Assembly (NCBI RefSeq): GCF_001020565.1
Contig: NZ_LDAS01000001.1
Span: 3,659,502 to 3,723,501, forward strand
DNA: 64,000 nucleotides
Source of the DNA: Maribacter thermophilus
Lineage (GTDB): Bacteria > Bacteroidota > Bacteroidia > Flavobacteriales > Flavobacteriaceae
Direction of reading: 5' to 3'
The notes below the pieces were generated by a model. It had not been told where the DNA came from, made no database searches, and was given only the letters and a program-made list of their open reading frames with translations. Numbering within the stretch: the first letter of the stretch is position 1; each line of letters begins with the position of its first letter. This document shows positions 1 to 64,000 of the stretch, one piece after another. A program made the translations under genes and the position numbers.

Positions 1-58
1 CGAACCTTTGACCGTCTGCTTAGAAGGCAGATGCTCTATCCAGCTGAGCTACGCGACC
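1..58 (-). tRNA. tRNA-Arg (anticodon TCT), partial
   Basis: Read on the minus strand, the segment begins with acceptor arm GGTCGCG (58 down to 52), followed by a D-arm with AGCTCAGCTGGATAGAGC, an anticodon stem TCTGC/GCAGA around loop CTTCTAA (anticodon TCT at 24-22), and the start of the T-arm GGTTCG. The 3' end of the gene lies outside the window. It reads AGA codons. Its 5' end faces the MarR gene, which is also on the minus strand. Confidence 0.93.
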
Positions 59-165
59 GTCCAACATTAAAAAAATCGCTTTTTTAAATGTGGCTGCAAA
101 TTTAGTAAAAAATATATAGCCGTAAAACCAAAATCAACGAAAAGATTCACTTATTTAAAAAGGAC

Positions 166-624
166 CTATTTTACGGGTTTTTTGTAGCCTTCGTACTCAT
201 CAAAATTTTGGTACAATTGGTCCAAAACTTTGTAGAAGGTTTCAAATTCATCATCAGAAATATCAATGGTGCTTACCCGGCGTAGATCTTTTATCAATGG
301 CATTACCTTTTTCATCAAAAGTTGGCCCTCTTCCGTCATTTCCAATTTGTAGCGTTTTTGGTCGTCCCTGAACCTGGATTTTTTCAACAGCCCTTTTTTG
401 CAGAGACCACTGATCACCCGCGAAGTGGTGGCCCTGTTTCTAAAGTTAGACTTGGCAATATCTGCCTGTGAGGCTTCTTTGCCCTCTAAATGCACCCGTT
501 GTAAAATTACCCATTGCTCAATGGTCAGGTCAATATCGTTATCGGCGAAAACTTGTAAAAAGGTATGTTGTACCTTTTTTAAAGTTCGATCTATATACAC
601 GCCAAAACCTTCGGTCCTATCCAT
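166..624 (-). CDS. MarR family transcriptional regulator
   Basis: A 152-residue winged-helix regulator of the MarR family. The DNA-binding part is visible as SQADIAKSNFRNRATTSRVI, followed by the wing region KSRFRDDQKRYKL and the usual TEEG turn. I chose the ATG at 624 (protein begins MDRTEGFGVY); the frame extends to a TTG at 645, but that start is less likely. The gene is divergent from the tyrosine-degradation genes, with 121 bp between the starts. Two copies of a MarR-operator-like motif lie at 670 and 1873, so it probably represses that operon and responds to a pathway intermediate. The family is certain; the target and ligand are inferred. Confidence 0.9.
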   Translation of the reverse strand: MDRTEGFGVYIDRTLKKVQHTFLQVFADNDIDLTIEQWVILQRVHLEGKEASQADIAKSNFRNRATTSRVISGLCKKGLLKKSRFRDDQKRYKLEMTEEGQLLMKKVMPLIKDLRRVSTIDISDDEFETFYKVLDQLYQNFDEYEGYKKPVK

Positions 625-669
625 AATATCTGTTTCTTGTATCAAAAATAGGGGAGATAATTGTTAAAA

Positions 670-687
670 TTGTTGTTAATGCAACAA
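670..687. promoter_or_regulatory. Operator-like inverted repeat, copy 1 (MarR candidate)
   Basis: TTGTTG-TTAATG-CAACAA is a perfect 6-bp inverted repeat with a 6-bp spacer, between the divergent MarR and aminotransferase genes. Its first 17 bases recur, inverted, at 1873-1889 in front of hpd. Weak Bacteroidota-type -7 elements follow (TATTTTG at 697, TAGTTTTA at 704), so binding here could block transcription to the right. Its use by the MarR protein is inferred. Confidence 0.6.
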
Positions 688-745
688 TATTGAAAATATT
701 TTGTAGTTTTACCTTAATTAGGTCACATAAAAACGAAGATAACTT

Positions 746-1852
746 ATGTCTATAAGGTATAAACCATATATTCTAGAGGACAGCACCTATAAAGGAGGGG
801 GCAAGAAGATCGTAATGCCCGATGGTATTACGGTTCATAAACTGTCTTCGAACGAAAACCCTTTGGGGTATTCCCCCAAAGTAAAGGAAGCGTTGGTAGG
901 TGCATTGAACAATTTAAGTCTGTACCCCGACAATACCGATCATCGATTGCGAGAAGCCTTGGTGTCCGATTTTGATAACCAATTGACCGCCGACCATTTT
1001 ATCACCGCCAATAGTGGGTCAGAGATCATAGATATAATCTCCAAGGCTTTTTTGGGAGAAGGTGATGAGGTAATCGTTAGTCAGCCTTGCTTTTTGCCCT
1101 ATACCGCTTTTACCAGATGGATGGGCGCCAAGGCGGTAAATGTGCCCATGACGGCCAACTATGATTATGACCTAGAGGCAATATTAAAGGCCGTTACAGC
1201 GCATACAAGATTAATATTTTTGGCTTCGCCCAATAATCCGTCCGGAAATTATATTCCCAAAGAAAAATTGACGGTATTTATGGAGCAAGTACCCGAAAAT
1301 GTGATCGTGGTACTCGATGAGGTGTACAGGCATTTTGCCGAGGCCGGGGATTATACCTCGGCACTGCCTTATGTGCTGGAGAATAAAAATATTATCGCCA
1401 TCAATAGTTTTTCAAAAACATATGGTCTGGCAGGGCTAAGGGTGGGCTACTGCTACGCGCCCTTGCACATAAGCAACTATATCAGAAAAATATGCAAGCC
1501 CTTTTTACTATCATCTTTGGCGCTAGAGGGTGCCATAGCTGCACTAAAGGATGTCGATTTTGTAGACAGAACGGTGCAATTGGTAAAAGAGGAGCGCGCA
1601 TATGTGTTGGACGGATTAAAGAAAATAGGTATCGAGTTTTGGCCCACACAAGGTAATTTTGTGATGATACGCCCCCCTGTTCCAGATACCGAACTAGTGG
1701 CATTATTAGAGAAAAAAGGAATCATGGTACGGCCGGTAGGTAACTTTGGGGCCCCTGGGATGGTACGTATTTCCTTCGGTAAAAGAGAGGCCAACAAAGC
1801 AGTGCTAGAAGCACTTTCAACAATAGTTGAAGAGAAACCATTAATAGCGTAA
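746..1852 (+). CDS. PLP-dependent aminotransferase (HisC-like), probable tyrosine aminotransferase
   Basis: A 368-residue fold-type I aminotransferase most like the histidinol-phosphate aminotransferase family. It has SSNENPLG near residue 34, the SPNNPSG segment near 161, the DEVYRHF aspartate near 191 and the PLP-binding lysine K224 in SFSKTYGLAGLRVGY. It heads a run ending in 4-hydroxyphenylpyruvate, homogentisate and fumarylacetoacetate enzymes. It therefore most likely converts tyrosine or phenylalanine to the 2-oxo acid that hpd uses; histidine biosynthesis is unlikely because no other his gene is present. The substrate is inferred from context. Confidence 0.85.
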   Translation: MSIRYKPYILEDSTYKGGGKKIVMPDGITVHKLSSNENPLGYSPKVKEALVGALNNLSLYPDNTDHRLREALVSDFDNQLTADHFITANSGSEIIDIISKAFLGEGDEVIVSQPCFLPYTAFTRWMGAKAVNVPMTANYDYDLEAILKAVTAHTRLIFLASPNNPSGNYIPKEKLTVFMEQVPENVIVVLDEVYRHFAEAGDYTSALPYVLENKNIIAINSFSKTYGLAGLRVGYCYAPLHISNYIRKICKPFLLSSLALEGAIAALKDVDFVDRTVQLVKEERAYVLDGLKKIGIEFWPTQGNFVMIRPPVPDTELVALLEKKGIMVRPVGNFGAPGMVRISFGKREANKAVLEALSTIVEEKPLIA

Positions 1853-1865
1853 AAATATTTTTTTA

Positions 1866-1889
1866 GCAACAATGTTGCATTAACAACAA
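1866..1889. promoter_or_regulatory. Operator-like motif, copy 2, upstream of hpd
   Basis: Positions 1873-1889 (TGTTGCATTAACAACAA) are the exact reverse complement of 670-686. The motif overlaps a second inverted repeat, GCAACA-A-TGTTGC, at 1866-1878. It sits in the 53-bp gap between the aminotransferase stop and the hpd ATG. Either an internal promoter is controlled here or the two sites are bridged. Confidence 0.55.
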
Positions 1890-1905
1890 TCTAAAAACAT
1901 AAAAT

Positions 1906-3036
1906 ATGTCAACTTCAGTAGTAACAGAAAAAAAACAAGGGAAAGCAACCGATTTTATGCCAATAAACGGCACAGATTACATGGAACTTTATGTGAGCAA
2001 CTCTAAGCAGGCGGCACATTACTATAAAACGGCCTTCGGGTTTCAATCATTGGCCTATAGGGGGTTAGAGACAGGTAGTAGAGAATATGAGTCGTATGTG
2101 GTAGAACAGGATAAAATTAGGTTGGTGCTTACCTCACCGCTAAAAAGTGGTACCGAAGTAGGTAGACATATAGACAAGCATGGCGATGGTGTAAAGGTTA
2201 CCGCCCTCTGGGTAGATGATGCTACCTATGCCTATGAAGAAGCGGTAAAAAGAGGGGCTAAAAGTTTTATGGAGCCTCAAGTAGAAGAGGATGAAGACGG
2301 TAGGGTAGTACGTTCGGGTATTCATACCTATGGTGAAGTGGTACATATTTTCGTAGAAAGAAAAGACTATAACGGTGTTTTCTTGCCCGGCTACAAAAAA
2401 TGGGAGAGCGATTACCAACCTACCGATACGGGCCTAAAATATGTGGATCATATGGTGGGCAACGTTAACTTGGGTAAAATGAACTATTGGGTAGATTTCT
2501 ATGAAAAGGTCATGGGCTTTACCCAAATTCTATCGTTCGACGATAAAGATATTTCTACAGAGTTTACCGCCTTGATGAGCAAGGTAATGAGCAATGGTAA
2601 CGGTCGTATAAAGTTTCCTATAAACGAACCTGCACCGGGTTTAAAGAAATCGCAAGTAGACGAGTACCTGGAATTTTATGAAGGCGAAGGGGTACAGCAC
2701 ATTGCGGTCGCTACCAATGATATCGTTAAAACGGTAACCGACCTAAAAAACAGGGGGGTAGAATTCTTGTCGGTGCCCACTACGTATTACGATCTGCTGA
2801 CGGACAGGGTAGGTAAGATAGATGAGGACATAGACTCGCTTCGAAAACTGGGAATTTTGGTAGACCGCGATGATGAAGGTTACCTACTTCAAATATTTAC
2901 CAAAACAGTACAGGCAAGGCCAACCATGTTTTTTGAGATAATACAGAGAAAAGGGGCGACCTCTTTTGGTAAAGGTAATTTTAAGGCGTTGTTCGAAGCT
3001 ATAGAACGCGAGCAAGAGCTAAGGGGAACTTTATAG
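1906..3036 (+). CDS. hpd: 4-hydroxyphenylpyruvate dioxygenase
   Basis: A 376-residue Fe(II) enzyme that converts 4-hydroxyphenylpyruvate to homogentisate. It has two vicinal-oxygen-chelate halves (about 20-155 and 175-350). The iron ligands expected for the family fit H182 (YVDHMVGNV), H265 (VQHIAVAT) and E344 (MFFEIIQRKG). C-terminal features close over the active site (FGKGNFKALFEAIEREQ). Length is normal. It is second in the tyrosine operon, 53 bp after the aminotransferase and 73 bp before hmgA, with an operator-like motif just upstream. Confidence 0.97.
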   Translation: MSTSVVTEKKQGKATDFMPINGTDYMELYVSNSKQAAHYYKTAFGFQSLAYRGLETGSREYESYVVEQDKIRLVLTSPLKSGTEVGRHIDKHGDGVKVTALWVDDATYAYEEAVKRGAKSFMEPQVEEDEDGRVVRSGIHTYGEVVHIFVERKDYNGVFLPGYKKWESDYQPTDTGLKYVDHMVGNVNLGKMNYWVDFYEKVMGFTQILSFDDKDISTEFTALMSKVMSNGNGRIKFPINEPAPGLKKSQVDEYLEFYEGEGVQHIAVATNDIVKTVTDLKNRGVEFLSVPTTYYDLLTDRVGKIDEDIDSLRKLGILVDRDDEGYLLQIFTKTVQARPTMFFEIIQRKGATSFGKGNFKALFEAIEREQELRGTL

Positions 3037-3109
3037 GTTCTTTAAATAATTTTTAGTGTAGTAATAGCTAACTTTAAGGGAAAGAACAGATTAACTAAAA
3101 CATTGGTTT

Positions 3110-4270
3110 ATGCCCATTTATCACAAACAAGGTAATATACCCCCAAAACGCCATACACAGTTTAGAAGGCCCGACGGGGAGCTGTATTCAGAACAGCTGT
3201 TCGGTACCATTGGTTTTGATGGCATGTCGTCATTGCTGTACCATCACAACAGGCCGACAATGGTAAAGGAACTATTGAAAAGTACCGATGTTTCTCCGAA
3301 AATTGCATTGGAGAAACACATTAGGTCGTTAAAACTGGTAAGTTTCAATGTGGCGCCCAAAGATGATTTTTTAGAGGCGAGAGAACCACTCTTGGTAAAC
3401 AGCGATGTGCATATTGGGGTGGCCGCCCCAAAAAAATCGATGACCACCTATTTTTATAAGAATGCAGATGCCGATGAAATGCTGTTTATTCATAAAGGTT
3501 CTGGGGTGCTCCGTACCCTTTTTGGGCAGATTCCATTTGAGTATGGTGACTATTTAATTATTCCGAGGGGAGTGATCTATCAGATTAATTTTGATGGAGA
3601 GGACAACCGTATTTTTTATGCGGAATCCTTTACGCCCATATATACGCCAAAACGATATAGAAACTGGTTTGGACAGTTATTGGAGCATTCTCCTTTTTGC
3701 GAACGCGATTATAAGTTGCCCGAAAACCTAGAAACCTTTATAGATACCGATGAACATCTGATGAAGGTGAAAAAACAGGGCGTAGTCCATGAAATGGTAT
3801 ATGTAGGCCATCCTTTTGATGTGGTGGGGTGGGACGGTTATAACTATCCGTACGGATTCTCGATCCATAATTTTGAGCCTATTACGGGTAGGGTACACCA
3901 ACCGCCACCAGTACACCAGACCTTTGAGACTTCGGCCTTTGTTATCTGTTCTTTTGTGCCAAGGTTGTACGATTATCATCCTAAATCCATTCCGGCGCCC
4001 TACAACCATTCCAATATAGATTCCGATGAGGTGTTGTATTATGTGGATGGTGACTTTATGAGTCGCAACGGGGTGGCTCCGGGCAATATTTCGTTGCATC
4101 CGGCGGGCATACCACATGGCCCGCATCCGGGGGCGGTAGAGCGTAGTATTGGTCAAAAGGGCTCAGAGGAATTGGCCGTGATGATAGACACTTTTAAACC
4201 CTTGAAGGTAACGGAAAATGCCCTAAAAATCGATGATGGCGATTACTACCGATCATGGTTGAACGCTTAA
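3110..4270 (+). CDS. hmgA: Homogentisate 1,2-dioxygenase
   Basis: A 386-residue cupin-type ring-cleavage dioxygenase that opens homogentisate to maleylacetoacetate. The N-terminal FGTIGFDGMSSLLYH and the central YNYPYGFSIHNFEP are family hallmarks. Probable iron ligands are H300 and E307 (YNHSNIDSDE) and H336 (IPHGPHPG); the 36-residue spacing between the two histidines matches the known enzymes. It is shorter than the roughly 430-residue proteobacterial form, as in many Bacteroidota. It lies between hpd and fahA on the same strand. Confidence 0.95.
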   Translation: MPIYHKQGNIPPKRHTQFRRPDGELYSEQLFGTIGFDGMSSLLYHHNRPTMVKELLKSTDVSPKIALEKHIRSLKLVSFNVAPKDDFLEAREPLLVNSDVHIGVAAPKKSMTTYFYKNADADEMLFIHKGSGVLRTLFGQIPFEYGDYLIIPRGVIYQINFDGEDNRIFYAESFTPIYTPKRYRNWFGQLLEHSPFCERDYKLPENLETFIDTDEHLMKVKKQGVVHEMVYVGHPFDVVGWDGYNYPYGFSIHNFEPITGRVHQPPPVHQTFETSAFVICSFVPRLYDYHPKSIPAPYNHSNIDSDEVLYYVDGDFMSRNGVAPGNISLHPAGIPHGPHPGAVERSIGQKGSEELAVMIDTFKPLKVTENALKIDDGDYYRSWLNA

Positions 4271-4289
4271 CAATTAATGTGCTTTTTAG

Positions 4290-5525
4290 ATGAAACCATT
4301 GCAGACTTGGGTGCCGGTACCTGAAAATTCCGATTTTACTATATACAACCTGCCTTTTGGTGTTTTTTCGGTCGCCGGGGATGCTCCCAGGGCCGGGATC
4401 GCCATTGGTAACCAAATTGTGGATCTGGCCGCATTGGCCGATGCCGGGTTAATAGCACCGGAAAAGGACTATTTTACACAACCTACCCTGAACCGTTTTA
4501 TAGGGTTGGGAAAAAAGGTGACCAATGAGGTGCGGTTACGTGTACAACAATTATTGGTGGATGAGGATTCGGAACTAAAAAAGAATCCGCGTTTTTTGGT
4601 GCCCCAAAGTGAAGCTACCATGCACCTTCCCATAAAGGTCGGTGACTATACCGATTTTTATAGCAGTTTGGAACATGCCACCAATGTGGGCAAAATGTTC
4701 CGAGATCCAGAAAATGCCTTGTTGCCTAATTGGAAACACATACCGGTAGGGTATCACGGCAGGGCCTCATCTGTGGTGGTGAGCGGTACCCCCATACACC
4801 GGCCCAAAGGTCAGGTGATGCCAAAGGGAGCCACAGCGCCTGTTTTTAAACCTACGGGCCGATTGGATTTTGAACTCGAGATGGCTTTTATTGTTGGAAA
4901 GAGTACCGATCTGGGAGAAAGTGTGCCGGTATCGCGTGCCGAAGATTATATTTTTGGCATGGTGCTATTTAATGATTGGTCCGCTCGCGATATTCAAAAA
5001 TGGGAATACGTGCCCTTGGGGCCATTTTTAGGAAAAAGTTTTGCATCGTCCGTTTCGCCCTGGATCGTTACTATGGAAGCTTTGGAACCCTTTAAGGTTA
5101 AAGGTCCTGATCAAGATCCCGAGGTGCTACCTTATTTAAAAACGGAGGGTGCTAAGAATTACGATATAGACCTGTCGGTCGGTATTAGGCCTCAAAATGC
5201 GGAAGAAGAGGTGTTGTGTAGGTCAAACTTTAAGTATATGTACTGGAATATGGCCCAGCAATTGGCGCATCACACGGTAAATGGATGCAACATACAAGTG
5301 GGGGACGTAATGGCATCGGGTACCATTTCTGGCAAAGATGAAACATCCTATGGTTCTATGTTAGAGCTTTCTTGGGGAGGACAAAAAACGATCAACCTAA
5401 AGAATGGCGCTACCCGCACTTTTATTGAAGATAACGACACGATAACCATGCGGGGTTCTGCCAAGAAAGATGATATTAGAATTGGTTTTGGTGAAGTGTC
5501 CGGAAAAATACTACCTGCTAAATAA
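4290..5525 (+). CDS. fahA: Fumarylacetoacetase
   Basis: A 411-residue hydrolase that splits fumarylacetoacetate into fumarate and acetoacetate. It has the N-terminal SH3-like domain (about 15-105) and a C-terminal FAH domain. Visible active-site residues are D122 and H129 in YTDFYSSLEHA, metal ligands E195 and E197 in RLDFELEMAF, and D229 in NDWSARDIQ. It starts 19 bp after hmgA and is followed after 6 bp by the flavin-reductase-like gene. It is full length. No maleylacetoacetate isomerase gene is seen in this operon. Confidence 0.96.
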   Translation: MKPLQTWVPVPENSDFTIYNLPFGVFSVAGDAPRAGIAIGNQIVDLAALADAGLIAPEKDYFTQPTLNRFIGLGKKVTNEVRLRVQQLLVDEDSELKKNPRFLVPQSEATMHLPIKVGDYTDFYSSLEHATNVGKMFRDPENALLPNWKHIPVGYHGRASSVVVSGTPIHRPKGQVMPKGATAPVFKPTGRLDFELEMAFIVGKSTDLGESVPVSRAEDYIFGMVLFNDWSARDIQKWEYVPLGPFLGKSFASSVSPWIVTMEALEPFKVKGPDQDPEVLPYLKTEGAKNYDIDLSVGIRPQNAEEEVLCRSNFKYMYWNMAQQLAHHTVNGCNIQVGDVMASGTISGKDETSYGSMLELSWGGQKTINLKNGATRTFIEDNDTITMRGSAKKDDIRIGFGEVSGKILPAK

Positions 5526-5531
5526 CAAGAA

Positions 5532-6410
5532 ATGATAAAAACGATCGATCCCAATAATGTTCCACAACAACAGTTACATGCCTATCTGCTTTCCGCTGTG
5601 GCACCTAGGCCTATTTGTTTTGCCAGTACTGTTGATAAGGAAGGAAATGTAAATCTGAGTCCTTTTAGTTACTTTAATATTTTTAGTATCAACCCGCCAA
5701 TAATGATATTCTCGCCCAATAGAAGTGGTAGGGACGGGTCTATGAAACATACCCATGAAAATGTATTGGAAGTGCCCGAAGTGGTTATAAACATTGTAAA
5801 CTACCCTATGGTAGAGCAGATGTCATTGGCCAGTACTTCGTACGACAAAGGGGTGAACGAGTTTAAGAAAGCCGGATTTACAGAAATAGAAAGTACCAAA
5901 GTGAAACCGCCCAGAGTGGCAGAAGCTCCGGTGGCCATTGAGTGTAGCGTAACCGAGGTGATTGAACTGGCGGATACACCAGGGGCCGGAAACCTGATTT
6001 TGGCCAAGGTAGAACTGGTACATATGAATACCGACTATTTGGATACCGATGGTAATTTAGATACCCAAAAATTGGACTTGGTAGGCCGTATGGGCGGAAA
6101 CTGGTACACACGATCCAGTGGAGACTCACTGTTCGAAATTCCAAAACCTATTCGCAACAAAGGTATTGGCGTAGATCAATTGCCGATAGCGGTTCGTGAA
6201 AGTAATGTGCTTACGGGCAATAATTTGGGGCGTCTAGGTAATTTGGAAAGCCTACCGAGCCAAGAGGCCAAGGAGGCTATTGCGGCCCTGCCAGAAGTAA
6301 AGGAAGTAATGGCCGAAAATAGTGCGATAAAAGTGCATCGGCTCGCCCAAAAATGGTTACAAGAGGGCAAGACAGAAGATGCCTTGGCACTCTTGTGTAT
6401 AAGCGTATAG
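5532..6410 (+). CDS. Flavin reductase family protein (FMN-binding split barrel)
   Basis: A 292-residue protein of the flavin reductase/DIM6-NTAB family. The split-barrel domain covers about 15-190, with SAVAPRPICFASTVDKEG and NLSPFSYFNIFS as the flavin-binding stretch. A helical C-terminal tail (about 225-290) is additional. It follows fahA by 6 bp and is the last gene of the tyrosine cluster, so it is probably co-transcribed. Its reaction is unknown; it may supply reduced flavin or act on an aromatic side product. Family assignment is firm, function is not. Confidence 0.85.
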   Translation: MIKTIDPNNVPQQQLHAYLLSAVAPRPICFASTVDKEGNVNLSPFSYFNIFSINPPIMIFSPNRSGRDGSMKHTHENVLEVPEVVINIVNYPMVEQMSLASTSYDKGVNEFKKAGFTEIESTKVKPPRVAEAPVAIECSVTEVIELADTPGAGNLILAKVELVHMNTDYLDTDGNLDTQKLDLVGRMGGNWYTRSSGDSLFEIPKPIRNKGIGVDQLPIAVRESNVLTGNNLGRLGNLESLPSQEAKEAIAALPEVKEVMAENSAIKVHRLAQKWLQEGKTEDALALLCISV

Positions 6411-6420
6411 GTGCATGCTT

Positions 6421-6437
6421 TTGGTATATAATACCAA
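6421..6437. terminator. Short hairpin between convergent genes
   Basis: TTGGTAT-ATA-ATACCAA is a perfect 7-bp inverted repeat between the converging flavin-reductase-like gene and cardiolipin synthase gene. There is no T-run, so termination is only a possibility. Confidence 0.3.
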
Positions 6438-6467
6438 CCTACGGCAGGTAATCTACAATGGTATGTT

Positions 6468-7892
6468 TTAGAGCAAGGGACTAAAAAACTTGGCGAGCCC
6501 CTCCATAAACTTTATCAATATAGAGCGGTTTTTAAACTTGCTGAAGTCTAGACGTATGTTTTTCTTGCAATGGTCACCAAACAGTTGGTCGATCGTTCGA
6601 ACAATTTGTTTGTCATAGATAAGCATATTGGTTTCAAAGTTATGCTCAAAACTGCGATAATCGAAGTTGCCGGAACCGACCGACGCTATTTCTCCATCGA
6701 TTACAATGACCTTGCTATGCGAAAAATCGGGTCTTAGGTAAATATTGACACCAACGTCCAAAAGCGATTCAAAAGAAGAGAACATACTGTATTTTGCCAA
6801 AAGCGAATCTGATTTTTTTGGTGTGAGCAAATTCACCTCAATGCCGCTTAAGGCCGCTATTCTTAATGCCTCTAATATGGGTTCACCTGGTATAAAATAA
6901 GGATTGGCAATGCAGATGCTCTTTTCGGCTACATTGATCATGGTCAAATATTGTTGCATGATTGCGGGGTACTTAGAATCGGGCCCGCTAGATACGGTTT
7001 GGGCAATACTGGTGCCAACAGGGCTTACTTTAGGAAAATACCGGTTCTGTAACAACAGGTCTTCGTTACTCGCAAAATGGTAGTCCTTTACAAAAATCCG
7101 CTGCAGACTATTAACCGCAGGCCCTTCTATCTTTATATGCATATCTTGCCAAAGGCCTAGGTCAGAAATAGGTTTTATATACTTGTCGGAAACGTTGAAA
7201 CCTCCCGTAAACCCAATTTTTCCATCAATAACAATAATCTTTCTGTGGTTTCTGTAATTTAATGTAAACAATAAGTTTCCAAATCGTATGGGGAGCGAAG
7301 GATAGGCCTGTACCCCGATTTCTTTAAAACGCTTAACGACCTTTCCCCGCAGGGCATGGCTTCCCAAAGAATCGTACAGCATTCTGACCTCTACCCCTTC
7401 TTTTAATTTCTTGGCGAACAGCTCGTATAAACGGTCTAGCAGGTCTCCTTCTTCTAAGATAAAATATTGAAGGTGTATAAAATCTTGGGCCGCTTCAATA
7501 GCCTTAAAAATAGCACCAAACGCATCATCGCCATTATTAAGAAGGGTAATCTTGTTGCCTTCGTAGGGGGCAAAGTAGCTGTTGCTTCTGATCAGCGAAG
7601 CAATTTTGTTGTGTTTGTAGTCGGCAAACTCATGAACACTTTGCTCACCTCCCTTTAGTTCTTTATAGGTTTCCGAGTATAGTTTTCTTTTTTCGTTCTG
7701 TTTTAGTTTAAAAAGCTTGAATTTTCTTCTGTTGATACCAAAAAGATAGTACAGCATAGGGCCCAAAAAGGGCATAATGATCACCGTTAGCGACCAGCTT
7801 ATCATTTTAGTGGCCCGCGTGCCATAAAAAATGATGTTTATAATGCTCCATAGGGTTACTACCGCATATGCTATCCAAAAGAGACTACTCAT
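6468..7892 (-). CDS. cls: Cardiolipin synthase (phospholipase D type), copy 1
   Basis: A 474-residue membrane enzyme that joins phosphatidylglycerol molecules to make cardiolipin. Two membrane helices lie at about 3-24 and 32-52. Two HKD motifs follow: H216/K218/D223 in NYRNHRKIIVIDG and H392/K394/D399 in FSHSKVIVIDG, each with the downstream GG or GSGNFD segment. Length is normal for bacterial Cls. A paralogue with the same architecture is at 15948. This copy has no TGAY-N4-RTCA dyad in front of it, unlike the second copy. Confidence 0.93.
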   Translation of the reverse strand: MSSLFWIAYAVVTLWSIINIIFYGTRATKMISWSLTVIIMPFLGPMLYYLFGINRRKFKLFKLKQNEKRKLYSETYKELKGGEQSVHEFADYKHNKIASLIRSNSYFAPYEGNKITLLNNGDDAFGAIFKAIEAAQDFIHLQYFILEEGDLLDRLYELFAKKLKEGVEVRMLYDSLGSHALRGKVVKRFKEIGVQAYPSLPIRFGNLLFTLNYRNHRKIIVIDGKIGFTGGFNVSDKYIKPISDLGLWQDMHIKIEGPAVNSLQRIFVKDYHFASNEDLLLQNRYFPKVSPVGTSIAQTVSSGPDSKYPAIMQQYLTMINVAEKSICIANPYFIPGEPILEALRIAALSGIEVNLLTPKKSDSLLAKYSMFSSFESLLDVGVNIYLRPDFSHSKVIVIDGEIASVGSGNFDYRSFEHNFETNMLIYDKQIVRTIDQLFGDHCKKNIRLDFSKFKNRSILIKFMEGLAKFFSPLL

Positions 7893-7951
7893 TAAAAGAA
7901 TCGTTTGTAAGTTATTAAGATACCATATTTTAAACTGGGTACACGTATTTA

Positions 7952-7979
7952 AATAAAAAAAGAGGGCTATAAGCCCTCT
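7952..7979 (-). terminator. Rho-independent terminator of the small lipoprotein gene
   Basis: AGAGGGCT-ATA-AGCCCTCT (7961-7979) forms an 8-bp stem. On the minus strand it is followed by a run of T (complement of 7955-7960). It lies just after the stop of the gene at 8003. Confidence 0.8.
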
Positions 7980-8002
7980 TAGCAGTCAGTGTTTTTTCTA
8001 TA

Positions 8003-8188
8003 CTATTGGTGGTCATCGGTGGCATCATCGATTTCATCTTCGATCTCTTCGGCACCTTCTTCAATGCCGTCCCCGATTTCTTCAACTCCGTCCTCAATTT
8101 TCTCACCTGCCGTTTTTTCTTCTCTACAACTGATCGCTACACCTATTGTCATTAGACAAAATAGGAACATGTATACTGACTTTTTCAT
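8003..8188 (-). CDS. Small acidic lipoprotein
   Basis: A 61-residue protein with a signal peptide ending in a lipobox-like GVAISC (C21). It is followed by a strongly acidic stretch of Glu/Asp with repeated EEI and GDGIEEG units. It would be an outer- or inner-membrane-anchored periplasmic peptide. I know no function for it. It lies after the DUF1328-like gene on the same strand and ends at a clear terminator, so it is a real transcript end. Confidence 0.6.
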   Translation of the reverse strand: MKKSVYMFLFCLMTIGVAISCREEKTAGEKIEDGVEEIGDGIEEGAEEIEDEIDDATDDHQ

Positions 8189-8236
8189 TTTTCTTGTTTT
8201 AAGTTTATTAATGATTTTAGTTATAAATAATATGCG

Positions 8237-8398
8237 TTATACTACTTTCTTGCCTCTGATTAAAGAGATAAGGAAAAGCACTATAAATACAAAGAATAGA
8301 ATTTTGGCTATACCAGCAGCTCCTGCCGCGATTCCTCCAAAACCTAATATACCGGCTATAATGGCCAGTACTATAAAAATTATTGTCCAACGTAACAT
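8237..8398 (-). CDS. Small DUF1328/YtjA-like membrane protein
   Basis: A 53-residue protein starting [20 protein letters not shown] and continuing with a Gly/Ala-rich stretch ([13 protein letters not shown]). A second hydrophobic helix is followed by a basic end RGKKVV. The [16 protein letters not shown] start and the G/A-rich hinge are typical of the DUF1328 family of two-helix inner-membrane proteins, often stress-linked. Start ATG at 8398 and stop at 8237-8239. The gene lies 48 bp upstream of the small acidic lipoprotein. Confidence 0.75.
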
Positions 8399-8545
8399 AA
8401 TGTGATTGTTTTTAAGGTTCTAATACTTAAGGGACACTCCCTTTTTCTTACAGAATAAATTTCGGGATATTTGTTCGTTGGTCTTAGTGGTATCCACATA
8501 ATGGTTAACTCATATGAGGTTACCGTTCGGCTACAGTAAAGAACT

Positions 8546-9238
8546 TTAAAAATAAGGGTATTCATAGGAGAGCAACATACTATCGTAAGAGATATCGTTG
8601 TTAAAGAGTTCTTTGGCAATGGGTGTGGCCTTAAAGTCGCATATAGGTGTTCTTTTCAAAATACTCTTTACCTGTTCAAAAGGGGTTTGGTACGCCAACC
8701 AGCTTTCTACGTCCTCTTCTCCTATAATTATTGGCATACTATCTACGGTGTTTTGGTATTGCCTTATATAACCGGTGGATTTGCCGACCAACAAAGCGCA
8801 AGTAATAAAACCATCTTCTAAAGTATTGTATATACTGGCAAGGTAAAATGGTTTTCCGCTTTTAAGGCTTATATGGTATGGAAAAGATTTTCCGTTTTTT
8901 AAGAACGAAGTAAAAAAGCCTGTAACGGGTAATAAACCTCGTCGTTCTTTTAGGGGTTGGGCAAACCATAGGTTAGAGTCCAAGGTATTTTCATGAAGGT
9001 TGAGCGTATTGCAAATACACTGAAAAACACTCCAGTCTTCACTGTACTTGGTAGGCAGTAGCCCCCATATGGACAAAGAGATCTTATCTTTTTCTTGCAT
9101 GGTAACAATTGGAACAGAAACTTCGTGTAAACCATTTATTACTTGCTGGGGTGTATACAGGTTTGGATATTTAAACGTTGCCTTGGTAAATTTTTCCAGA
9201 ATTTCTTTCGTCGCAGTATTTGATAATTTAAAATACAT
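8546..9238 (-). CDS. SRAP-fold (YedK/HMCES-like) protein lacking the catalytic residues
   Basis: A 230-residue protein with the outline of the SOS-response-associated peptidase family: IWGLLP (57-62), LLPVTGFF (102-109), PYHI (120-123), FYLASIYNT (131-139), MPIIIGEED (168-176) and W180. Normal members use Cys2 to capture abasic sites in single-stranded DNA, plus a Glu in GFFEW and a His in HxxxxRMP. Here these positions are Tyr2, Thr110 and Gln162. I chose the ATG at 9238 because it gives the family's N-terminus and has GAAAGGG upstream. It is probably a non-catalytic relative. Confidence 0.75.
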   Translation of the reverse strand: MYFKLSNTATKEILEKFTKATFKYPNLYTPQQVINGLHEVSVPIVTMQEKDKISLSIWGLLPTKYSEDWSVFQCICNTLNLHENTLDSNLWFAQPLKERRGLLPVTGFFTSFLKNGKSFPYHISLKSGKPFYLASIYNTLEDGFITCALLVGKSTGYIRQYQNTVDSMPIIIGEEDVESWLAYQTPFEQVKSILKRTPICDFKATPIAKELFNNDISYDSMLLSYEYPYF

Positions 9239-9460
9239 TTCCCTTTCTTTATATTCCACAAGTAAGAGAAATAACAAAAAAGGGATTGTTGCAAACAATT
9301 AAAAAGGTGATTCATTAGAAATAAATGTAGGTAAAAAGACCAATTAAGAGTTATTATATGGGTTTTGTTAAAAACTTATTCTTTTTACATAAACAAAAAA
9401 TAAAACTTGACTTACTTTTACTTGGGGAAAAAACTCAATATCAGTAAAATAGATATTTCT

Positions 9461-10492
9461 ATGAAGACAAAAAGGAGAAATGCATTGCACGAGCTACTTC
9501 TTTTAAACGAGAAATTGAAGGGTAAGGTGGCCAATGAAAGCGGCGTGCCTGTCTTAATGGTAGATACAACTATAGGTTCTGGACAGGTTAACTGCGTTAA
9601 TTTAGAAGAAGGGCTTATGGCCTTTGAGTTTGACCTGACCCTGAATACGGATCACGAATTGGTAATGGATTGGGTAGAAAGCGATCAAGTATGCCTATTT
9701 TATTGTTTAAAGGGAAATTGCTTCCATAAATTTTATGGTCATCAGGTAGTGACAAAATTAGAGGAACTGCAGACGGCGGTTGTTTTTAACGACAAAGACC
9801 ATAAGACCAAATTGATCTTTAAAAAAGACGAACATTTGGTTTTTAACTGCATACGTATCAATATAAACGAATACAAAAATCAGTTAGAGGAGCAGCGCGA
9901 TACGCTGACCGCATTATTGGATTCATATGATAAAACCGAAGGATATCTACATGTAGGTAAATTTAATCTAGAGATCGGTGAATTGATCAAGAAGTTAGAG
10001 AATGCCAAATTTGCCGATTCCATCGCTTCCTTAAGTTATTTTAATGGGGTCTGCCTTATGATATTGGCAAAGCAGATAGAGCAATTTCAAGAAGATATGG
10101 AAAAGGGAATACAACCTGCGACCACTCTTTTAAAAAAGGAATTGGAAATGATCACCGAGCTAACGGATTATATCAATAACTATCCGGAAGCACCGCATAG
10201 TATTGATGCCATTTCTGCCAAATCGGGAATTTCACCTTCTAAATTGCAACTTGGGTTTAAATTTATGCACGATGCCACCTTAGGGGAATACATTCGTAAC
10301 GTACGACTTAAAAAGGCGGAAGAACTGATCCGTACCACCGATATGAATATCTCTGAGGTAGTGTATTCCATTGGCTTTACCAGCAGAAGTTATTTCTGTA
10401 AAATATTTAAGAACAAATACAACTGTAGTCCAAAGGCCTATAAAAAACAGGTAAATGGCCGACCCATAAAAAAAGAAAAGAAGGACGTATAG
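9461..10492 (+). CDS. AraC family transcriptional regulator, paralogue 1
   Basis: A 343-residue protein with a C-terminal double HTH AraC domain. The signature lies in DMNISEVVYSIGFTSRSYFC and KIFKNKYNCSPKAYKK near the C-terminus. The N-terminal 220 residues resemble no effector domain I recognise. The ATG at 9461 is preferred over the in-frame TTG at 9407, because it gives a length close to that of the related regulator at 12053 (348 residues). The two flank the DUF2383 and dps genes and probably arose by duplication. Target unknown. Confidence 0.88.
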   Translation: MKTKRRNALHELLLLNEKLKGKVANESGVPVLMVDTTIGSGQVNCVNLEEGLMAFEFDLTLNTDHELVMDWVESDQVCLFYCLKGNCFHKFYGHQVVTKLEELQTAVVFNDKDHKTKLIFKKDEHLVFNCIRININEYKNQLEEQRDTLTALLDSYDKTEGYLHVGKFNLEIGELIKKLENAKFADSIASLSYFNGVCLMILAKQIEQFQEDMEKGIQPATTLLKKELEMITELTDYINNYPEAPHSIDAISAKSGISPSKLQLGFKFMHDATLGEYIRNVRLKKAEELIRTTDMNISEVVYSIGFTSRSYFCKIFKNKYNCSPKAYKKQVNGRPIKKEKKDV

Positions 10493-10503
10493 CCCTTCTT
10501 TTA
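10477..10503 (+). terminator. Terminator hairpin overlapping the araC-like gene end
   Basis: AAAGAAGG (10477-10484) pairs with CCTTCTTT (10494-10501) around a 9-nt loop that contains the TAG stop, followed by T residues. It may also serve the convergent DUF2383 gene. Confidence 0.55.
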
Positions 10504-10527
10504 CAAATATAATTTCAACGATATTTT

Positions 10528-10977
10528 TTAAGCAAGATCTTCCAACGTTCTAATATTGGCCAGACCGTTTTCAATGGCCGTCTTTTGGTTTTTTAAGATT
10601 TGCAGCGTACTAGTGGGTAACGAGCCGTCTTTGATTACCTCGTCGTATTCTTCAACAGAAGCTTTTTCCCCTCTTATGGCCTCTTCTAGCATGGCCTCTT
10701 CGTTATCGTTGGCAAAAAGGGCCTTAACATCCATCCAGGCCCTATGGGCCTTGCCGGTAAAACTGTCTCCTTCTTCTACTTCATGGCCAAAAGACTTTAT
10801 TTCGGTCTTAAGTACATGTCCAAAATTGTAACGTTGGGCTGCCTTATCTTTAAAATAGGACTTTAGTGCAGTATTATTGGTATGTTCTGCAGCCTTTTTA
10901 AATCCTTTCTCCGCATCGTATGTTTTTTCAAGAATGTCGTTTAATTTGTTTCCTACAGTTTCTGAGTATGTATTCAT
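10528..10977 (-). CDS. PA2169/DUF2383 family four-helix protein
   Basis: A 149-residue, all-helical, ferritin-like-fold protein of the DUF2383 family. It has an N-terminal KLNDILEKTYDAEKGFKKAAE, a central HRAWMDVKALF and a C-terminal EYDEVI segment. The regularly spaced Glu, Asp and His residues fit a di-metal or metal-binding bundle, but no activity is established for the family. It lies between two AraC paralogues and next to dps, which suggests a role in stress. Start ATG at 10977. Confidence 0.82.
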   Translation of the reverse strand: MNTYSETVGNKLNDILEKTYDAEKGFKKAAEHTNNTALKSYFKDKAAQRYNFGHVLKTEIKSFGHEVEEGDSFTGKAHRAWMDVKALFANDNEEAMLEEAIRGEKASVEEYDEVIKDGSLPTSTLQILKNQKTAIENGLANIRTLEDLA

Positions 10978-11290
10978 AATATATCGTATTAAATTATAAA
11001 CCGATTGTTTTTTGGATGCCGGTTATTTTACATCCGTTTAGGTCGGCATTATTTCTTGTTCAATGCTGCCTACATCTCAAAATTACAGGGGTCTCACCTG
11101 TTTTCTTTGCTTAAATACCGTATGCTTTAACTCATATGGATAGCGTTAATATAAAAACCTATTGTGTTGATCCTTAGGTCCTCTAAAGCGGTGTCTCTAC
11201 AAGCGTTATAATGGCGCCCAACCCTTATAAAGTATAGCGCTTTGGTTTTGTAAGAGTTAAAGTTTTACTAATATATTATTAGGGTCAAGT

Positions 11291-11310
11291 GTTGTCTCGA
11301 TTGAGACAAC
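11291..11310. promoter_or_regulatory. Perfect dyad upstream of dps
   Basis: GTTGTCTC-GATT-GAGACAAC is an 8-bp perfect inverted repeat with a 4-bp spacer. Its centre (11300.5) is exactly 33 bp from the centre of the TAATTTTG element at 11330. It is therefore a likely activator site with the same geometry as the TGAY-N4-RTCA promoters, but with a different half-site. Confidence 0.65.
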
Positions 11311-11329
11311 TACAATTGTTTTTGCGATG

Positions 11330-11337
11330 TAATTTTG
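11330..11337 (+). promoter_or_regulatory. Probable -7 promoter element of dps
   Basis: TAATTTTG matches the Bacteroidota -7 consensus TAnnTTTG exactly and lies 39 bp before the dps ATG. Confidence 0.65.
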
Positions 11338-11376
11338 AATTGTTAAAAGGCAATTATTAATAGTAAATATATAATT

Positions 11377-11853
11377 ATGAGTTATCTAAACATAGAAGTA
11401 AAAAAGATAGAACCGGTAGTTGATGAATTGAATATTCTTTTAGCGGAATACAACGTGTATTATCAAAACCTTAGAGGTTTTCATTGGAACGTTGTAGGGG
11501 AAAACTTTTTTGTACTGCATGAAAAGTTCGAGGAATTGTATACCGATGCAAGAATTAAGGTAGATGAGATAGCGGAGCGCATACTTACACTAAGGCATCA
11601 CCCCGAAAGTAGGTTTTCGGAATATCACAAACTGTCTAAAGTAAAAGAGGCCGCCTCGTTGATCAGTGATAAAAAAATGGTAGCACAGATTCTGGCCGAT
11701 CATCAGCAACTCTTAAAACAAATGACCAAAGTAGTACAAAAGGCAGAGGAAGCCGGTGATGAAGGAACCGTTGATATGATCGGAGGCTATATTGGAAGTC
11801 TGGAAAAAGTGAGCTGGATGTTAGATGCGTGGTTAAAAGAAACCAAGAAATAA
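11377..11853 (+). CDS. dps: Dps family DNA-binding ferritin
   Basis: A 158-residue ferritin-like protein that oxidises and stores iron using hydrogen peroxide and protects DNA. The intersubunit ferroxidase ligands align as H36 (GFHWNV), H48 and E52 (LHEKFEEL), D63 and E67 (VDEIAERI); the usual Asp at the third position is Glu here. No long basic N-terminal DNA-binding tail is present. Monocistronic: a strong promoter element lies upstream and a clean terminator follows. Cytoplasmic dodecamer in the family. Confidence 0.95.
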   Translation: MSYLNIEVKKIEPVVDELNILLAEYNVYYQNLRGFHWNVVGENFFVLHEKFEELYTDARIKVDEIAERILTLRHHPESRFSEYHKLSKVKEAASLISDKKMVAQILADHQQLLKQMTKVVQKAEEAGDEGTVDMIGGYIGSLEKVSWMLDAWLKETKK

Positions 11854-11887
11854 CAGCAGTAGGTTTGAAAAAAAATATAGTAGTAAG

Positions 11888-11916
11888 AAAAAGTCCTTTA
11901 TCAGGACTTTTTTTTG
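11888..11916 (+). terminator. Rho-independent terminator of dps
   Basis: AAAGTCCT-TTATC-AGGACTTT (11890-11910) followed by a run of T, 35 bp after the dps stop. Confidence 0.9.
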
Positions 11917-12052
11917 CTCTATAGATTGATGCAATAGGGCAACATTACAATTTTTGTATATTAATCGATACGTCATGTGAGCCAAAGATGGGCATGGCGA
12001 ACATGTATTTTTAATACTGCATGGGCAGGTCTAAAAAGAGGGAAGATACACG

Positions 12053-13099
12053 ATGATAAGAATTAAGACTACAGGAAGCTCTACAGCTAGTAATGTTAAA
12101 CAGATCCAAGAACAGATAGGGGGTGAAATAACGGAAAGATGGGGAGAATATACCTTGAGGGTAAACAATGAAAAGGCCACAGGCGACATTAGGTTCATTA
12201 CTTTTGATTGGGGCGTTACTTTGTTGGAGTACAATATCACATTTCATGATGATGTTACTCTTGTCATGGATTCTGAAGATTTTAACCCCATTCGTTTTTA
12301 CTATTGTTTAGAGGGTTATTGTGGCCATCGTTCTGAGGCACAACCTATTTCAGAGACAAAAACCTTAGAGCAGTTTCAATCGGTAATCATAGCCAACAAT
12401 AGCAATGACCCCAGTTATGGGTATTTTTCAAAAGGCGTAAAATTGGCCATTAATGTGGTACAGATTACACGTAAGAAGTTTTTACGAAAAAGATTGAACG
12501 GGGTAGAGTCCTTGAATAAAAAGCTCTACCATGTGTTTATGGATACGGACCATGAAAAAAGATTCGCATATTTTGGGTCTTACAACCTAAAATTGGCCAA
12601 CAAAATAGGGGCGTTAAGAAAAGTGCGTAACAAGAACGGTATGGTGCGCGTTATGCAAATTGAAGGGTTGGTGTACGAAATTTTAGCTATGCACATTGCA
12701 CAGCACGAAAAAGATAGCAAGAATTCCTTGCCGGAAACAACCTTGGTACGTAGAGAGCTAAAGATCATTAGGGATCTAGCCAATAAGATTGCAAAAAACG
12801 TATCTGTAGATTATACTTTAGAAAAATTGTCTATGGATACGGGCCTGTCGCAGGCCAAATTACAGGAAGGCTTTAAATTGTTGTATGCCAGAACGGTGAC
12901 AGAATATATACGCCACGTTAGGTTAGAGGCCGCAAGGGACTATATTAGCCAAACGGATATGAATATATCTCAGGTAGTATATTCCATTGGCTTTAGTAGT
13001 AGAAGTTACTTTTCTAAAATTTTCAAGAACAAGTATGGTATAAGCCCTAGTGATTTTAACAATAACGTAAAACAGTCTATATCGTTAAAAACCGTATAG
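12053..13099 (+). CDS. AraC family transcriptional regulator, paralogue 2
   Basis: A 348-residue regulator related over its whole length to the one at 9461. The C-terminal HTH carries DMNISQVVYSIGFSSRSYFS and KIFKNKYGISPSDF, nearly identical to its partner. The N-terminal half (about 20-200) aligns with patterns such as VTLLEYNITFHDD and RFYYCLEGYCGH, corresponding to LMAFEFDLTLNTD and CLFYCLKGNC in paralogue 1. It is transcribed away from dps and converges on the 13113 gene. Effector and targets are unknown. Confidence 0.88.
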   Translation: MIRIKTTGSSTASNVKQIQEQIGGEITERWGEYTLRVNNEKATGDIRFITFDWGVTLLEYNITFHDDVTLVMDSEDFNPIRFYYCLEGYCGHRSEAQPISETKTLEQFQSVIIANNSNDPSYGYFSKGVKLAINVVQITRKKFLRKRLNGVESLNKKLYHVFMDTDHEKRFAYFGSYNLKLANKIGALRKVRNKNGMVRVMQIEGLVYEILAMHIAQHEKDSKNSLPETTLVRRELKIIRDLANKIAKNVSVDYTLEKLSMDTGLSQAKLQEGFKLLYARTVTEYIRHVRLEAARDYISQTDMNISQVVYSIGFSSRSYFSKIFKNKYGISPSDFNNNVKQSISLKTV

Positions 13100-13112
13100 T
13101 TAAGAAGCTTTT

Positions 13113-13313
13113 TTATTTCAAAAATCTCTTGATCAAATATAAAAAGCCATATTTTTTTACCAATGATACCGAGGTAGAAAGCCAGTTGTAGGGGGCCAGG
13201 TCTTCCTTAACTTCCTGTTTTAGCCCCTTTAGCTCTTCGAGCGCAATTTTACGCTCCAAATCCAGTTTATGCAGATCAAATTCTATTTGATCAAAATTCT
13301 CGTATATTTTCAT
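13113..13313 (-). CDS. Small conserved protein with basic C-terminus (DUF6327-like)
   Basis: A 66-residue protein. The first 45 residues are charged and helical (FDQIEFDLHKLDLERKIALE), and the end is amphipathic and basic (YGFLYLIKRFLK). It resembles small proteins found in Flavobacteriaceae next to YtxH and holin-like genes; I recall the family as DUF6327 but cannot confirm it here. Last gene of a three-gene minus-strand run: it starts 3 bp after the stop of the gene at 13317. Probably acts with that membrane pair. Confidence 0.7.
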   Translation of the reverse strand: MKIYENFDQIEFDLHKLDLERKIALEELKGLKQEVKEDLAPYNWLSTSVSLVKKYGFLYLIKRFLK

Positions 13314-13316
13314 GGT

Positions 13317-13664
13317 TTAGGTAAAAAATTTTGCCGACAACTTCTTTACGATAAAGTTGTCTATTCTTTTTCTTGTCTTGTATAAAATAGTGACTATAAC
13401 AAAGAAAAGAGCGCCAATGGCCAAACAGGAAAGAACCAAACTATCTAGAATTTCTCCAAGATAAATAGTACCTGCTACGGCAAAGAACAGAAGACCCAAA
13501 AAGCCCAAACTACCAAGAATGGCCATTTTACAGAACATTCCGGTAGTTAATGACAATTGGTGAAAAACTTTCAGTTTATAATACTCCTGTGTCTTCTGGT
13601 AATACTGTTCGCTTAAATCTACAGCTTTGTTAGAAGTTTCGTTTAGAGAATTAAAAACACCCAT
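13317..13664 (-). CDS. Phage-holin-superfamily-like membrane protein
   Basis: A 115-residue membrane protein. An amphipathic N-terminus (about 1-40) is followed by two hydrophobic helices at about 45-70 and 77-95 and a basic tail (KTRKRIDNFIVKKL). This architecture is that of the holin-like/DUF1469 proteins, which are chromosomal and not phage lysis genes. It abuts the ytxH-like gene directly (stop at 13665, start at 13664), so the two are co-translated. Probably an envelope-stress protein; function inferred. Confidence 0.75.
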   Translation of the reverse strand: MGVFNSLNETSNKAVDLSEQYYQKTQEYYKLKVFHQLSLTTGMFCKMAILGSLGFLGLLFFAVAGTIYLGEILDSLVLSCLAIGALFFVIVTILYKTRKRIDNFIVKKLSAKFFT

Positions 13665-13997
13665 CTATGAACTTTTTTGCAATTTTTTGTTTTTGGCTTT
13701 CAGTTCTGACAGTTTCTTTTCAAGAGTGCTAATGATATCCTCGGTCTTGTAACTTACGTCCGATACCAACGATTCTACCCTTGTGTCCAACGTTTCTTTT
13801 TCAGAGGCGATGGTATCCGCAACCCTATGCTTAAGTTGAATCGCGTTTTCAGTTAAACTTTCTTTGGTCTCGTTCGCCTTGTCCGCGATTCTTTTTCGTG
13901 TTACTTCTCCCTTGTCGGGGGCATATAGTATTCCTAGGGCCGCACCAATGGCAGAACCGGCAATAATTGCTAAAAGTGTATTTCCGTTATTACTCAT
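13665..13997 (-). CDS. YtxH domain protein
   Basis: A 110-residue protein with an N-terminal glycine/alanine-rich membrane helix (LLAIIAGSAIGAALGILYAP) and the hallmark APDKGEVTRKRI turn of YtxH. A long charged coiled coil follows to the C-terminus. The ATG at 13997 is chosen because it places the helix at the N-terminus; the frame extends further upstream, but that part is not YtxH-like. First gene of a tight three-gene stress/envelope operon. Confidence 0.85.
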   Translation of the reverse strand: MSNNGNTLLAIIAGSAIGAALGILYAPDKGEVTRKRIADKANETKESLTENAIQLKHRVADTIASEKETLDTRVESLVSDVSYKTEDIISTLEKKLSELKAKNKKLQKSS

Positions 13998-14024
13998 AAT
14001 AGTATCAAATTTTAGATTTAAAAT

Positions 14025-14041
14025 ATGATGTCTCTCATCAT
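14025..14041. promoter_or_regulatory. Inverted repeat upstream of the ytxH operon
   Basis: ATGATG-TCTCT-CATCAT is a perfect 6-bp inverted repeat with a 5-bp spacer, 28 bp upstream of the ytxH start. A possible -7 element (CAAATTTTA on the plus strand, 14006-14014) lies between. Regulator unknown. Confidence 0.4.
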
Positions 14042-14201
14042 TTACACTACAAATGTCAGACGATTTTCGGGTACTTATTAGCTCAAATAATTTAATTGTT
14101 GACGGCAATGATAATAGGACAAAAAGACAACGATTTTTTGGGGGATACATTCGTAAAATAGAAGGTTAGCCGTAACTTAGCTATGTATAAAAACGAAGGT
14201 T

Positions 14202-15563
14202 ATGGCAAGTATTTTTTCTAAGAATCCTTTTACTGGTGAAACAGGTAAAGAATATGAATTGGATACCCCCAATTCTATTTCTGAAAAGTTGAAATTGAAC
14301 AAAAAAATTGCAGGTGATTGGAGCCGTTTACCCATTGAGGAGCGCTGTAAATTATTAAAAAAAGTGGCAGGTTTGTTAATGGACCGTAAAGAGGAGTATG
14401 CCAAACTAATGACATCTGAAATGGGCAAACCCATATCGCAAGGCATCGCAGAAATAGAAAAATGTGCATGGGTGTGCGATTTTTATGCGTTCAATGCAGA
14501 GGATTTGTTGGCAGATGAACTTATAGATACCGAGGCAGATGAGAGTTTTATAAGTTACGATCCCCTGGGCTGCATATTGGCGGTGATGCCATGGAACTTT
14601 CCTTTTTGGCAGGTGATCAGGTTTGCTGCACCTACACTAACAGCGGGTAATACGGGAATTTTGAAACATGCCATGAATGTTCCCGGTTGCGCAAAGGCAT
14701 TGCAAACGTTATTTGAGGATGCCGGTTATCCAAAAGGCTGCTTTCAATCGGTGTTGGCGGGGCATACCGAAATAGAGGAATTAATAGGCAACGACCAGAT
14801 CAAGGCCGTTACCTTGACAGGAAGTGAAAAGGCGGGCAGGAGAATAGCTGAGGTTGCCGGCGGTCACCTGAAAAAAACGGTACTGGAACTAGGGGGTAAC
14901 AATGCCTGTATCGTTTTTGAGGATGCCGATTTAGATAAGTACCTAGAAACGATGGTCATGGCGAGAATGCAAAATACAGGGCAAAGCTGTATTGCGGCGA
15001 AGCGCTTTATCGTATGTGCCGATATCTATGATGAGTTTGTGGACAGGTTTACAAAGCGCGTACAGAAATTAAAGACGGGCGATCCTTCTGCTGCCGAAAC
15101 ATATATAGGAACCTTGGCCAGGGAAGATTTGGCGCAAACCTTGAAGGATCAAGTGGACAGGTCTTTAAAAATAGGTGGTAAACTTGTAATGGGAAATACA
15201 ATGAACGGAGCTTATTTTGAACCCACCATTATCACCGATGTAGTACCCGGAATGCCTGTTTTTGATGAAGAAACCTTTGGTCCCGTGGCCGCCATCGTAA
15301 AGGCAAAAGATAGGCAACATGCATTAGCTTTAGCTTCCGATTCCAATTATGGTCTGGGTACAATGCTTTTTACCGAAGATACCGATGCCGCCTATAGTTT
15401 AATCTCGGAGATACCGGATGGCGCTTTTTTTGTTAATGATATGGTCAAATCGGACCCTAGACTGCCTTTTGGGGGTACCAAGGCTTCTGGATATGGTAGG
15501 GAACTTTCCAGAGAGGGGATCTTGGAGTTTGTGAACAAGAAAACCGTCTATATTAAAAAGTAG
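14202..15563 (+). CDS. NAD(P)-dependent succinate-semialdehyde dehydrogenase family protein
   Basis: A 453-residue aldehyde dehydrogenase. Catalytic residues: N132 in MPWNFPFWQ, general base E229 in LELGGNN, and nucleophile C263 in NTGQSCIAAKR. The coenzyme loop is TLTGSEKAG (204-212) and the conserved ETFGPVA follows. The short N-terminus beginning at SKNPFTGE and the LPFGGTKASGYGRELS end are typical of the succinate-semialdehyde dehydrogenase subgroup. Substrate is inferred from subfamily only. A 45-residue membrane peptide gene follows on the same strand. Confidence 0.88.
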   Translation: MASIFSKNPFTGETGKEYELDTPNSISEKLKLNKKIAGDWSRLPIEERCKLLKKVAGLLMDRKEEYAKLMTSEMGKPISQGIAEIEKCAWVCDFYAFNAEDLLADELIDTEADESFISYDPLGCILAVMPWNFPFWQVIRFAAPTLTAGNTGILKHAMNVPGCAKALQTLFEDAGYPKGCFQSVLAGHTEIEELIGNDQIKAVTLTGSEKAGRRIAEVAGGHLKKTVLELGGNNACIVFEDADLDKYLETMVMARMQNTGQSCIAAKRFIVCADIYDEFVDRFTKRVQKLKTGDPSAAETYIGTLAREDLAQTLKDQVDRSLKIGGKLVMGNTMNGAYFEPTIITDVVPGMPVFDEETFGPVAAIVKAKDRQHALALASDSNYGLGTMLFTEDTDAAYSLISEIPDGAFFVNDMVKSDPRLPFGGTKASGYGRELSREGILEFVNKKTVYIKK

Positions 15564-15607
15564 AAATGGATCCTATGATATTCGTAGAGAGTGTTTAACT
15601 TTAAGAT

Positions 15608-15745
15608 ATGAAGAAACTAATTCAGATTATTGGTGCTTGGTACGGAGCCAGAAAAATTGGGGGCGGTAAATGCGGTTGCATTGGAACCTTTTTCGTCTTT
15701 CTTATTTTATATTGGATCTTTGGTCACGTATTGGAATATTTTTAA
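15608..15745 (+). CDS. Small hypothetical membrane peptide
   Basis: A 45-residue frame with a start ATG at 15608, 44 bp after the aldehyde dehydrogenase stop. The N-terminal half is basic and glycine-rich with a CGC motif (GGGKCGCIG, 18-26). The C-terminal half is one hydrophobic helix (TFFVFLILYWIFGHVLEYF). It looks like a single-pass membrane peptide, but I know no family for it. Confidence 0.45.
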   Translation: MKKLIQIIGAWYGARKIGGGKCGCIGTFFVFLILYWIFGHVLEYF

Positions 15746-15846
15746 AAAAAGGCTTTTAATATGCACATATGGTTCACGGTCATTAATGTAAATATATGTG
15801 GGCCACCATCGTTTTTATTATAGGCTGGTCGTAACGAACCCAAATA

Positions 15847-15889
15847 TGACGGTTGTCACGATTGTATTACGGTGTAAATGTTATATTGT
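15847..15889 (+). promoter_or_regulatory. Crp/Fnr-type dyad and -7 element upstream of cls copy 2
   Basis: TGAC-GGTT-GTCA at 15847-15858 fits TGAY-N4-RTCA. A weak element TATATTGT (15882-15889) is centred 33 bp downstream. The dyad is 90 bp before the ATG, further than at the other sites. See the findings. Confidence 0.5.
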
Positions 15890-15947
15890 GCACATTATTC
15901 ATCTTTATGCTCGTTGAGCAGTACCTAACTATACAAGTTAAAAGTCT

Positions 15948-17354
15948 ATGGGGACTATCCTATTTATTGGTATTTATGTCCTAATTACCATATCTATAGT
16001 ACTTACGATTCTTTTGCATGGTGCGAAACCTGTAAAGAGCTTAGCTTGGTTGTTGGCCATATTCGCAATACCTATCGGTGGCATAGTGTTGTACCTGTTA
16101 TTTGGTAGAAATAGAAGAAAGCTTAAGCTATTGCGCCTTAAACAAGACCTGTTTACAAAATTGCCAAAACCCAATGAGCAGCAAATAAATGCTTTTGGGG
16201 GTAGATTCAAAAAACTGATAAAGCTGTTGTATAAAAACTCACATTTTCCTCCTACATCGAACAATGAACTACAATTGTTGAAAGATGGAAAAACAACCTT
16301 TAACGCAATTTTTGAGGCATTGGAGAAGGCAAAGACCCAAATTCATATCCAGTATTACATTTTTGAGGAAGGGGAACTTGCCGACCGATTATTGGCATTG
16401 TTCGAACAAAAAATTGCCGAAGGTGTTACCGTTAGAATGATCTATGACGGTATTGGCAGTTTCTCATTAAGTAAGAGCTATTTAAAAAAGCTCAATGCCT
16501 TAGGGGTACAGGTCTATTCTTTTCTTCCGTTTAAGTTTGGTCGGTTTTTTTCTTCCTTGAATTATAGAAACCATAGAAAAATTATTGTGGTCGACGGTGT
16601 TACGGCCTTTACCGGGGGGATAAATATCTCGGATAAATATTTGAAAGGTCAAATAGGGCTAGGTAAATGGCACGATATGCATTTAGAGGTCAAAGGGCCT
16701 GCCGCCAATCACCTAGACCAAGTTTTTATGATGGACTGGTATTTGGTAAGCGAGGAATTGTTGAAACCGTTGGTACATGCAAAGAACGAGGTGGAGGTTA
16801 TTTCCGATTCTTTGGTGCAGATAGTTTCCGGTGGTCCGGACGATGATTTTCCGGTGTTGGAACAAACCTACTTCTCCATTATCAACAAGGCTAAAAAATA
16901 CTTGTACGTTACAAATCCGTATATAATTCCGAGTCAGGCCATTATACAGGCTTTGCAGACGGCGGCATTAAGCGGGGTAGATGTGCGCCTATTGGTTTCT
17001 GAAAATGCCGACAATACTATCGTAAGTTGGTCCGTACACTCGTACTTTGAATCGTTTTTAAAAGCAGGAGTTAAGATCTATCTCTTTCCCGACGGTTTTT
17101 TACACAGTAAGATCATTGTAAGCGATGACGCTATCAGTACCATCGGAACCGCCAATTTGGACGATCGTAGTTTTGAACAGAATTATGAGGTAAATGCCGT
17201 TATTTATGACAAGGCCTTTGCTCAATTGTTAAAAGAAGACTTTCTTAGGGATAGCGCTACCAGTAAAATGCTCAACTATGAGGAATTTGTGAACAGACCA
17301 TGGGGGAAGAAATTGAAAGAGGGTGTCGGTAAAATTTTTAGTCCCCTGTTATAG
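15948..17354 (+). CDS. cls: Cardiolipin synthase (phospholipase D type), copy 2
   Basis: A 468-residue paralogue of the gene at 6468, with two N-terminal helices (about 3-23 and 31-52). HKD motifs are at H209/K211/D216 (YRNHRKIIVVDG) and H386/K388/D393 (FLHSKIIVSDD). It makes cardiolipin at the inner membrane. It has its own promoter region with a TGAY-N4-RTCA dyad, which suggests that this copy is the stress-controlled one. It converges on the lipoprotein gene at 17373. Confidence 0.92.
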   Translation: MGTILFIGIYVLITISIVLTILLHGAKPVKSLAWLLAIFAIPIGGIVLYLLFGRNRRKLKLLRLKQDLFTKLPKPNEQQINAFGGRFKKLIKLLYKNSHFPPTSNNELQLLKDGKTTFNAIFEALEKAKTQIHIQYYIFEEGELADRLLALFEQKIAEGVTVRMIYDGIGSFSLSKSYLKKLNALGVQVYSFLPFKFGRFFSSLNYRNHRKIIVVDGVTAFTGGINISDKYLKGQIGLGKWHDMHLEVKGPAANHLDQVFMMDWYLVSEELLKPLVHAKNEVEVISDSLVQIVSGGPDDDFPVLEQTYFSIINKAKKYLYVTNPYIIPSQAIIQALQTAALSGVDVRLLVSENADNTIVSWSVHSYFESFLKAGVKIYLFPDGFLHSKIIVSDDAISTIGTANLDDRSFEQNYEVNAVIYDKAFAQLLKEDFLRDSATSKMLNYEEFVNRPWGKKLKEGVGKIFSPLL

Positions 17355-17372
17355 TCCGTTGCAAGTAGGAGC

Positions 17373-18011
17373 CTATTCAGATTCTTTTATAAAAATCAGA
17401 TCTTGCTCCTCCATGGCCACTACGATCATTTTTATATAATCGTCTATGGCCTTTTCTATATTCCTGGGGTCTGTTATATCTATAATGCCCCTCCAGATCA
17501 TAGACCTTTCCTTGCCCTCGCAAATGCAATATAAAGTGGTTTCGGCGTGGTACACCTTAAAGTTCTCGTAGTAACTTTCGTCGTAGTAAATACCTTGGTG
17601 CTCTAGGTAGTCATCGTTAAAGCGTCTTTGGTGATCCTCTAACCGGGATATGGATTTTATAAAGCTTTGCCGGTTTTCAGATCCGGTTATTTTAGTAAAC
17701 AAAATGGCATCAAAATCTTTGTCTAGAAGGCTTTGCTCTACATCGTCCAATTCTTTTTCGGTTTTTTGGGAGTCGGTGAAAGAGACATCAAAAACATCGA
17801 TACTTCGCCAAGCTTCCACCTCTCTTTTTTCGAATTCTTTTTTCAGTTGGTTCTCAAAATGCTCTCGGGCATCCTGGTTTTGTGTCATGCCTACCAATAA
17901 AACCTTGTCCGCATGAAACAATACTATATCGGGGTTTTTCCAGTTTTCAACTAAACTTATCGGGGAACAACTGGTTACAAGAATAATGGCCAAAAGGATT
18001 GATCTTTTCAT
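17373..18011 (-). CDS. Lipoprotein of unknown function (DUF4136-like)
   Basis: A 212-residue lipoprotein; signal peptide MKRSILLAIILVTSC with lipidated C15. The mature part begins with a W-containing stretch (ENWKNPD) followed by DKVLLVGMTQNQDARE. It resembles DUF4136-type periplasmic proteins, though only weakly. I start it at the ATG at 18011, because the frame upstream (to 18065) adds residues before a perfect signal peptide. A dyad with a TATTTTAG element lies just upstream, so it seems to belong to the same regulon as the Usp genes. Confidence 0.7.
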   Translation of the reverse strand: MKRSILLAIILVTSCSPISLVENWKNPDIVLFHADKVLLVGMTQNQDAREHFENQLKKEFEKREVEAWRSIDVFDVSFTDSQKTEKELDDVEQSLLDKDFDAILFTKITGSENRQSFIKSISRLEDHQRRFNDDYLEHQGIYYDESYYENFKVYHAETTLYCICEGKERSMIWRGIIDITDPRNIEKAIDDYIKMIVVAMEEQDLIFIKESE

Positions 18012-18040
18012 TTGAAAGTTGGTTTTGCAGGTATATGGGC

Positions 18041-18083
18041 CTAAAATAAGGGAAATATCAAACAACGTATATGATATCCATCA
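18041..18083 (-). promoter_or_regulatory. Crp/Fnr-type dyad and -7 element upstream of the lipoprotein gene
   Basis: TGAT-ATCC-ATCA at 18072-18083. On the minus strand TATTTTAG (18048-18041) is centred 33 bp from the dyad centre. The dyad ends 61 bp before the ATG at 18011. Confidence 0.6.
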
Positions 18084-18119
18084 TTTAGGTACTTATCGGT
18101 TTTAAAATGAGATACTTGC

Positions 18120-19490
18120 CTAAACCACTATCTCCAGTGTTTGGTTCAATTTTGGAATTTGGCAGTTCCATCCCTTAACATCCTTGATCTTTACCCTAAA
18201 GGCATCTAAGGCTGTCGGTTCACCATGTATCAGAAAAACGGCCTCGGGTACATTTTTAATAGTATCTACCCAATGCAAGAGACCATTTTGGTCGGCATGG
18301 GCAGAAAGACTCTCGATAAGGTGAATTTTGGCCTTTACCGGGTAATATTTACCAAACAGTTTTACCTCGTGGCAACCTTCCAATAGTTGACGGCCCCTAG
18401 TGCCTTCTGCTTGGTAACCTACTAATAATACATTGGTCGTAGGTACGTCTATTAATTGCTTTAGGTACGTTAATACCCTACCGCCCGTAACCATGCCGCT
18501 TCCGGCAATAACTATCTTGGGTCTTGGGTCGTCTATGGTTTTCCAGGTATCGGCATATGAGGTTATGATGGTGAAATGCTGTAGCATGGCATGGTATTCG
18601 TCTAAAGACAACTTATGCCAATCTGGAAAACGCTCAAAAACAGAAAGTACATTATTGCCCATGGGGCTGTCTATAAAAATAGGGATGTTGGGTATTTTGT
18701 TTTTCTTGAACAATAGCCAAAGGGTGTACATAAGCGATTGTAAACGCTCTACGGCAAAAGAGGGGATAATAAGAGTACCTCTTTCATGAATGGTCTTCTG
18801 TACCAAGGTGCTGAGGATTTCTGTAACATCCTCTTGGGGATGCAGTTTATTGCCATAAGTACTTTCCAAGAATAAATAATCGGCCCATTCTGGACGCTCG
18901 GGCGTGTCCAATAACAGATCATGTACCCTGCCAACATCTCCAGAGAAGACAAAGGTTTTTTCAAATATCTCCAGTTCAATAAAAGTGGCCCCTATGATAT
19001 GGCCGTTGAACCTAAATTTAAAGCGTATGTGGTCCGATAGGGATATCCATTCACTTTTTGGGCAAGATTCAAATAGTCTAAGGGTATTTTTAGCTTCTTC
19101 TACAGAATAGAAGGGCAGGGCGGGGCTATGTTTCGAAAACCCTTCTTCGTTGGCTTTCTTGGCTTGCTCCTCTTGAATTTTAGCACTGTCCAAAAGAATA
19201 ATTTCAGTAATGTTCAGGGTAGGTGCGGTGCCGAGTATTTTACCGCTGAACCCTTCTTTTACCAGTCTTGGCAGGTAACCCGTATGGTCTAAATGACCAT
19301 GGGTCAATAAAACCACATCAACATTGGCGGCGTTTATGGGCAATGGTTTCCAATTGTTTTCCCGTAATTCCTTTAAGCCTTGAAACATTCCGCAGTCTAC
19401 CATAATGTTAAGCTCTGGGGTCTCTAAATAAAATTTAGACCCCGTAACGGTGCCGCAAGCTCCCAGAAAATGAATTCTAACGTTGTTCAT
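18120..19490 (-). CDS. MBL-fold beta-CASP nuclease (CPSF73/RNA exonuclease family)
   Basis: A 456-residue metallo-beta-lactamase-fold RNA-processing enzyme. The zinc motif HxHxDH is H64, H66, D68, H69 in LLTHGHLDHTGYL. A beta-CASP insert and the C-terminal zinc/RNA motifs follow (FSGDVGR, SGSGMVTGGR-like GSGMVTGGRV, SLSAHADQNGL, HGEP). Enzymes of this family are endo- or 5'-exoribonucleases. It is the last gene of a run MscS - ATP-cone nuclease - this gene, with only 4 bp before it. Confidence 0.92.
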   Translation of the reverse strand: MNNVRIHFLGACGTVTGSKFYLETPELNIMVDCGMFQGLKELRENNWKPLPINAANVDVVLLTHGHLDHTGYLPRLVKEGFSGKILGTAPTLNITEIILLDSAKIQEEQAKKANEEGFSKHSPALPFYSVEEAKNTLRLFESCPKSEWISLSDHIRFKFRFNGHIIGATFIELEIFEKTFVFSGDVGRVHDLLLDTPERPEWADYLFLESTYGNKLHPQEDVTEILSTLVQKTIHERGTLIIPSFAVERLQSLMYTLWLLFKKNKIPNIPIFIDSPMGNNVLSVFERFPDWHKLSLDEYHAMLQHFTIITSYADTWKTIDDPRPKIVIAGSGMVTGGRVLTYLKQLIDVPTTNVLLVGYQAEGTRGRQLLEGCHEVKLFGKYYPVKAKIHLIESLSAHADQNGLLHWVDTIKNVPEAVFLIHGEPTALDAFRVKIKDVKGWNCQIPKLNQTLEIVV

Positions 19491-19494
19491 AGTT

Positions 19495-20337
19495 TTATTG
19501 ATTGCAAAGTTGACCTACTTCTTTTAATATTTTTTCTTTTCTGGTGCTGGAGATTCCCAAATGGTCCAGAAAAAACTTGTCTTTTACCAATTGTCTGCAA
19601 AGCACTACATCCCTGCTAAGTAAAAATTGTTTTTCTCGATTGGTAAGTAGCGATAGTACGGTTATGGGGTAGAGGCTTAACCTATCTATCCTATCTTTAA
19701 GGCCGTTGTTTTTAGGGTAATCCCAGCTTAATAGATAAAGGTCGCTACATTCGCCATATTTTAGTGCATCTTCGGTAAATCGGGTATTGGTAACCACCCA
19801 CCCCCGATCCAGTTTCTTGGTGTTACTCTTTTTACTCAACCAATGACTCTTTATGTCGTTATATCTAGAATTGATGTAAAGGGGTATTTTTACATTGCAG
19901 TTAAGGCCTTCTTCATTATGAAATTTGCATTCGACAATGGTTATGGTTTCATTCTTTTCGGCCAATACATCAACTTCGTGCTTTACACAGGTGCCCGTCA
20001 TTATTATATCTACCTGAACAGAAAAACCCGAATATTGTAGAATGGCGGCCACAAAGCGTTCAAAAGGAAACCCTGTCGGACCCAGTTCATAGATGGCTTT
20101 TTTTAGTTTGTATTTAGAGGCAAAGACCGATTTTTTTCTTTTTAGCAGAGCATAGGCACGATTGTATATTTCTTTGGTAGAAATACCCGGGTACACCTCT
20201 GAACGAACGGTATCTACGATCTGCTCTACCAATTCATGGTTGGCGCCACTATGTTTTAGCGAGTTTCTGAGCTTGTCCAAAGAAAATATCGCTTTTTCCC
20301 CCGATGATTTTATGATTTCAATATCCGGTGTAGTCAT
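19495..20337 (-). CDS. ATP-cone domain fused to a Mrr-like restriction nuclease domain
   Basis: A 280-residue fusion. Residues 5-95 form an ATP-cone, the nucleotide-sensing domain of ribonucleotide reductases and NrdR (IIKSSGEKAIFSLDKLRNSL...). Residues 85-200 look like a Mrr-type PD-(D/E)XK nuclease: FPFERFVAAIL, D123 in EVDVLAEK, and E136-C-K138 in TIVECKFH. The active-site residues are intact. The gene overlaps MscS by 4 bp and is followed after 4 bp by the beta-CASP nuclease, indicating one transcript. It suggests a nuclease gated by nucleotide level; target unknown. Confidence 0.82.
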   Translation of the reverse strand: MTTPDIEIIKSSGEKAIFSLDKLRNSLKHSGANHELVEQIVDTVRSEVYPGISTKEIYNRAYALLKRKKSVFASKYKLKKAIYELGPTGFPFERFVAAILQYSGFSVQVDIIMTGTCVKHEVDVLAEKNETITIVECKFHNEEGLNCNVKIPLYINSRYNDIKSHWLSKKSNTKKLDRGWVVTNTRFTEDALKYGECSDLYLLSWDYPKNNGLKDRIDRLSLYPITVLSLLTNREKQFLLSRDVVLCRQLVKDKFFLDHLGISSTRKEKILKEVGQLCNQ

Positions 20338-21239
20338 TTTTCTTTTTTTAGTTGCACTTCTACAGTTGGTATTTTCAATAATTGCAGGGTGGTAGATGCC
20401 AAGGTTACTTTTCCGTTGGTTGCCAAAAATGATTTTTCTATGCCTTGGAACAACTTGTTCTTAGTGTCTCGTCTAAGTTTGTAATCTGTAATATACCTAA
20501 GGTTCAAATTGATCCAATTGTCGGTAAGTGACATGGCCACGGTAGGGGCAATGGTCGCATCTTCTATATAATAATGTTCTACCATTTCTTTCCATTTGGC
20601 CAGGGATCGTTCGGTGTAATCGCTCAGTAATTCGCCCGCTGTTTCCAGTACTATTTTTTTTGCCAGTTCTACATCCGATTCATAGGTGATAAGTACTTCT
20701 AACTCGTCCCAAACAAAGGGAAAATCCATAGAGTAGTTTTTAATGGGCCCTTTAAACACAAATGCGTTGCTGATCTTTACGATCCTACCCGAGTAATTGT
20801 CACTGCTAACCCACTCGCCCAACTCCATTAAGGTGGTATAGATACTGTCAATATCAATCACATCGCCTTTTATATTATTGATCTCTATTCTATCTCCAGG
20901 TTTGTAGACTTTTACAAAAAAGATGTAGAAAGATCCGGCTATACTTAATATCAGTTCTTGTAGGGTAAAGGTAATACCTGCGGTAAAGAGACCTATGATT
21001 ATGGTGTAGTCTTTAAAGCTATCTACCGTTACGGCCATAAGTATCAACACAACTATAAGTACATACCCAATAATCTCTATTCCCTTTTGGGCCTTATACC
21101 TAATGGCAATGTTGTCTATTCGCTTTTTAAGCGTTCTTCGGATAATGCCTATGGTAATGATAATGATTAGGATCCATAGGACCAATTTGGCGACCTTTAG
21201 AACCAACGGATTTTCCAATAACTTAAAAAACGCATCCAT
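20334..21239 (-). CDS. MscS-family mechanosensitive ion channel
   Basis: A 301-residue channel. Three hydrophobic helices (about 15-32, 45-65, 70-90) are followed by a MscS beta domain with GDRIEINNIKGDVIDIDSIY (about 128-147). The cytoplasmic part runs from VLITYESDVELAKKIV to the end. It releases solutes on hypo-osmotic shock. Its stop codon overlaps the next start by 4 bp. A 73-bp gap with a hairpin separates it from the eRF1-like gene upstream. Confidence 0.9.
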   Translation of the reverse strand: MDAFFKLLENPLVLKVAKLVLWILIIIITIGIIRRTLKKRIDNIAIRYKAQKGIEIIGYVLIVVLILMAVTVDSFKDYTIIIGLFTAGITFTLQELILSIAGSFYIFFVKVYKPGDRIEINNIKGDVIDIDSIYTTLMELGEWVSSDNYSGRIVKISNAFVFKGPIKNYSMDFPFVWDELEVLITYESDVELAKKIVLETAGELLSDYTERSLAKWKEMVEHYYIEDATIAPTVAMSLTDNWINLNLRYITDYKLRRDTKNKLFQGIEKSFLATNGKVTLASTTLQLLKIPTVEVQLKKEK

Positions 21240-21253
21240 ATAATTTTATTTAT

Positions 21254-21288
21254 AAGACCGCCAAGGTATTGCTACCAATGGCGGCCTT
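21254..21288 (-). terminator. Hairpin between the eRF1-like gene and MscS
   Basis: On the minus strand AAGGCCGCCA pairs with TGGCGGTCTT (one G-T pair), with an inner GGTA/TACC stem. The T-rich tail is weak, so it may attenuate rather than stop read-through from the Usp operon into MscS. Confidence 0.5.
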
Positions 21289-21312
21289 AAGTTTTAGACA
21301 TTTCCAAACCAA

Positions 21313-21723
21313 CTATCTATGTCTAAAAAAGTCCCGTATCAAGGCCCGGGTCTCGTTTTCTGTCATACTGTCCGCCTTTTCTACGGCAGTTACTTTATCA
21401 GCTATGGACTTGTAGTTTTCCGATAGTTCCTTTTTAAATTTTTCATTGATATCCGCTGGGCCAAAAAGAGCTAGTTCATCTACATCTTTCACAGCGTTCG
21501 CGATGGTTTTAAAATATTCTTTAAACTGTTTTTTTTCTTTTTCAAGATATTTTCGTTCATGGTTAATATCTTGGGTTCCTCCCCATTTAACCCTAGATCC
21601 CCCAGTGCTGGTCCTGTTAAAGAACTCAATGCCCGAGCTAATGGTCTTTAAGGAGTCTTCGTTGTCGGACACCTGTACGATATATGCCTGTTTACTGTCT
21701 AGCCAAATTCCTATTTTTTTCAT
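21313..21723 (-). CDS. eRF1-domain/host-attachment-like protein
   Basis: A 136-residue cytoplasmic protein with KKIGIWLDSKQAYIVQVS at the N-terminus, a conserved ERKYLEKEKKQFKEYF helix, LALFGPADINEKF in the centre and ADSMTENETRALIRDFF at the end. This pattern resembles the bacterial eRF1-domain (VLRF1/baeRF-like) group, also annotated as attachment proteins. The assignment is by memory of the pattern and is moderate. It is the second gene after usp1 (25-bp gap), so it is probably co-regulated with the Usp proteins. Confidence 0.6.
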   Translation of the reverse strand: MKKIGIWLDSKQAYIVQVSDNEDSLKTISSGIEFFNRTSTGGSRVKWGGTQDINHERKYLEKEKKQFKEYFKTIANAVKDVDELALFGPADINEKFKKELSENYKSIADKVTAVEKADSMTENETRALIRDFFRHR

Positions 21724-21748
21724 AATCTATATTTAGATGGTTAATGGA

Positions 21749-22588
21749 TCAATGCAATGCCAATATGGGTACCGTGGCTTCATAACCTATTTCTTTTAGC
21801 AATGGTTTAGAGAACACACTACCAAAAAAGACATGTTTGCGGTTAATGAAGGCCATCATGTTACTATCTCTACTTTCTATAAAAGTTTGTATCCCCTTAG
21901 CCAAATTACTTTCTGTAAGGTCATGAAAGCTATGGGGCGTCTCTTCTAAAATAGTATTCAATAGTTGCTTGTTGGCCTCTTGGTCACCGCTTAGTTCGTT
22001 GTTTTTGTCGAGATGTAAAACGGCTATATTGCTATGGTGCATTTTACCTATTTCTATAAGATAGCTAAGCTCTTTGCGTTTAAACTTGGCTTTGTAATCG
22101 GTAGGGAAAACAATTTCTTTGGGAGTGGTGTAAGAGATTTCGTCCGGTATGGCCAATACGGGGCATTCCCTTATTTTTTCCATGGCATTTACCGTATTGC
22201 TTCCAAAGAAAACCTTTTTTGATCCTGTAGCGCCCTTGGTGCCCATGGCAACCAGATCAACATCCTTTTCGGTAATTATCTTTTTCATGGCCTCTAACAA
22301 GAAATCTAGGGTTGTAATGGTATGATAACGATGTTTGGGGTTATCGTTATGTAATGCCAGTGTATGCAGTAACTTTTGAAATTTCTTTTCCGTATCTTCT
22401 TTTGCCAACTCAAACGCGGCGCTACCAGATTCTGGAATTATTAAATTCTCTGTAGTGTAGCGTTCAAAGTCAAGAACGTTCAGTAAGTAAAAATCACAGT
22501 TTAGCTTTGAATACAGATCTATGGTATACCTCACGGCATTCAAGGCATTCTTAGAGAAATCGGTAGGTATAAGAATCTGTTTGTTCAT
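21749..22588 (-). CDS. Universal stress protein, double Usp domain (Usp-1)
   Basis: A 279-residue protein with two Usp domains. The first (1-148) keeps the ATP-binding pattern G-2X-G-9X-G-S/T as GTKGATGSKKVFFGSN (116-131) and D10 in PTDFS. The second (about 150-279) retains the fold, but its glycine loop is replaced by NRKHVFFGSVFSKPLL. Cytoplasmic. It begins 62 bp after usp-2 with its own dyad and promoter element, and is followed by the eRF1-like gene. Part of a six-gene Usp cluster. Confidence 0.9.
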   Translation of the reverse strand: MNKQILIPTDFSKNALNAVRYTIDLYSKLNCDFYLLNVLDFERYTTENLIIPESGSAAFELAKEDTEKKFQKLLHTLALHNDNPKHRYHTITTLDFLLEAMKKIITEKDVDLVAMGTKGATGSKKVFFGSNTVNAMEKIRECPVLAIPDEISYTTPKEIVFPTDYKAKFKRKELSYLIEIGKMHHSNIAVLHLDKNNELSGDQEANKQLLNTILEETPHSFHDLTESNLAKGIQTFIESRDSNMMAFINRKHVFFGSVFSKPLLKEIGYEATVPILALH

Positions 22589-22610
22589 GACATTATTTTT
22601 ATATGTTTCT

Positions 22611-22653
22611 TAAAAATAACTGTCGGTCACCAGAATTACTATGACAATTGTCA
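22611..22653 (-). promoter_or_regulatory. Crp/Fnr-type dyad and -7 element upstream of usp-1
   Basis: TGACAATTGTCA (22642-22653) is a perfect 12-bp palindrome. TATTTTTA (minus strand, 22618-22611) is centred exactly 33 bp from it. The dyad ends 54 bp before the ATG and overlaps the stop codon of usp-2. Confidence 0.7.
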
Positions 22654-23505
22654 CTCTCTCATAGGCAGTATCAGAAAAGGAGATTTCGCATACAGACTAA
22701 TATCTTTTATGACCGGTTCGCGTAACAAACGTTCCATAAAACTTCTTTTCATGTACACCATGGCCAGCATGGTAATACTGTGGGTCTCTATAAAACTATC
22801 AATAACCTTTGCCTTATCGTCAAATTCCAGAACTTGATGAAACGAGTGCTCCACATCTTTTAAACAGATCTCCAGTAATTTTTGGTTGGATATCTGCACT
22901 GCATCCAGTTTTTCCTCACTTGCAATATGCATGACGTTAATGGGGGCTTTGGTAGTAGTGGCCACCGACAAAAGCGGGGCCAAGGTTTTGGCGTTGCACC
23001 CTTTTTTATAATCGGTTACGAATGCAATATTGTTTTGTGGTTTATAATCTATACCCTTCGGAATCGCCAACAGGGGACATTGATGTATGCTGCCGGCCAC
23101 TTTTAGGGTATTGCTGCCCATAAAAATTTCTTTGGCACCTGTTTTTCCCTTATTGCCCATTACTACCAAATCGATCGCAAGATTTTGAACCGTCTTTGGT
23201 ATTACCGTGGCCAATGTACCCCGTTTGGATATAGTATGGTACGTATGGTTTTCGTTACCCGTGTCCAAGGTAATTCTGTGCGATATTTTTGTTAGGCCCT
23301 CAACGGACTCCTTTTGTAGTTTCTCCAACTTTTTTTTGCCCATTAAGGGGACCTTGTGCGTGCCTGTCAAAGGCGTGGCCTCGTCATAAACATTAAGAAT
23401 ATAAAAAGTACACTCTTGCATGGCCCAAATTTGGGTGGCATTAAAGAGTGCGTTATAGGCCTCGTCCGAAAAATCGGTGGCTACCAGTATTTTTCTAATT
23501 TCCAT
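22651..23505 (-). CDS. Universal stress protein, double Usp domain (Usp-2)
   Basis: A 284-residue two-domain Usp protein. Domain 1 carries the nucleotide loop GNKGKTGAKEIFMGSN and the N-terminal ATDFSDEAYNAL. Domain 2 has lost the glycine loop (MKRSFMERLLREPVIKDISL). It follows usp-3 by 3 bp, so the two are co-transcribed. The end of the gene overlaps the dyad that appears to control usp-1. Confidence 0.9.
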   Translation of the reverse strand: MEIRKILVATDFSDEAYNALFNATQIWAMQECTFYILNVYDEATPLTGTHKVPLMGKKKLEKLQKESVEGLTKISHRITLDTGNENHTYHTISKRGTLATVIPKTVQNLAIDLVVMGNKGKTGAKEIFMGSNTLKVAGSIHQCPLLAIPKGIDYKPQNNIAFVTDYKKGCNAKTLAPLLSVATTTKAPINVMHIASEEKLDAVQISNQKLLEICLKDVEHSFHQVLEFDDKAKVIDSFIETHSITMLAMVYMKRSFMERLLREPVIKDISLYAKSPFLILPMRE

Positions 23506-23508
23506 AGC

Positions 23509-24345
23509 TTACAATTGAGGTATTACCATAAAGGGAATGGTTACATGAAATCCTATTTTTTTAATTACGGGCTCTATAAAGAGACGCTCTATAAAAGTGT
23601 GTTTGTTCTGGATCATGACCAATAGGTTAATTTTTTGCTTGATCTGAAATTTGTTGATCGCAGATATTATTTCGTCGTTGCCAACATCGTGGAACAACGC
23701 TTTATAGCCCAATAGTTTTTCTAGATCGGTCTTATTTTTTTGCTGGATCGGGGTAAGTTCGTGCCCGGTAGAAACGTGCATTACGTTTATTTCAGACAAA
23801 TGTTTATCGGCAATATCTAAAAGCGAAGACATTTTTTGTTCGTCATATTCCACTTCATAATCCGTTGGAAAAAGTATAATCTTGGGGTCTTCGTACTCAA
23901 ACCCGTCCGGTATGGCAAGTACGGGGCATTTTGTGTTCTTGATTACGTCGACCGTATTACTGCCCATAAAAATTTCTTTGGCACCAGTGGCTCCCTTGGT
24001 ACCCATAATGACCATATCTATATTTTCCTTCTCTACCACATATCTTATTTCACTAGAGAGTATATTAAAGGCAGAGCGGGTGATGAACGTATGCAGTGGA
24101 TTTTCAAATTCTTCTTCCAATCTTGATTTTAATTTTTTAAGATCGGTCCTGGACTGTTCTTGAAGTAAATCTCCCAAACCAATTTGTCCCGGGCTTCCCA
24201 ATAAATATTCTGTGTGGTAAACTGGTGGCATGTAGGTGTTTAATAGAAAAAAGGTGCATTCTACATCTTTAAAGGCCCGTAAGCCATATTTTATGGACTC
24301 CAAGGCGTTGTCAGAGAAATCGGTAGGTAAAAGAATTCGTTTCAT
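23509..24345 (-). CDS. Universal stress protein, double Usp domain (Usp-3)
   Basis: A 278-residue two-domain Usp protein beginning MKRILLPTDFSDNALESIKY. The first domain has the ATP loop GTKGATGAKEIFMGSN; in the second it is replaced by QNKHTFIERLFIEPVIKK. The ATG at 24345 is used, since the frame upstream only reaches a TTG. It is first in a two-gene unit with usp-2 and is divergent from the thioredoxin gene. One dyad at 24397 lies about 51 bp from both starts. Confidence 0.9.
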   Translation of the reverse strand: MKRILLPTDFSDNALESIKYGLRAFKDVECTFFLLNTYMPPVYHTEYLLGSPGQIGLGDLLQEQSRTDLKKLKSRLEEEFENPLHTFITRSAFNILSSEIRYVVEKENIDMVIMGTKGATGAKEIFMGSNTVDVIKNTKCPVLAIPDGFEYEDPKIILFPTDYEVEYDEQKMSSLLDIADKHLSEINVMHVSTGHELTPIQQKNKTDLEKLLGYKALFHDVGNDEIISAINKFQIKQKINLLVMIQNKHTFIERLFIEPVIKKIGFHVTIPFMVIPQL

Positions 24346-24365
24346 AATCAAAATATTTTACTTCA

Positions 24366-24439
24366 TAAATGTAAGGGTCTAACTTTGCAAAAACCATGAT
24401 ATTGGTCAGTTGAGCCTCTTTCTAATTTTAGTAACTTAG
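24366..24439. promoter_or_regulatory. Shared dyad with two -7 elements between usp-3 and thioredoxin
   Basis: The dyad TGAT-ATTG-GTCA is at 24397-24408. On the minus strand TACATTTA (24373-24366) and on the plus strand TAACTTAG (24432-24439) are each centred exactly 33 bp from the dyad centre. One site seems to drive both genes; it lies 52 and 51 bp from the two ATGs. Confidence 0.7.
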
Positions 24440-24458
24440 TGTTGTTAATAGTAGAAAA

Positions 24459-24758
24459 ATGAAAAGTTCATTCAAAGAGATTATCGACTCGGATGTACCC
24501 GTTCTGGTAGATTTTTTTGCAGATTGGTGTGGTCCCTGTAAAATGTTGGCTCCTATTCTTAAACAAGTAAAGGACGATATGGGCGATGGTTTAAAGATCG
24601 TGAAGATAGATGTGGACAAAAATCAGCCATTGGCCAATAAATATAATGTAAGGGGAGTGCCCACCATGATGTTGTTTAAGAACGGAAAACAGCTTTGGAG
24701 GCAATCTGGAGTGTTACAAAAAAATGATATCTTGGCAGTTGTTAGGCAATTTGCTTAA
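24459..24758 (+). CDS. trxA: Thioredoxin
   Basis: A 99-residue single-domain thioredoxin, cytoplasmic. The redox site is WCGPCK with C24 and C27, preceded by PVLVDFFADW. The cis-proline is in RGVPTMMLFKNGK. It reduces protein disulfides using thioredoxin reductase. It is divergent from usp-3 and shares its dyad, so it is probably a stress-induced thioredoxin. Its stop codon lies in the stem of a terminator. It converges with usp-4. Confidence 0.95.
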   Translation: MKSSFKEIIDSDVPVLVDFFADWCGPCKMLAPILKQVKDDMGDGLKIVKIDVDKNQPLANKYNVRGVPTMMLFKNGKQLWRQSGVLQKNDILAVVRQFA

Positions 24759-24771
24759 CAACTGCCGGTTT
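24734..24771 (+). terminator. Terminator overlapping the end of trx
   Basis: GGCAGTTGTTA (24734-24744) pairs perfectly with TAACAACTGCC (24756-24766), followed by GGTTTTTA. The TAA stop is part of the stem. Confidence 0.85.
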
Positions 24772-24790
24772 TTATCTAACGTAGCAGTTT

Positions 24791-25630
24791 TTACTCATGT
24801 ACCACCAAGAAAGGAATTTTGGTGTGGTAGCTTATCTTTTCTACGGTCGGCCTAAAAAGAATTCGTTCTAAAAAGTTTAGGTTTTTGGCTACCATGACCA
24901 GCATATCCAAGTTTCTGCTTTCTGCGAAACACTGTACCGCGGCATCTATTTTTTTACCGGTGATCATATGAAAGGATTGCTCGGTATCTTTAAAATAATC
25001 GGCCAATATTTGTTTGTTCTTTTGTTGCTGTTCGCTAAGCTCTTCTCCCTTTATAGAAATATATAAGAACCTTAGACTAGATTTTTTAAGGGTTATAAGA
25101 TCACGGATGGTATCTAGTATCTTAACATTGTACCTTAGTTGAAAGTCGCTTGGGAAACCCACCTCTACGGGTCTGTGATAGGTGCTATTCTCGGGTACCG
25201 CCAAAACGGTGCAGGGCACTTTGGTGATAACATTACCGGTGTTGCTGCCTATGGAAACCGATTTAAGGCCAGAAGCACCCTTGGTACCCATAATAATGAG
25301 GTCTATCTTTCTTTCTTTGGCCTCTTTCTTTAAATGGTCGGTTAAAAAACCATAAAGGGCAACTGTCTCAAATTTATGTTTGGGGTTTAGGGGTAGTTGT
25401 TGAATTCTTTCTAAGAGCTCTTTTAGTTTACCGATACTCTCTTTTAATAATGAATCTTCCAATATTTCGGGTGAAATATACATAGGTGTTTCCCCACTGG
25501 CATTGGTATTCATTGAACTTACATGGACAATATGAAAAACACAATGTGTTTTTTCAAAAAATGAGATTCCGTAGAGCAATGCATTCCAGGCATTTTCCGA
25601 GAAATCTGTGGGGATCATAATATTTTTCAT
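24791..25630 (-). CDS. Universal stress protein, double Usp domain (Usp-4)
   Basis: A 279-residue two-domain Usp protein starting MKNIMIPTDFSENAWNALLY. The nucleotide loop in domain 1 reads GTKGASGLKSVSIGSN; domain 2 lacks it (AKNLNFLERILFRPTVEKI). It is the third gene of the usp-6/5/4 unit, 28 bp after usp-5, and converges on thioredoxin. Confidence 0.9.
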   Translation of the reverse strand: MKNIMIPTDFSENAWNALLYGISFFEKTHCVFHIVHVSSMNTNASGETPMYISPEILEDSLLKESIGKLKELLERIQQLPLNPKHKFETVALYGFLTDHLKKEAKERKIDLIIMGTKGASGLKSVSIGSNTGNVITKVPCTVLAVPENSTYHRPVEVGFPSDFQLRYNVKILDTIRDLITLKKSSLRFLYISIKGEELSEQQQKNKQILADYFKDTEQSFHMITGKKIDAAVQCFAESRNLDMLVMVAKNLNFLERILFRPTVEKISYHTKIPFLVVHE

Positions 25631-25658
25631 GACTTATCTATTGTTAGTTTGTGGGTGT

Positions 25659-26507
25659 TTAAATATGTTCTGGTAAAAACAACACGGGTATGTTGGAGTG
25701 AAAGGCTATTTTTTTAATAACCGGTTCTCCAATAACTTTTTGCCAGAAGGTATGATGATGCCTTATAATACTTAAGATACCATCGTCTATAGTATCTACA
25801 TAGGTATCCAAGGCGTTAGATATGCTTGTGGTAAACGGCACTTCTACAAATTCATGTTTCAGTCCTTTCAAGCGTTGTTCTAACACGCTTTTGTTTTTCT
25901 TTTGTATATCGTTCAGTGCAAAGGATACGGCAACATGGGCAATTTTGACATTGGCATCCCAAAGTTTCGCGAGGTCTGTTAAAGGTTGTAGGCCATGTTT
26001 TTCATACTGCTGCATAAAATCTGTAGCAAAGACGATATCTTTTAACCGTTGAAAATTATAGGCAGACGGTACCGTTAAAATAGGAATGTTCTTTACCGTT
26101 TTTATGGCTTTTACCGTATTGCTGCCCATAAAGACCTCTTTGGCCCCTGTAGCCCCTTGCGTGCCCATGATCAACAGGTCCATGTCTTTTTCTTGGGTCT
26201 CTTCTTCAATGGCTTCTGTTAACGTGGCCGCCTTAGAAACACTATTAACGCTATGGTTTGGGTTATGGTGGTTGGTTTCCAAGTAGTTTAAAACCTCTTG
26301 CATTTCTTGTTCTGAGTACTGCGAAAGCGAGTCGTAGATAACGCCCAATCTTTTTTGACTTTTATTGTCAAGAAGATTTAGCATAGACGGTTCGTAGGCA
26401 TGCAATATGGTGAATTCACATTTTTCGTTAGCGAAAAGTTTTAACGCCGTAAAAATGGCATTCCACGCGTTGTCTGAAAAGTCTGTTGTCAATAATATTT
26501 TTTTCAT
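25659..26507 (-). CDS. Universal stress protein, double Usp domain (Usp-5)
   Basis: A 282-residue two-domain Usp protein starting at the ATG at 26507 (MKKILLTTDFSDNAWNAIFT). The frame upstream of this Met does not belong to the family. Domain 1 has the loop GTQGATGAKEVFMGSN; domain 2 is degenerate (HHHTFWQKVIGEPVIKKI). It lies 19 bp after usp-6 and 28 bp before usp-4, in one unit. Confidence 0.9.
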   Translation of the reverse strand: MKKILLTTDFSDNAWNAIFTALKLFANEKCEFTILHAYEPSMLNLLDNKSQKRLGVIYDSLSQYSEQEMQEVLNYLETNHHNPNHSVNSVSKAATLTEAIEEETQEKDMDLLIMGTQGATGAKEVFMGSNTVKAIKTVKNIPILTVPSAYNFQRLKDIVFATDFMQQYEKHGLQPLTDLAKLWDANVKIAHVAVSFALNDIQKKNKSVLEQRLKGLKHEFVEVPFTTSISNALDTYVDTIDDGILSIIRHHHTFWQKVIGEPVIKKIAFHSNIPVLFLPEHI

Positions 26508-26526
26508 AGTACGTACCTTTTTTAAG

Positions 26527-27372
26527 TTAGCGGGGCAAGTTTTGCAAAACCAAAAATGGAATAGGGGTATACAATGCAATTTGATCTACCGTAGAACGGT
26601 ATAACATATCCTCTAGAAAAGAATGTCGAGAATTTACCATGGTTAAAAGGTCCATATTGTTTTGGTCCATATAGTCCATGATCGCCTCGGCCCTGTTCTT
26701 TACCGAGGTTCTTTTAGAGTGTATCATGGCATTGGGCAGTGAAGCTTCTAAAAATTTTTTGTTGTCCGATTGCCTGTGGCTCAAATCCTCGAAGTCTGAA
26801 ATATATAAAGTGTGTATTTCAGATTTGTAACGGGCGGCCAGGGTATCAAGAAGTTTTAGCTCTCTACGTTTGTAGGGGACCATATAATCTGTTGGAAACA
26901 ATATTTTTTTTGGCGGGTTGTAAGCGTACTGGTCGGGTACCGCCAGTACTGGGCAGTTTACATACTTAAATACCTGTATCGTATGGCTACCGAAAGTTAC
27001 CGTTTTATCTGCCGTTTTTCCTTTGGTGCCCATTATGGTAAGATCTATGTTTTTGAGGTTAACAAAAGCATTGACCCCATCTACCAAAGAATCAAAAGTG
27101 GCTACGGATTCGTAGTGGTGCCTAGGGTTGTGCCTTTTCTCTTTTTGTTCGGTGATGATCTCGTCCAAAAGTTTTTTAGAATTAAGGGCAATGGCTTTCT
27201 TCTGTTTGTCAAAAAAAGAATCTTCAACATTATGGGTTACTTCATAAACTTCATCCGCATAGGTGTGCAAAAAGTAAAAGTTCGCACGCTCACATTTAAA
27301 GAGGTCGAGCGCATACGAAATCGCATGGGCCGCATTACTGGAAAAGTCGGTAGGGATCAGTAAATTTTTCAT
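26527..27372 (-). CDS. Universal stress protein, double Usp domain (Usp-6)
   Basis: A 281-residue two-domain Usp protein, first in the usp-6/5/4 unit. Domain 1 contains GTKGKTADKTVTFGSH, which keeps the three glycines of the ATP motif but changes the loop interior. Domain 2 has no such loop (NSRHSFLEDMLYRSTVDQI). A dyad and -7 element lie 54 bp upstream of its ATG, and the response-regulator gene is next upstream on the same strand. Confidence 0.9.
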   Translation of the reverse strand: MKNLLIPTDFSSNAAHAISYALDLFKCERANFYFLHTYADEVYEVTHNVEDSFFDKQKKAIALNSKKLLDEIITEQKEKRHNPRHHYESVATFDSLVDGVNAFVNLKNIDLTIMGTKGKTADKTVTFGSHTIQVFKYVNCPVLAVPDQYAYNPPKKILFPTDYMVPYKRRELKLLDTLAARYKSEIHTLYISDFEDLSHRQSDNKKFLEASLPNAMIHSKRTSVKNRAEAIMDYMDQNNMDLLTMVNSRHSFLEDMLYRSTVDQIALYTPIPFLVLQNLPR

Positions 27373-27394
27373 TGATTTTCTTTTAATGATGCCC

Positions 27395-27437
27395 TAAAAA
27401 TATAGGAGGGCCTAAAGAAAACCTATGATATTTGTCA
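27395..27437 (-). promoter_or_regulatory. Crp/Fnr-type dyad and -7 element upstream of usp-6
   Basis: TGAT-ATTT-GTCA at 27426-27437. TATTTTTA on the minus strand (27402-27395) is centred 33 bp from the dyad centre. Same arrangement as usp-1 and usp-3. Confidence 0.7.
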
Positions 27438-27476
27438 TGGTGGACAAATCTGGTTAAATGATTAAGAAGTAATAAG

Positions 27477-28526
27477 TTATGTTATGTTTTGAAGTTCTTT
27501 CAGTTTAAGTATGCGAATGTTTCTACCTTCGATGGCGATGAGCCCTTCCTTTTTAAAACCGGACAGGGTTCTAATAAGGCTTTCTGGGGCAATACCGGCC
27601 ACACTGGCAAGGTCGCTTCTAGATATTTTAATGGCGTCATCTGCGCTCTTGTTCATTATTTGGGCAAATTGTAATAATGTCTGGGCCGTTTTTTTCCGTA
27701 CAGAACTATAGGCCATTTGTAGAAGCTGTTGTTTTATCTCGGTGATATTGCCCGAAAGAAGTTCCATTAGTTCTAAAGAGATCGAACTGTTTTTTTCTAA
27801 GATCCCCATTAGTTCGTCTTTAGAGATAGCGGCAAGTTCCACATTTTCTAGGGCACTGGCAGATTCTTTATAAGGGGTATTGTGCATAAATGAAGTAAAA
27901 CCTAAAAAATCATCTGCCCGGTGTAGCGATGTAATTAGCTCTTTGCCTTCGGGGTCTACGGTATGACATTTTACGGTGCCGCGGGTAATCAGGTAAACCG
28001 TATGTGATCTAGACCCTTCTTCATATATGGTATCGCCCTGTTCAAATTCCAAAATCTCGCCATTATCGTCAAAATAATTTTTGAGCTGGTTTAGGTCTCG
28101 TAATTCATAGGTGTCTTCGTCTTTTGTTTCCTTGGCTCCATTCTTTTGAAGCAGTGCCGCTTTTGCCAACCTACTTTCTACTGCGCTGATCAGGTCCTCT
28201 TCTTCAAAAGGTTTGGTAAGGTAGTCGTCCGCACCAAGATCCATTCCTTTTCGGATGCTTTTGTGTTCTGTAATGGCAGAAAGAAAAATAAAAGGTATAT
28301 GCTGTGTACTACTATCCGAAGATAAATCTTCTAAAACACCGTACCCGTCCACTTCCGGCATCATAATATCGCAAATAATAAGGTCTGGCAAATGCTCTTT
28401 GGCAGCGGTAATACCGGCTTTGCCATTGGGGGCGGTAAGTACGGTATAATCTGAAAGTTCTAAAAGTTCTGCCGTGTTTTCTCTGAGAACCCTGTCATCT
28501 TCGATCAGTAAAAGTTTCTTCATCAT
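27477..28526 (-). CDS. Response regulator with REC, cyclic-nucleotide-like and Crp/Fnr HTH domains
   Basis: A 349-residue fusion. The REC domain (3-125) has acidic residues E9/D10/D11, phospho-acceptor D53 (ICDIMMPEVDG) and K105 (LTKPF). A cNMP-binding-like domain follows (about 140-245: QGDTIYEEGSRSHTVYLI). A Crp/Fnr winged helix ends it, with recognition helix PESLIRTLSGFKKEG (E315, R319). The E..R spacing matches that used by Crp and Fnr to read TGA half-sites. It overlaps the kinase gene by 32 nt. It is the best candidate for binding the local TGAY-N4-RTCA dyads. Confidence 0.9.
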   Translation of the reverse strand: MMKKLLLIEDDRVLRENTAELLELSDYTVLTAPNGKAGITAAKEHLPDLIICDIMMPEVDGYGVLEDLSSDSSTQHIPFIFLSAITEHKSIRKGMDLGADDYLTKPFEEEDLISAVESRLAKAALLQKNGAKETKDEDTYELRDLNQLKNYFDDNGEILEFEQGDTIYEEGSRSHTVYLITRGTVKCHTVDPEGKELITSLHRADDFLGFTSFMHNTPYKESASALENVELAAISKDELMGILEKNSSISLELMELLSGNITEIKQQLLQMAYSSVRKKTAQTLLQFAQIMNKSADDAIKISRSDLASVAGIAPESLIRTLSGFKKEGLIAIEGRNIRILKLKELQNIT

Positions 28527-29676
28527 CTTTTGGTTTCTTGGTTTCTTGGTTTTTGGGAATACGGATCGTAAAGGTAGAACCTACATTTTCTTCGCTTTCA
28601 AAATAAAGACTTGCCCCCAGATTTTCCAAATGTTGTTTTGCAATATTTAGGCCTATACCAGTACCTTGGCTCAATAAGGCATTCTCGGCCCGGAAATAAC
28701 GGTCAAAAATATGCTTTTGTTGAGATTTAGGAATACCTATACCTTGATCTATAACCTCTAGGTAAATATACTCCGCTTCTCTTCTAAAGATAATTTTGAT
28801 CGTTGTCTGTTCAGGGGAATATTTTATGGCGTTGTTTATTAAGTTGGATAGCGCCAGGCCCAATATTTTTTCGTCGAACGTAATTTGTACTTCATCAATA
28901 TTATCGGGGTATTGAATATGTTGCTCTGTCTTTAGCAACATATTGGCATCGTATATGACCTCGTTGATCAATTTGCTCAACGCAAACTTTTCTATGTTGT
29001 AATTTACTTTACCCGAATCTAATCGTTCTACAGAAAGAAAATCGCTTAATATGGTATTTAGTTGGCGAACTTTAGACTTTATGGTAGCAATGTGCTTGTC
29101 CCGTTTTTCTTGCTGTTCGGTTTTTGTGTATTTGGACAAAAGGGTTATAGAAGTAAGAATACCGCTAAGGGGCGTTTTAAATTCGTGCGACACCAATGAT
29201 AAAAACCTTGTTTTAAGTTCATTGAGTTCTTTTTCTTTAATGAGGGCCTCTGTTAATTGTTTGGTACGTTCCTGTACGGTCTGTTCCAGTTTTAGGGTGT
29301 AATTTTTTCTTTCGGTAATGTCGGTTACCAAGGCCAGCACATAAGTGTCACCATAAATTTTAAAAGGGTTAAGACCGGCTTCTACCGGAAATTCTTCCCC
29401 GTTTTTACGAAGACCGTTCAGATCCATACCCTGGCCCATTCGTCTTTTTTTGCCTTTATCTATAAAATTTGAAACATGGCTCGTATGTTGACTATGATAC
29501 CGGGTAGGGATGATCACGTTCAATGATTTGCCTATAAGCTCATCTTTTTCGTATCCAAAAAGCTGCTCTGCAGAAGTATTGGTGGCCACGATTATTTGTT
29601 TGGTATTCACCACAATAATACCCTCCGAAATACCTTCGGCCAAAATATTGAATATATCACTGTTTTTTTGAAACAT
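28495..29676 (-). CDS. PAS-domain histidine kinase
   Basis: A 393-residue sensor kinase without membrane helices. It has a PAS domain (about 8-125: ILAEGISEGIIVVN to ALVTDITERK), a linking coiled coil, HisKA with phospho-acceptor H164 (SLVSHEFKTPLSGI) and HATPase with NLINNAIKYSPE, DQGIGIP and GTGIGLNIAK. It is presumably soluble and senses an internal signal. I use the Met at 29676; Mets at 29682 and 29715 are possible, but the last would overlap the dyad at 29703. It is followed by the REC-Crp gene with a 32-nt overlap, so the two form a two-component pair. Confidence 0.88.
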   Translation of the reverse strand: MFQKNSDIFNILAEGISEGIIVVNTKQIIVATNTSAEQLFGYEKDELIGKSLNVIIPTRYHSQHTSHVSNFIDKGKKRRMGQGMDLNGLRKNGEEFPVEAGLNPFKIYGDTYVLALVTDITERKNYTLKLEQTVQERTKQLTEALIKEKELNELKTRFLSLVSHEFKTPLSGILTSITLLSKYTKTEQQEKRDKHIATIKSKVRQLNTILSDFLSVERLDSGKVNYNIEKFALSKLINEVIYDANMLLKTEQHIQYPDNIDEVQITFDEKILGLALSNLINNAIKYSPEQTTIKIIFRREAEYIYLEVIDQGIGIPKSQQKHIFDRYFRAENALLSQGTGIGLNIAKQHLENLGASLYFESEENVGSTFTIRIPKNQETKKPKDDEETFTDRR

Positions 29677-29702
29677 TGGCATTCTACAAGATAATATTAA
29701 AC

Positions 29703-29745
29703 TGATACTTATCATAGTAAAGTAAGAATTATCATGTTATTTTTC
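29703..29745 (+). promoter_or_regulatory. Crp/Fnr-type dyad and -7 element upstream of the TerB-like gene
   Basis: TGAT-ACTT-ATCA at 29703-29714. TATTTTTC (29738-29745) is centred exactly 33 bp downstream. The ATG of the TerB-like gene is 60 bp beyond the dyad. No matching element is seen in the kinase direction. Confidence 0.65.
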
Positions 29746-29773
29746 CCATCAAGTAACCCATAAATTTAATGTT

Positions 29774-30175
29774 ATGATGAATTCGGAAAATACGGGTATA
29801 GCCTTGTATGAAAACCTGGGCAAACTTTTTTATGCCGTCGCAAGTATAGATGGCAACGTGCATACCAAAGAAATAGAGCATTTGAGGTCTTTTATACGTA
29901 GTTATTGGTTGGATATAGATGAGATAGAAGATGAATTTGGCACCGATGCCGCCTTTTTGATAGAGACCGCCTTTGATTGGTTGTTCGCCAATGAGATAGA
30001 TGCAGATGAGTGCTATGACGAGTTTGTGGAGTTTTATGAAGAACACAAAGATAAATTTACACCCGAAATAAAGCGTTTAGTGATGGATACGGGCAATGCC
30101 ATGGCAAATGCCTTTGCGGGCAAGAACAAATCGGAACTGATATTATTGGCAAAGATCGAAATACTGTTCAGGTAG
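29774..30175 (+). CDS. TerB-like helical protein
   Basis: A 133-residue acidic, all-helical protein. LFYAVASIDGNVHTKEIEHL is the usual TerB-type metal-binding turn (A.IDG.V...E). It resembles the TerB/DjlA-N superfamily; tellurite resistance itself is not implied. Cytoplasmic. Divergent from the PAS kinase, with its own dyad and -7 element. Confidence 0.75.
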   Translation: MMNSENTGIALYENLGKLFYAVASIDGNVHTKEIEHLRSFIRSYWLDIDEIEDEFGTDAAFLIETAFDWLFANEIDADECYDEFVEFYEEHKDKFTPEIKRLVMDTGNAMANAFAGKNKSELILLAKIEILFR

Positions 30176-30194
30176 ATCAAAAAATAATGAAGGC

Positions 30195-30237
30195 TGATAA
30201 AGGTCATAGTATTCTCAATAGCAACAAATTACATTAG
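30195..30237 (+). promoter_or_regulatory. Crp/Fnr-type dyad and -7 element upstream of the WG-repeat gene
   Basis: TGAT-AAAG-GTCA at 30195-30206. TACATTAG (30230-30237) is centred 33 bp downstream. The ATG lies 57 bp after the dyad. Confidence 0.65.
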
Positions 30238-30262
30238 TGGACACTTTAAAAAAAAATGAATC

Positions 30263-30904
30263 ATGAAAAATAGCAGAAAATTATGGGGGCTGATAGTGCT
30301 TATGTTCACTACTGCCTTATCCGCTCAAACAATTGGTAATATTGACGAGATCGCTCCTTTTAGCGAGGGCTTGGCCGCTGTGCGGCAAGGGGAGCAATGG
30401 GGGTTTATAAATGATCAAGGTACATTGGTCATCGATTTTAGGGACGATATTTATTGGAACAAAAATGCAGACCTATCAAAAGAAGATGTCGCTGCGGTCA
30501 AATATCCTGTCTTTAACGAAGGACTTTGCATGATAGTGAAAAAGGTAGAGGATGGGGTGCCCGTATTCGGCTTTATAAACAACAAGGGAGAGACCGTCAT
30601 AGAACCCCAATTTTTAAATATTTATCCGTTTGAGAACGGGGTTACAACCGGGGTGTTGTTCGATAAGACCTTTAGGGGCGAAAATGAGTTTAAGTTAAAG
30701 ATCTATGACTATAAATTCTTTGATGTCATGGTAAACACCCAAGGTGAAATAACCGATTATTTCGAAAAAAGAGACCATATTCAAATGACCGTAAAAAGGT
30801 ATAAAATGCCAGATATAGGGGCAAAAATATTGAATAAGGGGTTAGTGGCCATACACAAACAAGATAAAGGTTGGGAGATACGTAAGTTGGATACCAAAAA
30901 TTAA
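30263..30904 (+). CDS. WG-repeat exported protein
   Basis: A 213-residue secreted or periplasmic protein. The signal peptide is about MKNSRKLWGLIVLMFTTALS, ending in AQ. WG repeats follow: EGLAAVRQGEQWGFINDQG, and a second unit ending VFGFINNKGETVIEPQF. The C-terminal half is less repetitive. Function of WG proteins is generally unknown. It follows the TerB-like gene in the same direction but has its own dyad, and a terminator lies downstream. Confidence 0.78.
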   Translation: MKNSRKLWGLIVLMFTTALSAQTIGNIDEIAPFSEGLAAVRQGEQWGFINDQGTLVIDFRDDIYWNKNADLSKEDVAAVKYPVFNEGLCMIVKKVEDGVPVFGFINNKGETVIEPQFLNIYPFENGVTTGVLFDKTFRGENEFKLKIYDYKFFDVMVNTQGEITDYFEKRDHIQMTVKRYKMPDIGAKILNKGLVAIHKQDKGWEIRKLDTKN

Positions 30905-30964
30905 AAAAGTAAGAGGGTGTTGGGCGTGGCCCCAAGATAATCTGGTATTATGTTCTTTTTTAAG

Positions 30965-31000
30965 AGCAGGTCTGCTGTAGTATGTAGGCCTGCTTTTTTT
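30965..31000 (+). terminator. Terminator of the WG-repeat gene
   Basis: AGCAGGTCTGC (30965-30975) pairs with GTAGGCCTGCT (30984-30994, two G-T pairs), followed by a long T-run. Confidence 0.85.
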
Positions 31001-31179
31001 GTTTTAAAAAGACAGGTGTCAACTATTTTTTTCGCTATAAAATATAAAGGGAAGCATATATTTTAACAGGGGGAACGTACAGTGTATGTTTTGGGTCCTG
31101 TACTGAGTTTTTTTATTATGTTTTTTCTTACTTTTAAAGAGGTTTTAAGACACATTGTGGAACAATAAACGTTTTGACT

Positions 31180-31440
31180 ATGTGGAACAAGTCTTTTATT
31201 TCTAGCTGTATTTACAAAACAAAACAAGGTAAGGTACATTTGAAAGTCAATGAACTCGGATATAAAATAATCATTTTTCTTTTTCTGGTTCCATTCATTG
31301 CAAATACTCAAGAAACTATTAATGTAGGATTGGTTGATAATAATGAAATGGCATATAAGCATTGTGTTTCGCCGGAACAGTTTTATTGTTTAATAAAATT
31401 AGAAGACCGTCAAAAAGGAACGACGGTCTTCTTTTTCTAA
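31180..31440 (+). CDS. Possible small exported peptide or gene remnant
   Basis: An 86-residue frame. Residues from KVNELGYKIIIFLFLVPFIA onward look like a signal peptide followed by NTQE, as in many flavobacterial exported proteins, but the mature part is short. The last part of the frame (31401-31440) is a strong terminator hairpin read as protein. The true gene, if any, may start at the TTG at 31240 or be a truncated remnant. Confidence 0.3.
   Translation: MWNKSFISSCIYKTKQGKVHLKVNELGYKIIIFLFLVPFIANTQETINVGLVDNNEMAYKHCVSPEQFYCLIKLEDRQKGTTVFFF
31401..31437 (+). terminator. Strong terminator upstream of the GLPGLI gene
   Basis: AGAAGACCGTC (31401-31411) pairs perfectly with GACGGTCTTCT (31422-31432) over a 10-nt loop, followed by T-rich sequence. 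It lies just before the GLPGLI gene, so it would end a transcript from upstream. Confidence 0.85.
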
Positions 31441-31451
31441 GTAAAGCGTAA

Positions 31452-32156
31452 ATGATAATGATAAAAAACACTACTTTATTTATTTTTCTTGTAATAACAT
31501 GGTTTGCATATTCTCAAGAAGGGGTGGTAGAGTACCATTCTATATATTATGATGTAGCCACTATAAAAAAGGACAAGGATTTTGCCAGAAAATTGGCACT
31601 TGAAATAAATGACATGAAATATGTATTGCGGTATAATACGAAAGAATCTTTTTTTGAGGAACTGCCCCATGCCCCCCATGATGAGTTTATGGCCAAAATA
31701 GCATCTGGAATTGCCTTTTCGGACAGATCATGGTACCAAGATGCGAAAAAGAACACAGCTTACAGAAACAAAAAAATAAAGGACTCTATGTATATAGTCT
31801 CCTTTAACGATAGAATGAACGGGTGGACACTACATAACGAGACCAAGAGCATAGGTGGTTATACCTGTTACAAAGCCACGCAACACCACGTGCAATATTA
31901 TACCGAAAACGAGTTTACTATAGAGGCTTGGTACACTCCAGAAATACCTGTGCCTTATGGGCCGTCGGGGTTTGGAGGTCTTCCCGGGCTTATTCTGCAA
32001 TTAGAGCGTAGTCATATTATCATTGTTGCGGATAAGGTAACCCTAAATCCTGCAAAAGGCATTAAGCCAATAGAAAAGATAAAGCCGGGTAGGGTAATTA
32101 CCACCGATGAAAAACATATTTTAATGAGAAGAGCAAGAAAGGTAACCGAAGATTAA
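31452..32156 (+). CDS. GLPGLI family protein
   Basis: A 234-residue exported protein with a signal peptide ending FAYSQ and the family motif GGLPGL at 175-180 (GPSGFGGLPGLILQLE). Family members are found in Bacteroidota beside TonB-dependent receptors, and this one is 20 bp before such a gene. The function is unknown; it may be a periplasmic partner of the receptor. Two starts are possible (31452 or 31458, MIMIK). Confidence 0.88.
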   Translation: MIMIKNTTLFIFLVITWFAYSQEGVVEYHSIYYDVATIKKDKDFARKLALEINDMKYVLRYNTKESFFEELPHAPHDEFMAKIASGIAFSDRSWYQDAKKNTAYRNKKIKDSMYIVSFNDRMNGWTLHNETKSIGGYTCYKATQHHVQYYTENEFTIEAWYTPEIPVPYGPSGFGGLPGLILQLERSHIIIVADKVTLNPAKGIKPIEKIKPGRVITTDEKHILMRRARKVTED

Positions 32157-32176
32157 TAATACGCTATCGTTATTAG

Positions 32177-34831
32177 ATGTTATCTCGTTTTTTTATTCAT
32201 ATTTCGGCACTATTGGTCGTTGTAAGCTGTTTGGCCCAAGAAAAAACTACTTTTTCTGGAACGGTAAAAGATATAGAAGGTAATGTGCTGGAAGGAGCCA
32301 ATATAGTACTATACCCGCAAGATCGGACCATTCCCCTCTCTTTTGCGGTGTCGGGTAAAGATGGCGGGTTCAGAATAAATGTTCAAAAAAATATCGAATA
32401 TACATTGAATATAACCTTTATGGGTTTTGAACCTTTGAAAGAAACCATCGTATTTATACAGAACAACACAACCCGGGACTATGTGCTGAAAGAAGCTTTG
32501 AACGAGTTGCAAGAAGTGGTAGTCAATTATACACCCCCTATAAAGGTTAAAAAAGATACGACTTCTTATCAAGTAGATGCCTTTGTTAACGGAAAAGAAA
32601 GAAAACTTGGAGCGGTCTTAAAAAAACTTCCCGGAATCTATGTAAATAAGGAAGGGGACGTTTTCTTTAAGAACAAAAAAGTAGGAGCGGTGATGGTAGA
32701 GGACAGGACATTTTTTACGGGACAGCCTAAAATGGCCACCAAAAACATTCCGGCAGATGTCGTGAGCGAAGTTCAAATGATAGAGGACTACAACGAAACC
32801 CCTTTTTTGAAAGAGTTTGAAAATTCGGACGAACTTGTCATGAACATAAAGCTAAAAGAAGGGAAAGAAAACTTTCTTTTTGGGGATATAGAAGCCGGTG
32901 TCGGATATAAGGATAGATATCGGTTTCATCCAAGTATCTTTAAATACTCCCCTACCGTGGTGCACAATCTTATTGGTGATATGAACAATACGCCAACTAG
33001 GTCTTTTACTTTATCCGATTACCTGGCTATAGATGGCGAGAAAGATATACAGGGTATTATAGATGTGTATGATTCGCCGATAGGGAAGTTTTTGCAGAAC
33101 ACCGATTATTATGATAACAACCATTATTTTGGTGGGTATAACTTTCAGTACAACCCCAATGATATACACGAGTTTAGGGCATTTGCGCTAGGTATGTCCG
33201 ATAGGACGTTAAACGAGGATATGTACAATTATACGTACCAACCCTCACAAGATATAGAGAACAGGATAAAAAATCTTACGGGCAACAATAAGATCTATTA
33301 TGGAAAGATGAAATACAAATACACCCCGGATTTGTATACCGTTGTAAAATTGGATGTTGCCTTTGATAAAAGTGATCTTGAATCGGATGGGATAAATATA
33401 TCTGACAATGCGGAAGATACAAGGCACTATACCGTACAAAATACCCAACAAGGAGAACGGTTTTTAATGAATGCCAATGTTGATAAATGGTTTTCGGGAA
33501 AAAACGTATCCTCTGCCAAGTTGAGCTTTTATGACAATAGGGAATTTTATACAAATAGGTGGAACAGTGCCTATGATATTTTTTCGGAATCCATACCATT
33601 ATCGGAGGTGGATACCTATAAAGTGATAGATGAAGGAGAAAGAAAATATACTAACCTTGACTTGGATTTAAAACATCATTATAGACCTTTTAGAACTAAC
33701 ATTATTACTTTTGGCTTTAATGCCAAATTACAAAAGAGCAGCCTCGATAATTTTGCCGTTCAAGATACGGGGCAACCACAATATACCTTCATTAGTAGGT
33801 TTTCAAACGATTTTGGTAGTCTTCTGAATGAATTGAATACTTCGGTGACCCATAAATGGTATATAGGCAAACCCGTTATTGTCGATTTTGGCGTGGTTTT
33901 TCAGAATGTGTTTTGGAAAGATCGCCACGCACTTTATGAGAATACGTACTATGAGAACAATATACTTCCCGTGGGAAAGATCGAATGGAATTTTGATGAG
34001 AAAAAAAGTTTGGAACTCTCCTATAACATGTCCGTTTCAAATCCACGCCTTAACTCCAGACTTTCCGGAAATACGATTACCGATTTCAATTTAATTACAG
34101 AAGGAAATCCTTATTTGATGCAGACAACAACAGAAAGGGCCTTGTTGTCATTTTCCGCGACAAAGGCCTATGGCTTTAGTTTGTATACAAAGCTCGGATA
34201 TAGAAAACATAAAGAACCTATTATCCAAAATATAACATCGGACGGTATTGCTGTTGGAGTGTCTTCTTACCAACTGGATAATAGTACAGATTCTTACGAT
34301 GTGTCCGTAAATGGCAGCTACAAAAGAAAGTACTGGGGGGTGTCTTTGTACAATACCTATTTTTATAAGAATGGCATTTCTATTTTTAACGGGGAACAAA
34401 CGTTCAATAATTCTGTAAACGTGAATACTGATCTTAGGTTTCGGACAGAATTTGAAGAATCTCCAAACATAGAACTTACAATGAACAACTCTTTTTATAA
34501 ATATTCGAATCCATATTTTGAGAATAGGACTTTTACGACCGATGTGGATTTTTCGGCATCTTATGATTATGTAGATTGGAAATTTGAGATGTCATTTTTT
34601 CAAAATTTTTATAGCAATAAGAGCCAATCCAACAGTTCATATTTTAATTTGATAGGGGCCAAGGTGTTTTATCATAAAGAAGATTCCCCTTTCGAAATAG
34701 GTGTAGAGGCTTATAACTTGGGCAACAATATTAGTCAAACTTCAAATCAGTATAACTCCCTCTATTTTATGGAACACAGAAGACGTGTTTTTCCCAGAAT
34801 CGTAATGGTAAATTTAAATTATAAGCTGTAA
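32177..34831 (+). CDS. TonB-dependent receptor-like outer-membrane protein with carboxypeptidase-regulatory domain
   Basis: An 884-residue protein. After a signal peptide (to VVSCLAQ) comes a carboxypeptidase-D-like regulatory domain (about 25-105: TFSGTVKDIEGNVLEGANIV). A plug-like domain (about 120-240) and an outer-membrane beta barrel follow, ending RIVMVNLNYKL. It is of the OMP_b-brl_3 type found beside GLPGLI genes. The substrate is unknown. It is co-transcribed with the GLPGLI gene (20-bp gap). Confidence 0.88.
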   Translation: MLSRFFIHISALLVVVSCLAQEKTTFSGTVKDIEGNVLEGANIVLYPQDRTIPLSFAVSGKDGGFRINVQKNIEYTLNITFMGFEPLKETIVFIQNNTTRDYVLKEALNELQEVVVNYTPPIKVKKDTTSYQVDAFVNGKERKLGAVLKKLPGIYVNKEGDVFFKNKKVGAVMVEDRTFFTGQPKMATKNIPADVVSEVQMIEDYNETPFLKEFENSDELVMNIKLKEGKENFLFGDIEAGVGYKDRYRFHPSIFKYSPTVVHNLIGDMNNTPTRSFTLSDYLAIDGEKDIQGIIDVYDSPIGKFLQNTDYYDNNHYFGGYNFQYNPNDIHEFRAFALGMSDRTLNEDMYNYTYQPSQDIENRIKNLTGNNKIYYGKMKYKYTPDLYTVVKLDVAFDKSDLESDGINISDNAEDTRHYTVQNTQQGERFLMNANVDKWFSGKNVSSAKLSFYDNREFYTNRWNSAYDIFSESIPLSEVDTYKVIDEGERKYTNLDLDLKHHYRPFRTNIITFGFNAKLQKSSLDNFAVQDTGQPQYTFISRFSNDFGSLLNELNTSVTHKWYIGKPVIVDFGVVFQNVFWKDRHALYENTYYENNILPVGKIEWNFDEKKSLELSYNMSVSNPRLNSRLSGNTITDFNLITEGNPYLMQTTTERALLSFSATKAYGFSLYTKLGYRKHKEPIIQNITSDGIAVGVSSYQLDNSTDSYDVSVNGSYKRKYWGVSLYNTYFYKNGISIFNGEQTFNNSVNVNTDLRFRTEFEESPNIELTMNNSFYKYSNPYFENRTFTTDVDFSASYDYVDWKFEMSFFQNFYSNKSQSNSSYFNLIGAKVFYHKEDSPFEIGVEAYNLGNNISQTSNQYNSLYFMEHRRRVFPRIVMVNLNYKL

Positions 34832-34980
34832 GCGGATCTATTGTGATGGCTTCTTGGTAAAATAACAGAGGGGCCAATACAAAGGTGTTTTTGGGGAGAA
34901 CTATTTTGTAGTTTTATTCTCGCCGTTGCAACAAGGTTATTTTCATGAAAACCGTAACTTAAAAGCAAAATTTTTAAGTA

Positions 34981-35634
34981 ATGACCATTCATAATATAGG
35001 AAAAGACAATTCGCTTTTAAACAGGTTTGTTTCAGAAATGCGAGATGTACATGTCCAGAAAGATGCCATGAGGTTTCGCCGAAATATCGAAAGAATAGGT
35101 GAAGTATTAGGGTATGAAATGAGCAAGACCTTGCAATATTCGGATACAACGGTGCAGACGCCCTTGGGAGAAAAGGTAATGGCCTTACCGCAAGAAAACT
35201 TGGTGCTGTGTTCCATTTTAAGGGCGGGCCTACCCTTACATCAGGGCCTTCTTAATTATTTTGACAAGGTAGAGAACGGGTTTGTCTCCGCCTATCGCGA
35301 GCATAAAAACAATGAGGACGATTTTGAGGTGATCGTCAAGTACTTTGCGACCCCCTCGTTAGAAGGTAAGGTTTTGGTGCTCTCTGATCCAATGTTGGCC
35401 ACGGGCAAAACCATGGAAAATGTGCTAAAGGCTTTAGAGCCTTATGGCACCCCGGCTCAGATACACATAGTTGCGGTAATAGGTTCGGTAATAGGAGTCG
35501 ATTATATTAAAAAAGTGTTTCCCGAAAATACGCATTTATGGATCGCGGCGGTTGATCCAGATATAAATGCAAGGGGCTATATATTACCAGGGTTGGGAGA
35601 CGCCGGTGATTTGGCTTTCGGAATCAAGATGTAG
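34981..35634 (+). CDS. upp: Uracil phosphoribosyltransferase
   Basis: A 217-residue enzyme that makes UMP from uracil and PRPP in pyrimidine salvage. It has the PRPP loop SDPMLATGKTM (135-145), ILRAGLPLHQGL (79-90), and the C-terminal uracil-binding GDAGDLAFGIKM. Cytoplasmic. A promoter-like TTTTTGGGG followed by TATTTTGTAGTTTTA lies at about 34889-34916; the latter 15-mer also occurs upstream of the tyrosine operon (697-711). Confidence 0.94.
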   Translation: MTIHNIGKDNSLLNRFVSEMRDVHVQKDAMRFRRNIERIGEVLGYEMSKTLQYSDTTVQTPLGEKVMALPQENLVLCSILRAGLPLHQGLLNYFDKVENGFVSAYREHKNNEDDFEVIVKYFATPSLEGKVLVLSDPMLATGKTMENVLKALEPYGTPAQIHIVAVIGSVIGVDYIKKVFPENTHLWIAAVDPDINARGYILPGLGDAGDLAFGIKM

Positions 35635-35689
35635 TTTGGTGCTTTTTGTATTTCCTGAATACGGAAGTCAAGGGTTTTAATTCTTTGAC

Positions 35690-35732
35690 TGACATATATC
35701 ATTTTCTTTCTTTAAAGAAGTTCGCACTTTTA
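35690..35732 (+). promoter_or_regulatory. Crp/Fnr-type dyad upstream of the sigma-like gene
   Basis: TGAC-ATAT-ATCA at 35690-35701. CACTTTTA (35725-35732) is centred 33 bp downstream; its first base deviates from TAnnTTTA. The ATG is 59 bp after the dyad. Confidence 0.5.
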
Positions 35733-35759
35733 TGAACACAATACTAAATAATACGCATC

Positions 35760-36527
35760 ATGAAAGAAGAGGTATTAGATAAAGGAGGTTTTCGGGTCTT
35801 GGTGGCACAGGCCTATGGGAAATTGGTGACCTATAAGAAGCAGGATAACCGTGAGGATTTTAATAAGGCGTTGTTGGAAATACTGCCCGAAGTAAAGAAA
35901 TATGTTGCCTCTAGGTTAAAAGCGGCCGTAGTAAGGGGAGAATTGAATAGCGATATGTTTTCTCCCGGAGATTTTACGGACCAGCTATTCATAGAATTGT
36001 ACGATCATATAGACGAAATAGAGAACGAAAAAGAACTGGTTCCGTTTTTATATAAAAAGGTGGATGAATTGTTGGACGATAGTTTGACCGAAGAACAGTT
36101 CGATAGTGTCTTTTTTGATAATATAGACAAGTATTCCAAACCTGAATGGGACGCTATGGAAGAGGATTTTAGTACCGATGGCGATGGTGATCTTATGATG
36201 ATCGATGAGTTGGACGACATATCTTATTCTAAGAATAATTACACCTTAGATCATGTGTTCGTAACCCATGAGGAAAAAGAACTGGCAGAAAAACTGGATA
36301 AAACGCTGAACAAAGAACGTATAGACCGTCATATCAACTTTGTGTTGCATAAAATGGCATTGCCCATGAGAACTGTTTTTCAGTTGTACAACGATCAAGG
36401 TTTTACCACCGAAGAAATAGCCCATATTAAAAAGGTGTCCAGTGATGAGGTATCGGAACTTTTAAAAAGGGCCAGAAAAATATTAAAGGATAGTTTTAAT
36501 AAAAGATTTCTGATAGATAGTAACTAA
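35760..36527 (+). CDS. Sigma-factor-like protein with C-terminal region-4 HTH
   Basis: A 255-residue protein. The C-terminal part (about 205-250: ALPMRTVFQLYNDQGFTTEEIAHIKKVSSDEVSELLKRARKILK) fits sigma-70 region 4. The N-terminal 100 residues (FNKALLEILPEVKKYVASRL) could hold a diverged region 2. An acidic linker (about 110-175, rich in Asp) separates them. It is longer than a usual ECF sigma factor (about 180). No anti-sigma gene is adjacent. A dyad precedes it, so it may be part of the local regulon. Confidence 0.72.
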   Translation: MKEEVLDKGGFRVLVAQAYGKLVTYKKQDNREDFNKALLEILPEVKKYVASRLKAAVVRGELNSDMFSPGDFTDQLFIELYDHIDEIENEKELVPFLYKKVDELLDDSLTEEQFDSVFFDNIDKYSKPEWDAMEEDFSTDGDGDLMMIDELDDISYSKNNYTLDHVFVTHEEKELAEKLDKTLNKERIDRHINFVLHKMALPMRTVFQLYNDQGFTTEEIAHIKKVSSDEVSELLKRARKILKDSFNKRFLIDSN

Positions 36528-36556
36528 GGTCTTACAAAAGATTGTTTTTAGATGGA

Positions 36557-36596
36557 GATAAAAGGCAGTTACCCCAGAAGGGTAGTGCCTTTTATC
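36557..36596. terminator. Bidirectional hairpin between the sigma-like gene and proline dehydrogenase
   Basis: GATAAAAGGCA-GT-TACCC pairs with GGGTAG-TGCCTTTTATC (one bulge) between the two converging genes. Confidence 0.8.
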
Positions 36597-36644
36597 ATTT
36601 ATGGTAACATTGCATTGCACCAATAAAATTTCCATTACTGTCAC

Positions 36645-37838
36645 TTATTGGGCGACAGCTACTTTTTTTCTTCTCTTGATTTCTTTTTTGATCAAAGACA
36701 GCTCCCTTGAGGTTTGGGTACCTACCGAGGTGTTTTCCTCCGCTCTTCTGAACAGGTAGGGTATAACCTCTTTTAAAGTGCCAAAAGGTACGTATTTAGA
36801 AGTATTATATCCGTTGGCAGATAGGTTATAGCTAATATGGTCGCTCATACCATATAGTTGTCCGAACCATATGCGTGGGTCATCATTCTTTAAGCCCCGT
36901 TCCATTAACTTTTTGATAAGTATCCTACAACTGATCTCGTTATGGGTTCCTATAAAAATATCAAATACTTCCAAGTGGTCCATAGCAAAAGAAATTCCAT
37001 CGTCAAAGTTAAGATCGGTAACCCGTTTATCGGAACAGATCGGGCTTTTATAACCTTTTATTCTGGCGCGTTCCCTCTCCTTTTCCATATAGGCGCCCCT
37101 TACCAATTTAATGCCTATTCTAATATTGTTGTCATTTCCAAAGGCGTGTAAATGCTGTAGGTATTTCAACCGGTCCCAACGGTACATTTGAACGGTAGTG
37201 TATATCACCGTTCTTTCAACGTTGTGTTTAAGCATCATTTTTTCAACCAGAAGGTCAACGGCATTCTGTAACCACGACTCTTCGGCGTCTATCATGATCT
37301 TAAGGTGGTCGGTGGTAGCTACCCTACTACAAAGTGTGTCGAATCTTTGTGTAATTCTATGCCATTCTTCTATTTCTTCTGTAGTCATGGTTTCGTTGGC
37401 CGATATTTTTTCGAAAATTTCCGATCGGCCCAATCCAGTGGGCTTAAAAACCAAAAAAGGGATAGCCTTTGAATCCATGGCATGCTTACAGACTTCTAAC
37501 ATGGTTTGCAATGTATGGTCAAAAAAAGCTTCGTCCGTTTTGCCCTCTACCGAGTAATCCAGTATGGAATGAACCTTGCCTGTTTTGTATAAATCGTTTA
37601 CGGTTGTCTGGCAACTCGATATGGTTTCACCTCCACAAAACTGCTCAAAAACGGTATGTTTTAAGAAGGGATCTATCGGAAAACCGATACGTAACAGAAA
37701 ATTAGTAGTAGGCTTGGCCAATTTAACCAGCCAAGCCTTACTAATAATAGTGTAAATAAATGCTGCCTTTCTTAATTTTCGGTCCGATTTATAGTGAAAG
37801 GCATTTTCCGTGTTTTCAAAATTTATCACATTATGCAT
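36645..37838 (-). CDS. Proline dehydrogenase (monofunctional)
   Basis: A 397-residue FAD enzyme that oxidises proline to pyrroline-5-carboxylate. It has the barrel fold of the PRODH family, with KLVRGAYMEKERERA, FGQLYGMSDHIS and the substrate-binding RRAEENTSVGTQTSRE at the end. There is no aldehyde-dehydrogenase domain, so pyrroline-5-carboxylate dehydrogenase must be encoded elsewhere. It is the last gene of the minus-strand peptide-use block, about 110 bp from the amidohydrolase gene, and could use proline released by its peptidases. Confidence 0.92.
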   Translation of the reverse strand: MHNVINFENTENAFHYKSDRKLRKAAFIYTIISKAWLVKLAKPTTNFLLRIGFPIDPFLKHTVFEQFCGGETISSCQTTVNDLYKTGKVHSILDYSVEGKTDEAFFDHTLQTMLEVCKHAMDSKAIPFLVFKPTGLGRSEIFEKISANETMTTEEIEEWHRITQRFDTLCSRVATTDHLKIMIDAEESWLQNAVDLLVEKMMLKHNVERTVIYTTVQMYRWDRLKYLQHLHAFGNDNNIRIGIKLVRGAYMEKERERARIKGYKSPICSDKRVTDLNFDDGISFAMDHLEVFDIFIGTHNEISCRILIKKLMERGLKNDDPRIWFGQLYGMSDHISYNLSANGYNTSKYVPFGTLKEVIPYLFRRAEENTSVGTQTSRELSLIKKEIKRRKKVAVAQ

Positions 37839-37912
37839 GGCAATAAATCTTTCTTTGTTTTCTTTTTCATGGTTTTTTTATTCCATTCAGAATGGAGGTA
37901 TGCTCCTTTAAA

Positions 37913-37939
37913 ATAGTGGGCCAAGTGCAGGCCCACTAT
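37913..37939 (-). terminator. Terminator of the amidohydrolase gene
   Basis: ATAGTGGGCC (37913-37922) pairs perfectly with GGCCCACTAT (37930-37939) over a 7-nt loop; T residues follow on the minus strand. It lies 10 bp after the stop at 37949. Confidence 0.85.
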
Positions 37940-37948
37940 CGTAGGGCT

Positions 37949-39544
37949 TTAGTATTTGTCCGTTCCCGGTTGGGTTATTTTATAGTTGGTTTTAGCCTTT
38001 TCTTTTCGGACCATTTCCTTAACATCTTCCAAGAGTTTTTTTGCGTCATAGATAATACCGTCTTTTACAGTGTATTTAACACCACCTGCACGCACTACTT
38101 TGTTGTCTTCAGTTAGTCTTACGGCGCCTGTTCCATACAAGGTCTGAAAGTTCTCTAAAGGATTTTCCTCTACGATTACGAAATCGGCCAGTTTGCCTAC
38201 TTCCACAGAACCTATTTTATCGTCCATACCCAAAGCTTCAGCTCCGTTCAGGGTAGCGGCCTTGATTACCTCTAACGGATGGAAACCAGCCTCTCTTAAC
38301 AGTTCCATTTCACGGGGATAGGCAAAACCATATAGTTCATAGATAAAACCGGCATCGGTACCTACGGTGACCCTTCCTCCGCGATTCTTATATTCGTTTA
38401 CGAAGGTCATCCAAAGCTTATAATTTTCTTTCCATTCAATTTCTTTTTCGGTTCCCCAATCGTGCCAATAAGAACCATGCGATTCTCTGCTGGGTGCATA
38501 AAATTCCCATAGGGAAGGTAAGGTGTATTCTTCGTGGAACTCCGCTCTACGGGCCCGTTGCAGATCACGATTTGCCTCATAGATCACAAAGGTGGGCGAT
38601 AGGGTAAAATCTAGCTCCAGAAGCTCGTTCATTACACTGTTCCATTTCTCGCTGTAAGGTGCTGCTGCCTGTTTCCATAACTGACCTGCCTCGCCAAAAC
38701 GATCTTGTTCATTTTGGTAGTTGTAATCCAAAGAATAGTTCTGTACCGTTTTGTCATCAAAAAGCGCTTCTGGCAAACCATACCAATGCTCCATAGAAGT
38801 AAGTCCGGCCCTGGCACTGTTCAATACATTCCAGCTGCCTACATAAAGTTGTGCGTGGTGCATTTTGGAACGGAGGCCCAGTTTTTTGTTTTCGTCCAAT
38901 GCAGCTGCCATTACCGTAGGGGAGGCACCAAAAAACTTGATTCCGTCGGCACCTATTTTGGCATTGTTGCGCACCCATTCCCTAGCCTGTTCTTCCGTAG
39001 CAATAGGTTCTTTGCTATTTTGTCCAAAAGCGGTGTAGGCCTTTATTCTGGGTGCCGTTATTTTGTTTTGGGCACTTTTCTTTTTGGCATCAAGAACCCA
39101 ATCAATGCCATTACCGCTACTTGGATCTACGATGGTAGTAATACCATGTCCCATCCATAATTTAAACACGTATTCTGCAGGTGTACCTTGCGATTTACCT
39201 CCTATATGTGCGTGCGAGTCTACAAACCCCGGTAGTATATAGAGCCCCTCTGCATTCAGCTCTTTACCGCCCGGTTTTAGTTTTGGCCGCCTAGATTCTT
39301 TGATCGGAACCCCGGGGTAACCCACGGTCTTTACCTCTACGATCTTGTTTTTTTCCACCACAATGTCCACAGGGCCAATAGGAGGGGCCAAGGTACCGTT
39401 GATCAAAGTAGCGCCCCTAATGATCAATTGAGACCACGGTCCTTCGCCCTCTTGGCGGTCAGGAGCTTTTGCAATTTGGGCATGAGCGCTCACTACTAAT
39501 AAAAAGCAGATAACTAATGCGAATCGATTTTTTAGGTTTTTCAT
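37949..39544 (-). CDS. Exported amidohydrolase (M38-like), copy 1
   Basis: A 531-residue exported enzyme with a signal peptide ending VVSAHA. The metal motif HxH is H111/H113 in VDSHAHIGG; later GTDAGFIYELYG provides the metal-binding Asp. The mature N-terminus has the block EGPWSQLIIRGATLINGT and PIGPVDIVVEKNKIV, shared with the gene at 49508. Relatives include imidazolonepropionase-like and Xaa-Pro dipeptidase amidohydrolases. The S10 carboxypeptidases, SusC/D and proline dehydrogenase nearby suggest a dipeptidase role, but this is inference. Confidence 0.88.
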   Translation of the reverse strand: MKNLKNRFALVICFLLVVSAHAQIAKAPDRQEGEGPWSQLIIRGATLINGTLAPPIGPVDIVVEKNKIVEVKTVGYPGVPIKESRRPKLKPGGKELNAEGLYILPGFVDSHAHIGGKSQGTPAEYVFKLWMGHGITTIVDPSSGNGIDWVLDAKKKSAQNKITAPRIKAYTAFGQNSKEPIATEEQAREWVRNNAKIGADGIKFFGASPTVMAAALDENKKLGLRSKMHHAQLYVGSWNVLNSARAGLTSMEHWYGLPEALFDDKTVQNYSLDYNYQNEQDRFGEAGQLWKQAAAPYSEKWNSVMNELLELDFTLSPTFVIYEANRDLQRARRAEFHEEYTLPSLWEFYAPSRESHGSYWHDWGTEKEIEWKENYKLWMTFVNEYKNRGGRVTVGTDAGFIYELYGFAYPREMELLREAGFHPLEVIKAATLNGAEALGMDDKIGSVEVGKLADFVIVEENPLENFQTLYGTGAVRLTEDNKVVRAGGVKYTVKDGIIYDAKKLLEDVKEMVRKEKAKTNYKITQPGTDKY

Positions 39545-39646
39545 ACTAAATTTAGATTTTGGTTATGTTGTTTTATTCGACTTCTGTCCAATGAAAATAA
39601 ACATAGAAGTTCATTATTAAATAATGGTCGATCGTTTATTTAGAAA

Positions 39647-41152
39647 TTATTTTTTCGAATTTCGATGATATTGAGCAGGTTGTCCCTCCTTTGGGGTCGA
39701 TAACTTTATAAATTCCCTGATGTGTTCATTAGAGGTTTCTAGATCCTCGTTTCGTAAATACATCATATGTCCGCTGCGGTAACCATGCCAGCTCATACGT
39801 TCACGTAATTTTCCGCTGGGATCCATTTGCCACAGATTGTATTTGGAGTTAAAATAATCGGTTCCCCCATCAAAATACCCTGCTTGCACCATTACATGAA
39901 GATAAGGGTTTTGTGCCATGGCCTGGCGTAGGTCTTCGCCGGTAGTGTTGCCACTGCGGTCCCATGGGTGTACTGGTCCGAACATGTTATATTTTAAGTC
40001 GGTATCATAATTTAAATGCTTTTTAATGTAGTAGTTGATGGCTGGGGTAAACGAGTGTAACCATGAGGTAAGTTCTGCAGAGTAATCGGGGCGTTCACCG
40101 GCATCCATTCTATCTATTCCCAAATATCTGGAATCTAGCCTTCCGATATGAAAACCTTCGTCGCGTAACAGCTCTTTCCAAAAAAATCTTTTAGGTATTC
40201 TTAGGTTGTGCTCTAGAATAACCTTCTCTGACAAGCCGGTATATTTTGCTATACGGGCAGCCGCTTTATTTTTTTCGGCTTCGGGTAAAAAACCTCCCTT
40301 GGCCATGATCGGAATCAATTCGTTTACGGTATAGGCTTCTATTTCGGGTAAAATATCGGTTAGGTCTTTGGCCTGCAGATCGGCGGGCAGTTTCTTGTGG
40401 TGCCATGCGGCCGCCGCATAATAGGGTAGGTAGTTGGCAGCTTCCACAGCCGTACCACGCTCTATTCCCAATCCGGTCGGCGATACCAAGATTACCCCGT
40501 TAAGGTACATCCAGTGTCTGTTCTGTAATTCTAACGATAGTCCTGAAACACGGGGTGTACCATAACTTTCTCCGATGAGGTATTTTGGCGATTCCCAACG
40601 GTTTTGCCTTGTTACAAAGGTGTTTACCCAACTCGCAAGGTATTTTATATCCGGGTTTACCCCGAAGAACCTTTTAGAAACCTCTTTGGGGTCCATGGTA
40701 CTGACGGCTCTTGAATAGCCTGTGTTAACAGGATTTACGTATACAATATCGGCCACATCCAGAATAGAATAGGGGTTGTCTTTAATACCATACGGTTGTA
40801 TGGGGTAACCTTCATCGTCTATCTTTAAGATTTTTGGACCCGTGTAAGCGATGTGCATCCAGACCGATGCCGACCCCGGCCCCCCGTTAAAGGATATAAT
40901 AAGGGGTCTTTTAGCTTTGTCACTAATACCCGATCTTTGATAGTATGTAAAATAGAGACCTGCTATAATTTTCCCTTTTTCGTCCCAAACGGGTTGTTTT
41001 CCGGTCGTTGCAGTGTATTTTATCAAATTCCCCTTTATGGTGACCTGCCCATTGGTAGTTACCGTAGAATCCATATTGGTGTTCAGTTGCTGTGCCTGTA
41101 AGGGCAAAGCAAATAGCAGGCATACTATCGTAATTGTCAATAATTTATTCAT
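39647..41152 (-). CDS. Exported S10 serine carboxypeptidase, copy 1
   Basis: A 501-residue exported peptidase. I use the Met at 41152, which gives the signal peptide MNKLLTITIVCLLFALPLQA. Oxyanion segment SFNGGPGSASVW, nucleophile S196 in IGESYGTP, Asp in YFDGGTDY and catalytic His in RSGHMMYLR are present. S10 enzymes remove C-terminal residues, often at acid pH. It is a close tandem paralogue of the gene at 41223 (71 bp apart). Supports a peptide-use role. Confidence 0.92.
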   Translation of the reverse strand: MNKLLTITIVCLLFALPLQAQQLNTNMDSTVTTNGQVTIKGNLIKYTATTGKQPVWDEKGKIIAGLYFTYYQRSGISDKAKRPLIISFNGGPGSASVWMHIAYTGPKILKIDDEGYPIQPYGIKDNPYSILDVADIVYVNPVNTGYSRAVSTMDPKEVSKRFFGVNPDIKYLASWVNTFVTRQNRWESPKYLIGESYGTPRVSGLSLELQNRHWMYLNGVILVSPTGLGIERGTAVEAANYLPYYAAAAWHHKKLPADLQAKDLTDILPEIEAYTVNELIPIMAKGGFLPEAEKNKAAARIAKYTGLSEKVILEHNLRIPKRFFWKELLRDEGFHIGRLDSRYLGIDRMDAGERPDYSAELTSWLHSFTPAINYYIKKHLNYDTDLKYNMFGPVHPWDRSGNTTGEDLRQAMAQNPYLHVMVQAGYFDGGTDYFNSKYNLWQMDPSGKLRERMSWHGYRSGHMMYLRNEDLETSNEHIREFIKLSTPKEGQPAQYHRNSKK

Positions 41153-41222
41153 CTCACTGGTTTTAATGTTCTTTTTAACTGCGGACTTTCTTTTGGCCAT
41201 TTATAGGTCTACTAAACATTCG

Positions 41223-42725
41223 TTAATTTGTTTTTCTTGGGTATAGTGCAGGTTGTCCCTCTTTTGGGGTCGATTGCTTTATGAATTCACGAATGTGCTC
41301 ATTGGAAGATTCCAAGTCTTCTGTTCTTAGGTACATCATATGGCCGCTACGGTAACCTTTCCAGCTCATGCGATCCTTTAGTTTTCCACTAGGATCCATT
41401 TGCCATAGGTTGTACTGGGCGTTAAAATAATCGGTAGCCCCATCGTAGTAGCCAGATTGTACAAAAACGTGCAAATAGGGATTTTGTGCCATGGCCTGGC
41501 GAAGATCCTCACCGGTAGTATTGTTGCTGCGGTCCCAAGGTCGTGTATGCCCAGCTATATAGTACTCAAGGTCCGTATTGTAATTTAGGTGATTTTTAAA
41601 ATAATAGTTGCCGGCAGGTGTAAAGCTATGTTGCCATGATTTGTATTCGGCGGCATAATCCGGACGGTCACCGGCATCCATTTTGTCTATTCCCAGATAC
41701 CTGGAATCTAGCCTGCCTATGGTAAAACTTTCATCACGTAAAAGTTCTTTCCAGAAAAAATTCTTTGGGATTCTTAAGTTATGTTCCAAGACCACTTTTT
41801 TTGATAGTCCAGTGTATTTAGAGATTTGAGTAGCCGCTTTTTCTTTTTCTGCCGCAGGTAGAAAACCTCCTTTGGCCATAATGGCAATAAGTTCGTTAAC
41901 GGTATAATCCTCCACTTCCGACAACAGTTCTGGTAGGTCTTTTGATTGTAGGCCTGGCGATAATTTTTTATGATGCCATGCCGTTGCGGCATAGTAGGGT
42001 AACAGATTGGCTGCCTCTACGGCGGTGCCACGCTCTATTCCCAATCCGGTTGGCGATACCAATACTACCCCGTTAAGGTACATCCAATGGGCATTTTGAA
42101 GTTCTAAGGACAACCCGGAGACCCGAGGGGTTCCATAACTCTCGCCAATAAGGTATTTAGGCGATTCCCATCTGTTTTGTCTGGTCACAAAAGTATTGAT
42201 CCAGCTAGCGAGGTATTTTATATCGGCATTGACACCAAAAAATCTTTTGGCGACCTCTTTTTGATCCATAGTATCTACAGGTCTTGAAAAACCGGTATTT
42301 ACAGGTTCTACATAAACAATATCGGCCACGTCCAGTATAGAGTGCGGGTTTTCTTCCACACCATAAGGCTGTACCGGATAACCTTCGTCGTCTACCTTGA
42401 CCCTATATGGTCCGGTATAGCCAAGATGCATCCAGACCGATGCGGCTCCGGGGCCACCGTTGAACGATATAAATAAAGGGCGTCTGGATCTATCCTTGAT
42501 ATTGGTTCTTTCGTAATATGTAAAGTAAAGGCCCGCAATAATATTGCCCTTCTCGTCCCAGACAGGTTGTTTGCCTGCCATTGCCTTATATTTTATAGGG
42601 GCGCCCTTAATGGTCACTTGGCCATAGGTAGTTACTACAGAATCCATGTTCGTGTTGAGCTGTTGTGCTGCAATAGGCGTGGAAACTACGCTTAAGATGA
42701 ACAGTAGTCGGTAAATTTTTTTCAT
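41223..42725 (-). CDS. Exported S10 serine carboxypeptidase, copy 2
   Basis: A 500-residue paralogue of the preceding gene, with the signal peptide MKKIYRLLFILSVVSTPIAA. S196 is in IGESYGTP, the oxyanion segment is SFNGGPGAASVW, the Asp is in YYDGATDY and the His in RSGHMMYLR. The mature proteins begin alike (QQLNTNMDS). The near-identical active sites suggest a recent duplication with possible change in peptide preference. It is preceded by a 380-bp non-coding gap, so it starts a transcript. Confidence 0.92.
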   Translation of the reverse strand: MKKIYRLLFILSVVSTPIAAQQLNTNMDSVVTTYGQVTIKGAPIKYKAMAGKQPVWDEKGNIIAGLYFTYYERTNIKDRSRRPLFISFNGGPGAASVWMHLGYTGPYRVKVDDEGYPVQPYGVEENPHSILDVADIVYVEPVNTGFSRPVDTMDQKEVAKRFFGVNADIKYLASWINTFVTRQNRWESPKYLIGESYGTPRVSGLSLELQNAHWMYLNGVVLVSPTGLGIERGTAVEAANLLPYYAATAWHHKKLSPGLQSKDLPELLSEVEDYTVNELIAIMAKGGFLPAAEKEKAATQISKYTGLSKKVVLEHNLRIPKNFFWKELLRDESFTIGRLDSRYLGIDKMDAGDRPDYAAEYKSWQHSFTPAGNYYFKNHLNYNTDLEYYIAGHTRPWDRSNNTTGEDLRQAMAQNPYLHVFVQSGYYDGATDYFNAQYNLWQMDPSGKLKDRMSWKGYRSGHMMYLRTEDLESSNEHIREFIKQSTPKEGQPALYPRKTN

Positions 42726-43105
42726 TTCGTTGTTCTTTTTAGTTACTCAGAGAACTACTTGTTGCCAAGACATCTCAATGTTGGTTGTTGAAAGATTTAA
42801 TGGTATCCATATGCTTGGATTTTAGGGACATAATTTTTGGTTGGTCGGTTTGGAAGTTTAAAGAGGTTTCATTGATTGTGCATAGTACTATGTATTATTC
42901 GGTAAATGGGAACTTAATTCTTTTTGATCGTGAAGGAGGAGCAAAAGACGATCATAGGGTGGTTATTTCTACAATCGATCTTTTGCCTCACTCGCTCACA
43001 GGCTAACTTAAACAATACTTAAATTTAATTATGAACACTAAAAACTTTTATTATGGGTATTGTTACGGTTAACCTTATTTAAAAATTCAATTTTGCCTTC
43101 ATTGA
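42726..43105. other. Non-coding gap with a long imperfect inverted repeat
   Basis: 380 bp between the S10 gene and SusD. No gene is convincing. Positions 42930-42999 form a long, imperfect inverted repeat. The inner arms are GCAAAAGACGATC (42941-42953) and GATCTTTTGC (42977-42986), with weaker outer pairing of GTGA/CTCAC. It may be the end of the SusCD transcript or a regulatory RNA structure. Confidence 0.55.
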
Positions 43106-44524
43106 TCAATATATGTCCCAGAACAGTTTGGTGGTGAGTAGGTCGCCACCTATAGCCGCGGCCGCGGCCTCATAATTTGCACGGTTCAGGGTTTGTTCTG
43201 AGATAGGGTATATCAAACGAACAGGAACTGTATCTACATATGAATCTGGTGGGGCAGAAAGACTAGGGTAGTCTAAACGTCTGTATTCTGTCCATGCCTC
43301 TAATCCTTGGTTAAAAAGAGCTACCCACTTTTGCATGCCTATTTTTTGTTTCCATTCACCAGGAGCCGTATCGTACGCAACGTCCGGTTGTAAGAGGTAC
43401 TCATCCGCACCTTCAACATTGTAGTATTCAAAAGAAGCTTTGATCGCATTGTTGTAATGTGTTTCGGCATCTGTTACGCCTCCCAATTCACGTTCGGCCG
43501 CCTCGGCCAAAAGAAACTCTACGGTCGCATAATCTAAGAACAGCACCGGCGTTGTAGGTTCGTAGAAAAGAGTTCCGAAAATGGAGTAGTCGTCATAGGC
43601 AACTACGAGCCCTGAAGGAGCCCCGATAAATTCGCCATCTACAGATTGAAAGTATACATTTAATCTTGGGTCGTCCAAATCGTTCATGTAATCTATAAAA
43701 GGTTTGGCGCCAACAAAATCCCTTCTGTTACCTACGGCAAGGTCTGTCCATAATTCATTGGTATTGGGCTGTGAACCTAGATGTTCGATTTCTGCGTTGT
43801 CGGCATTTGAAGTAAATACGCCAGAAACTGCTTCGTCTATGGTGTCGGAGGCCAATTGTGGATTGCTGTCCGCTATGCGCATACCCATTTGCAATTGCAA
43901 AGACCTACCGAACATTTTCCATCCACTAATGTTGCCGTCGTACATAATATCGTCTGACCAACCGGCGGCCGATTCATCTAAATTGCCAACAGCGGTACTT
44001 AGTCGGGCCAATAAATCAATATAAATAGTTTCTGCATCGTCGTACGCTGGTGAAATATTATCTACATCCAAAGCTTGGGTGTACGGAATATCCCCAAAAG
44101 ATTCCACCAGTTTAGAATAGGCGTACACGTTCATCAGCTCAATGATCGCCAGTTTGTTTTGGCCAACGGCGGCGTTGCTAGATTCCGATGCTATTTCCTC
44201 ATTGACTACTTCGGCACTTTTGGCCAAGTTTATAAGAACCCCCATGTAGACATTGCTCCAATCAAAATTCGAATAATAGGTAGTACCCTCATTATAGGTG
44301 ACCGACGAAATTTGTTGTACCAAAAGTCTTGTTGTATTAAAAGGGTTGCCATCAGCTCCATAAGTGATGCCGCTTTCTAGGTCGGACATGTTTTTTAAAG
44401 CTGTATTGAAAAATGCTTCCGCAGGTGCTGAAGTTGCATTTTTTACGTCCACGTTCATGTCTTCCAAATCTCCAGAGCATGAGAAAAACAGGGCTGTCAA
44501 AAATATGATATAATAGTTTTTCAT
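43106..44524 (-). CDS. SusD/RagB-family surface lipoprotein
   Basis: A 472-residue lipoprotein with C16 after MKNYYIIFLTALFFS. Like SusD-like_2 proteins it has N-terminal DMNVDVKNATSAPAEAFFNT, TPR-like helices and a C-terminal LFNQGLEAWTEYRRLDYPSL, where W-T-E-Y-R-R is typical of the family. It forms the lid of the SusC transporter and binds the substrate at the surface. It lies 19 bp after SusC, in one operon. The substrate is probably peptide, judged from the neighbours. Confidence 0.92.
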   Translation of the reverse strand: MKNYYIIFLTALFFSCSGDLEDMNVDVKNATSAPAEAFFNTALKNMSDLESGITYGADGNPFNTTRLLVQQISSVTYNEGTTYYSNFDWSNVYMGVLINLAKSAEVVNEEIASESSNAAVGQNKLAIIELMNVYAYSKLVESFGDIPYTQALDVDNISPAYDDAETIYIDLLARLSTAVGNLDESAAGWSDDIMYDGNISGWKMFGRSLQLQMGMRIADSNPQLASDTIDEAVSGVFTSNADNAEIEHLGSQPNTNELWTDLAVGNRRDFVGAKPFIDYMNDLDDPRLNVYFQSVDGEFIGAPSGLVVAYDDYSIFGTLFYEPTTPVLFLDYATVEFLLAEAAERELGGVTDAETHYNNAIKASFEYYNVEGADEYLLQPDVAYDTAPGEWKQKIGMQKWVALFNQGLEAWTEYRRLDYPSLSAPPDSYVDTVPVRLIYPISEQTLNRANYEAAAAAIGGDLLTTKLFWDIY

Positions 44525-44543
44525 TTTCTAATTTTTTATTGGT

Positions 44544-47500
44544 TTAGAATTGAACTTGAAGGTTTACCCCAATGTTTTTTACCGTTGGCAATACCCCGTT
44601 CTGAGAACCTTGAAGGTTTCCGGAACTTAACCCGGCTTCAGGATCTGCAAATGGTAGGTTTTTATGAATGATCCATAGGTTGGAGCCGACAATACCGAGT
44701 CTAAAGGATTGAATGTCCAGTTTTTCCATAAATTTCATTTTAGGAAAATTGTAGTTCAATGCCACTTCTCTAAGTTTCACATAAGAGGCATCGTAAATGA
44801 AATAGGCTTTTGGCGCCATTACGCTTCCCGTTGCGTTCCTATAGGTATCCATTGCCGTTCTGACGGTATTTTTTGAGCCGTCGGGGGCAACACCGTCCAA
44901 GATAATACCACCGCCATTCTCAAGTGAATTACGGATGGGGTTGCCCAAATCGTTAGTTCCCACAGACCAACTGTAAAGACCAGATCTGTTACCTGTAGAT
45001 ATGTCATTTGAATATACATCACCACCACTTTGAATGTCTATTAAAAAGCTAAGGTCCAGATTTTTGTATTTTAAAGAGTTGGTAATACCTGCGGTCCAAT
45101 CAGGTGTAATGTTCCCGATTACATTATTAGAGGTAGTAGTACGTTCGTAAGCGCCCGTTGTTTGGTTAACGACCGGTTTACCGTCCACATATAAAAAATC
45201 GGTTCCCTGAATGGTTCCGTATGGTTCGCCCACCGTTGCATTGATACTGACCCCAGAGACAGAACCCAATTGTAAGTTGCTTCCACCTTCGAAAAGAGAA
45301 AGAACGGTACTTTGGTTTTTGGCCCAGTTAACATTGGCTTTCCATTGAAAATCCCCTGTCGGAATAATATTTCCGTCAAGTGCGATTTCTATACCCTTGT
45401 TCTCTATTTCCCCGGCATTTACATATTTTGAACTGTAACCTGTCGCTGTGGAAACGGCTACGGGTATAATCTGGTCTTTAGAGTTGGTCTTGTACAACGA
45501 TAGGTCCATGCCCACACGACTGTTTAAAAATCTCATTTCCAAACCTGTCTCAATACTCACGGTTTTTTCTGGAACCAGGTCTTGGTTGTTTTTGGTCGCA
45601 TTGGTACCATATAGGGCTACAGATCCAAAAGGTGTTGGTTTGTCTAAAACATCCACCAAGCTATTGGCCGGTGCAGAGCTTCCTACTTCGGCATAGTTTA
45701 AACGAAACTTACCAAAGCTCAACCAGCTTTTGTCTATAATATTGGAAAAAACAAAACTTGATGAGATAGATGGGTAGAAATAGGTGCTGTTTTCCGAAGG
45801 TAATGTAGAAGAATGGTCGAATCTGCCCGTTACGTCCAAATAAATTAGGTTGTCATAACCGAAAGATGCCAGTCCATAAAAACCATCAACACCTACTTTT
45901 TCGACATTTTCAATAGGTGCCGCTGGTTGGCTATACGAATTGGAAAGTGAATATAATCCTTCCAATACCAAACCACCATTGGTTTCTGCATATATAGAGC
46001 TTAGATCTGTTCTTCTAATATTGGTACCAAGTACACCACTAATATTTAATTTATCGGTAACGTACTTATTAAAATTCAACATAAGATCATAATTCTCCTC
46101 GCTATAGTTGATATTTCTTCTAGAATATCTACCTACCGCACCGGCAGTACCTTTGTTATTTCTTTCTTCCTGTATAAAGGAATAAGTGTCCAATGATACT
46201 CTTCCTTCAATATTCAACCAATCGGTGAACTTATATTTTGCGGAAACGTTTCCGAAAATTCTACTTCTAGAATCGTTTTGATAGTTCTCGTAAACTACCC
46301 AATAAGGGTTGTCTATGGTACCACCCATAAAAGGGTCAACGTTATTGCCCGTACTAAAATAGGCTTCCTTTAATTCTTGAACACCTACGTTCATGGCCCA
46401 GTACTTTCTCATGGACGAGATTACGTTCTGTGCATTGGCACCTGTTTCGTTACCGGTTCTGTTTCTTCCAAGTGCATCGGTCAAAACATAATTGGCACTA
46501 CCGGAAACCGATAATTTATCTGTAATATCAAAAGTGGTATTGATAGAGATATTGTCTCTGGTAAGGTTACTGTTTGGCATTATACCATCTTGGTTAAATC
46601 TGGTATATGCGATCCTGTAGGTAGCCTTTTCCCCGCCACCGGCAACGGCAACACTATTGGTTGTTGTTATGGGTGTTTCAAAGAAAGAAATCAGTTTGTC
46701 CTTGGGAGCTTCCCAAGGGGTAGGTTGTAAATAAGTAGGCGAACCTTCGTAAAAAGAATCCCATTGGTATACCATTAAACTAGAGTCGAACTGTGCACCA
46801 TAAGAGCCATAGGCAGTAGCGGGTGTCACAAGATCAAGAACCCCGTCGCCATCAACATCGGTATCTACAAAAAAACTATCGCCACCAGAGCCATATACAG
46901 CTCCGTAACCGGTACCGTACTCATATTGAAATTCTGGCCATGTAGATTCATCTATCCATCCAACAGTAATATTGGAGTTAATGGTAACGGTGGGTTTTTT
47001 TTGGGCCCCAGAACCGGATTTGGTCGTAATAATAACCGCACCGTTCGTGGCCCTTGACCCGTAAAGTGCCGTGGCTGCGGCGCCTTTAAGTACGTTAATG
47101 GATTTAATATCGTTCGGGTTAATGTCAGAGGCCATATTTCCGTAATCAAAACCCCCGGTACCATTTTGCTGGTCAGAGGTGTTAAAGTTGGAGTTACTTA
47201 CCGGAACCCCGTCCACTACGAACAATGCTTGGTTGTTTCCCGTTAACGATGTGCTACCCCTGATCACCACATTGGTAGATCCCCCAAGGTTGGTATTGTT
47301 CTTGATCTGAACACCGGCGATCTTACCGGAGAGTGCATTGGCCACGTTATCGGTGGGCGTTCTGTTCACATCTTCCCCGTCAATTTCTTGGGTAGCGTAA
47401 CCCAATGATTTTTTTTCCCTAGAGATACCTAAGGCGGTAACCACTACCTCGTCCAATTGTGCGGAGTCCTCTTCAAGTGTAATGTTTACGGTACTTTGGT

Positions 47501-48116
47501 TGTTTACAGGTACTTCTATGGTCTTAAAACCGATATAGGACACAACCAAAGTGGCGTTACCCGCCACCAAGATGGTAAAATTACCGTCAAAATCTGTTTG
47601 GGATCCGTTGGTAGTCCCTTTTTCCAATATGTTGGCCCCGGGCAGGGGTTGGCCTTGACCATCGTATACAACACCGCTTACTTGCTGTTGCACTGTTGTT
47701 CCCGATTCTTTTTCGGTGTCTAAAGAAGCTTTGGGGTTTTGTAGAAATGGCTTTATTTCGGCGTTGATAAGAATTACCTGCCTTCCTTTAATCCGGTATT
47801 TAATGTAAGTGTCCTTAAAAAGAAAATCCAGTACTTCCGTTATTTTCTTATTTTTGACCTTTAGCGTAATTTTTCTATCGAGCTCAATTTCATTGCTTTC
47901 AAATAAGAACCGATATTCTGAAATAGCTTCGATTTCTTCAAAAACCTTTTCGAAACTGGCTTTCTCTAAATCTAAGGTGAATTTGTCACCTTGCGTATAA
48001 TTATTGGCCTGGATCTTTAATAATGAAACAATCAAGAAAAGAATCGTAAGTTTCATTTTTAGATTAATTTTTGGCAATATCCGGAACGGTGAGACACCGC
48101 TTCTATATTTTTTCAT
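44544..48116 (-). CDS. SusC/RagA-family TonB-dependent transporter with STN domain
   Basis: A 1190-residue outer-membrane transporter. After the signal (MKLTILFLIVSLLKIQA about 21-37) comes an STN domain (about 47-120: FTLDLEKASFEKVFEEIEAI). A carboxypeptidase-regulatory domain (about 145-220), a plug beginning DEVVVTALGISREKK, and a long barrel follow. The STN domain allows signalling through the FecR protein to an ECF sigma factor, both of which are encoded nearby. The gene starts a SusCD operon. The motif TCAGTCAATTGT in its leader is shared with the amidohydrolase gene at 49508. Confidence 0.95.
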   Translation of the reverse strand: MKKYRSGVSPFRILPKINLKMKLTILFLIVSLLKIQANNYTQGDKFTLDLEKASFEKVFEEIEAISEYRFLFESNEIELDRKITLKVKNKKITEVLDFLFKDTYIKYRIKGRQVILINAEIKPFLQNPKASLDTEKESGTTVQQQVSGVVYDGQGQPLPGANILEKGTTNGSQTDFDGNFTILVAGNATLVVSYIGFKTIEVPVNNQSTVNITLEEDSAQLDEVVVTALGISREKKSLGYATQEIDGEDVNRTPTDNVANALSGKIAGVQIKNNTNLGGSTNVVIRGSTSLTGNNQALFVVDGVPVSNSNFNTSDQQNGTGGFDYGNMASDINPNDIKSINVLKGAAATALYGSRATNGAVIITTKSGSGAQKKPTVTINSNITVGWIDESTWPEFQYEYGTGYGAVYGSGGDSFFVDTDVDGDGVLDLVTPATAYGSYGAQFDSSLMVYQWDSFYEGSPTYLQPTPWEAPKDKLISFFETPITTTNSVAVAGGGEKATYRIAYTRFNQDGIMPNSNLTRDNISINTTFDITDKLSVSGSANYVLTDALGRNRTGNETGANAQNVISSMRKYWAMNVGVQELKEAYFSTGNNVDPFMGGTIDNPYWVVYENYQNDSRSRIFGNVSAKYKFTDWLNIEGRVSLDTYSFIQEERNNKGTAGAVGRYSRRNINYSEENYDLMLNFNKYVTDKLNISGVLGTNIRRTDLSSIYAETNGGLVLEGLYSLSNSYSQPAAPIENVEKVGVDGFYGLASFGYDNLIYLDVTGRFDHSSTLPSENSTYFYPSISSSFVFSNIIDKSWLSFGKFRLNYAEVGSSAPANSLVDVLDKPTPFGSVALYGTNATKNNQDLVPEKTVSIETGLEMRFLNSRVGMDLSLYKTNSKDQIIPVAVSTATGYSSKYVNAGEIENKGIEIALDGNIIPTGDFQWKANVNWAKNQSTVLSLFEGGSNLQLGSVSGVSINATVGEPYGTIQGTDFLYVDGKPVVNQTTGAYERTTTSNNVIGNITPDWTAGITNSLKYKNLDLSFLIDIQSGGDVYSNDISTGNRSGLYSWSVGTNDLGNPIRNSLENGGGIILDGVAPDGSKNTVRTAMDTYRNATGSVMAPKAYFIYDASYVKLREVALNYNFPKMKFMEKLDIQSFRLGIVGSNLWIIHKNLPFADPEAGLSSGNLQGSQNGVLPTVKNIGVNLQVQF

Positions 48117-48161
48117 AGTTTTGTGTTGGATTTAAATAGTTGTTGGTACAATGTTTAATTC

Positions 48162-48173
48162 ACAATTGACTGA
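48162..48173 (-). promoter_or_regulatory. Leader motif of susC shared with the amidohydrolase gene
   Basis: On the minus strand TCAGTCAATTGT, followed by GAAT, 46 bp upstream of the susC start. The same 12-mer is at 51144-51155. Candidate ECF sigma or regulator site. Confidence 0.5.
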
Positions 48174-48210
48174 TCGGGGAATGCGGCAACATTTCCCGAT
48201 TTTTGTTTTT
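48173..48210 (+). terminator. Terminator-shaped hairpin on the plus strand, between fecR and susC
   Basis: ATCGGGGAATG (48173-48183) pairs with CATTTCCCGAT (48190-48200, one G-T pair) over CGGCAA, followed on the plus strand by TTTTTGTTTTT. No plus-strand gene ends here; the T-run is on the antisense side of fecR-susC. Confidence 0.5.
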
Positions 48211-48261
48211 CAGCCATAAAAGTCATGGAGAGTCTAGTTCATTGGCGTTTGGTTTGGTTTT

Positions 48262-49401
48262 CTAAAAAATTAATATTTGGTTATTGGTTATTTTATAATC
48301 AAACGGATATATTTCCCTAATAGAAGTCAATACATCTTCAATACTTTCTATTTGTGCACTAAATTTTGCGGTCAGTATCTTTTGGGCCAAGATTGGGTTT
48401 TTGTTGGTAATGCGCACGTTGTATTTGCGCTCCAATTTCTTGGTCATATCCTCAAACCTGGTATTGTCAAAATATAATTCGCCCCTCATCCAACCGGTAT
48501 AGATGTTTACATCTACCTCTTCGAGTGTTGTAAGGTGTTCGGTCTTGTGCCAAGATCCTTTATTTCCTGGTTTAAGGATAATATTGTCGTTGGGCACAAA
48601 GGTATTTGCCATATTTACGGAGCCTTCTATCAAAACAGTTTTGATCTCTGAATCTTCTGGATAAGAAGAAATATTGAACTCGGTACCCAATACTTCTACA
48701 CTCACAGAATCGGTGCGTACCACAAAAGGATGTTTTTTATCCTTTGTTACTTTGAAATAGGCTTCGCCTTCTATAAAGACCTCCCGTTTTTGGCCTTCCA
48801 AAAACTTTACGGGGTATTTTATTTTAGACCCCGAATTTATATGCACCTGTGTACCGTCGGATAGTTCTATTTCGAACATTTTTCCGTTGGGTATATTCAG
48901 CTCATTGAAACTTAAGCCATCAATATCGGCACTTGCCAGATATTTGATTTTGTCGCCGTCCTGTTCCGCTATAAGTTCTCCCGATTTGTTCAAGATCTGC
49001 TGTTTTTTCGATAGATCAATGATCTGTACGTTGTCATCGCCCAATTTTAATACGATCATATCCTCGGTGATCTGAAGATCGGTATCTGAGTTGTATACGG
49101 TCTTATAGATAAAGGCAATTCCCAAAAGTGCAATGAAGACGGCCGCATATTTTAAAACTGATTTCCATAACGGAACCACCTTTTTTTCGGGTCTGGCCAA
49201 TTCTTTGGAAAGCATTTCCCATTCGTCATCCACGTTTATACCGTCGATATATTCATGGGATGTCTTTGCCAAGCCCTCGTCATATAGCTTTTGAACAATT
49301 CGTCTTTCTTCTTCGGTTAAATTACTGAGCGTATCCGAATCAAGGGTACCGGAGGCCATAATAGTTTCGAATGCAGCTTTTAATCGTGATTTTGAAGACA
49401 T
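48262..49401 (-). CDS. FecR family anti-sigma/transmembrane sensor
   Basis: A 379-residue inner-membrane protein. The cytoplasmic N-terminus (1-80) is followed by one membrane helix (about 82-99: SVLKYAAVFIALLGIAFIY). The periplasmic FecR domain (about 160-270: LNIPNGKMFEIELSDGTQVHINSGSKIKYP) and a DUF4974-type end follow, the latter contacting the STN domain of SusC. It relays the state of the transporter to the ECF sigma factor at 51822. It lies upstream of susC on the same strand and after the amidohydrolase gene. Confidence 0.93.
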   Translation of the reverse strand: MSSKSRLKAAFETIMASGTLDSDTLSNLTEEERRIVQKLYDEGLAKTSHEYIDGINVDDEWEMLSKELARPEKKVVPLWKSVLKYAAVFIALLGIAFIYKTVYNSDTDLQITEDMIVLKLGDDNVQIIDLSKKQQILNKSGELIAEQDGDKIKYLASADIDGLSFNELNIPNGKMFEIELSDGTQVHINSGSKIKYPVKFLEGQKREVFIEGEAYFKVTKDKKHPFVVRTDSVSVEVLGTEFNISSYPEDSEIKTVLIEGSVNMANTFVPNDNIILKPGNKGSWHKTEHLTTLEEVDVNIYTGWMRGELYFDNTRFEDMTKKLERKYNVRITNKNPILAQKILTAKFSAQIESIEDVLTSIREIYPFDYKITNNQILIF

Positions 49402-49442
49402 AAATGATAGTGTTCTTATTTATATGTTGTTAAAACATAAAT

Positions 49443-49454
49443 TTAGGGTGACAA
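49443..49454. promoter_or_regulatory. Shared 12-mer upstream of fecR
   Basis: TTAGGGTGACAA on the plus strand, TTGTCACCCTAA toward fecR, 42 bp before the fecR start. It recurs at 51392-51403, upstream of the ECF sigma gene. Confidence 0.45.
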
Positions 49455-49507
49455 AAAAGATGGCTTTTTTTGAAAAAAATTCCGTTATGGAAAATCAGTT
49501 GTGTTGT

Positions 49508-51091
49508 TTATTGCTCTCCGCGTTCCTTTTTTTGTTTTATGACCATGGCTTCAACGTCTTTTAAGAGTTGCTTTGCGTCATATATAATACCATCTTTTAT
49601 GGTGTATTTAACACCGCCTACACGCTCAGGTTTTCCTGTTTCGTCATTGACCCTTACCGCACCTGTACCGTAAAGTACTTTTAAGTTTTGTAACGGATTT
49701 TCATCAATGATGACCATATCGGCCAACAATCCGGGACGAATAACACCAAATTCGATAGGTTTTTTCAAGGGTTTGAAAATTTCCTCGGCCCCGTTCATGG
49801 TTGCAGAGCGTATTACTTCCAACGGGTGAAAACCGGCCTCTTGTAACATTTCTAGTTCTAAGATGGTTCCAAAACCGTATAGTTGATATATAAAACCGGA
49901 GTCCGATCCTACGGTAACCTTACCGCCTCTATTTTTATATTCGTTCAAGAATTGCATCCAAACCTGGTAATATTTTTTCCATGCTATTTCATCTTCCGTG
50001 GTCCAGTCGAACCAGTAGGCACCATGGCTAGATCTATTTGGTGTATAGAAATCCATTTGAGTGGGCAATGTGTAGGTCTTGTGCCAGTCGGCATTACGTG
50101 CGGCCATTACATCTCTTCCGGCAGAGTAGATGGTCATGGTAGGGTTAATGTAGAAATCCATTTCTATAAACTCGTCCAAAAGTGCATTCCATTTTTCTCC
50201 ACCCGGTTTTACAAGGTTCCACTGTCTGGCCACTTGTCCAAATCTGTGCTGCTCGTCGCCATAGTTAATGTCTATAGGCCAAGGCTGTACGTCATTGTTT
50301 TCATACATAGATTCGAACAGTCCATAAAAATGGGTCATACTTGTTAAACCAAGTCTGGCCGCATCCAAGGCGTTCATCTGTGCCACACCGTTTTGAGACA
50401 GGTGTGCCGTGCTTCCCATACCTAAACTATTGGCCTCGTCCAACAAAGCTTTCATTATTTCTGGTCGGTGCGAATTTAACTTTAGGCCGTCTATACCTTT
50501 TTTCTTGGCATACCTTACCCATTCCCTGGCATCTTCGGGCGTTAGTATTTTTCGGTTTGCCCACTCCTTGCCTTTGCCCGGTCTGTGAAACGAAACAATT
50601 CTGGGAGCCACAATTTTATTTTTGGCACTTCTTTCACGTTCGTTCAAAGACCAGTCCAACTCTCCCGTAGGTACTCCCCGTACGGTGGTAATACCATGGG
50701 CCAGCCAAAGTTTGTAGGTGTATTCTGCTTCCGGTGCTTTTGGTACGCCACCTGTATGTACATGAAGGTCTACAATACCCGGCATAATATATTTTCCGGT
50801 GGCATCGATCTCTTTGGTGTTCCCTGTACCTAATTTGGGTCGCTTTGATTCATCGATGGCTACTTTTGGTACACCGACCGATATGACATCGACAATTTTG
50901 TTTTTTTCCACTACAATATCTACAGGTCCCCTTGGTGGTCCTCCGGTTCCATCGATCATAGTAACCCCTCGTATAATAAGTCGGTCATAGGGTCCTTCGC
51001 CCTCACCGGGCTTTCTGTCCGGACCACCGATCATTTGTGCGGTGACCAGGATCGGAATAATCAGAAAAGTGGTGAATAAGAATCGTTTCAT
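49508..51091 (-). CDS. Exported amidohydrolase (M38-like), copy 2
   Basis: A 527-residue exported enzyme with a signal peptide to about ILVTA. The HxH motif is H110/H112 in VDLHVHTGG and GSDSGFIYQLYG provides the later Asp. It is a paralogue of the gene at 37949, sharing the mature N-terminal block EGPYDRLIIRGVTMIDGTG and PRGPVDIVVEKNKIV. It lies between fecR and the divergent ECF sigma gene. Its leader shares TCAGTCAATTGT with susC, so it is probably under the same control. Likely a periplasmic dipeptidase; inference. Confidence 0.88.
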   Translation of the reverse strand: MKRFLFTTFLIIPILVTAQMIGGPDRKPGEGEGPYDRLIIRGVTMIDGTGGPPRGPVDIVVEKNKIVDVISVGVPKVAIDESKRPKLGTGNTKEIDATGKYIMPGIVDLHVHTGGVPKAPEAEYTYKLWLAHGITTVRGVPTGELDWSLNERERSAKNKIVAPRIVSFHRPGKGKEWANRKILTPEDAREWVRYAKKKGIDGLKLNSHRPEIMKALLDEANSLGMGSTAHLSQNGVAQMNALDAARLGLTSMTHFYGLFESMYENNDVQPWPIDINYGDEQHRFGQVARQWNLVKPGGEKWNALLDEFIEMDFYINPTMTIYSAGRDVMAARNADWHKTYTLPTQMDFYTPNRSSHGAYWFDWTTEDEIAWKKYYQVWMQFLNEYKNRGGKVTVGSDSGFIYQLYGFGTILELEMLQEAGFHPLEVIRSATMNGAEEIFKPLKKPIEFGVIRPGLLADMVIIDENPLQNLKVLYGTGAVRVNDETGKPERVGGVKYTIKDGIIYDAKQLLKDVEAMVIKQKKERGEQ

Positions 51092-51143
51092 AAAATTTTG
51101 GTTTTAAATGTGTTGGTTAAAAAATTGTTTTCAATAGGCATTT

Positions 51144-51155
51144 ACAATTGACTGA
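51144..51155 (-). promoter_or_regulatory. Leader motif of the amidohydrolase gene shared with susC
   Basis: TCAGTCAATTGT followed by AAAT on the minus strand, 53 bp upstream of the gene's ATG. Same sequence as at 48162-48173. Confidence 0.5.
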
Positions 51156-51391
51156 ACAGGACTACGATAGTTTTTTAGATCATAGTTTTTTTTAGATGAA
51201 ATTTCTTTTGAGAACTCTTTTGCCCATTTGTAATAAAGGGCATTTTAACACTTGTCGACACTGGTTTTGGGCAATATCATTTCTTAGGAAATCAAAAACC
51301 GGAATGTCAACGTGTACTGTAATTTGTCAAAATCTTAATTTTTTGAATCAAAAAAGAGATGTTCTCAATTAATAGTTGTGGAAAATGCAGA

Positions 51392-51403
51392 TTAGGGTGA
51401 CAA
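51392..51403. promoter_or_regulatory. Shared 12-mer upstream of the ECF sigma gene
   Basis: TTAGGGTGACAA, identical to 49443-49454, about 420 bp before the sigma gene start. Possibly part of an autoregulated promoter. Confidence 0.4.
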
Positions 51404-51821
51404 TTTTTTAAAGTTTTTACATTAAATAAACATTTATTACATTTAATTCATCAAAACATAATATATTATTCAATGTCGGTTCAGGGAAATTTTATAAACG
51501 CACGAGTAACATTACCTGAACAGACAGAACAGAAAAGGTTTTGGCTTGGTAATACTAGCATTGACAAAAGTTTCATTTATGTAAATAAAGAGAACCTTGA
51601 TCGTGTAGATACCGATTATACTACCTGTTCTAATCAAACTTTTCTTTGTGGTGTAAAAGAATCATTTACTCCTATAAGAAGCTATGGTAGCAATGTATTT
51701 GCCGGTTCCGTTAAACACGATTTGAAATTTTTTTTCAAAAAGGGTTTGTTCATGGTTTCAAATGTTTCTTACCGGGTATTAATATCTCATCGATCTATTA
51801 ATAAAACGTTTATGTGAAGCT

Positions 51822-52364
51822 ATGAAAGACCACTTCCCCCCAGTGCATGTCGAAATAGAGAAATTGTTCAAAGAGCATTATGCCTTATTGTGTTTGGTGG
51901 CTTTCTCTATTTTAAAGGATAAAGATGAGGCAAGGGATGTAGTGCAAGAATTCTTTATTTCTTACTGGACCAAAAGAAAAACCCTTACCGTTAATGTTTC
52001 TTTTCAGGCATACGCCGTTAAGGCGGTAAAGAACTTAAGTTTAGTTGCTGTCAAAAGAAGAATAAAAGAGAAGTCGTTACTTCAAAATCTGAGCAAACAA
52101 GAATATGAAGTGCAAAAAACATTGGACAGGCCCAATAGTTATGAAAGGGTGTTGGAGCTGTTGAACCAGCTGCCCCCAAGTAGAAAAGAGATTTTTATTT
52201 CTTCTGTAGTACATGGGCAAAGCTATGCCGAAATAGCCGAAACCAACGGTATTTCTATAAATACGGTAAAGACCCAGATGAAAAGGTCGTATGCTTTTTT
52301 AAGGTCTAATGTGAAGGATAAAGATATATTCTATGTTTTCTTAATGTCCTCTTCCATGATCTAA
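51822..52364 (+). CDS. ECF RNA polymerase sigma factor (FecI-like)
   Basis: A 180-residue ECF sigma factor. Region 2 is KEHYALLCLVAFSILKDKDEARDVVQEFFISYW (about 14-46) and region 4 is LNQLPPSRKEIFISSVVHGQSYAEIAETNGISINTVKTQMKRSY (about 109-155). It is normally held by a FecR partner. The FecR gene on the opposite strand at 48262 is its likely partner. It probably drives susC, susD and the amidohydrolase. It is divergent from the rest of the locus, an arrangement unlike the usual sigma-FecR-SusC order. Confidence 0.92.
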   Translation: MKDHFPPVHVEIEKLFKEHYALLCLVAFSILKDKDEARDVVQEFFISYWTKRKTLTVNVSFQAYAVKAVKNLSLVAVKRRIKEKSLLQNLSKQEYEVQKTLDRPNSYERVLELLNQLPPSRKEIFISSVVHGQSYAEIAETNGISINTVKTQMKRSYAFLRSNVKDKDIFYVFLMSSSMI

Positions 52365-52416
52365 GGCATAATGCCCCTTCTTTATGTTAATGCATAGTTG
52401 TAATGGACTCCAAAAG

Positions 52417-53223
52417 TTAAGGGTCTAAGTAGATTTCGTTCGATGTTCTGTACTCCGAAGGGCGTTTTCCCATAATTTTTGTGAAGGTATTGCTAAAGGT
52501 GGGCAGGCTGCTATAGCCCACCATATTCGCTATTTCAGAAATGGTATGGTCAGAATTGGTCAAATACTCCAACGATTTAAAAATGCGCAATTGGGTGTAA
52601 TATTTGATGAAAGACATGCCCAGGTCTTTTTTAAAAAGACGGTATAGCGACTTGTCCGTCATGCTAAAATTAGAAGCCAATTTCGGTAAAAGATGTTCTT
52701 GGTTCAGATGTTCGGTAATGTAGTTTATAATATTGATCAATCTCTTATCGGTGGCATGGGGCAGCTCTATGTGTAAAGATTTTGAGACCGTTTGCTTTAG
52801 CAGTTCCTTAAAGGCATAGACAATGGCATATTTACTTTTTTTTGCCTTGGTAATATCGCCGTTCCATGTTTTGGTAAATAGCAATAGCTCCATCAATAGG
52901 TTGTTGATCGGGTAGATGCCCTCCTTTTTATAAAATCCGGTGGTCGTAGCTGACATGGGAAAATATAGGTTTCTCATGATAACACGCGGCGAGCTGGGGT
53001 AAATGGCATGTTCTACGCCGGGCGGAATCCACATGTAATGCCTTGCCGGTAAATAGTACATTCTACTGGAAGTCTTTACGTGCACCACGCCCCCTTCGGT
53101 ATATAAAAACTGTCCTTTATCATGGCTGTGGGGTTCAATGAACGTTTCTCCCATTAAATTATGGTAACAAAAAATACTGTTTGGATTCTTGTCTACCTCG
53201 GTTAAATAATACTTACTGTCCAT
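52417..53223 (-). CDS. AraC family regulator with cupin-like N-terminus
   Basis: A 268-residue regulator. The N-terminal half (about 10-90) looks like a cupin sensor: GETFIEPHSHDKGQFLY and PARHYMWIPPGVEHAIY. The C-terminal AraC HTH has FSMTDKSLYRLFKKDLGMSF and SEIANMVGYSSLPTFSNTF. It is divergent from the CoA-transferase gene, with 183 bp between starts, and may control it. Ligand unknown. Confidence 0.88.
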   Translation of the reverse strand: MDSKYYLTEVDKNPNSIFCYHNLMGETFIEPHSHDKGQFLYTEGGVVHVKTSSRMYYLPARHYMWIPPGVEHAIYPSSPRVIMRNLYFPMSATTTGFYKKEGIYPINNLLMELLLFTKTWNGDITKAKKSKYAIVYAFKELLKQTVSKSLHIELPHATDKRLINIINYITEHLNQEHLLPKLASNFSMTDKSLYRLFKKDLGMSFIKYYTQLRIFKSLEYLTNSDHTISEIANMVGYSSLPTFSNTFTKIMGKRPSEYRTSNEIYLDP

Positions 53224-53406
53224 GAATGATCGTGATGATGGCGGTAATGCACTAAATTAATAAAACATTGTCTTATTTAAATAAATAGACATTAAATATC
53301 TTCTATAAATTACAGGCTCGTTTTTGATAAAACGGCAACCAGAGGAAAAATAATGATCAAATAGAGAATTTTTCTAACCAAAAATTATAAAATATACATT
53401 AAGAAG

Positions 53407-54915
53407 ATGGACAGAATTAAATATGCGCCTTACAAAGACAAGGTTCAAACACCTGAAAAGGCGGCCTTACTTATTAAAAACCGTGATGTGTTGGGAGTCA
53501 GTGGTTTTACAAAAGCGGGTGATAGCAAGACCGTTTTGCCACAAGTAGCAGAAAGGGCACTTTACGAAGATTTGAAAGTAACGGTTTTAAGTGGTGCTTC
53601 CTTGGGGTACGATACCGATGCCGATTTGGCAAAAAACGGGGCGCTATATAAAAGAATGCCTTTTCAGGCCGATCCCACCTTACGAAAGAGCATCAATAAT
53701 CATGAAGTGCTATATGTAGACCAACATTTAGGGCAAACCGCCGATATGTTACAGAGTATAGATACCTTTAAAATAGATGTGGCCATTATAGAGGCGGTGG
53801 CGGTTACAGAGGAAGGGTATATTATACCCACCACCTCTGTCGGTAACTCCCCGATCTTTACCGAGAAGGCCGATAAGATCATTATAGAGATCAACAACAC
53901 CTTTCCAGAAACCCTTGCCGGGTTGCACGATGTAAAATTTCTAAAAAAGCAACCCCATAGAGAGGTTATACCCATACTTGATCCTAGTACAAGAATTGGC
54001 GTGCCCTATATAAAAATAGATCCAGAAAAGGTAGCGGCCATTGTTTTTACCGAGGTTCCCGATAGTCCGGCCGTCATTGCCGCACCGGATGAGAAGACCA
54101 CGGCCATTTCGAACCATATTCTTCGGTTTCTTGAAAAAGAGGTGGACGAGGGTAGGTTAACGGAATCGTTACTACCTTTACAGGCAGGTATCGGAAAAAC
54201 GGCCAATGCCATTTTATCGGGTTTTACAAAGAGTAGGTTCCACAACCTTACCATGTATTCCGAAGTGCTTCAAGACAGTACCTTTGAGCTTTTCGATTCG
54301 GGGAAATTGGTGTTCGCCTCGGCATCCTCCATCACCGTGACCGAGGAATGTTCCCGTAGGGTATTCGGTAATTTTGAAAAGTATAAGGACAAGCTCGTAT
54401 TACGACCCCAAAATATTAGCAACGCTGCCGAGGTCATCAGCCGCTTGGGAGTTATTGGCATAAATACCGCTATTGAGTTCGATATATACGGAAACGTGAA
54501 CTCTACCCATATCACCGGTACCAAAATGATGAACGGTATTGGTGGTTCGGGCGATTTCGCAAGAAACGGCTACTTGAGCATTTTTGCCTGCCCTTCGATG
54601 TCCAAAGGCGGTAAGATCTCTCATATTGTTCCCATGGTTTCGCATACCGATCATACCGAGCACGATGTAGATATATTGGTTACCGAACAAGGGTTGGCCG
54701 ATATTAGGGGATTGGCGCCTATAGAAAGGGCCCGTGTAATTATTGAAAACTGCGTACACCCAGAGTATAAAGGGCGACTAACAAAATATTTCGAAGAAGC
54801 TTACGAACAGGGCGGGCATACTCCGCACATACTTCAAAAAGCCTTTAGCTGGCATACACAGTTCAAGAGTCAAGGGACTATGAAGATGCAGGAATATGCC
54901 AATGATCATGCTTGA
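53407..54915 (+). CDS. Acetyl-CoA hydrolase/succinate-CoA transferase family protein
   Basis: A 502-residue CoA transferase of the AarC/acetyl-CoA hydrolase family. The catalytic glutamate E286 is in MYSEVLQDS, and the glycine-rich LQAGIGKTANAILSGF (258-273) and NGIGGSGDFARNGY later are family features. It moves CoA between short acyl groups such as succinyl-CoA and acetate. Substrates cannot be told from sequence. It stands alone, divergent from an AraC regulator and ended by a very strong terminator. Confidence 0.92.
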   Translation: MDRIKYAPYKDKVQTPEKAALLIKNRDVLGVSGFTKAGDSKTVLPQVAERALYEDLKVTVLSGASLGYDTDADLAKNGALYKRMPFQADPTLRKSINNHEVLYVDQHLGQTADMLQSIDTFKIDVAIIEAVAVTEEGYIIPTTSVGNSPIFTEKADKIIIEINNTFPETLAGLHDVKFLKKQPHREVIPILDPSTRIGVPYIKIDPEKVAAIVFTEVPDSPAVIAAPDEKTTAISNHILRFLEKEVDEGRLTESLLPLQAGIGKTANAILSGFTKSRFHNLTMYSEVLQDSTFELFDSGKLVFASASSITVTEECSRRVFGNFEKYKDKLVLRPQNISNAAEVISRLGVIGINTAIEFDIYGNVNSTHITGTKMMNGIGGSGDFARNGYLSIFACPSMSKGGKISHIVPMVSHTDHTEHDVDILVTEQGLADIRGLAPIERARVIIENCVHPEYKGRLTKYFEEAYEQGGHTPHILQKAFSWHTQFKSQGTMKMQEYANDHA

Positions 54916-54968
54916 TCATTAGCGACCCTACCTTCATCATAGGTAGAAATGTTTTTTTAAATGTATAT

Positions 54969-55008
54969 AACCAAAAATAGCTAGGTAATCACCTAGCTAT
55001 TTTTGGTT
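54969..55008. terminator. Perfect 18-bp bidirectional terminator
   Basis: An 18-bp perfect stem (54969-54986 pairs with 54991-55008) around loop AATC, between converging genes. The A- and T-rich stem ends serve both directions. Confidence 0.9.
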
Positions 55009-55040
55009 GCACTGATCCGCACTCAAATAACAACGATGAA

Positions 55041-55502
55041 TTAATCGTTGTCGATACGAATAAAATCTCCGTTCATATCAAATTCCAGTTCCACATTATT
55101 GTCCAGCTCCACTTGTTGGTGGTCTAGTTCCAACTCCCAATCGGTAATATAATTGTCCGGATAGTTGGTAGCGGTATAGTCGAGTATCGCCTCCGGTATA
55201 ACCGAATCTGGAAGTTTTGAGGTACCGTCTATATCCACAATATCCAAATCGCTGTTAAACTCTAAATTGGTATTGTCCGTTAAATAGATTTCATAGGTTA
55301 CCTCGTTGTTTTCTGTTTCTTTCTCGGCATTAAGGATCATATTTTCCCCAAAATGATCGGTGATGTAAGACTGAATGGTTTCAGGGATTTCAGTTTCACT
55401 TAAATAGATGTCGTTAGAGTTGTCGTCATCGTCGTTACAAGAGGTAAAAACGGTTAAGAACGATGCCATTGCGATTACGGGGATTTTAAGTGTCTTTTTC
55501 AT
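55041..55502 (-). CDS. PepSY-like exported lipoprotein
   Basis: A 153-residue lipoprotein with C22 after MASFLTVFTS, then an Asp-rich linker (CNDDDDNSND). Two similar PepSY-like (DUF2874) repeats follow: IPETIQSYITDHFGENMI...YEIYL and IPEAILDYTATNYPDNYI...ELEFDMNGDFI. Periplasmic. Such proteins are common in Bacteroidota without known function. Monocistronic. Confidence 0.8.
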   Translation of the reverse strand: MKKTLKIPVIAMASFLTVFTSCNDDDDNSNDIYLSETEIPETIQSYITDHFGENMILNAEKETENNEVTYEIYLTDNTNLEFNSDLDIVDIDGTSKLPDSVIPEAILDYTATNYPDNYITDWELELDHQQVELDNNVELEFDMNGDFIRIDND

Positions 55503-55834
55503 TGTTGTTTATAGAATTAAATTTTCATTTTTCTTAGATTTTTTTTGCTTGTTCGATTATGTAGATAGAATCGTTTATGTCTTCATAACTTGTTTTTTTT
55601 AATTACAGTACAAACATAGAAGCCAAAACTGGAAAGATTTTGGAATTACAAAGGGGAGGAAATTGTTCTTGAAACCAGAGGTGTTGTACTTTAAAAGTAG
55701 TGTGCCGATCTTTATTTTTAATAAATAGAATGGCGCCAGATTTCTTTTTAAATACTATTGGTCAGTGGGTTGTATATGAGTGGACCCGGGCATATGTACA
55801 AGTGCAAGGTGGGGGTGTTTTTTTACCCGATGGT
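55503..55834. other. Intergenic region
   Basis: About 330 bp of AT-rich sequence between the PepSY-like and SMR genes, both on the minus strand. I see no gene, RNA or clear motif here. Confidence 0.5.
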
Positions 55835-56161
55835 TTAATGCGAGACCATTTTTAATCCTATGACAGAGGCAATTAAAGTGGTGATAAAGAACAGTCGCCA
55901 AAAGGTGGCTGGCTCCTTGAAAAAAAAGATACCGACCAATACGGTTCCTATGGCACCTATGCCTGTCCAAACGGCATAAGCGGTTCCGATAGGAAGTTCT
56001 TGCGTTGCTTTGATTAAAAGAGACATACTGGCCGCTAAACAGATTAAGAATCCTATGTACCAATAGGTGGCTTCGGCACCTGTAGCTTCTTTGGCCTTTC
56101 CAAGACAAGCGGCAAAGGCAACTTCAAAAAGTCCGGCGATGATCAGTAGTATCCAATTCAT
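55835..56161 (-). CDS. sugE: SMR-family small exporter (SugE/Gdx-like)
   Basis: A 108-residue, four-helix exporter. E13, the central proton/substrate-coupling residue of SMR transporters, is in IAGLFEVAFA. LPIGTAYAVWTGIGAIGT and IGLKMVSH at the end match the SugE/Gdx branch, which includes guanidinium exporters, more than EmrE. Substrate is inferred from subfamily; the WAVGLK stretch typical of Gdx is changed to FAACLG. Works as a dimer in the inner membrane. Confidence 0.85.
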   Translation of the reverse strand: MNWILLIIAGLFEVAFAACLGKAKEATGAEATYWYIGFLICLAASMSLLIKATQELPIGTAYAVWTGIGAIGTVLVGIFFFKEPATFWRLFFITTLIASVIGLKMVSH

Positions 56162-56256
56162 ATAATTATTCTTTAGAGGAGGTTAAATTACATTGTGTGG
56201 CAATGGCCATTGGCAATCGACCACATATACCTAGGTACATGTATAGTAAATTGATC

Positions 56257-56658
56257 CTATTTATAATTTTTAGAGAGTTTTGTCAAAGCTTTGATGGCTT
56301 TCTCGGCATCATTTTTATCAAGGAATATATGATCATGGTAATATCCGGCGATTACATTACAGCTTATATTGTATTTTGCCAATTCATTGGAAAATATGGC
56401 GGTTAAACCCACTGCATCTAGAGATGAATGAATTGTAAGGGTGATCCAAGATGCAATATAGTCATACCTCAAATTTAGTTGGTCCGCTTTTTCTTTCTGT
56501 ATAACCACGGTTGTTCCTTCTTTTTCCTTGAATTCGCAAACGGTATCCTTTCTGTCGATAACACTAATATCTTTTACGGTAGAGAATACATATTCCCCAT
56601 CATTGAGTTTTGGTGTCATTTTTTTTATTAGTTCGGACAAGTTTGTTTCTCCGGCCAT
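56257..56658 (-). CDS. ACT-domain protein (DUF2241-like)
   Basis: A 133-residue cytoplasmic protein with two ACT-like halves. The first has [13 protein letters not shown] and the second [43 protein letters not shown]. The latter matches ACT domains that bind amino acids. Possibly a small amino-acid sensor; target unknown. It stands between SMR and hydrolase genes on the same strand. Confidence 0.8.
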
Positions 56659-56812
56659 AAAAATTTCATTTTAAAAAAATATGCAAGCTAAAAATATCAG
56701 TAATCAAATGTATGGCATCTGTCCATTGTTTTAAAATGTGGGCGAATAAAAGCTGCAATCAACATAGAAGGATTTTTTTTACGTACCGAACCATTGGCAG
56801 ATAGCTAAATTT

Positions 56813-57733
56813 TTATTCCAAGATCCAATGTATCAGCTCCTTGGTGTCTACAATGGCCCAACTATGTGGGTGCCTTGTGCCGTCCGCTCTATAGCCTTTA
56901 TTTTTTGTGGGTATGTATGTTACATGATCAAACCCCGATTTTTTAAGGGTCGTTGATAACCGTTTTAGGTAATAGGCGTTCATTTGGTCGTAATCGGCCC
57001 TTCTGTTCTCTTTCCACCAAAGGGTATCGGGCTCTGTGTACAATCTGAGTTTGGTGTTTTTTAAATTTTTTATGTTATTGATAGTCTCTGTTCGCGAAGT
57101 ATATACCGCATATTTCTGGTATTCTAAAAGGGTGTTCTCCGGATTTCCGAATTGATTGCCCAAGGTCTTTAGCAACCAAGTACTTTCTTGAACCGATACC
57201 TCAGAAAAATTACGGGCAATATTCTTCTCCGAACTTTTGTACAGGGCTATAAGGTCAATAGGGGAGTCTACTATAAACACTCCTTTTGGTATGAGGGAAC
57301 TCTGTTTTTTGGTCAGGTAATCACTAATTAATAAAGCTACATTTCCACCACTGGAAAAACCACCAAAATAAACATTGGCGCTAGGCAGTTTATGGTCCTT
57401 GAAAATTTTTTGTAGCTGTGCCGCAAGTTGTTGTTTTTCATCTTCTTGAAGCCATAATTTTTGATTGTAGTTCATAAATAGGACCCCAATATTTTTTTGC
57501 TTTGCCACCTCTAGTATATTGAACTCTCGTTTTATATCTTCCGCATCTTCTGGGTAGCCACCAAAAAGCACCAAAACCCCCTCGGTGTTCGTGTCCGGTT
57601 TCACCAATTCATAATCCGTATTTCTTATCTCTACGGAATCCGATATCGGTGAGTGCTCCGTTTGTTCTTTTTTTACATTTTTACAAGAAGTAAAAATGAG
57701 GGCCGATATGGCAATTGTTATAAGTTTCTTCAT
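56813..57733 (-). CDS. Exported alpha/beta-hydrolase-like lipoprotein
   Basis: A 306-residue lipoprotein with C17 after ALIFTS. The alpha/beta hydrolase nucleophile elbow is GFSSG (S127), and the end has DH-like elements (GFDHVTYIPTKNKGYRADGTRHPHSWAI). The substrate is unknown. It is preceded by a strong terminator for the gene at 57822, so it is transcribed on its own. Confidence 0.75.
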   Translation of the reverse strand: MKKLITIAISALIFTSCKNVKKEQTEHSPISDSVEIRNTDYELVKPDTNTEGVLVLFGGYPEDAEDIKREFNILEVAKQKNIGVLFMNYNQKLWLQEDEKQQLAAQLQKIFKDHKLPSANVYFGGFSSGGNVALLISDYLTKKQSSLIPKGVFIVDSPIDLIALYKSSEKNIARNFSEVSVQESTWLLKTLGNQFGNPENTLLEYQKYAVYTSRTETINNIKNLKNTKLRLYTEPDTLWWKENRRADYDQMNAYYLKRLSTTLKKSGFDHVTYIPTKNKGYRADGTRHPHSWAIVDTKELIHWILE

Positions 57734-57753
57734 AGATCAAACGGTTACAAAAC

Positions 57754-57784
57754 CAATAAGCGGCAGTGTAACTGCCGCTTATTG
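57754..57784 (-). terminator. Terminator of the amidohydrolase gene at 57822
   Basis: CAATAAGCGGCAGT (57754-57767) pairs perfectly with ACTGCCGCTTATTG (57771-57784) over a 3-nt loop. On the minus strand TTTTG follows. Confidence 0.85.
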
Positions 57785-57821
57785 TTCGTTTAAGATAATT
57801 AAGGCTGTTCAGCGCTTTTTT

Positions 57822-59864
57822 TTATTCCTTTACTTCGGGTATATCGGTAAAAGGGGTAATGCCAAAGGCAGGGTACACCTCGCTAGGGTAGTAGAACGTA
57901 CCACCTTTAGATACCATAGAAATTGTTTTAATGGCCTTAATGTCTTTGACGGGATCGCCGGGCACCAAAAAGAAATCGGCCAATTTACCGGGGGCGATGC
58001 TGCCAAGGTCTTTGTCCCCCATATATTGGGCCATATCATAGGATGCCAATTTTAGCAATTCTGCCGGGGTGTACCCCAATTGTTGGTATAGCTCCAGTTC
58101 GCGATGGTAGAAAAAAGCGCCTCCCAGATCCGTACCGGGCACTATAAAGATTCCTTTTTCTTTCATCATTTTTAGGGCCTCTACTATTTTATCGTACCCT
58201 TCACGGTAGGCCTTGTCATCTTCGGGGGAGGCAACGTCTGCCTTGGCGATCTTAAATTCGCGTTGTGTGTTCGGCGGCATATGGTCTATATAATCCTTGG
58301 TGCCTTCCCATATCTCGCCATTTCTAGATTTCATCAGTACTTCGTGGATGGCCAAGGTAGGGTCTATAGCGGTTTTATTACGAACAAACAGGTCCATTGT
58401 TTCTTGCACTTTAGGACTGTTCAAATCTAAACCTGGAAATCTTTTTAGGGCCGTTAAGCGCAACAAGGTACGTGTATCCTCATCGGGCTCCAATACCCAT
58501 CCCAGCATGGTTTGGTTAATATGGGTCATTTCGTCAAAACCGGCCCTTAGCATGGCATTGGCATTGCTGAACGCAGGTACGTGCCCACAAACGAACAAGC
58601 CATGTTCATGTGCCCTTTTTACAATGGCGGGAGCCCAATCGCCGTTCATTGAATTGTATAGTTTTACCCCATAAAAGCCCATATCGTGGTAGCGATCTAC
58701 CGCAGCCAAGGCTTCTTCTTCACTTGCTACCAATATACCGTTATTGGCACTGTATTTACTTTTTCCTTCAATAAAGCCCAACCTATGTACCCGAGGGCCG
58801 GCCAAAACACCTTCATCTATTCTTTTGATCAGATCTTCCAGTACCTCATTGTTGTTTCCCATATCACGAAAAGTGGTCACCCCTGCCAAAACATTTAACA
58901 AGGCGCGTTCGTCTCCGGTATGGGCATGCATCTCGTACATACCTGCCACCAAGGTACCGTTGGCCCCATCAATGACCACTTCGTCTTCACCTGTGGTGTC
59001 GGGGGCATCGATGCTAACAATGCGTTCGCCATCTACCAATACCGATGACAGAGGTGTCAGCGATAAGGTATTGGGGTTGAAAATCTTTACATTGGCGATA
59101 CGTACTTTTTTTCCATAGTTATGGGCGTATTCCTTTTGTATGGATTCAAACCGTTCGGTAGAATATTTTTCGGCATAGGCCCGCAATTCTTTCTCTTTGG
59201 CTTCGAACCCTTCACGTACCACTACAAATTTTGGACTGATCACGGCAAAGAGACGCATATCGTTATCCGCAATAAAATAAGAGGGATTCATATCTGCACC
59301 CGAAAGGGCATAGGTAGTAAGATCCACAGTGGCAGTATCAACGGTTACGCTGGTTTTTTCCATCTCGGTGATCTGTAATTTTCCGGCAGGTAATACATCG
59401 GCCGAAAAATCGGTTGACTTTAATAGACTGCGTGCGGTAAGAATGGCCGAATAAGGACTTCCTGATTGGTTTACGTACCACATGGCATTATCTACGGAGG
59501 CACTGCCGCTACCAGTGGCATCTGTCCAAGAGGCCGTAGATTCTTTTAATGAATATGTTTCGTTTACGCTATTGCCAAAAGTCGTATTTCCTGTAATGTT
59601 CCATTGCACGGGAAAACCACCTTTGTTCAGTACTATGGTCTCTTTCATCGTAGGACCACGGCCATTGTTCTTATAATCGTAATCTATGTGTATGGTGTCG
59701 CCTACCGTGTGTGTTTTTAGGTGACCTACGGCGGTGCTGCCAAAAATAACGGTATAGGTCTCGTCTCCTTGGTAATTGGCCAAGGAAGATTCCTCGGCAG
59801 GTTCTTGTTTACATGCAATGAATAATGATAGGGCAAGGCCCAGATAAAGAAATCGAATCTTCAT
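57822..59864 (-). CDS. Amidohydrolase lipoprotein with a large N-terminal extension
   Basis: A 680-residue lipoprotein with C18 (ALSLFIAC). The first 270 residues form a beta-rich extension of unknown fold with repeated K-, T- and V-rich strands (TYTVIFGSTAVGHLKTHTVGDT). The C-terminal amidohydrolase domain has the HxH pair in EMHAHTGDE and the metal-binding Asp in PGTDLGGAFFYH. It belongs to the imidazolonepropionase-like amidohydrolases. It lies before a terminator and downstream of a lipoprotein gene, and is a third amidohydrolase in the window. Confidence 0.85.
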   Translation of the reverse strand: MKIRFLYLGLALSLFIACKQEPAEESSLANYQGDETYTVIFGSTAVGHLKTHTVGDTIHIDYDYKNNGRGPTMKETIVLNKGGFPVQWNITGNTTFGNSVNETYSLKESTASWTDATGSGSASVDNAMWYVNQSGSPYSAILTARSLLKSTDFSADVLPAGKLQITEMEKTSVTVDTATVDLTTYALSGADMNPSYFIADNDMRLFAVISPKFVVVREGFEAKEKELRAYAEKYSTERFESIQKEYAHNYGKKVRIANVKIFNPNTLSLTPLSSVLVDGERIVSIDAPDTTGEDEVVIDGANGTLVAGMYEMHAHTGDERALLNVLAGVTTFRDMGNNNEVLEDLIKRIDEGVLAGPRVHRLGFIEGKSKYSANNGILVASEEEALAAVDRYHDMGFYGVKLYNSMNGDWAPAIVKRAHEHGLFVCGHVPAFSNANAMLRAGFDEMTHINQTMLGWVLEPDEDTRTLLRLTALKRFPGLDLNSPKVQETMDLFVRNKTAIDPTLAIHEVLMKSRNGEIWEGTKDYIDHMPPNTQREFKIAKADVASPEDDKAYREGYDKIVEALKMMKEKGIFIVPGTDLGGAFFYHRELELYQQLGYTPAELLKLASYDMAQYMGDKDLGSIAPGKLADFFLVPGDPVKDIKAIKTISMVSKGGTFYYPSEVYPAFGITPFTDIPEVKE

Positions 59865-59923
59865 AATAAAAGGTTGGTAGTTAATATAGAATGAAGATAC
59901 TAATTTATAGCTATAATGTAATG

Positions 59924-59950
59924 CACAAAGCCCATGAAACGGGCTTTGTG
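59924..59950. terminator. Hairpin between the lipoprotein gene and the amidohydrolase gene
   Basis: CACAAAGCCC (59924-59933) pairs perfectly with GGGCTTTGTG (59941-59950). On the minus strand a T-run precedes rather than follows the stem, so termination is uncertain. Confidence 0.5.
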
Positions 59951-59983
59951 AACAAAAAATAAAATGGATGGCCTCTTTTATGA

Positions 59984-60664
59984 CTACTCTTGCGGTGAGG
60001 GCAGGGGAGAGATCATAATGTGTGCCCTATGGGTACCGGGGTTCATGATCCAAGGGTGATTGGGGGCTGCCGGTATTTCGGGCAAGCCGGTAGATGCCGC
60101 CGTGGCCCAGGGCATATACACCACATAGCGCAATTTGGCACCTTCCACTTCAGAGGTTTCGGGATCGTACATGGTTTGTTCCCCGTAGTAGATGTGCAAG
60201 GTGGCCCCTGTGGGAATGTTCAGCTTACCAGATTTCATTTCGGCCTCTCTAATATCAAAGATTTCCTCCGCTGTTTTGCCCTCTTCCCGCAAGGCCCGGC
60301 CCCTGGCCATAAAAGGCTCTAGGTCTTTGTGGTAGCAGGCGGCATTAAATCCGTTTTTTTTAGGGTCGTCTGCAAGTACAATAAACTCGTTGTCCCCTTC
60401 TTTTAGGGTTACAAATTCACCCGCCATATTATAGCCGATCACCGTACAATTGTCTCTACTGGCTTTGGGGGCGGCCATTAATGCCGTGGCGACCAGGTCT
60501 TCATCGGTCTCAATGGGTTTTAATTGCTTTTTATCATCACTTGGGGCACTATCGGTCATGGTTTCCGTTTCCGAAGGTTCCGTTACCGGATTTTTTGTTT
60601 TATCGGACAGGTTACAAGAAATCAACATTGTCGTGATCAGTAATGCGGGAATCGTATTTTTCAT
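59984..60664 (-). CDS. Lipoprotein of unknown function
   Basis: A 226-residue lipoprotein with C17 (LLITTMLISC) and a Ser/Thr/Pro-rich linker. The folded part (about 50-226) has SRDNCTVIGYNMAGEFVTLKEGDNEFIVLADDP, then a His- and Pro-rich C-terminus (AAPNHPWIMNPGTHRAHIMISPL). I recognise no family. It may be a small periplasmic protein related to its amidohydrolase neighbour. Confidence 0.6.
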   Translation of the reverse strand: MKNTIPALLITTMLISCNLSDKTKNPVTEPSETETMTDSAPSDDKKQLKPIETDEDLVATALMAAPKASRDNCTVIGYNMAGEFVTLKEGDNEFIVLADDPKKNGFNAACYHKDLEPFMARGRALREEGKTAEEIFDIREAEMKSGKLNIPTGATLHIYYGEQTMYDPETSEVEGAKLRYVVYMPWATAASTGLPEIPAAPNHPWIMNPGTHRAHIMISPLPSPQE

Positions 60665-60832
60665 GATCGATGGTTTTTTAGCGTGTCAAAATAACAACTA
60701 GCCAATTGTAAACTGTAGCTTGTTGATTATAAACGGAATATAGTAAAAATAAATCACTCTTAAATTACAAAAACATACCTAATGGTAAGTGCGTTCTGTT
60801 TTAAAATTGAACGGAAAGAATACGGCTATGGC

Positions 60833-61270
60833 TTAAGACCTTTGGGTAAATGTAGAGATCCATATTCTGGTAAGTTTGTAGAGCATAAACAGGCAGAACA
60901 AGAACAATACGGGCGAGAGTAGGTCCCAGATATCGTATTTGTCCCCTATGCTTTTGTTGTTCACCTTAAAAATAACCGAAGGCACTTTCCCCCGGTATCT
61001 TAAGGTGACGCTATCGCCAATTTCATATAGTTTTTGCGTTCCGCTTTGCACCGTATGTTGGTCCGTTGTTAAGACCGTATTGTTGTAAGTGACCTTTGAG
61101 GGTTCCGATTCACTTCCTTTTTCTGGTTCAATATCGATGATCTTCCTCGTTTTAATTACATACGGATATTTAATGTTGCTTAAGATCACCTGAGAGCTGC
61201 TCCATAGTAGAAAAAGGAACATTAGGTAGAAAGCGATGTTGAAGATGGGGTTTAGAATCTTAAAGATCAT
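60833..61270 (-). CDS. Small membrane protein (DUF3592-like)
   Basis: A 145-residue protein with hydrophobic helices near both ends (about 8-29 and 118-137). A soluble loop lies between, with YNNTVLTTDQHTVQSGTQKLYEIGDSVTLRYRGKVPSVI, resembling DUF3592 domains. Function unknown. It is a single gene with no close partner. Confidence 0.6.
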   Translation of the reverse strand: MIFKILNPIFNIAFYLMFLFLLWSSSQVILSNIKYPYVIKTRKIIDIEPEKGSESEPSKVTYNNTVLTTDQHTVQSGTQKLYEIGDSVTLRYRGKVPSVIFKVNNKSIGDKYDIWDLLSPVLFLFCLFMLYKLTRIWISTFTQRS

Positions 61271-61461
61271 AGCATGTCTGCGGTCTGTAATAATAAGGTT
61301 AAAAACAAAAAGAACCCGTTCGCCAACTTTTTAAAGATCCCCTGCCTTGGGTCGTGGGGCAGCAAGATATGTAAAAAGGAGTATGCGATACGGATTCTTT
61401 TTTATGTTTTCCGTTCTATTGGCCTACAATAGAGTTTTCCTTAAAATGAAGGAATACGGTT

Positions 61462-62037
61462 TTATAGGGTAATGGTAGCCCCCATAACTTTTAAGAACTC
61501 ACGTATAAACCCTGGGTGTCCGGGCCATGCAGGGGAAGTAACCAGGTTACCGTCTACAAATACCCCGTCTGCAGGTATGTCTTGAAATTCACCCCCGGCC
61601 AAGGTCACCTCTGGGCCCACGGCAGGGTAGGCGGTCAGTTTTCTGCCCTTTACCACATTGGCGGCCGTTAATATCTGAATACCGTGGCAAATGGCGGCCA
61701 CCGGCTTATTGGCATCAAAAAAATGCGTGGTGATCTCTAACAATCGTTTGTTGAGCCTTAAGTATTCCGGGGCCCTACCACCGGCAATGACCAAGCCGTC
61801 GTAATCTTCGGCGACCACATCGTCAAAACTATAGTTAAGGGCAAAATTATGCCCCGGTTTTTCGGTATAGGTCTGGTCGCCCTCAAAATCGTGAATGGCA
61901 GTTTTAACGGTATCTCCCTTTTTTTTGTCGGGGCAGACGGCATGCACTTCATAGCCTACCATTTGCAGCATTTGAAAGGGTACCATGGTTTCATAATCTT
62001 CGGTAAAATCTCCTGTTAGGAACAGTACTTTTTTCAT
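61462..62037 (-). CDS. DJ-1/PfpI family protein
   Basis: A 191-residue protein of the DJ-1/PfpI family. The nucleophile C117 is in [10 protein letters not shown] with H118 beside it, and E14 (DFTEDYE) is the nearby acidic partner. [11 protein letters not shown] (86-96) is typical of the PfpI branch. Enzymes of this family act as proteases or glyoxalase-type deglycases; the exact reaction is not known. Stands alone, with the AT-rich gene at 62276 following. Confidence 0.9.
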
Positions 62038-62275
62038 TTTTCTATTCTGTATTTATTAGTAAAGATATTTAAGGTGATACGCCCACATTTCTAAGATTAG
62101 ATCGGTGGTACGGGCGTAGCATCTAATTTAGCAAATACGTGCCGAAAAATAGAAGACGAACTATTAAAATAAAGTGAAGGTTTCGTTATTTTTGATGGGG
62201 TGGTTGGGGTGTTTTATAAGGAGGATAATGGCACAGGCTTGACGCTTGCGCTAACTGGGGGGGCAGTCGTGCTTT

Positions 62276-64000
62276 TTACTCACCGTTTAATCCTTTCCAA
62301 TGTAACTGGTCTTTCGTTTTTATATGCTCCATTAATTCTTTTATTGCTTCATCAATTTGTAACAATTTGTCATCGTGCTGTTGGACTTTTTCAAATTGGT
62401 TTTGATGCGAAAACCAGTGTAATAATTTGGTGTTATGATATGTGCCATCTTTTGATGAGAAAATTTCCTTAATTCTAGTATCTAAAGATTTACTAGAGGG
62501 GAATTTCATTGCTGTGTATAATTCTAAAAATCTTCGCATTGTATTTGGAAGTACTATGGTATACTCAAATGCTTCTTTATTTTCCAGCTCGTGATATTCT
62601 TTTAGGATACTAAAAAGTGAAACATATTCTGAATTGTATTTCTTAAAACTATTTGGTAAGCTTGTTAGTTTCGAAGCATTCTCATCAAGCCTTCTTACCA
62701 TGTAAAAATCTGCTTGTGGTTTCTTCTGATGCTTGAATAACTCTTCACTATCCATCATCATTGAGAAGAACTCAAAATTATGTGTAGATATAAATAACTG
62801 ACAAAAATCTTCATCATTTTTCTTGAAAAAGTTTTGAAGTAAAGACCTAATTTGGAAAATATGATTACTGTCTAAACTTGAAATAGGATCATCAATAAAA
62901 ACAATTGTGTTTGGCAATTTTGGAGGGGCATCATTTCTGAGAGCTTTTAGTTCTGTCAAAAAATAGGCAAAAGCAATTGCAGATTTTTCACCTTCACTCA
63001 AATTAGTTGCTGGGTGACCATTTCTTTCAAGGGTGAATTTATCGTTTCGTATTTCAATTTTTATATCATCGCGATGAAGTAATATTCTTAATATATCGTT
63101 CAACTCTGTTTGACCTTTTACACTACTTTTTAACTGAGCTTCAAGAACTGATTTATTAGTTTTATTTGTAGTTATTCTTGAATTGATATTTGATATAATA
63201 GTTAAAGCCTGTTCTTTGTCTGCTTCTTTTTTGTTGTAATCCTCTGCTTGCAAATATTCTGCTAAATAATGGTTAATGATTTTGGCAATTGCCTTTTTCT
63301 TATTATCATCGAATTCAGACAACCAATTATTATGAGCTTTTACAGCGTTTTTAATTTCCTTAAAGTCTTCTTCAAAACTTACTAGTTCAATTTCGGTTGA
63401 AGAAATATTATTGAAATAATTTGAGGTTTTACGTTTTAAATCAGATTCTAAGATTGATAGTTGTGTTTTGTACTTTTTTACAGTTTCTTTATAATTTTTA
63501 ACAGCTTTCTGATAATCAGATTGAAATCGGTTACCCAAATTTTTTTTATCTGGAAAAGTGATTTTTATTTTCTCTTTTTCTAATTTTATTTTCCCTTGAG
63601 CAGCGGCAATACCACCTTGTATTTCTTTTAGTTTTTTTGAGTAGTATGAGTTTAAATCACTAATTCTATTTTCGGGTAAAGTTCGCGTACAAAACTTACA
63701 TTCAGTTTCGCCTTCATGAAGCTTGATTCCAGTTTGAACCCAGTCAAATAACACTTCATTTTCATCTAATTCAGGAAACGGTATTGATTTTGGTGCAGTA
63801 TCCTCCAAAATAATTCTTACGTCTTCCGCAAGTGTTTCGAGGCTTTCTGTAAAACTATAATCTTCCTGCTGCTTTTCAAACGTATTTTCTGCAATTGCCT
63901 CCGCTTTTGTCTTATCTCTTTCAGTTGGAGATAGAATATATTTTTGCAAATCACTCTTTATTTTATCTGTGATTTGCTGAATTACACCTTTATTCAACTT
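62276..64000 (-). CDS. AAA_13/RloC-like ATPase, partial (N-terminus outside window)
   Basis: The visible part, about 574 residues, ends at the stop at 62276. It continues beyond base 64000 with no start codon of its own (TTG at 63997 is only an open frame). Numbered from there: CKFC at 100-103 as a possible zinc hook, coiled-coil segments about 110-300, ABC signature LSEGEKSA (333-340), Walker B VFIDDP (366-371) and H-loop STHNFEF (404-410). A C-terminal R488..E492 with H527/H531 recalls the RxxxE...H triad of PrrC/RloC tRNA nucleases. The Walker A must lie upstream. It is AT-richer than its neighbours, which fits defence-type genes. Confidence 0.75.
   Translation of the reverse strand, partial: KLNKGVIQQITDKIKSDLQKYILSPTERDKTKAEAIAENTFEKQQEDYSFTESLETLAEDVRIILEDTAPKSIPFPELDENEVLFDWVQTGIKLHEGETECKFCTRTLPENRISDLNSYYSKKLKEIQGGIAAAQGKIKLEKEKIKITFPDKKNLGNRFQSDYQKAVKNYKETVKKYKTQLSILESDLKRKTSNYFNNISSTEIELVSFEEDFKEIKNAVKAHNNWLSEFDDNKKKAIAKIINHYLAEYLQAEDYNKKEADKEQALTIISNINSRITTNKTNKSVLEAQLKSSVKGQTELNDILRILLHRDDIKIEIRNDKFTLERNGHPATNLSEGEKSAIAFAYFLTELKALRNDAPPKLPNTIVFIDDPISSLDSNHIFQIRSLLQNFFKKNDEDFCQLFISTHNFEFFSMMMDSEELFKHQKKPQADFYMVRRLDENASKLTSLPNSFKKYNSEYVSLFSILKEYHELENKEAFEYTIVLPNTMRRFLELYTAMKFPSSKSLDTRIKEIFSSKDGTYHNTKLLHWFSHQNQFEKVQQHDDKLLQIDEAIKELMEHIKTKDQLHWKGLNGE

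Follow-up and report, generated by a model that had tools for sequence, protein, structure and literature searches.

Eight TGAY-N4-RTCA dyads in a 64-kb window of the Maribacter thermophilus genome (the whole stretch of DNA analysed here) look like real switch-on sites. We consider it probable that they are class II sites of a microaerobic regulon of the Flavobacteriaceae, in which two sensors would converge on one promoter code. What the sequence comparisons establish is a fixed spacing between dyad and -7 box, conservation between genes, and co-distribution with two Crp-family regulators, namely a response regulator encoded among the dyads and a standalone FNR-like protein (P0001). Many flavobacteria probably use such sites to switch on low-oxygen genes.

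Table 1. Dyads, -7 elements and genes in the window (fractions, match to TAnnTTTR; R1, genome-wide site profile).
Feature	Position	Strand	Remark
dyad TGACGGTTGTCA	15847..15858	.	before cardiolipin synthase gene; weakest -7 partner (4/6); unlisted by R1
-7-like element TATATTGT	15882..15889	+	4/6
dyad TGATATCCATCA	18072..18083	.	before 230-aa ORF 17373-18065 (-), probable ATG 18011; unlisted by R1
-7 element TATTTTAG	18041..18048	-	5/6
dyad TGACAATTGTCA	22642..22653	.	before usp gene 21749-22588
-7 element TATTTTTA	22611..22618	-	6/6
dyad TGATATTGGTCA	24397..24408	.	between divergent usp (23509-24351, -) and thioredoxin (24459-24758, +) genes
-7 element TACATTTA, usp side	24366..24373	-	6/6
-7 element TAACTTAG, thioredoxin side	24432..24439	+	5/6
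dyad TGATATTTGTCA	27426..27437	.	before usp gene 26527-27372
-7 element TATTTTTA	27395..27402	-	6/6
dyad TGATACTTATCA	29703..29714	.	between kinase (-) and TerB-like gene 29774-30175 (+)
-7 element TATTTTTC	29738..29745	+	5/6
dyad TGATAAAGGTCA	30195..30206	.	before WG-repeat gene 30263-30904
-7 element TACATTAG	30230..30237	+	5/6
dyad TGACATATATCA	35690..35701	.	before sigma-like gene 35760-36527; R1 E 0.29
-7-like element CACTTTTA	35725..35732	+	5/6
response regulator REC + cNMP_binding + HTH_Crp_2, 349 aa	27477..28526	-	proposed dyad reader
PAS-HisKA-HATPase histidine kinase	28495..29715	-	PAS best matches: FixL and DosP haem PAS
universal stress protein	21749..22588	-	predicted target
universal stress protein	23509..24351	-	predicted target
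universal stress protein	26527..27372	-	predicted target
thioredoxin	24459..24758	+	predicted target
TerB-like protein	29774..30175	+	predicted target; Pfam TerB 22.5 bits, just below cut-off 24.4
WG-repeat protein	30263..30904	+	predicted target
cardiolipin synthase	15948..17354	+	possible target; TIGR04265 above cut-off

The eight dyads lie where the first-pass annotation had placed them, and the sequences it quoted for the nine elements are exact. Its description of all eight as intergenic stands for most, but the dyad at 22642 shares bases with the stop codon of the usp gene lying upstream, and that at 29703 overlaps the longest kinase ORF, being intergenic if the kinase begins at an internal ATG near 29676; likewise, the distance it gave from the 18072 dyad to a start codon holds with the ATG at 18011 and not with the TTG at 18065. 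The window contains ten dyads against a computed expectation of 3.0, which the annotation had put at about four, and ten or more arose in 1 of 100 shuffles. As to the shared geometry, named there as the evidence, a TAnnTTTR-like element scoring at least 5/6 lies at a gap of 23 bp in eight promoter directions, compared with two at the runner-up among 78 spacings. The nine elements match TAnnTTTR at 6/6 in three cases, at 5/6 in five and at 4/6 in one (cls, TATATTGT). The remaining dyads, at 6935 and 40306, are inside genes and have no element of at least 5/6 at gap 23, and on the side of the kinase-regulator operon no -7 element accompanies the 29703 dyad at that gap.

Could such dyads be chance palindromes in AT-rich intergenic DNA? 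About three would be expected in 64 kb anyway, yet shuffled windows gave a mean of 0.16 and a maximum of 2 pairs of dyad and element (at least 5/6, gap 23; 300 shuffles) against the eight directions observed, and 79 related loci hold 422 intergenic dyads against 6-17 for permuted dyads; this explanation is already refuted, and we assign it virtually no probability. The first-pass annotation had staked its reading on the pair being commoner between genes than within them, and in these 79 loci it is concentrated between genes; a strict site is lacking in three of them. The 23-nt spacers are distinct in 351 of 361 strict directional sites, and the constant spacing is therefore not a matter of copied sequence. 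With its outer bases the dyad reads [A/C]TGAY-N4-RTCAT, the final base being T in 448 of 477 directions and A in 2 of 477, and none of the 477 matches the full TTGAT-N4-ATCAA box (the FixK/FnrN anaerobox).

A dyad centred at -41.5 occupies the classic class II activator position. The start-site map published for F. psychrophilum (PMC9723704) assigns the -7 box to positions -12 to -5, and the dyad centres would therefore fall at -41.5. By the same published -7 position, the dyads would span -47 to -36 and adjoin the -33 region (our inference from PMC9723704), where a bound repressor might block RNA polymerase. We nevertheless regard repression as decidedly unlikely: both the predicted centre and the single exact spacing tell against it, with 330 strict intergenic pairs at gap 23 in the 79 loci against 9 for the runner-up among 73 offsets, and one exact spacing is what contact between activator and polymerase, rather than steric blocking, would lead one to expect. 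The prediction of the first-pass annotation that the dyads are Crp/Fnr-type class II activator sites is strongly supported by conservation, by the REC-cNMP-HTH_Crp regulator in the cluster, by the co-distribution of sites and regulators, and by the position of the -7 box published for a relative.

The response regulator consists of REC, cNMP_binding and HTH_Crp_2 domains, which places it in the Crp/Fnr superfamily, and its PDB matches are Crp/Fnr-family regulators, CRP and FNR. Its receiver has the phospho-acceptor Asp, Ser/Thr and Lys of a response regulator (D53, S83 and K105, kept in 80 of 80), its recognition helix is conserved, and it has a partner kinase, of which 77 of 79 loci have a homologue next to the regulator. 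A cAMP-dependent CRP is ruled out by its residues: the positions that align with the cAMP-contacting Glu and Arg of CRP are 210 (F in 55/80 and Y in 20/80) and 219 (Y in 69/80 and H in 7/80). FixL and DosP are haem oxygen sensors, and entries with these names make up the best 11 of the 18 PDB matches of the kinase PAS domain. The His aligned with what we take to be the FixL haem ligand is present in 74 of 78 kinases, including that of the window, and an Arg at the presumed distal position in 60 of 78, the other 18 having a different residue (Met in the window's kinase). These matches suggest a FixL-like kinase that may bind haem and sense oxygen.

How far does the regulon extend? In the genome-wide profile R1 (built on 72 of the 76 sites chosen, each locus contributing one, from training loci that carry the response regulator; 150 of 4442 candidates scored), 14 of the 19 sites with E<0.1 lie outside the window. 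The regulon is therefore not local, as the first-pass annotation had proposed, and a purely local regulon is ruled out. Among the same scored candidates, the dyads at 15847 and 18072 are absent at E<=10 and are therefore the weakest members of the eight. The site is common to cbb3 oxidase genes (fixS-ccoN, fixI), hemN and cytochrome c, and it is also found at stress genes (usp, Hsp20, thioredoxin, ribosome-hibernation factor); homologues of the TerB-like and WG-repeat genes are preceded by it in 48 and 16 of 79 loci, respectively. In F. psychrophilum, oxygen limitation strongly induces cbb3 and raises haem-synthesis enzymes (PMC9723704). Conceivably, the architecture is as we describe but the signal is not oxygen, so that the kinase would sense nitric oxide, redox or energy and its branch would constitute a general stress regulon. 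The frequency of stress genes among the targets and the replacement of the distal Arg in the window's kinase and 17 others fit such a signal, but the same site stands before cbb3, fixI, fixS, hemN and cytochrome c genes, and the eleven best PAS matches are all FixL or DosP; a signal other than oxygen is, in our estimate, unlikely though worth keeping in mind.

The second candidate reader, the FNR-like protein, is encoded in the cbb3 cluster, and its recognition helix is very similar to that of the response regulator. It gives a full-length alignment with solved FNR (E 3e-24), has as its best PDB match the Crp/Fnr protein 2gau, and scores 108 bits with the NCBIfam Fnr model, for which the cut-off is 228. 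Of its four invariant cysteines, three align with positions of the cluster-binding cysteines of FNR; the third N-terminal cysteine of FNR is missing and C54 is invariant instead (21/21). Like the response regulator, it seems to recognise this promoter code.

This is suggested by 199 Flavobacteriaceae genomes, in each of which up to 31 candidates were scored and which are related to one another. Genomes with both regulators (n=63) have a median of 17 sites, those with only the response regulator (n=38) 13, with zero in none, those with only the FNR-like protein (n=70) 8, with just 1-2 sites in 7, and those with neither (n=28) 0, with zero in 19; genomes outside the listed matches were counted as being without that regulator. 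The classes derive from a full-protein search, run after exceptions had been seen with a 208-aa fragment, which had given the same medians of 17, 13, 8 and 0 (n = 57, 37, 76 and 29). The full protein added divergent or truncated REC-Crp proteins in G001, G022, G103, G127, G153, G164 and G195, and it explained the exception of G164, where the match goes no further than residue 243, presumably truncated in the assembly; G121 has 10 sites, yet neither regulator was found in it. The 20 regions labelled as FNR-like only include L125 and L143, since reclassified as carrying the response regulator. The response regulator as reader, implied in the first-pass annotation, is supported, but it is probably not the sole reader, because where a genome lacks it, presence of the FNR-like protein is still predictive of these sites. 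In other families of the class, 20 genomes with a REC-Crp homologue have 0-3 sites, no more than are seen in 13 genomes without one, and the notion that the code follows REC-Crp across the whole class is unsupported.

Might the FNR-like protein instead be the sole reader, with REC-Crp binding something else and lying among the dyads by chance? The FNR-like gene does have sites of its own in the cbb3 cluster and is the commoner of the two, with matches in at least 133 of 199 genomes against at least 101 for the response regulator. Yet the 38 genomes with only the response regulator retain their sites, fixS keeps its site in 7 of 7 fixS-holding regions fetched from response-regulator genomes without an FNR-like match, and in 15 genomes without such a match 15 of 15 response-regulator neighbourhoods carry sites, at 4.2 per neighbourhood against 7.35 where the FNR-like gene is present (P 0.01). 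On the strength of these 38 genomes and 15 neighbourhoods we reject the idea that the FNR-like protein alone accounts for the sites, and we hold the sole-reader view to be highly improbable.

How might two sensors act on one promoter? We envision that falling oxygen would lead the FixL-like PAS kinase to phosphorylate the receiver of the REC-Crp regulator, whose dimer would then bind [A/C]TGAY-N4-RTCAT and contact RNA polymerase sitting at the TAnnTTTG box, thereby activating usp, TerB-like, ribosome-hibernation factor, thioredoxin and related genes. The standalone FNR-like protein would read the same sites, so that one regulator, whichever it is, or the two together could maintain the regulon in a genome. 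On balance we lean, by a modest degree, towards a single promoter code that is read interchangeably by a haem-PAS kinase with its receiver-Crp fusion and by a variant four-cysteine FNR, the sites persisting where one of the two regulators is absent and being nearly always gone where both are.

Flavobacteriaceae are abundant in sea and soil. If our reading is true, it predicts a microaerobic regulon for much of this family, at least 171 of the 199 sampled genomes having one regulator or both, together with a compact FixL-to-Crp pathway that has no intermediate gene. It would also single out genomes that share the sites but not the reader. Interchangeable reading of this kind would amount to a natural experiment in which a regulon exchanges its reader. 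Such a regulon is not described in the titles and abstracts of the open-access literature searched, subscription papers being outside its scope.

One of the closest parallels is found in rhizobia, where FixL acts via FixJ or FxkR, which in turn induces fixK, a gene apart from either; the box there is TTGAT-N4-ATCAA, placed at -32 to -34 in the paper's own numbering (PMC7888657). The hFixL-FxkR-FixK (or FixL-FixJ-FixK) and FnrN circuit described there resembles the one proposed here in pairing a FixL-type kinase with a cysteine-bearing FNR-type factor as two oxygen sensors (putative ones in our case), and in using one box with a TGA-N6-TCA core before cbb3 oxidase and fixGHIS assembly genes. 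It differs in that the receiver is here fused to the Crp-type reader, which would dispense with an intermediate transcription step, and in the outer bases of the box, here [A/C]...T. With class II activation by FNR of E. coli and Aliivibrio, the proposed system has in common a Crp-fold activator at -41.5, but the standalone protein lacks the third N-terminal cysteine and has the invariant C54, the response regulator includes a receiver, and the promoters carry the flavobacterial TAnnTTTG box. The mycobacterial DosR regulon, in which a haem kinase and a response regulator govern many usp genes for hypoxic survival, is similar in its output and in its kinase, if haem is indeed bound here, whereas DosR itself belongs to the NarL/LuxR type and its box is unrelated to the one described here.

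The weight of the argument lies in the spacing. All positions that the first-pass annotation had given for eight dyads (TGAY-N4-RTCA) and nine -7 elements held when the window sequence was re-read, and its view that shared geometry, rather than the motif alone, is the evidence is borne out: with 23 bp between dyad and element, TAnnTTTR is matched at five or six of its six positions in eight directions. Across 300 dinucleotide shuffles this number averages 0.16 and never exceeds 2, and in the window each remaining gap from 0 to 77 bp accounts for at most two directions. The excess of dyads alone is modest (10 in the window versus 3.0 expected; 10 were reached in 1 of 100 shuffles), and the element is absent at the two other window dyads, both intragenic.

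Features of the window and the FNR-like gene of the same genome
Feature	Position	Strand	Observation
Intergenic dyads	15847, 18072, 22642, 24397, 27426, 29703, 30195, 35690
Intragenic dyads	6935, 40306
Beta-CASP metallo-hydrolase	18120-19490	-	RNase-like gene within the stress cluster; best NCBIfam models type VII Cas14 (378 bits, cut-off 800) and aCPSF1 (265, cut-off 580), both under cut-off
280-aa protein	19495-20337	-	ATP-cone domain, then Mrr-type endonuclease domain
Universal stress protein genes	21749-27372		six in ~6 kb; dyad directly before only three
REC-Crp response regulator	27477-28526	-
PAS-HisKA-HATPase kinase	28495-29715	-	homologues elsewhere in frames of ~220 to 690 aa
255-aa sigma-70-like protein	35760-36527	+	TIGR02937 42.0 bits (cut-off 42.9); dyad upstream; possible regulatory branch
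Standalone FNR-like protein P0001 (region L121)	~2.456 Mb of the genome		three FNR cysteine positions kept; invariant C54 stands for the fourth

The same geometry recurs around relatives of the response regulator, gathered with their flanks. From at least 572 matches the best 80 were taken, and 79 loci were kept after removal of one whose protein is identical to the window's. Their dyads number 422 in 223 kb of intergenic and 97 in 1372 kb of coding sequence, and seven permuted dyads used as a control give 6-17 and 55-103 matches, respectively. The strict element lies at a gap of 23 bp in 330 intergenic dyad directions, the runner-up among offsets of 0-72 having 9. Thirty-one coding directions likewise peak at 23 bp, and part of the coding matches are probably mis-called frames, because coding and intergenic sequence were separated by a crude longest-ORF rule. 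Spacers are distinct in 351 of 361 strict directions; thus, the spacing is kept while the intervening sequence changes. The logo of 477 directions with at least five of six matches reads [A/C]TGAY-N-[A/T]-[A/T]-T-RTCAT, then TAnYTTTR. A downstream frame is assignable for 437 of these, and from the end of the dyad to the start it is most often 50-58 bp (90 of the 477 lack a frame of at least 100 aa in range). We conclude that the promoter code is real, conserved and family-wide.

By convention, an activator centred at -41.5 occupies a class II position. The available part of a study on F. psychrophilum places its sigma-A box TAnnTTTG at -12 to -5 (PMC9723704); if this position can be carried over from that relative, the 23-bp gap would put the dyad at -47 to -36 and its centre at the class II position of -41.5. 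That Crp-family regulators activate in the class II manner is a well-supported prediction from the sequences.

Which regulators might read the code? The response regulator consists of REC, cNMP_binding and HTH_Crp_2 domains in this order. D53, S83 and K105 of the receiver are present in 80 of 80 regulators, and the recognition helix is of the [T/P]E[S/T]LIR type. Other residues replace the Glu and Arg through which CRP contacts cAMP. Several genomes (G034, G054, G142, G181 and others) encode, alongside the main subfamily, a second one of REC-Crp proteins that shares about 39-45% identity with the query. Of the 79 loci, 77 have a histidine kinase next to the regulator; L047, one of the two exceptions, begins near a contig edge. 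The range of kinase frame lengths indicates that the N-terminal part varies between genera. Haem PAS domains of FixL and DosP make up the top 11 of 18 PDB sequences matched by the kinase PAS; the further matches 1v9y and 1s66 are DosP under other names, and blue-light photoreceptors are among the remainder. Assuming that the FixL haem pocket has His as proximal ligand and Arg at the distal place, we find this His in 74 of 78 kinases and the Arg in 60, with Met in the window's kinase.

In the 4.05-Mb genome the dyad alone occurs 187 times versus 108 for the reversed pattern. A profile of dyad plus -7 box trained on the response-regulator loci (R1) yields 19 sites at E<0.1, 14 of them outside the window; spacing is exact in all 19, as the profile favours by construction. 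Six of the eight intergenic window dyads are listed at E<=10, those at 15847 and 18072 being missing. Just downstream of R1 sites lie, among others, fixS-ccoN and genes for a universal stress protein, cytochrome c, HlyD, YceI, ferritin, hemN, a carboxymuconolactone decarboxylase-like protein and an MBL-rhodanese protein, and a weaker site (E 0.3) is common to the gene for the standalone Crp/Fnr protein P0001 and fixI. Among the downstream proteins scanned, three (at L097, L098 and L109) matched no Pfam family, and no frame of at least 60 aa was found near L099 and L107. In the 79 loci, whose genes were named after their best BLAST match in a reference set, sites precede genes for universal stress proteins (184 sites, 75 loci), TerB-like proteins (51, 48), ribosome-hibernation factor (25, 25), WG (16, 16), thioredoxin (11, 11), Hsp20 (10, 10) and M50-CBS, fixI and fixS (9 each), among others; 51 sites lie at unlabelled genes. 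An oxygen link of the regulon is likely.

The proposal of two interchangeable readers for one code is the most interesting of these points and also the least well established. The second candidate, P0001, is encoded in the cbb3 cluster, aligns with FNR over its whole length and has an ESxIR recognition helix; its four cysteines are invariant in 21 of 21 sequences, and the C54 arrangement may form a variant iron-sulphur site. Among 199 Flavobacteriaceae genomes, 133 have FNR-like and 101 REC-Crp matches. Crossed with these, R1 counts have a median of 17 where both occur (63 genomes), 13 with the response regulator only (38), 8 with the FNR-like protein only (70, seven of them with 1-2 sites; training on loci that all carry the response regulator may depress these counts) and 0 with neither (28: 19 zeros, 8 with 1-2 and one, G121, with ten). 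Of the 'neither' genomes, 13 measure 2.5 Mb or more, and 8 of these have zero sites. Two 'neither' genomes (G043, G151) hold only partial or split FNR-like matches; G121 encodes several other Crp-family proteins. Upon reclassification, 18 of 20 regions around the FNR-like gene stay FNR-like only, with a site at fixI in 18 of 18 and at fixS in 16; in 19 regions from response-regulator-only genomes, picked for high-scoring sites, all seven that hold fixS have a site there. Forty-nine genomes among the 79 loci were searched for the FNR-like protein: response-regulator neighbourhoods average 4.2 sites in the 15 without a match (none zero) versus 7.35 in the 34 with one (P 0.01, which overstates independence because the genomes are related). 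Logos from FNR-like-only and response-regulator-only regions (56 and 41 sites) have a similar dyad and -7 box; the A-tract before the dyad is stronger in the former, which may reflect cbb3 genes in common.

In a sample of 198 Bacteroidota genomes, 32 have a REC-Crp homologue, and 20 of the 32 belong to other families of the class; R1 counts are 0-3 both in those 20 and in 13 genomes without REC-Crp, and the code was not detected in these genomes outside Flavobacteriaceae. Receiver-Crp fusions are probably already listed in response-regulator censuses. The present code is undescribed in the accessible parts of a comparative study of Alphaproteobacteria (PMC4999443) and of a CRP/FNR study with a Flavobacteriales bin, whose homologue is there assigned to MalR-like carbon sensing (PMC8510549). 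The nearest parallel in function, as far as the available part of its description goes, is the rhizobial circuit in which a FixL-type kinase and FnrN meet on TTGAT-N4-ATCAA before cbb3 genes (PMC7888657).
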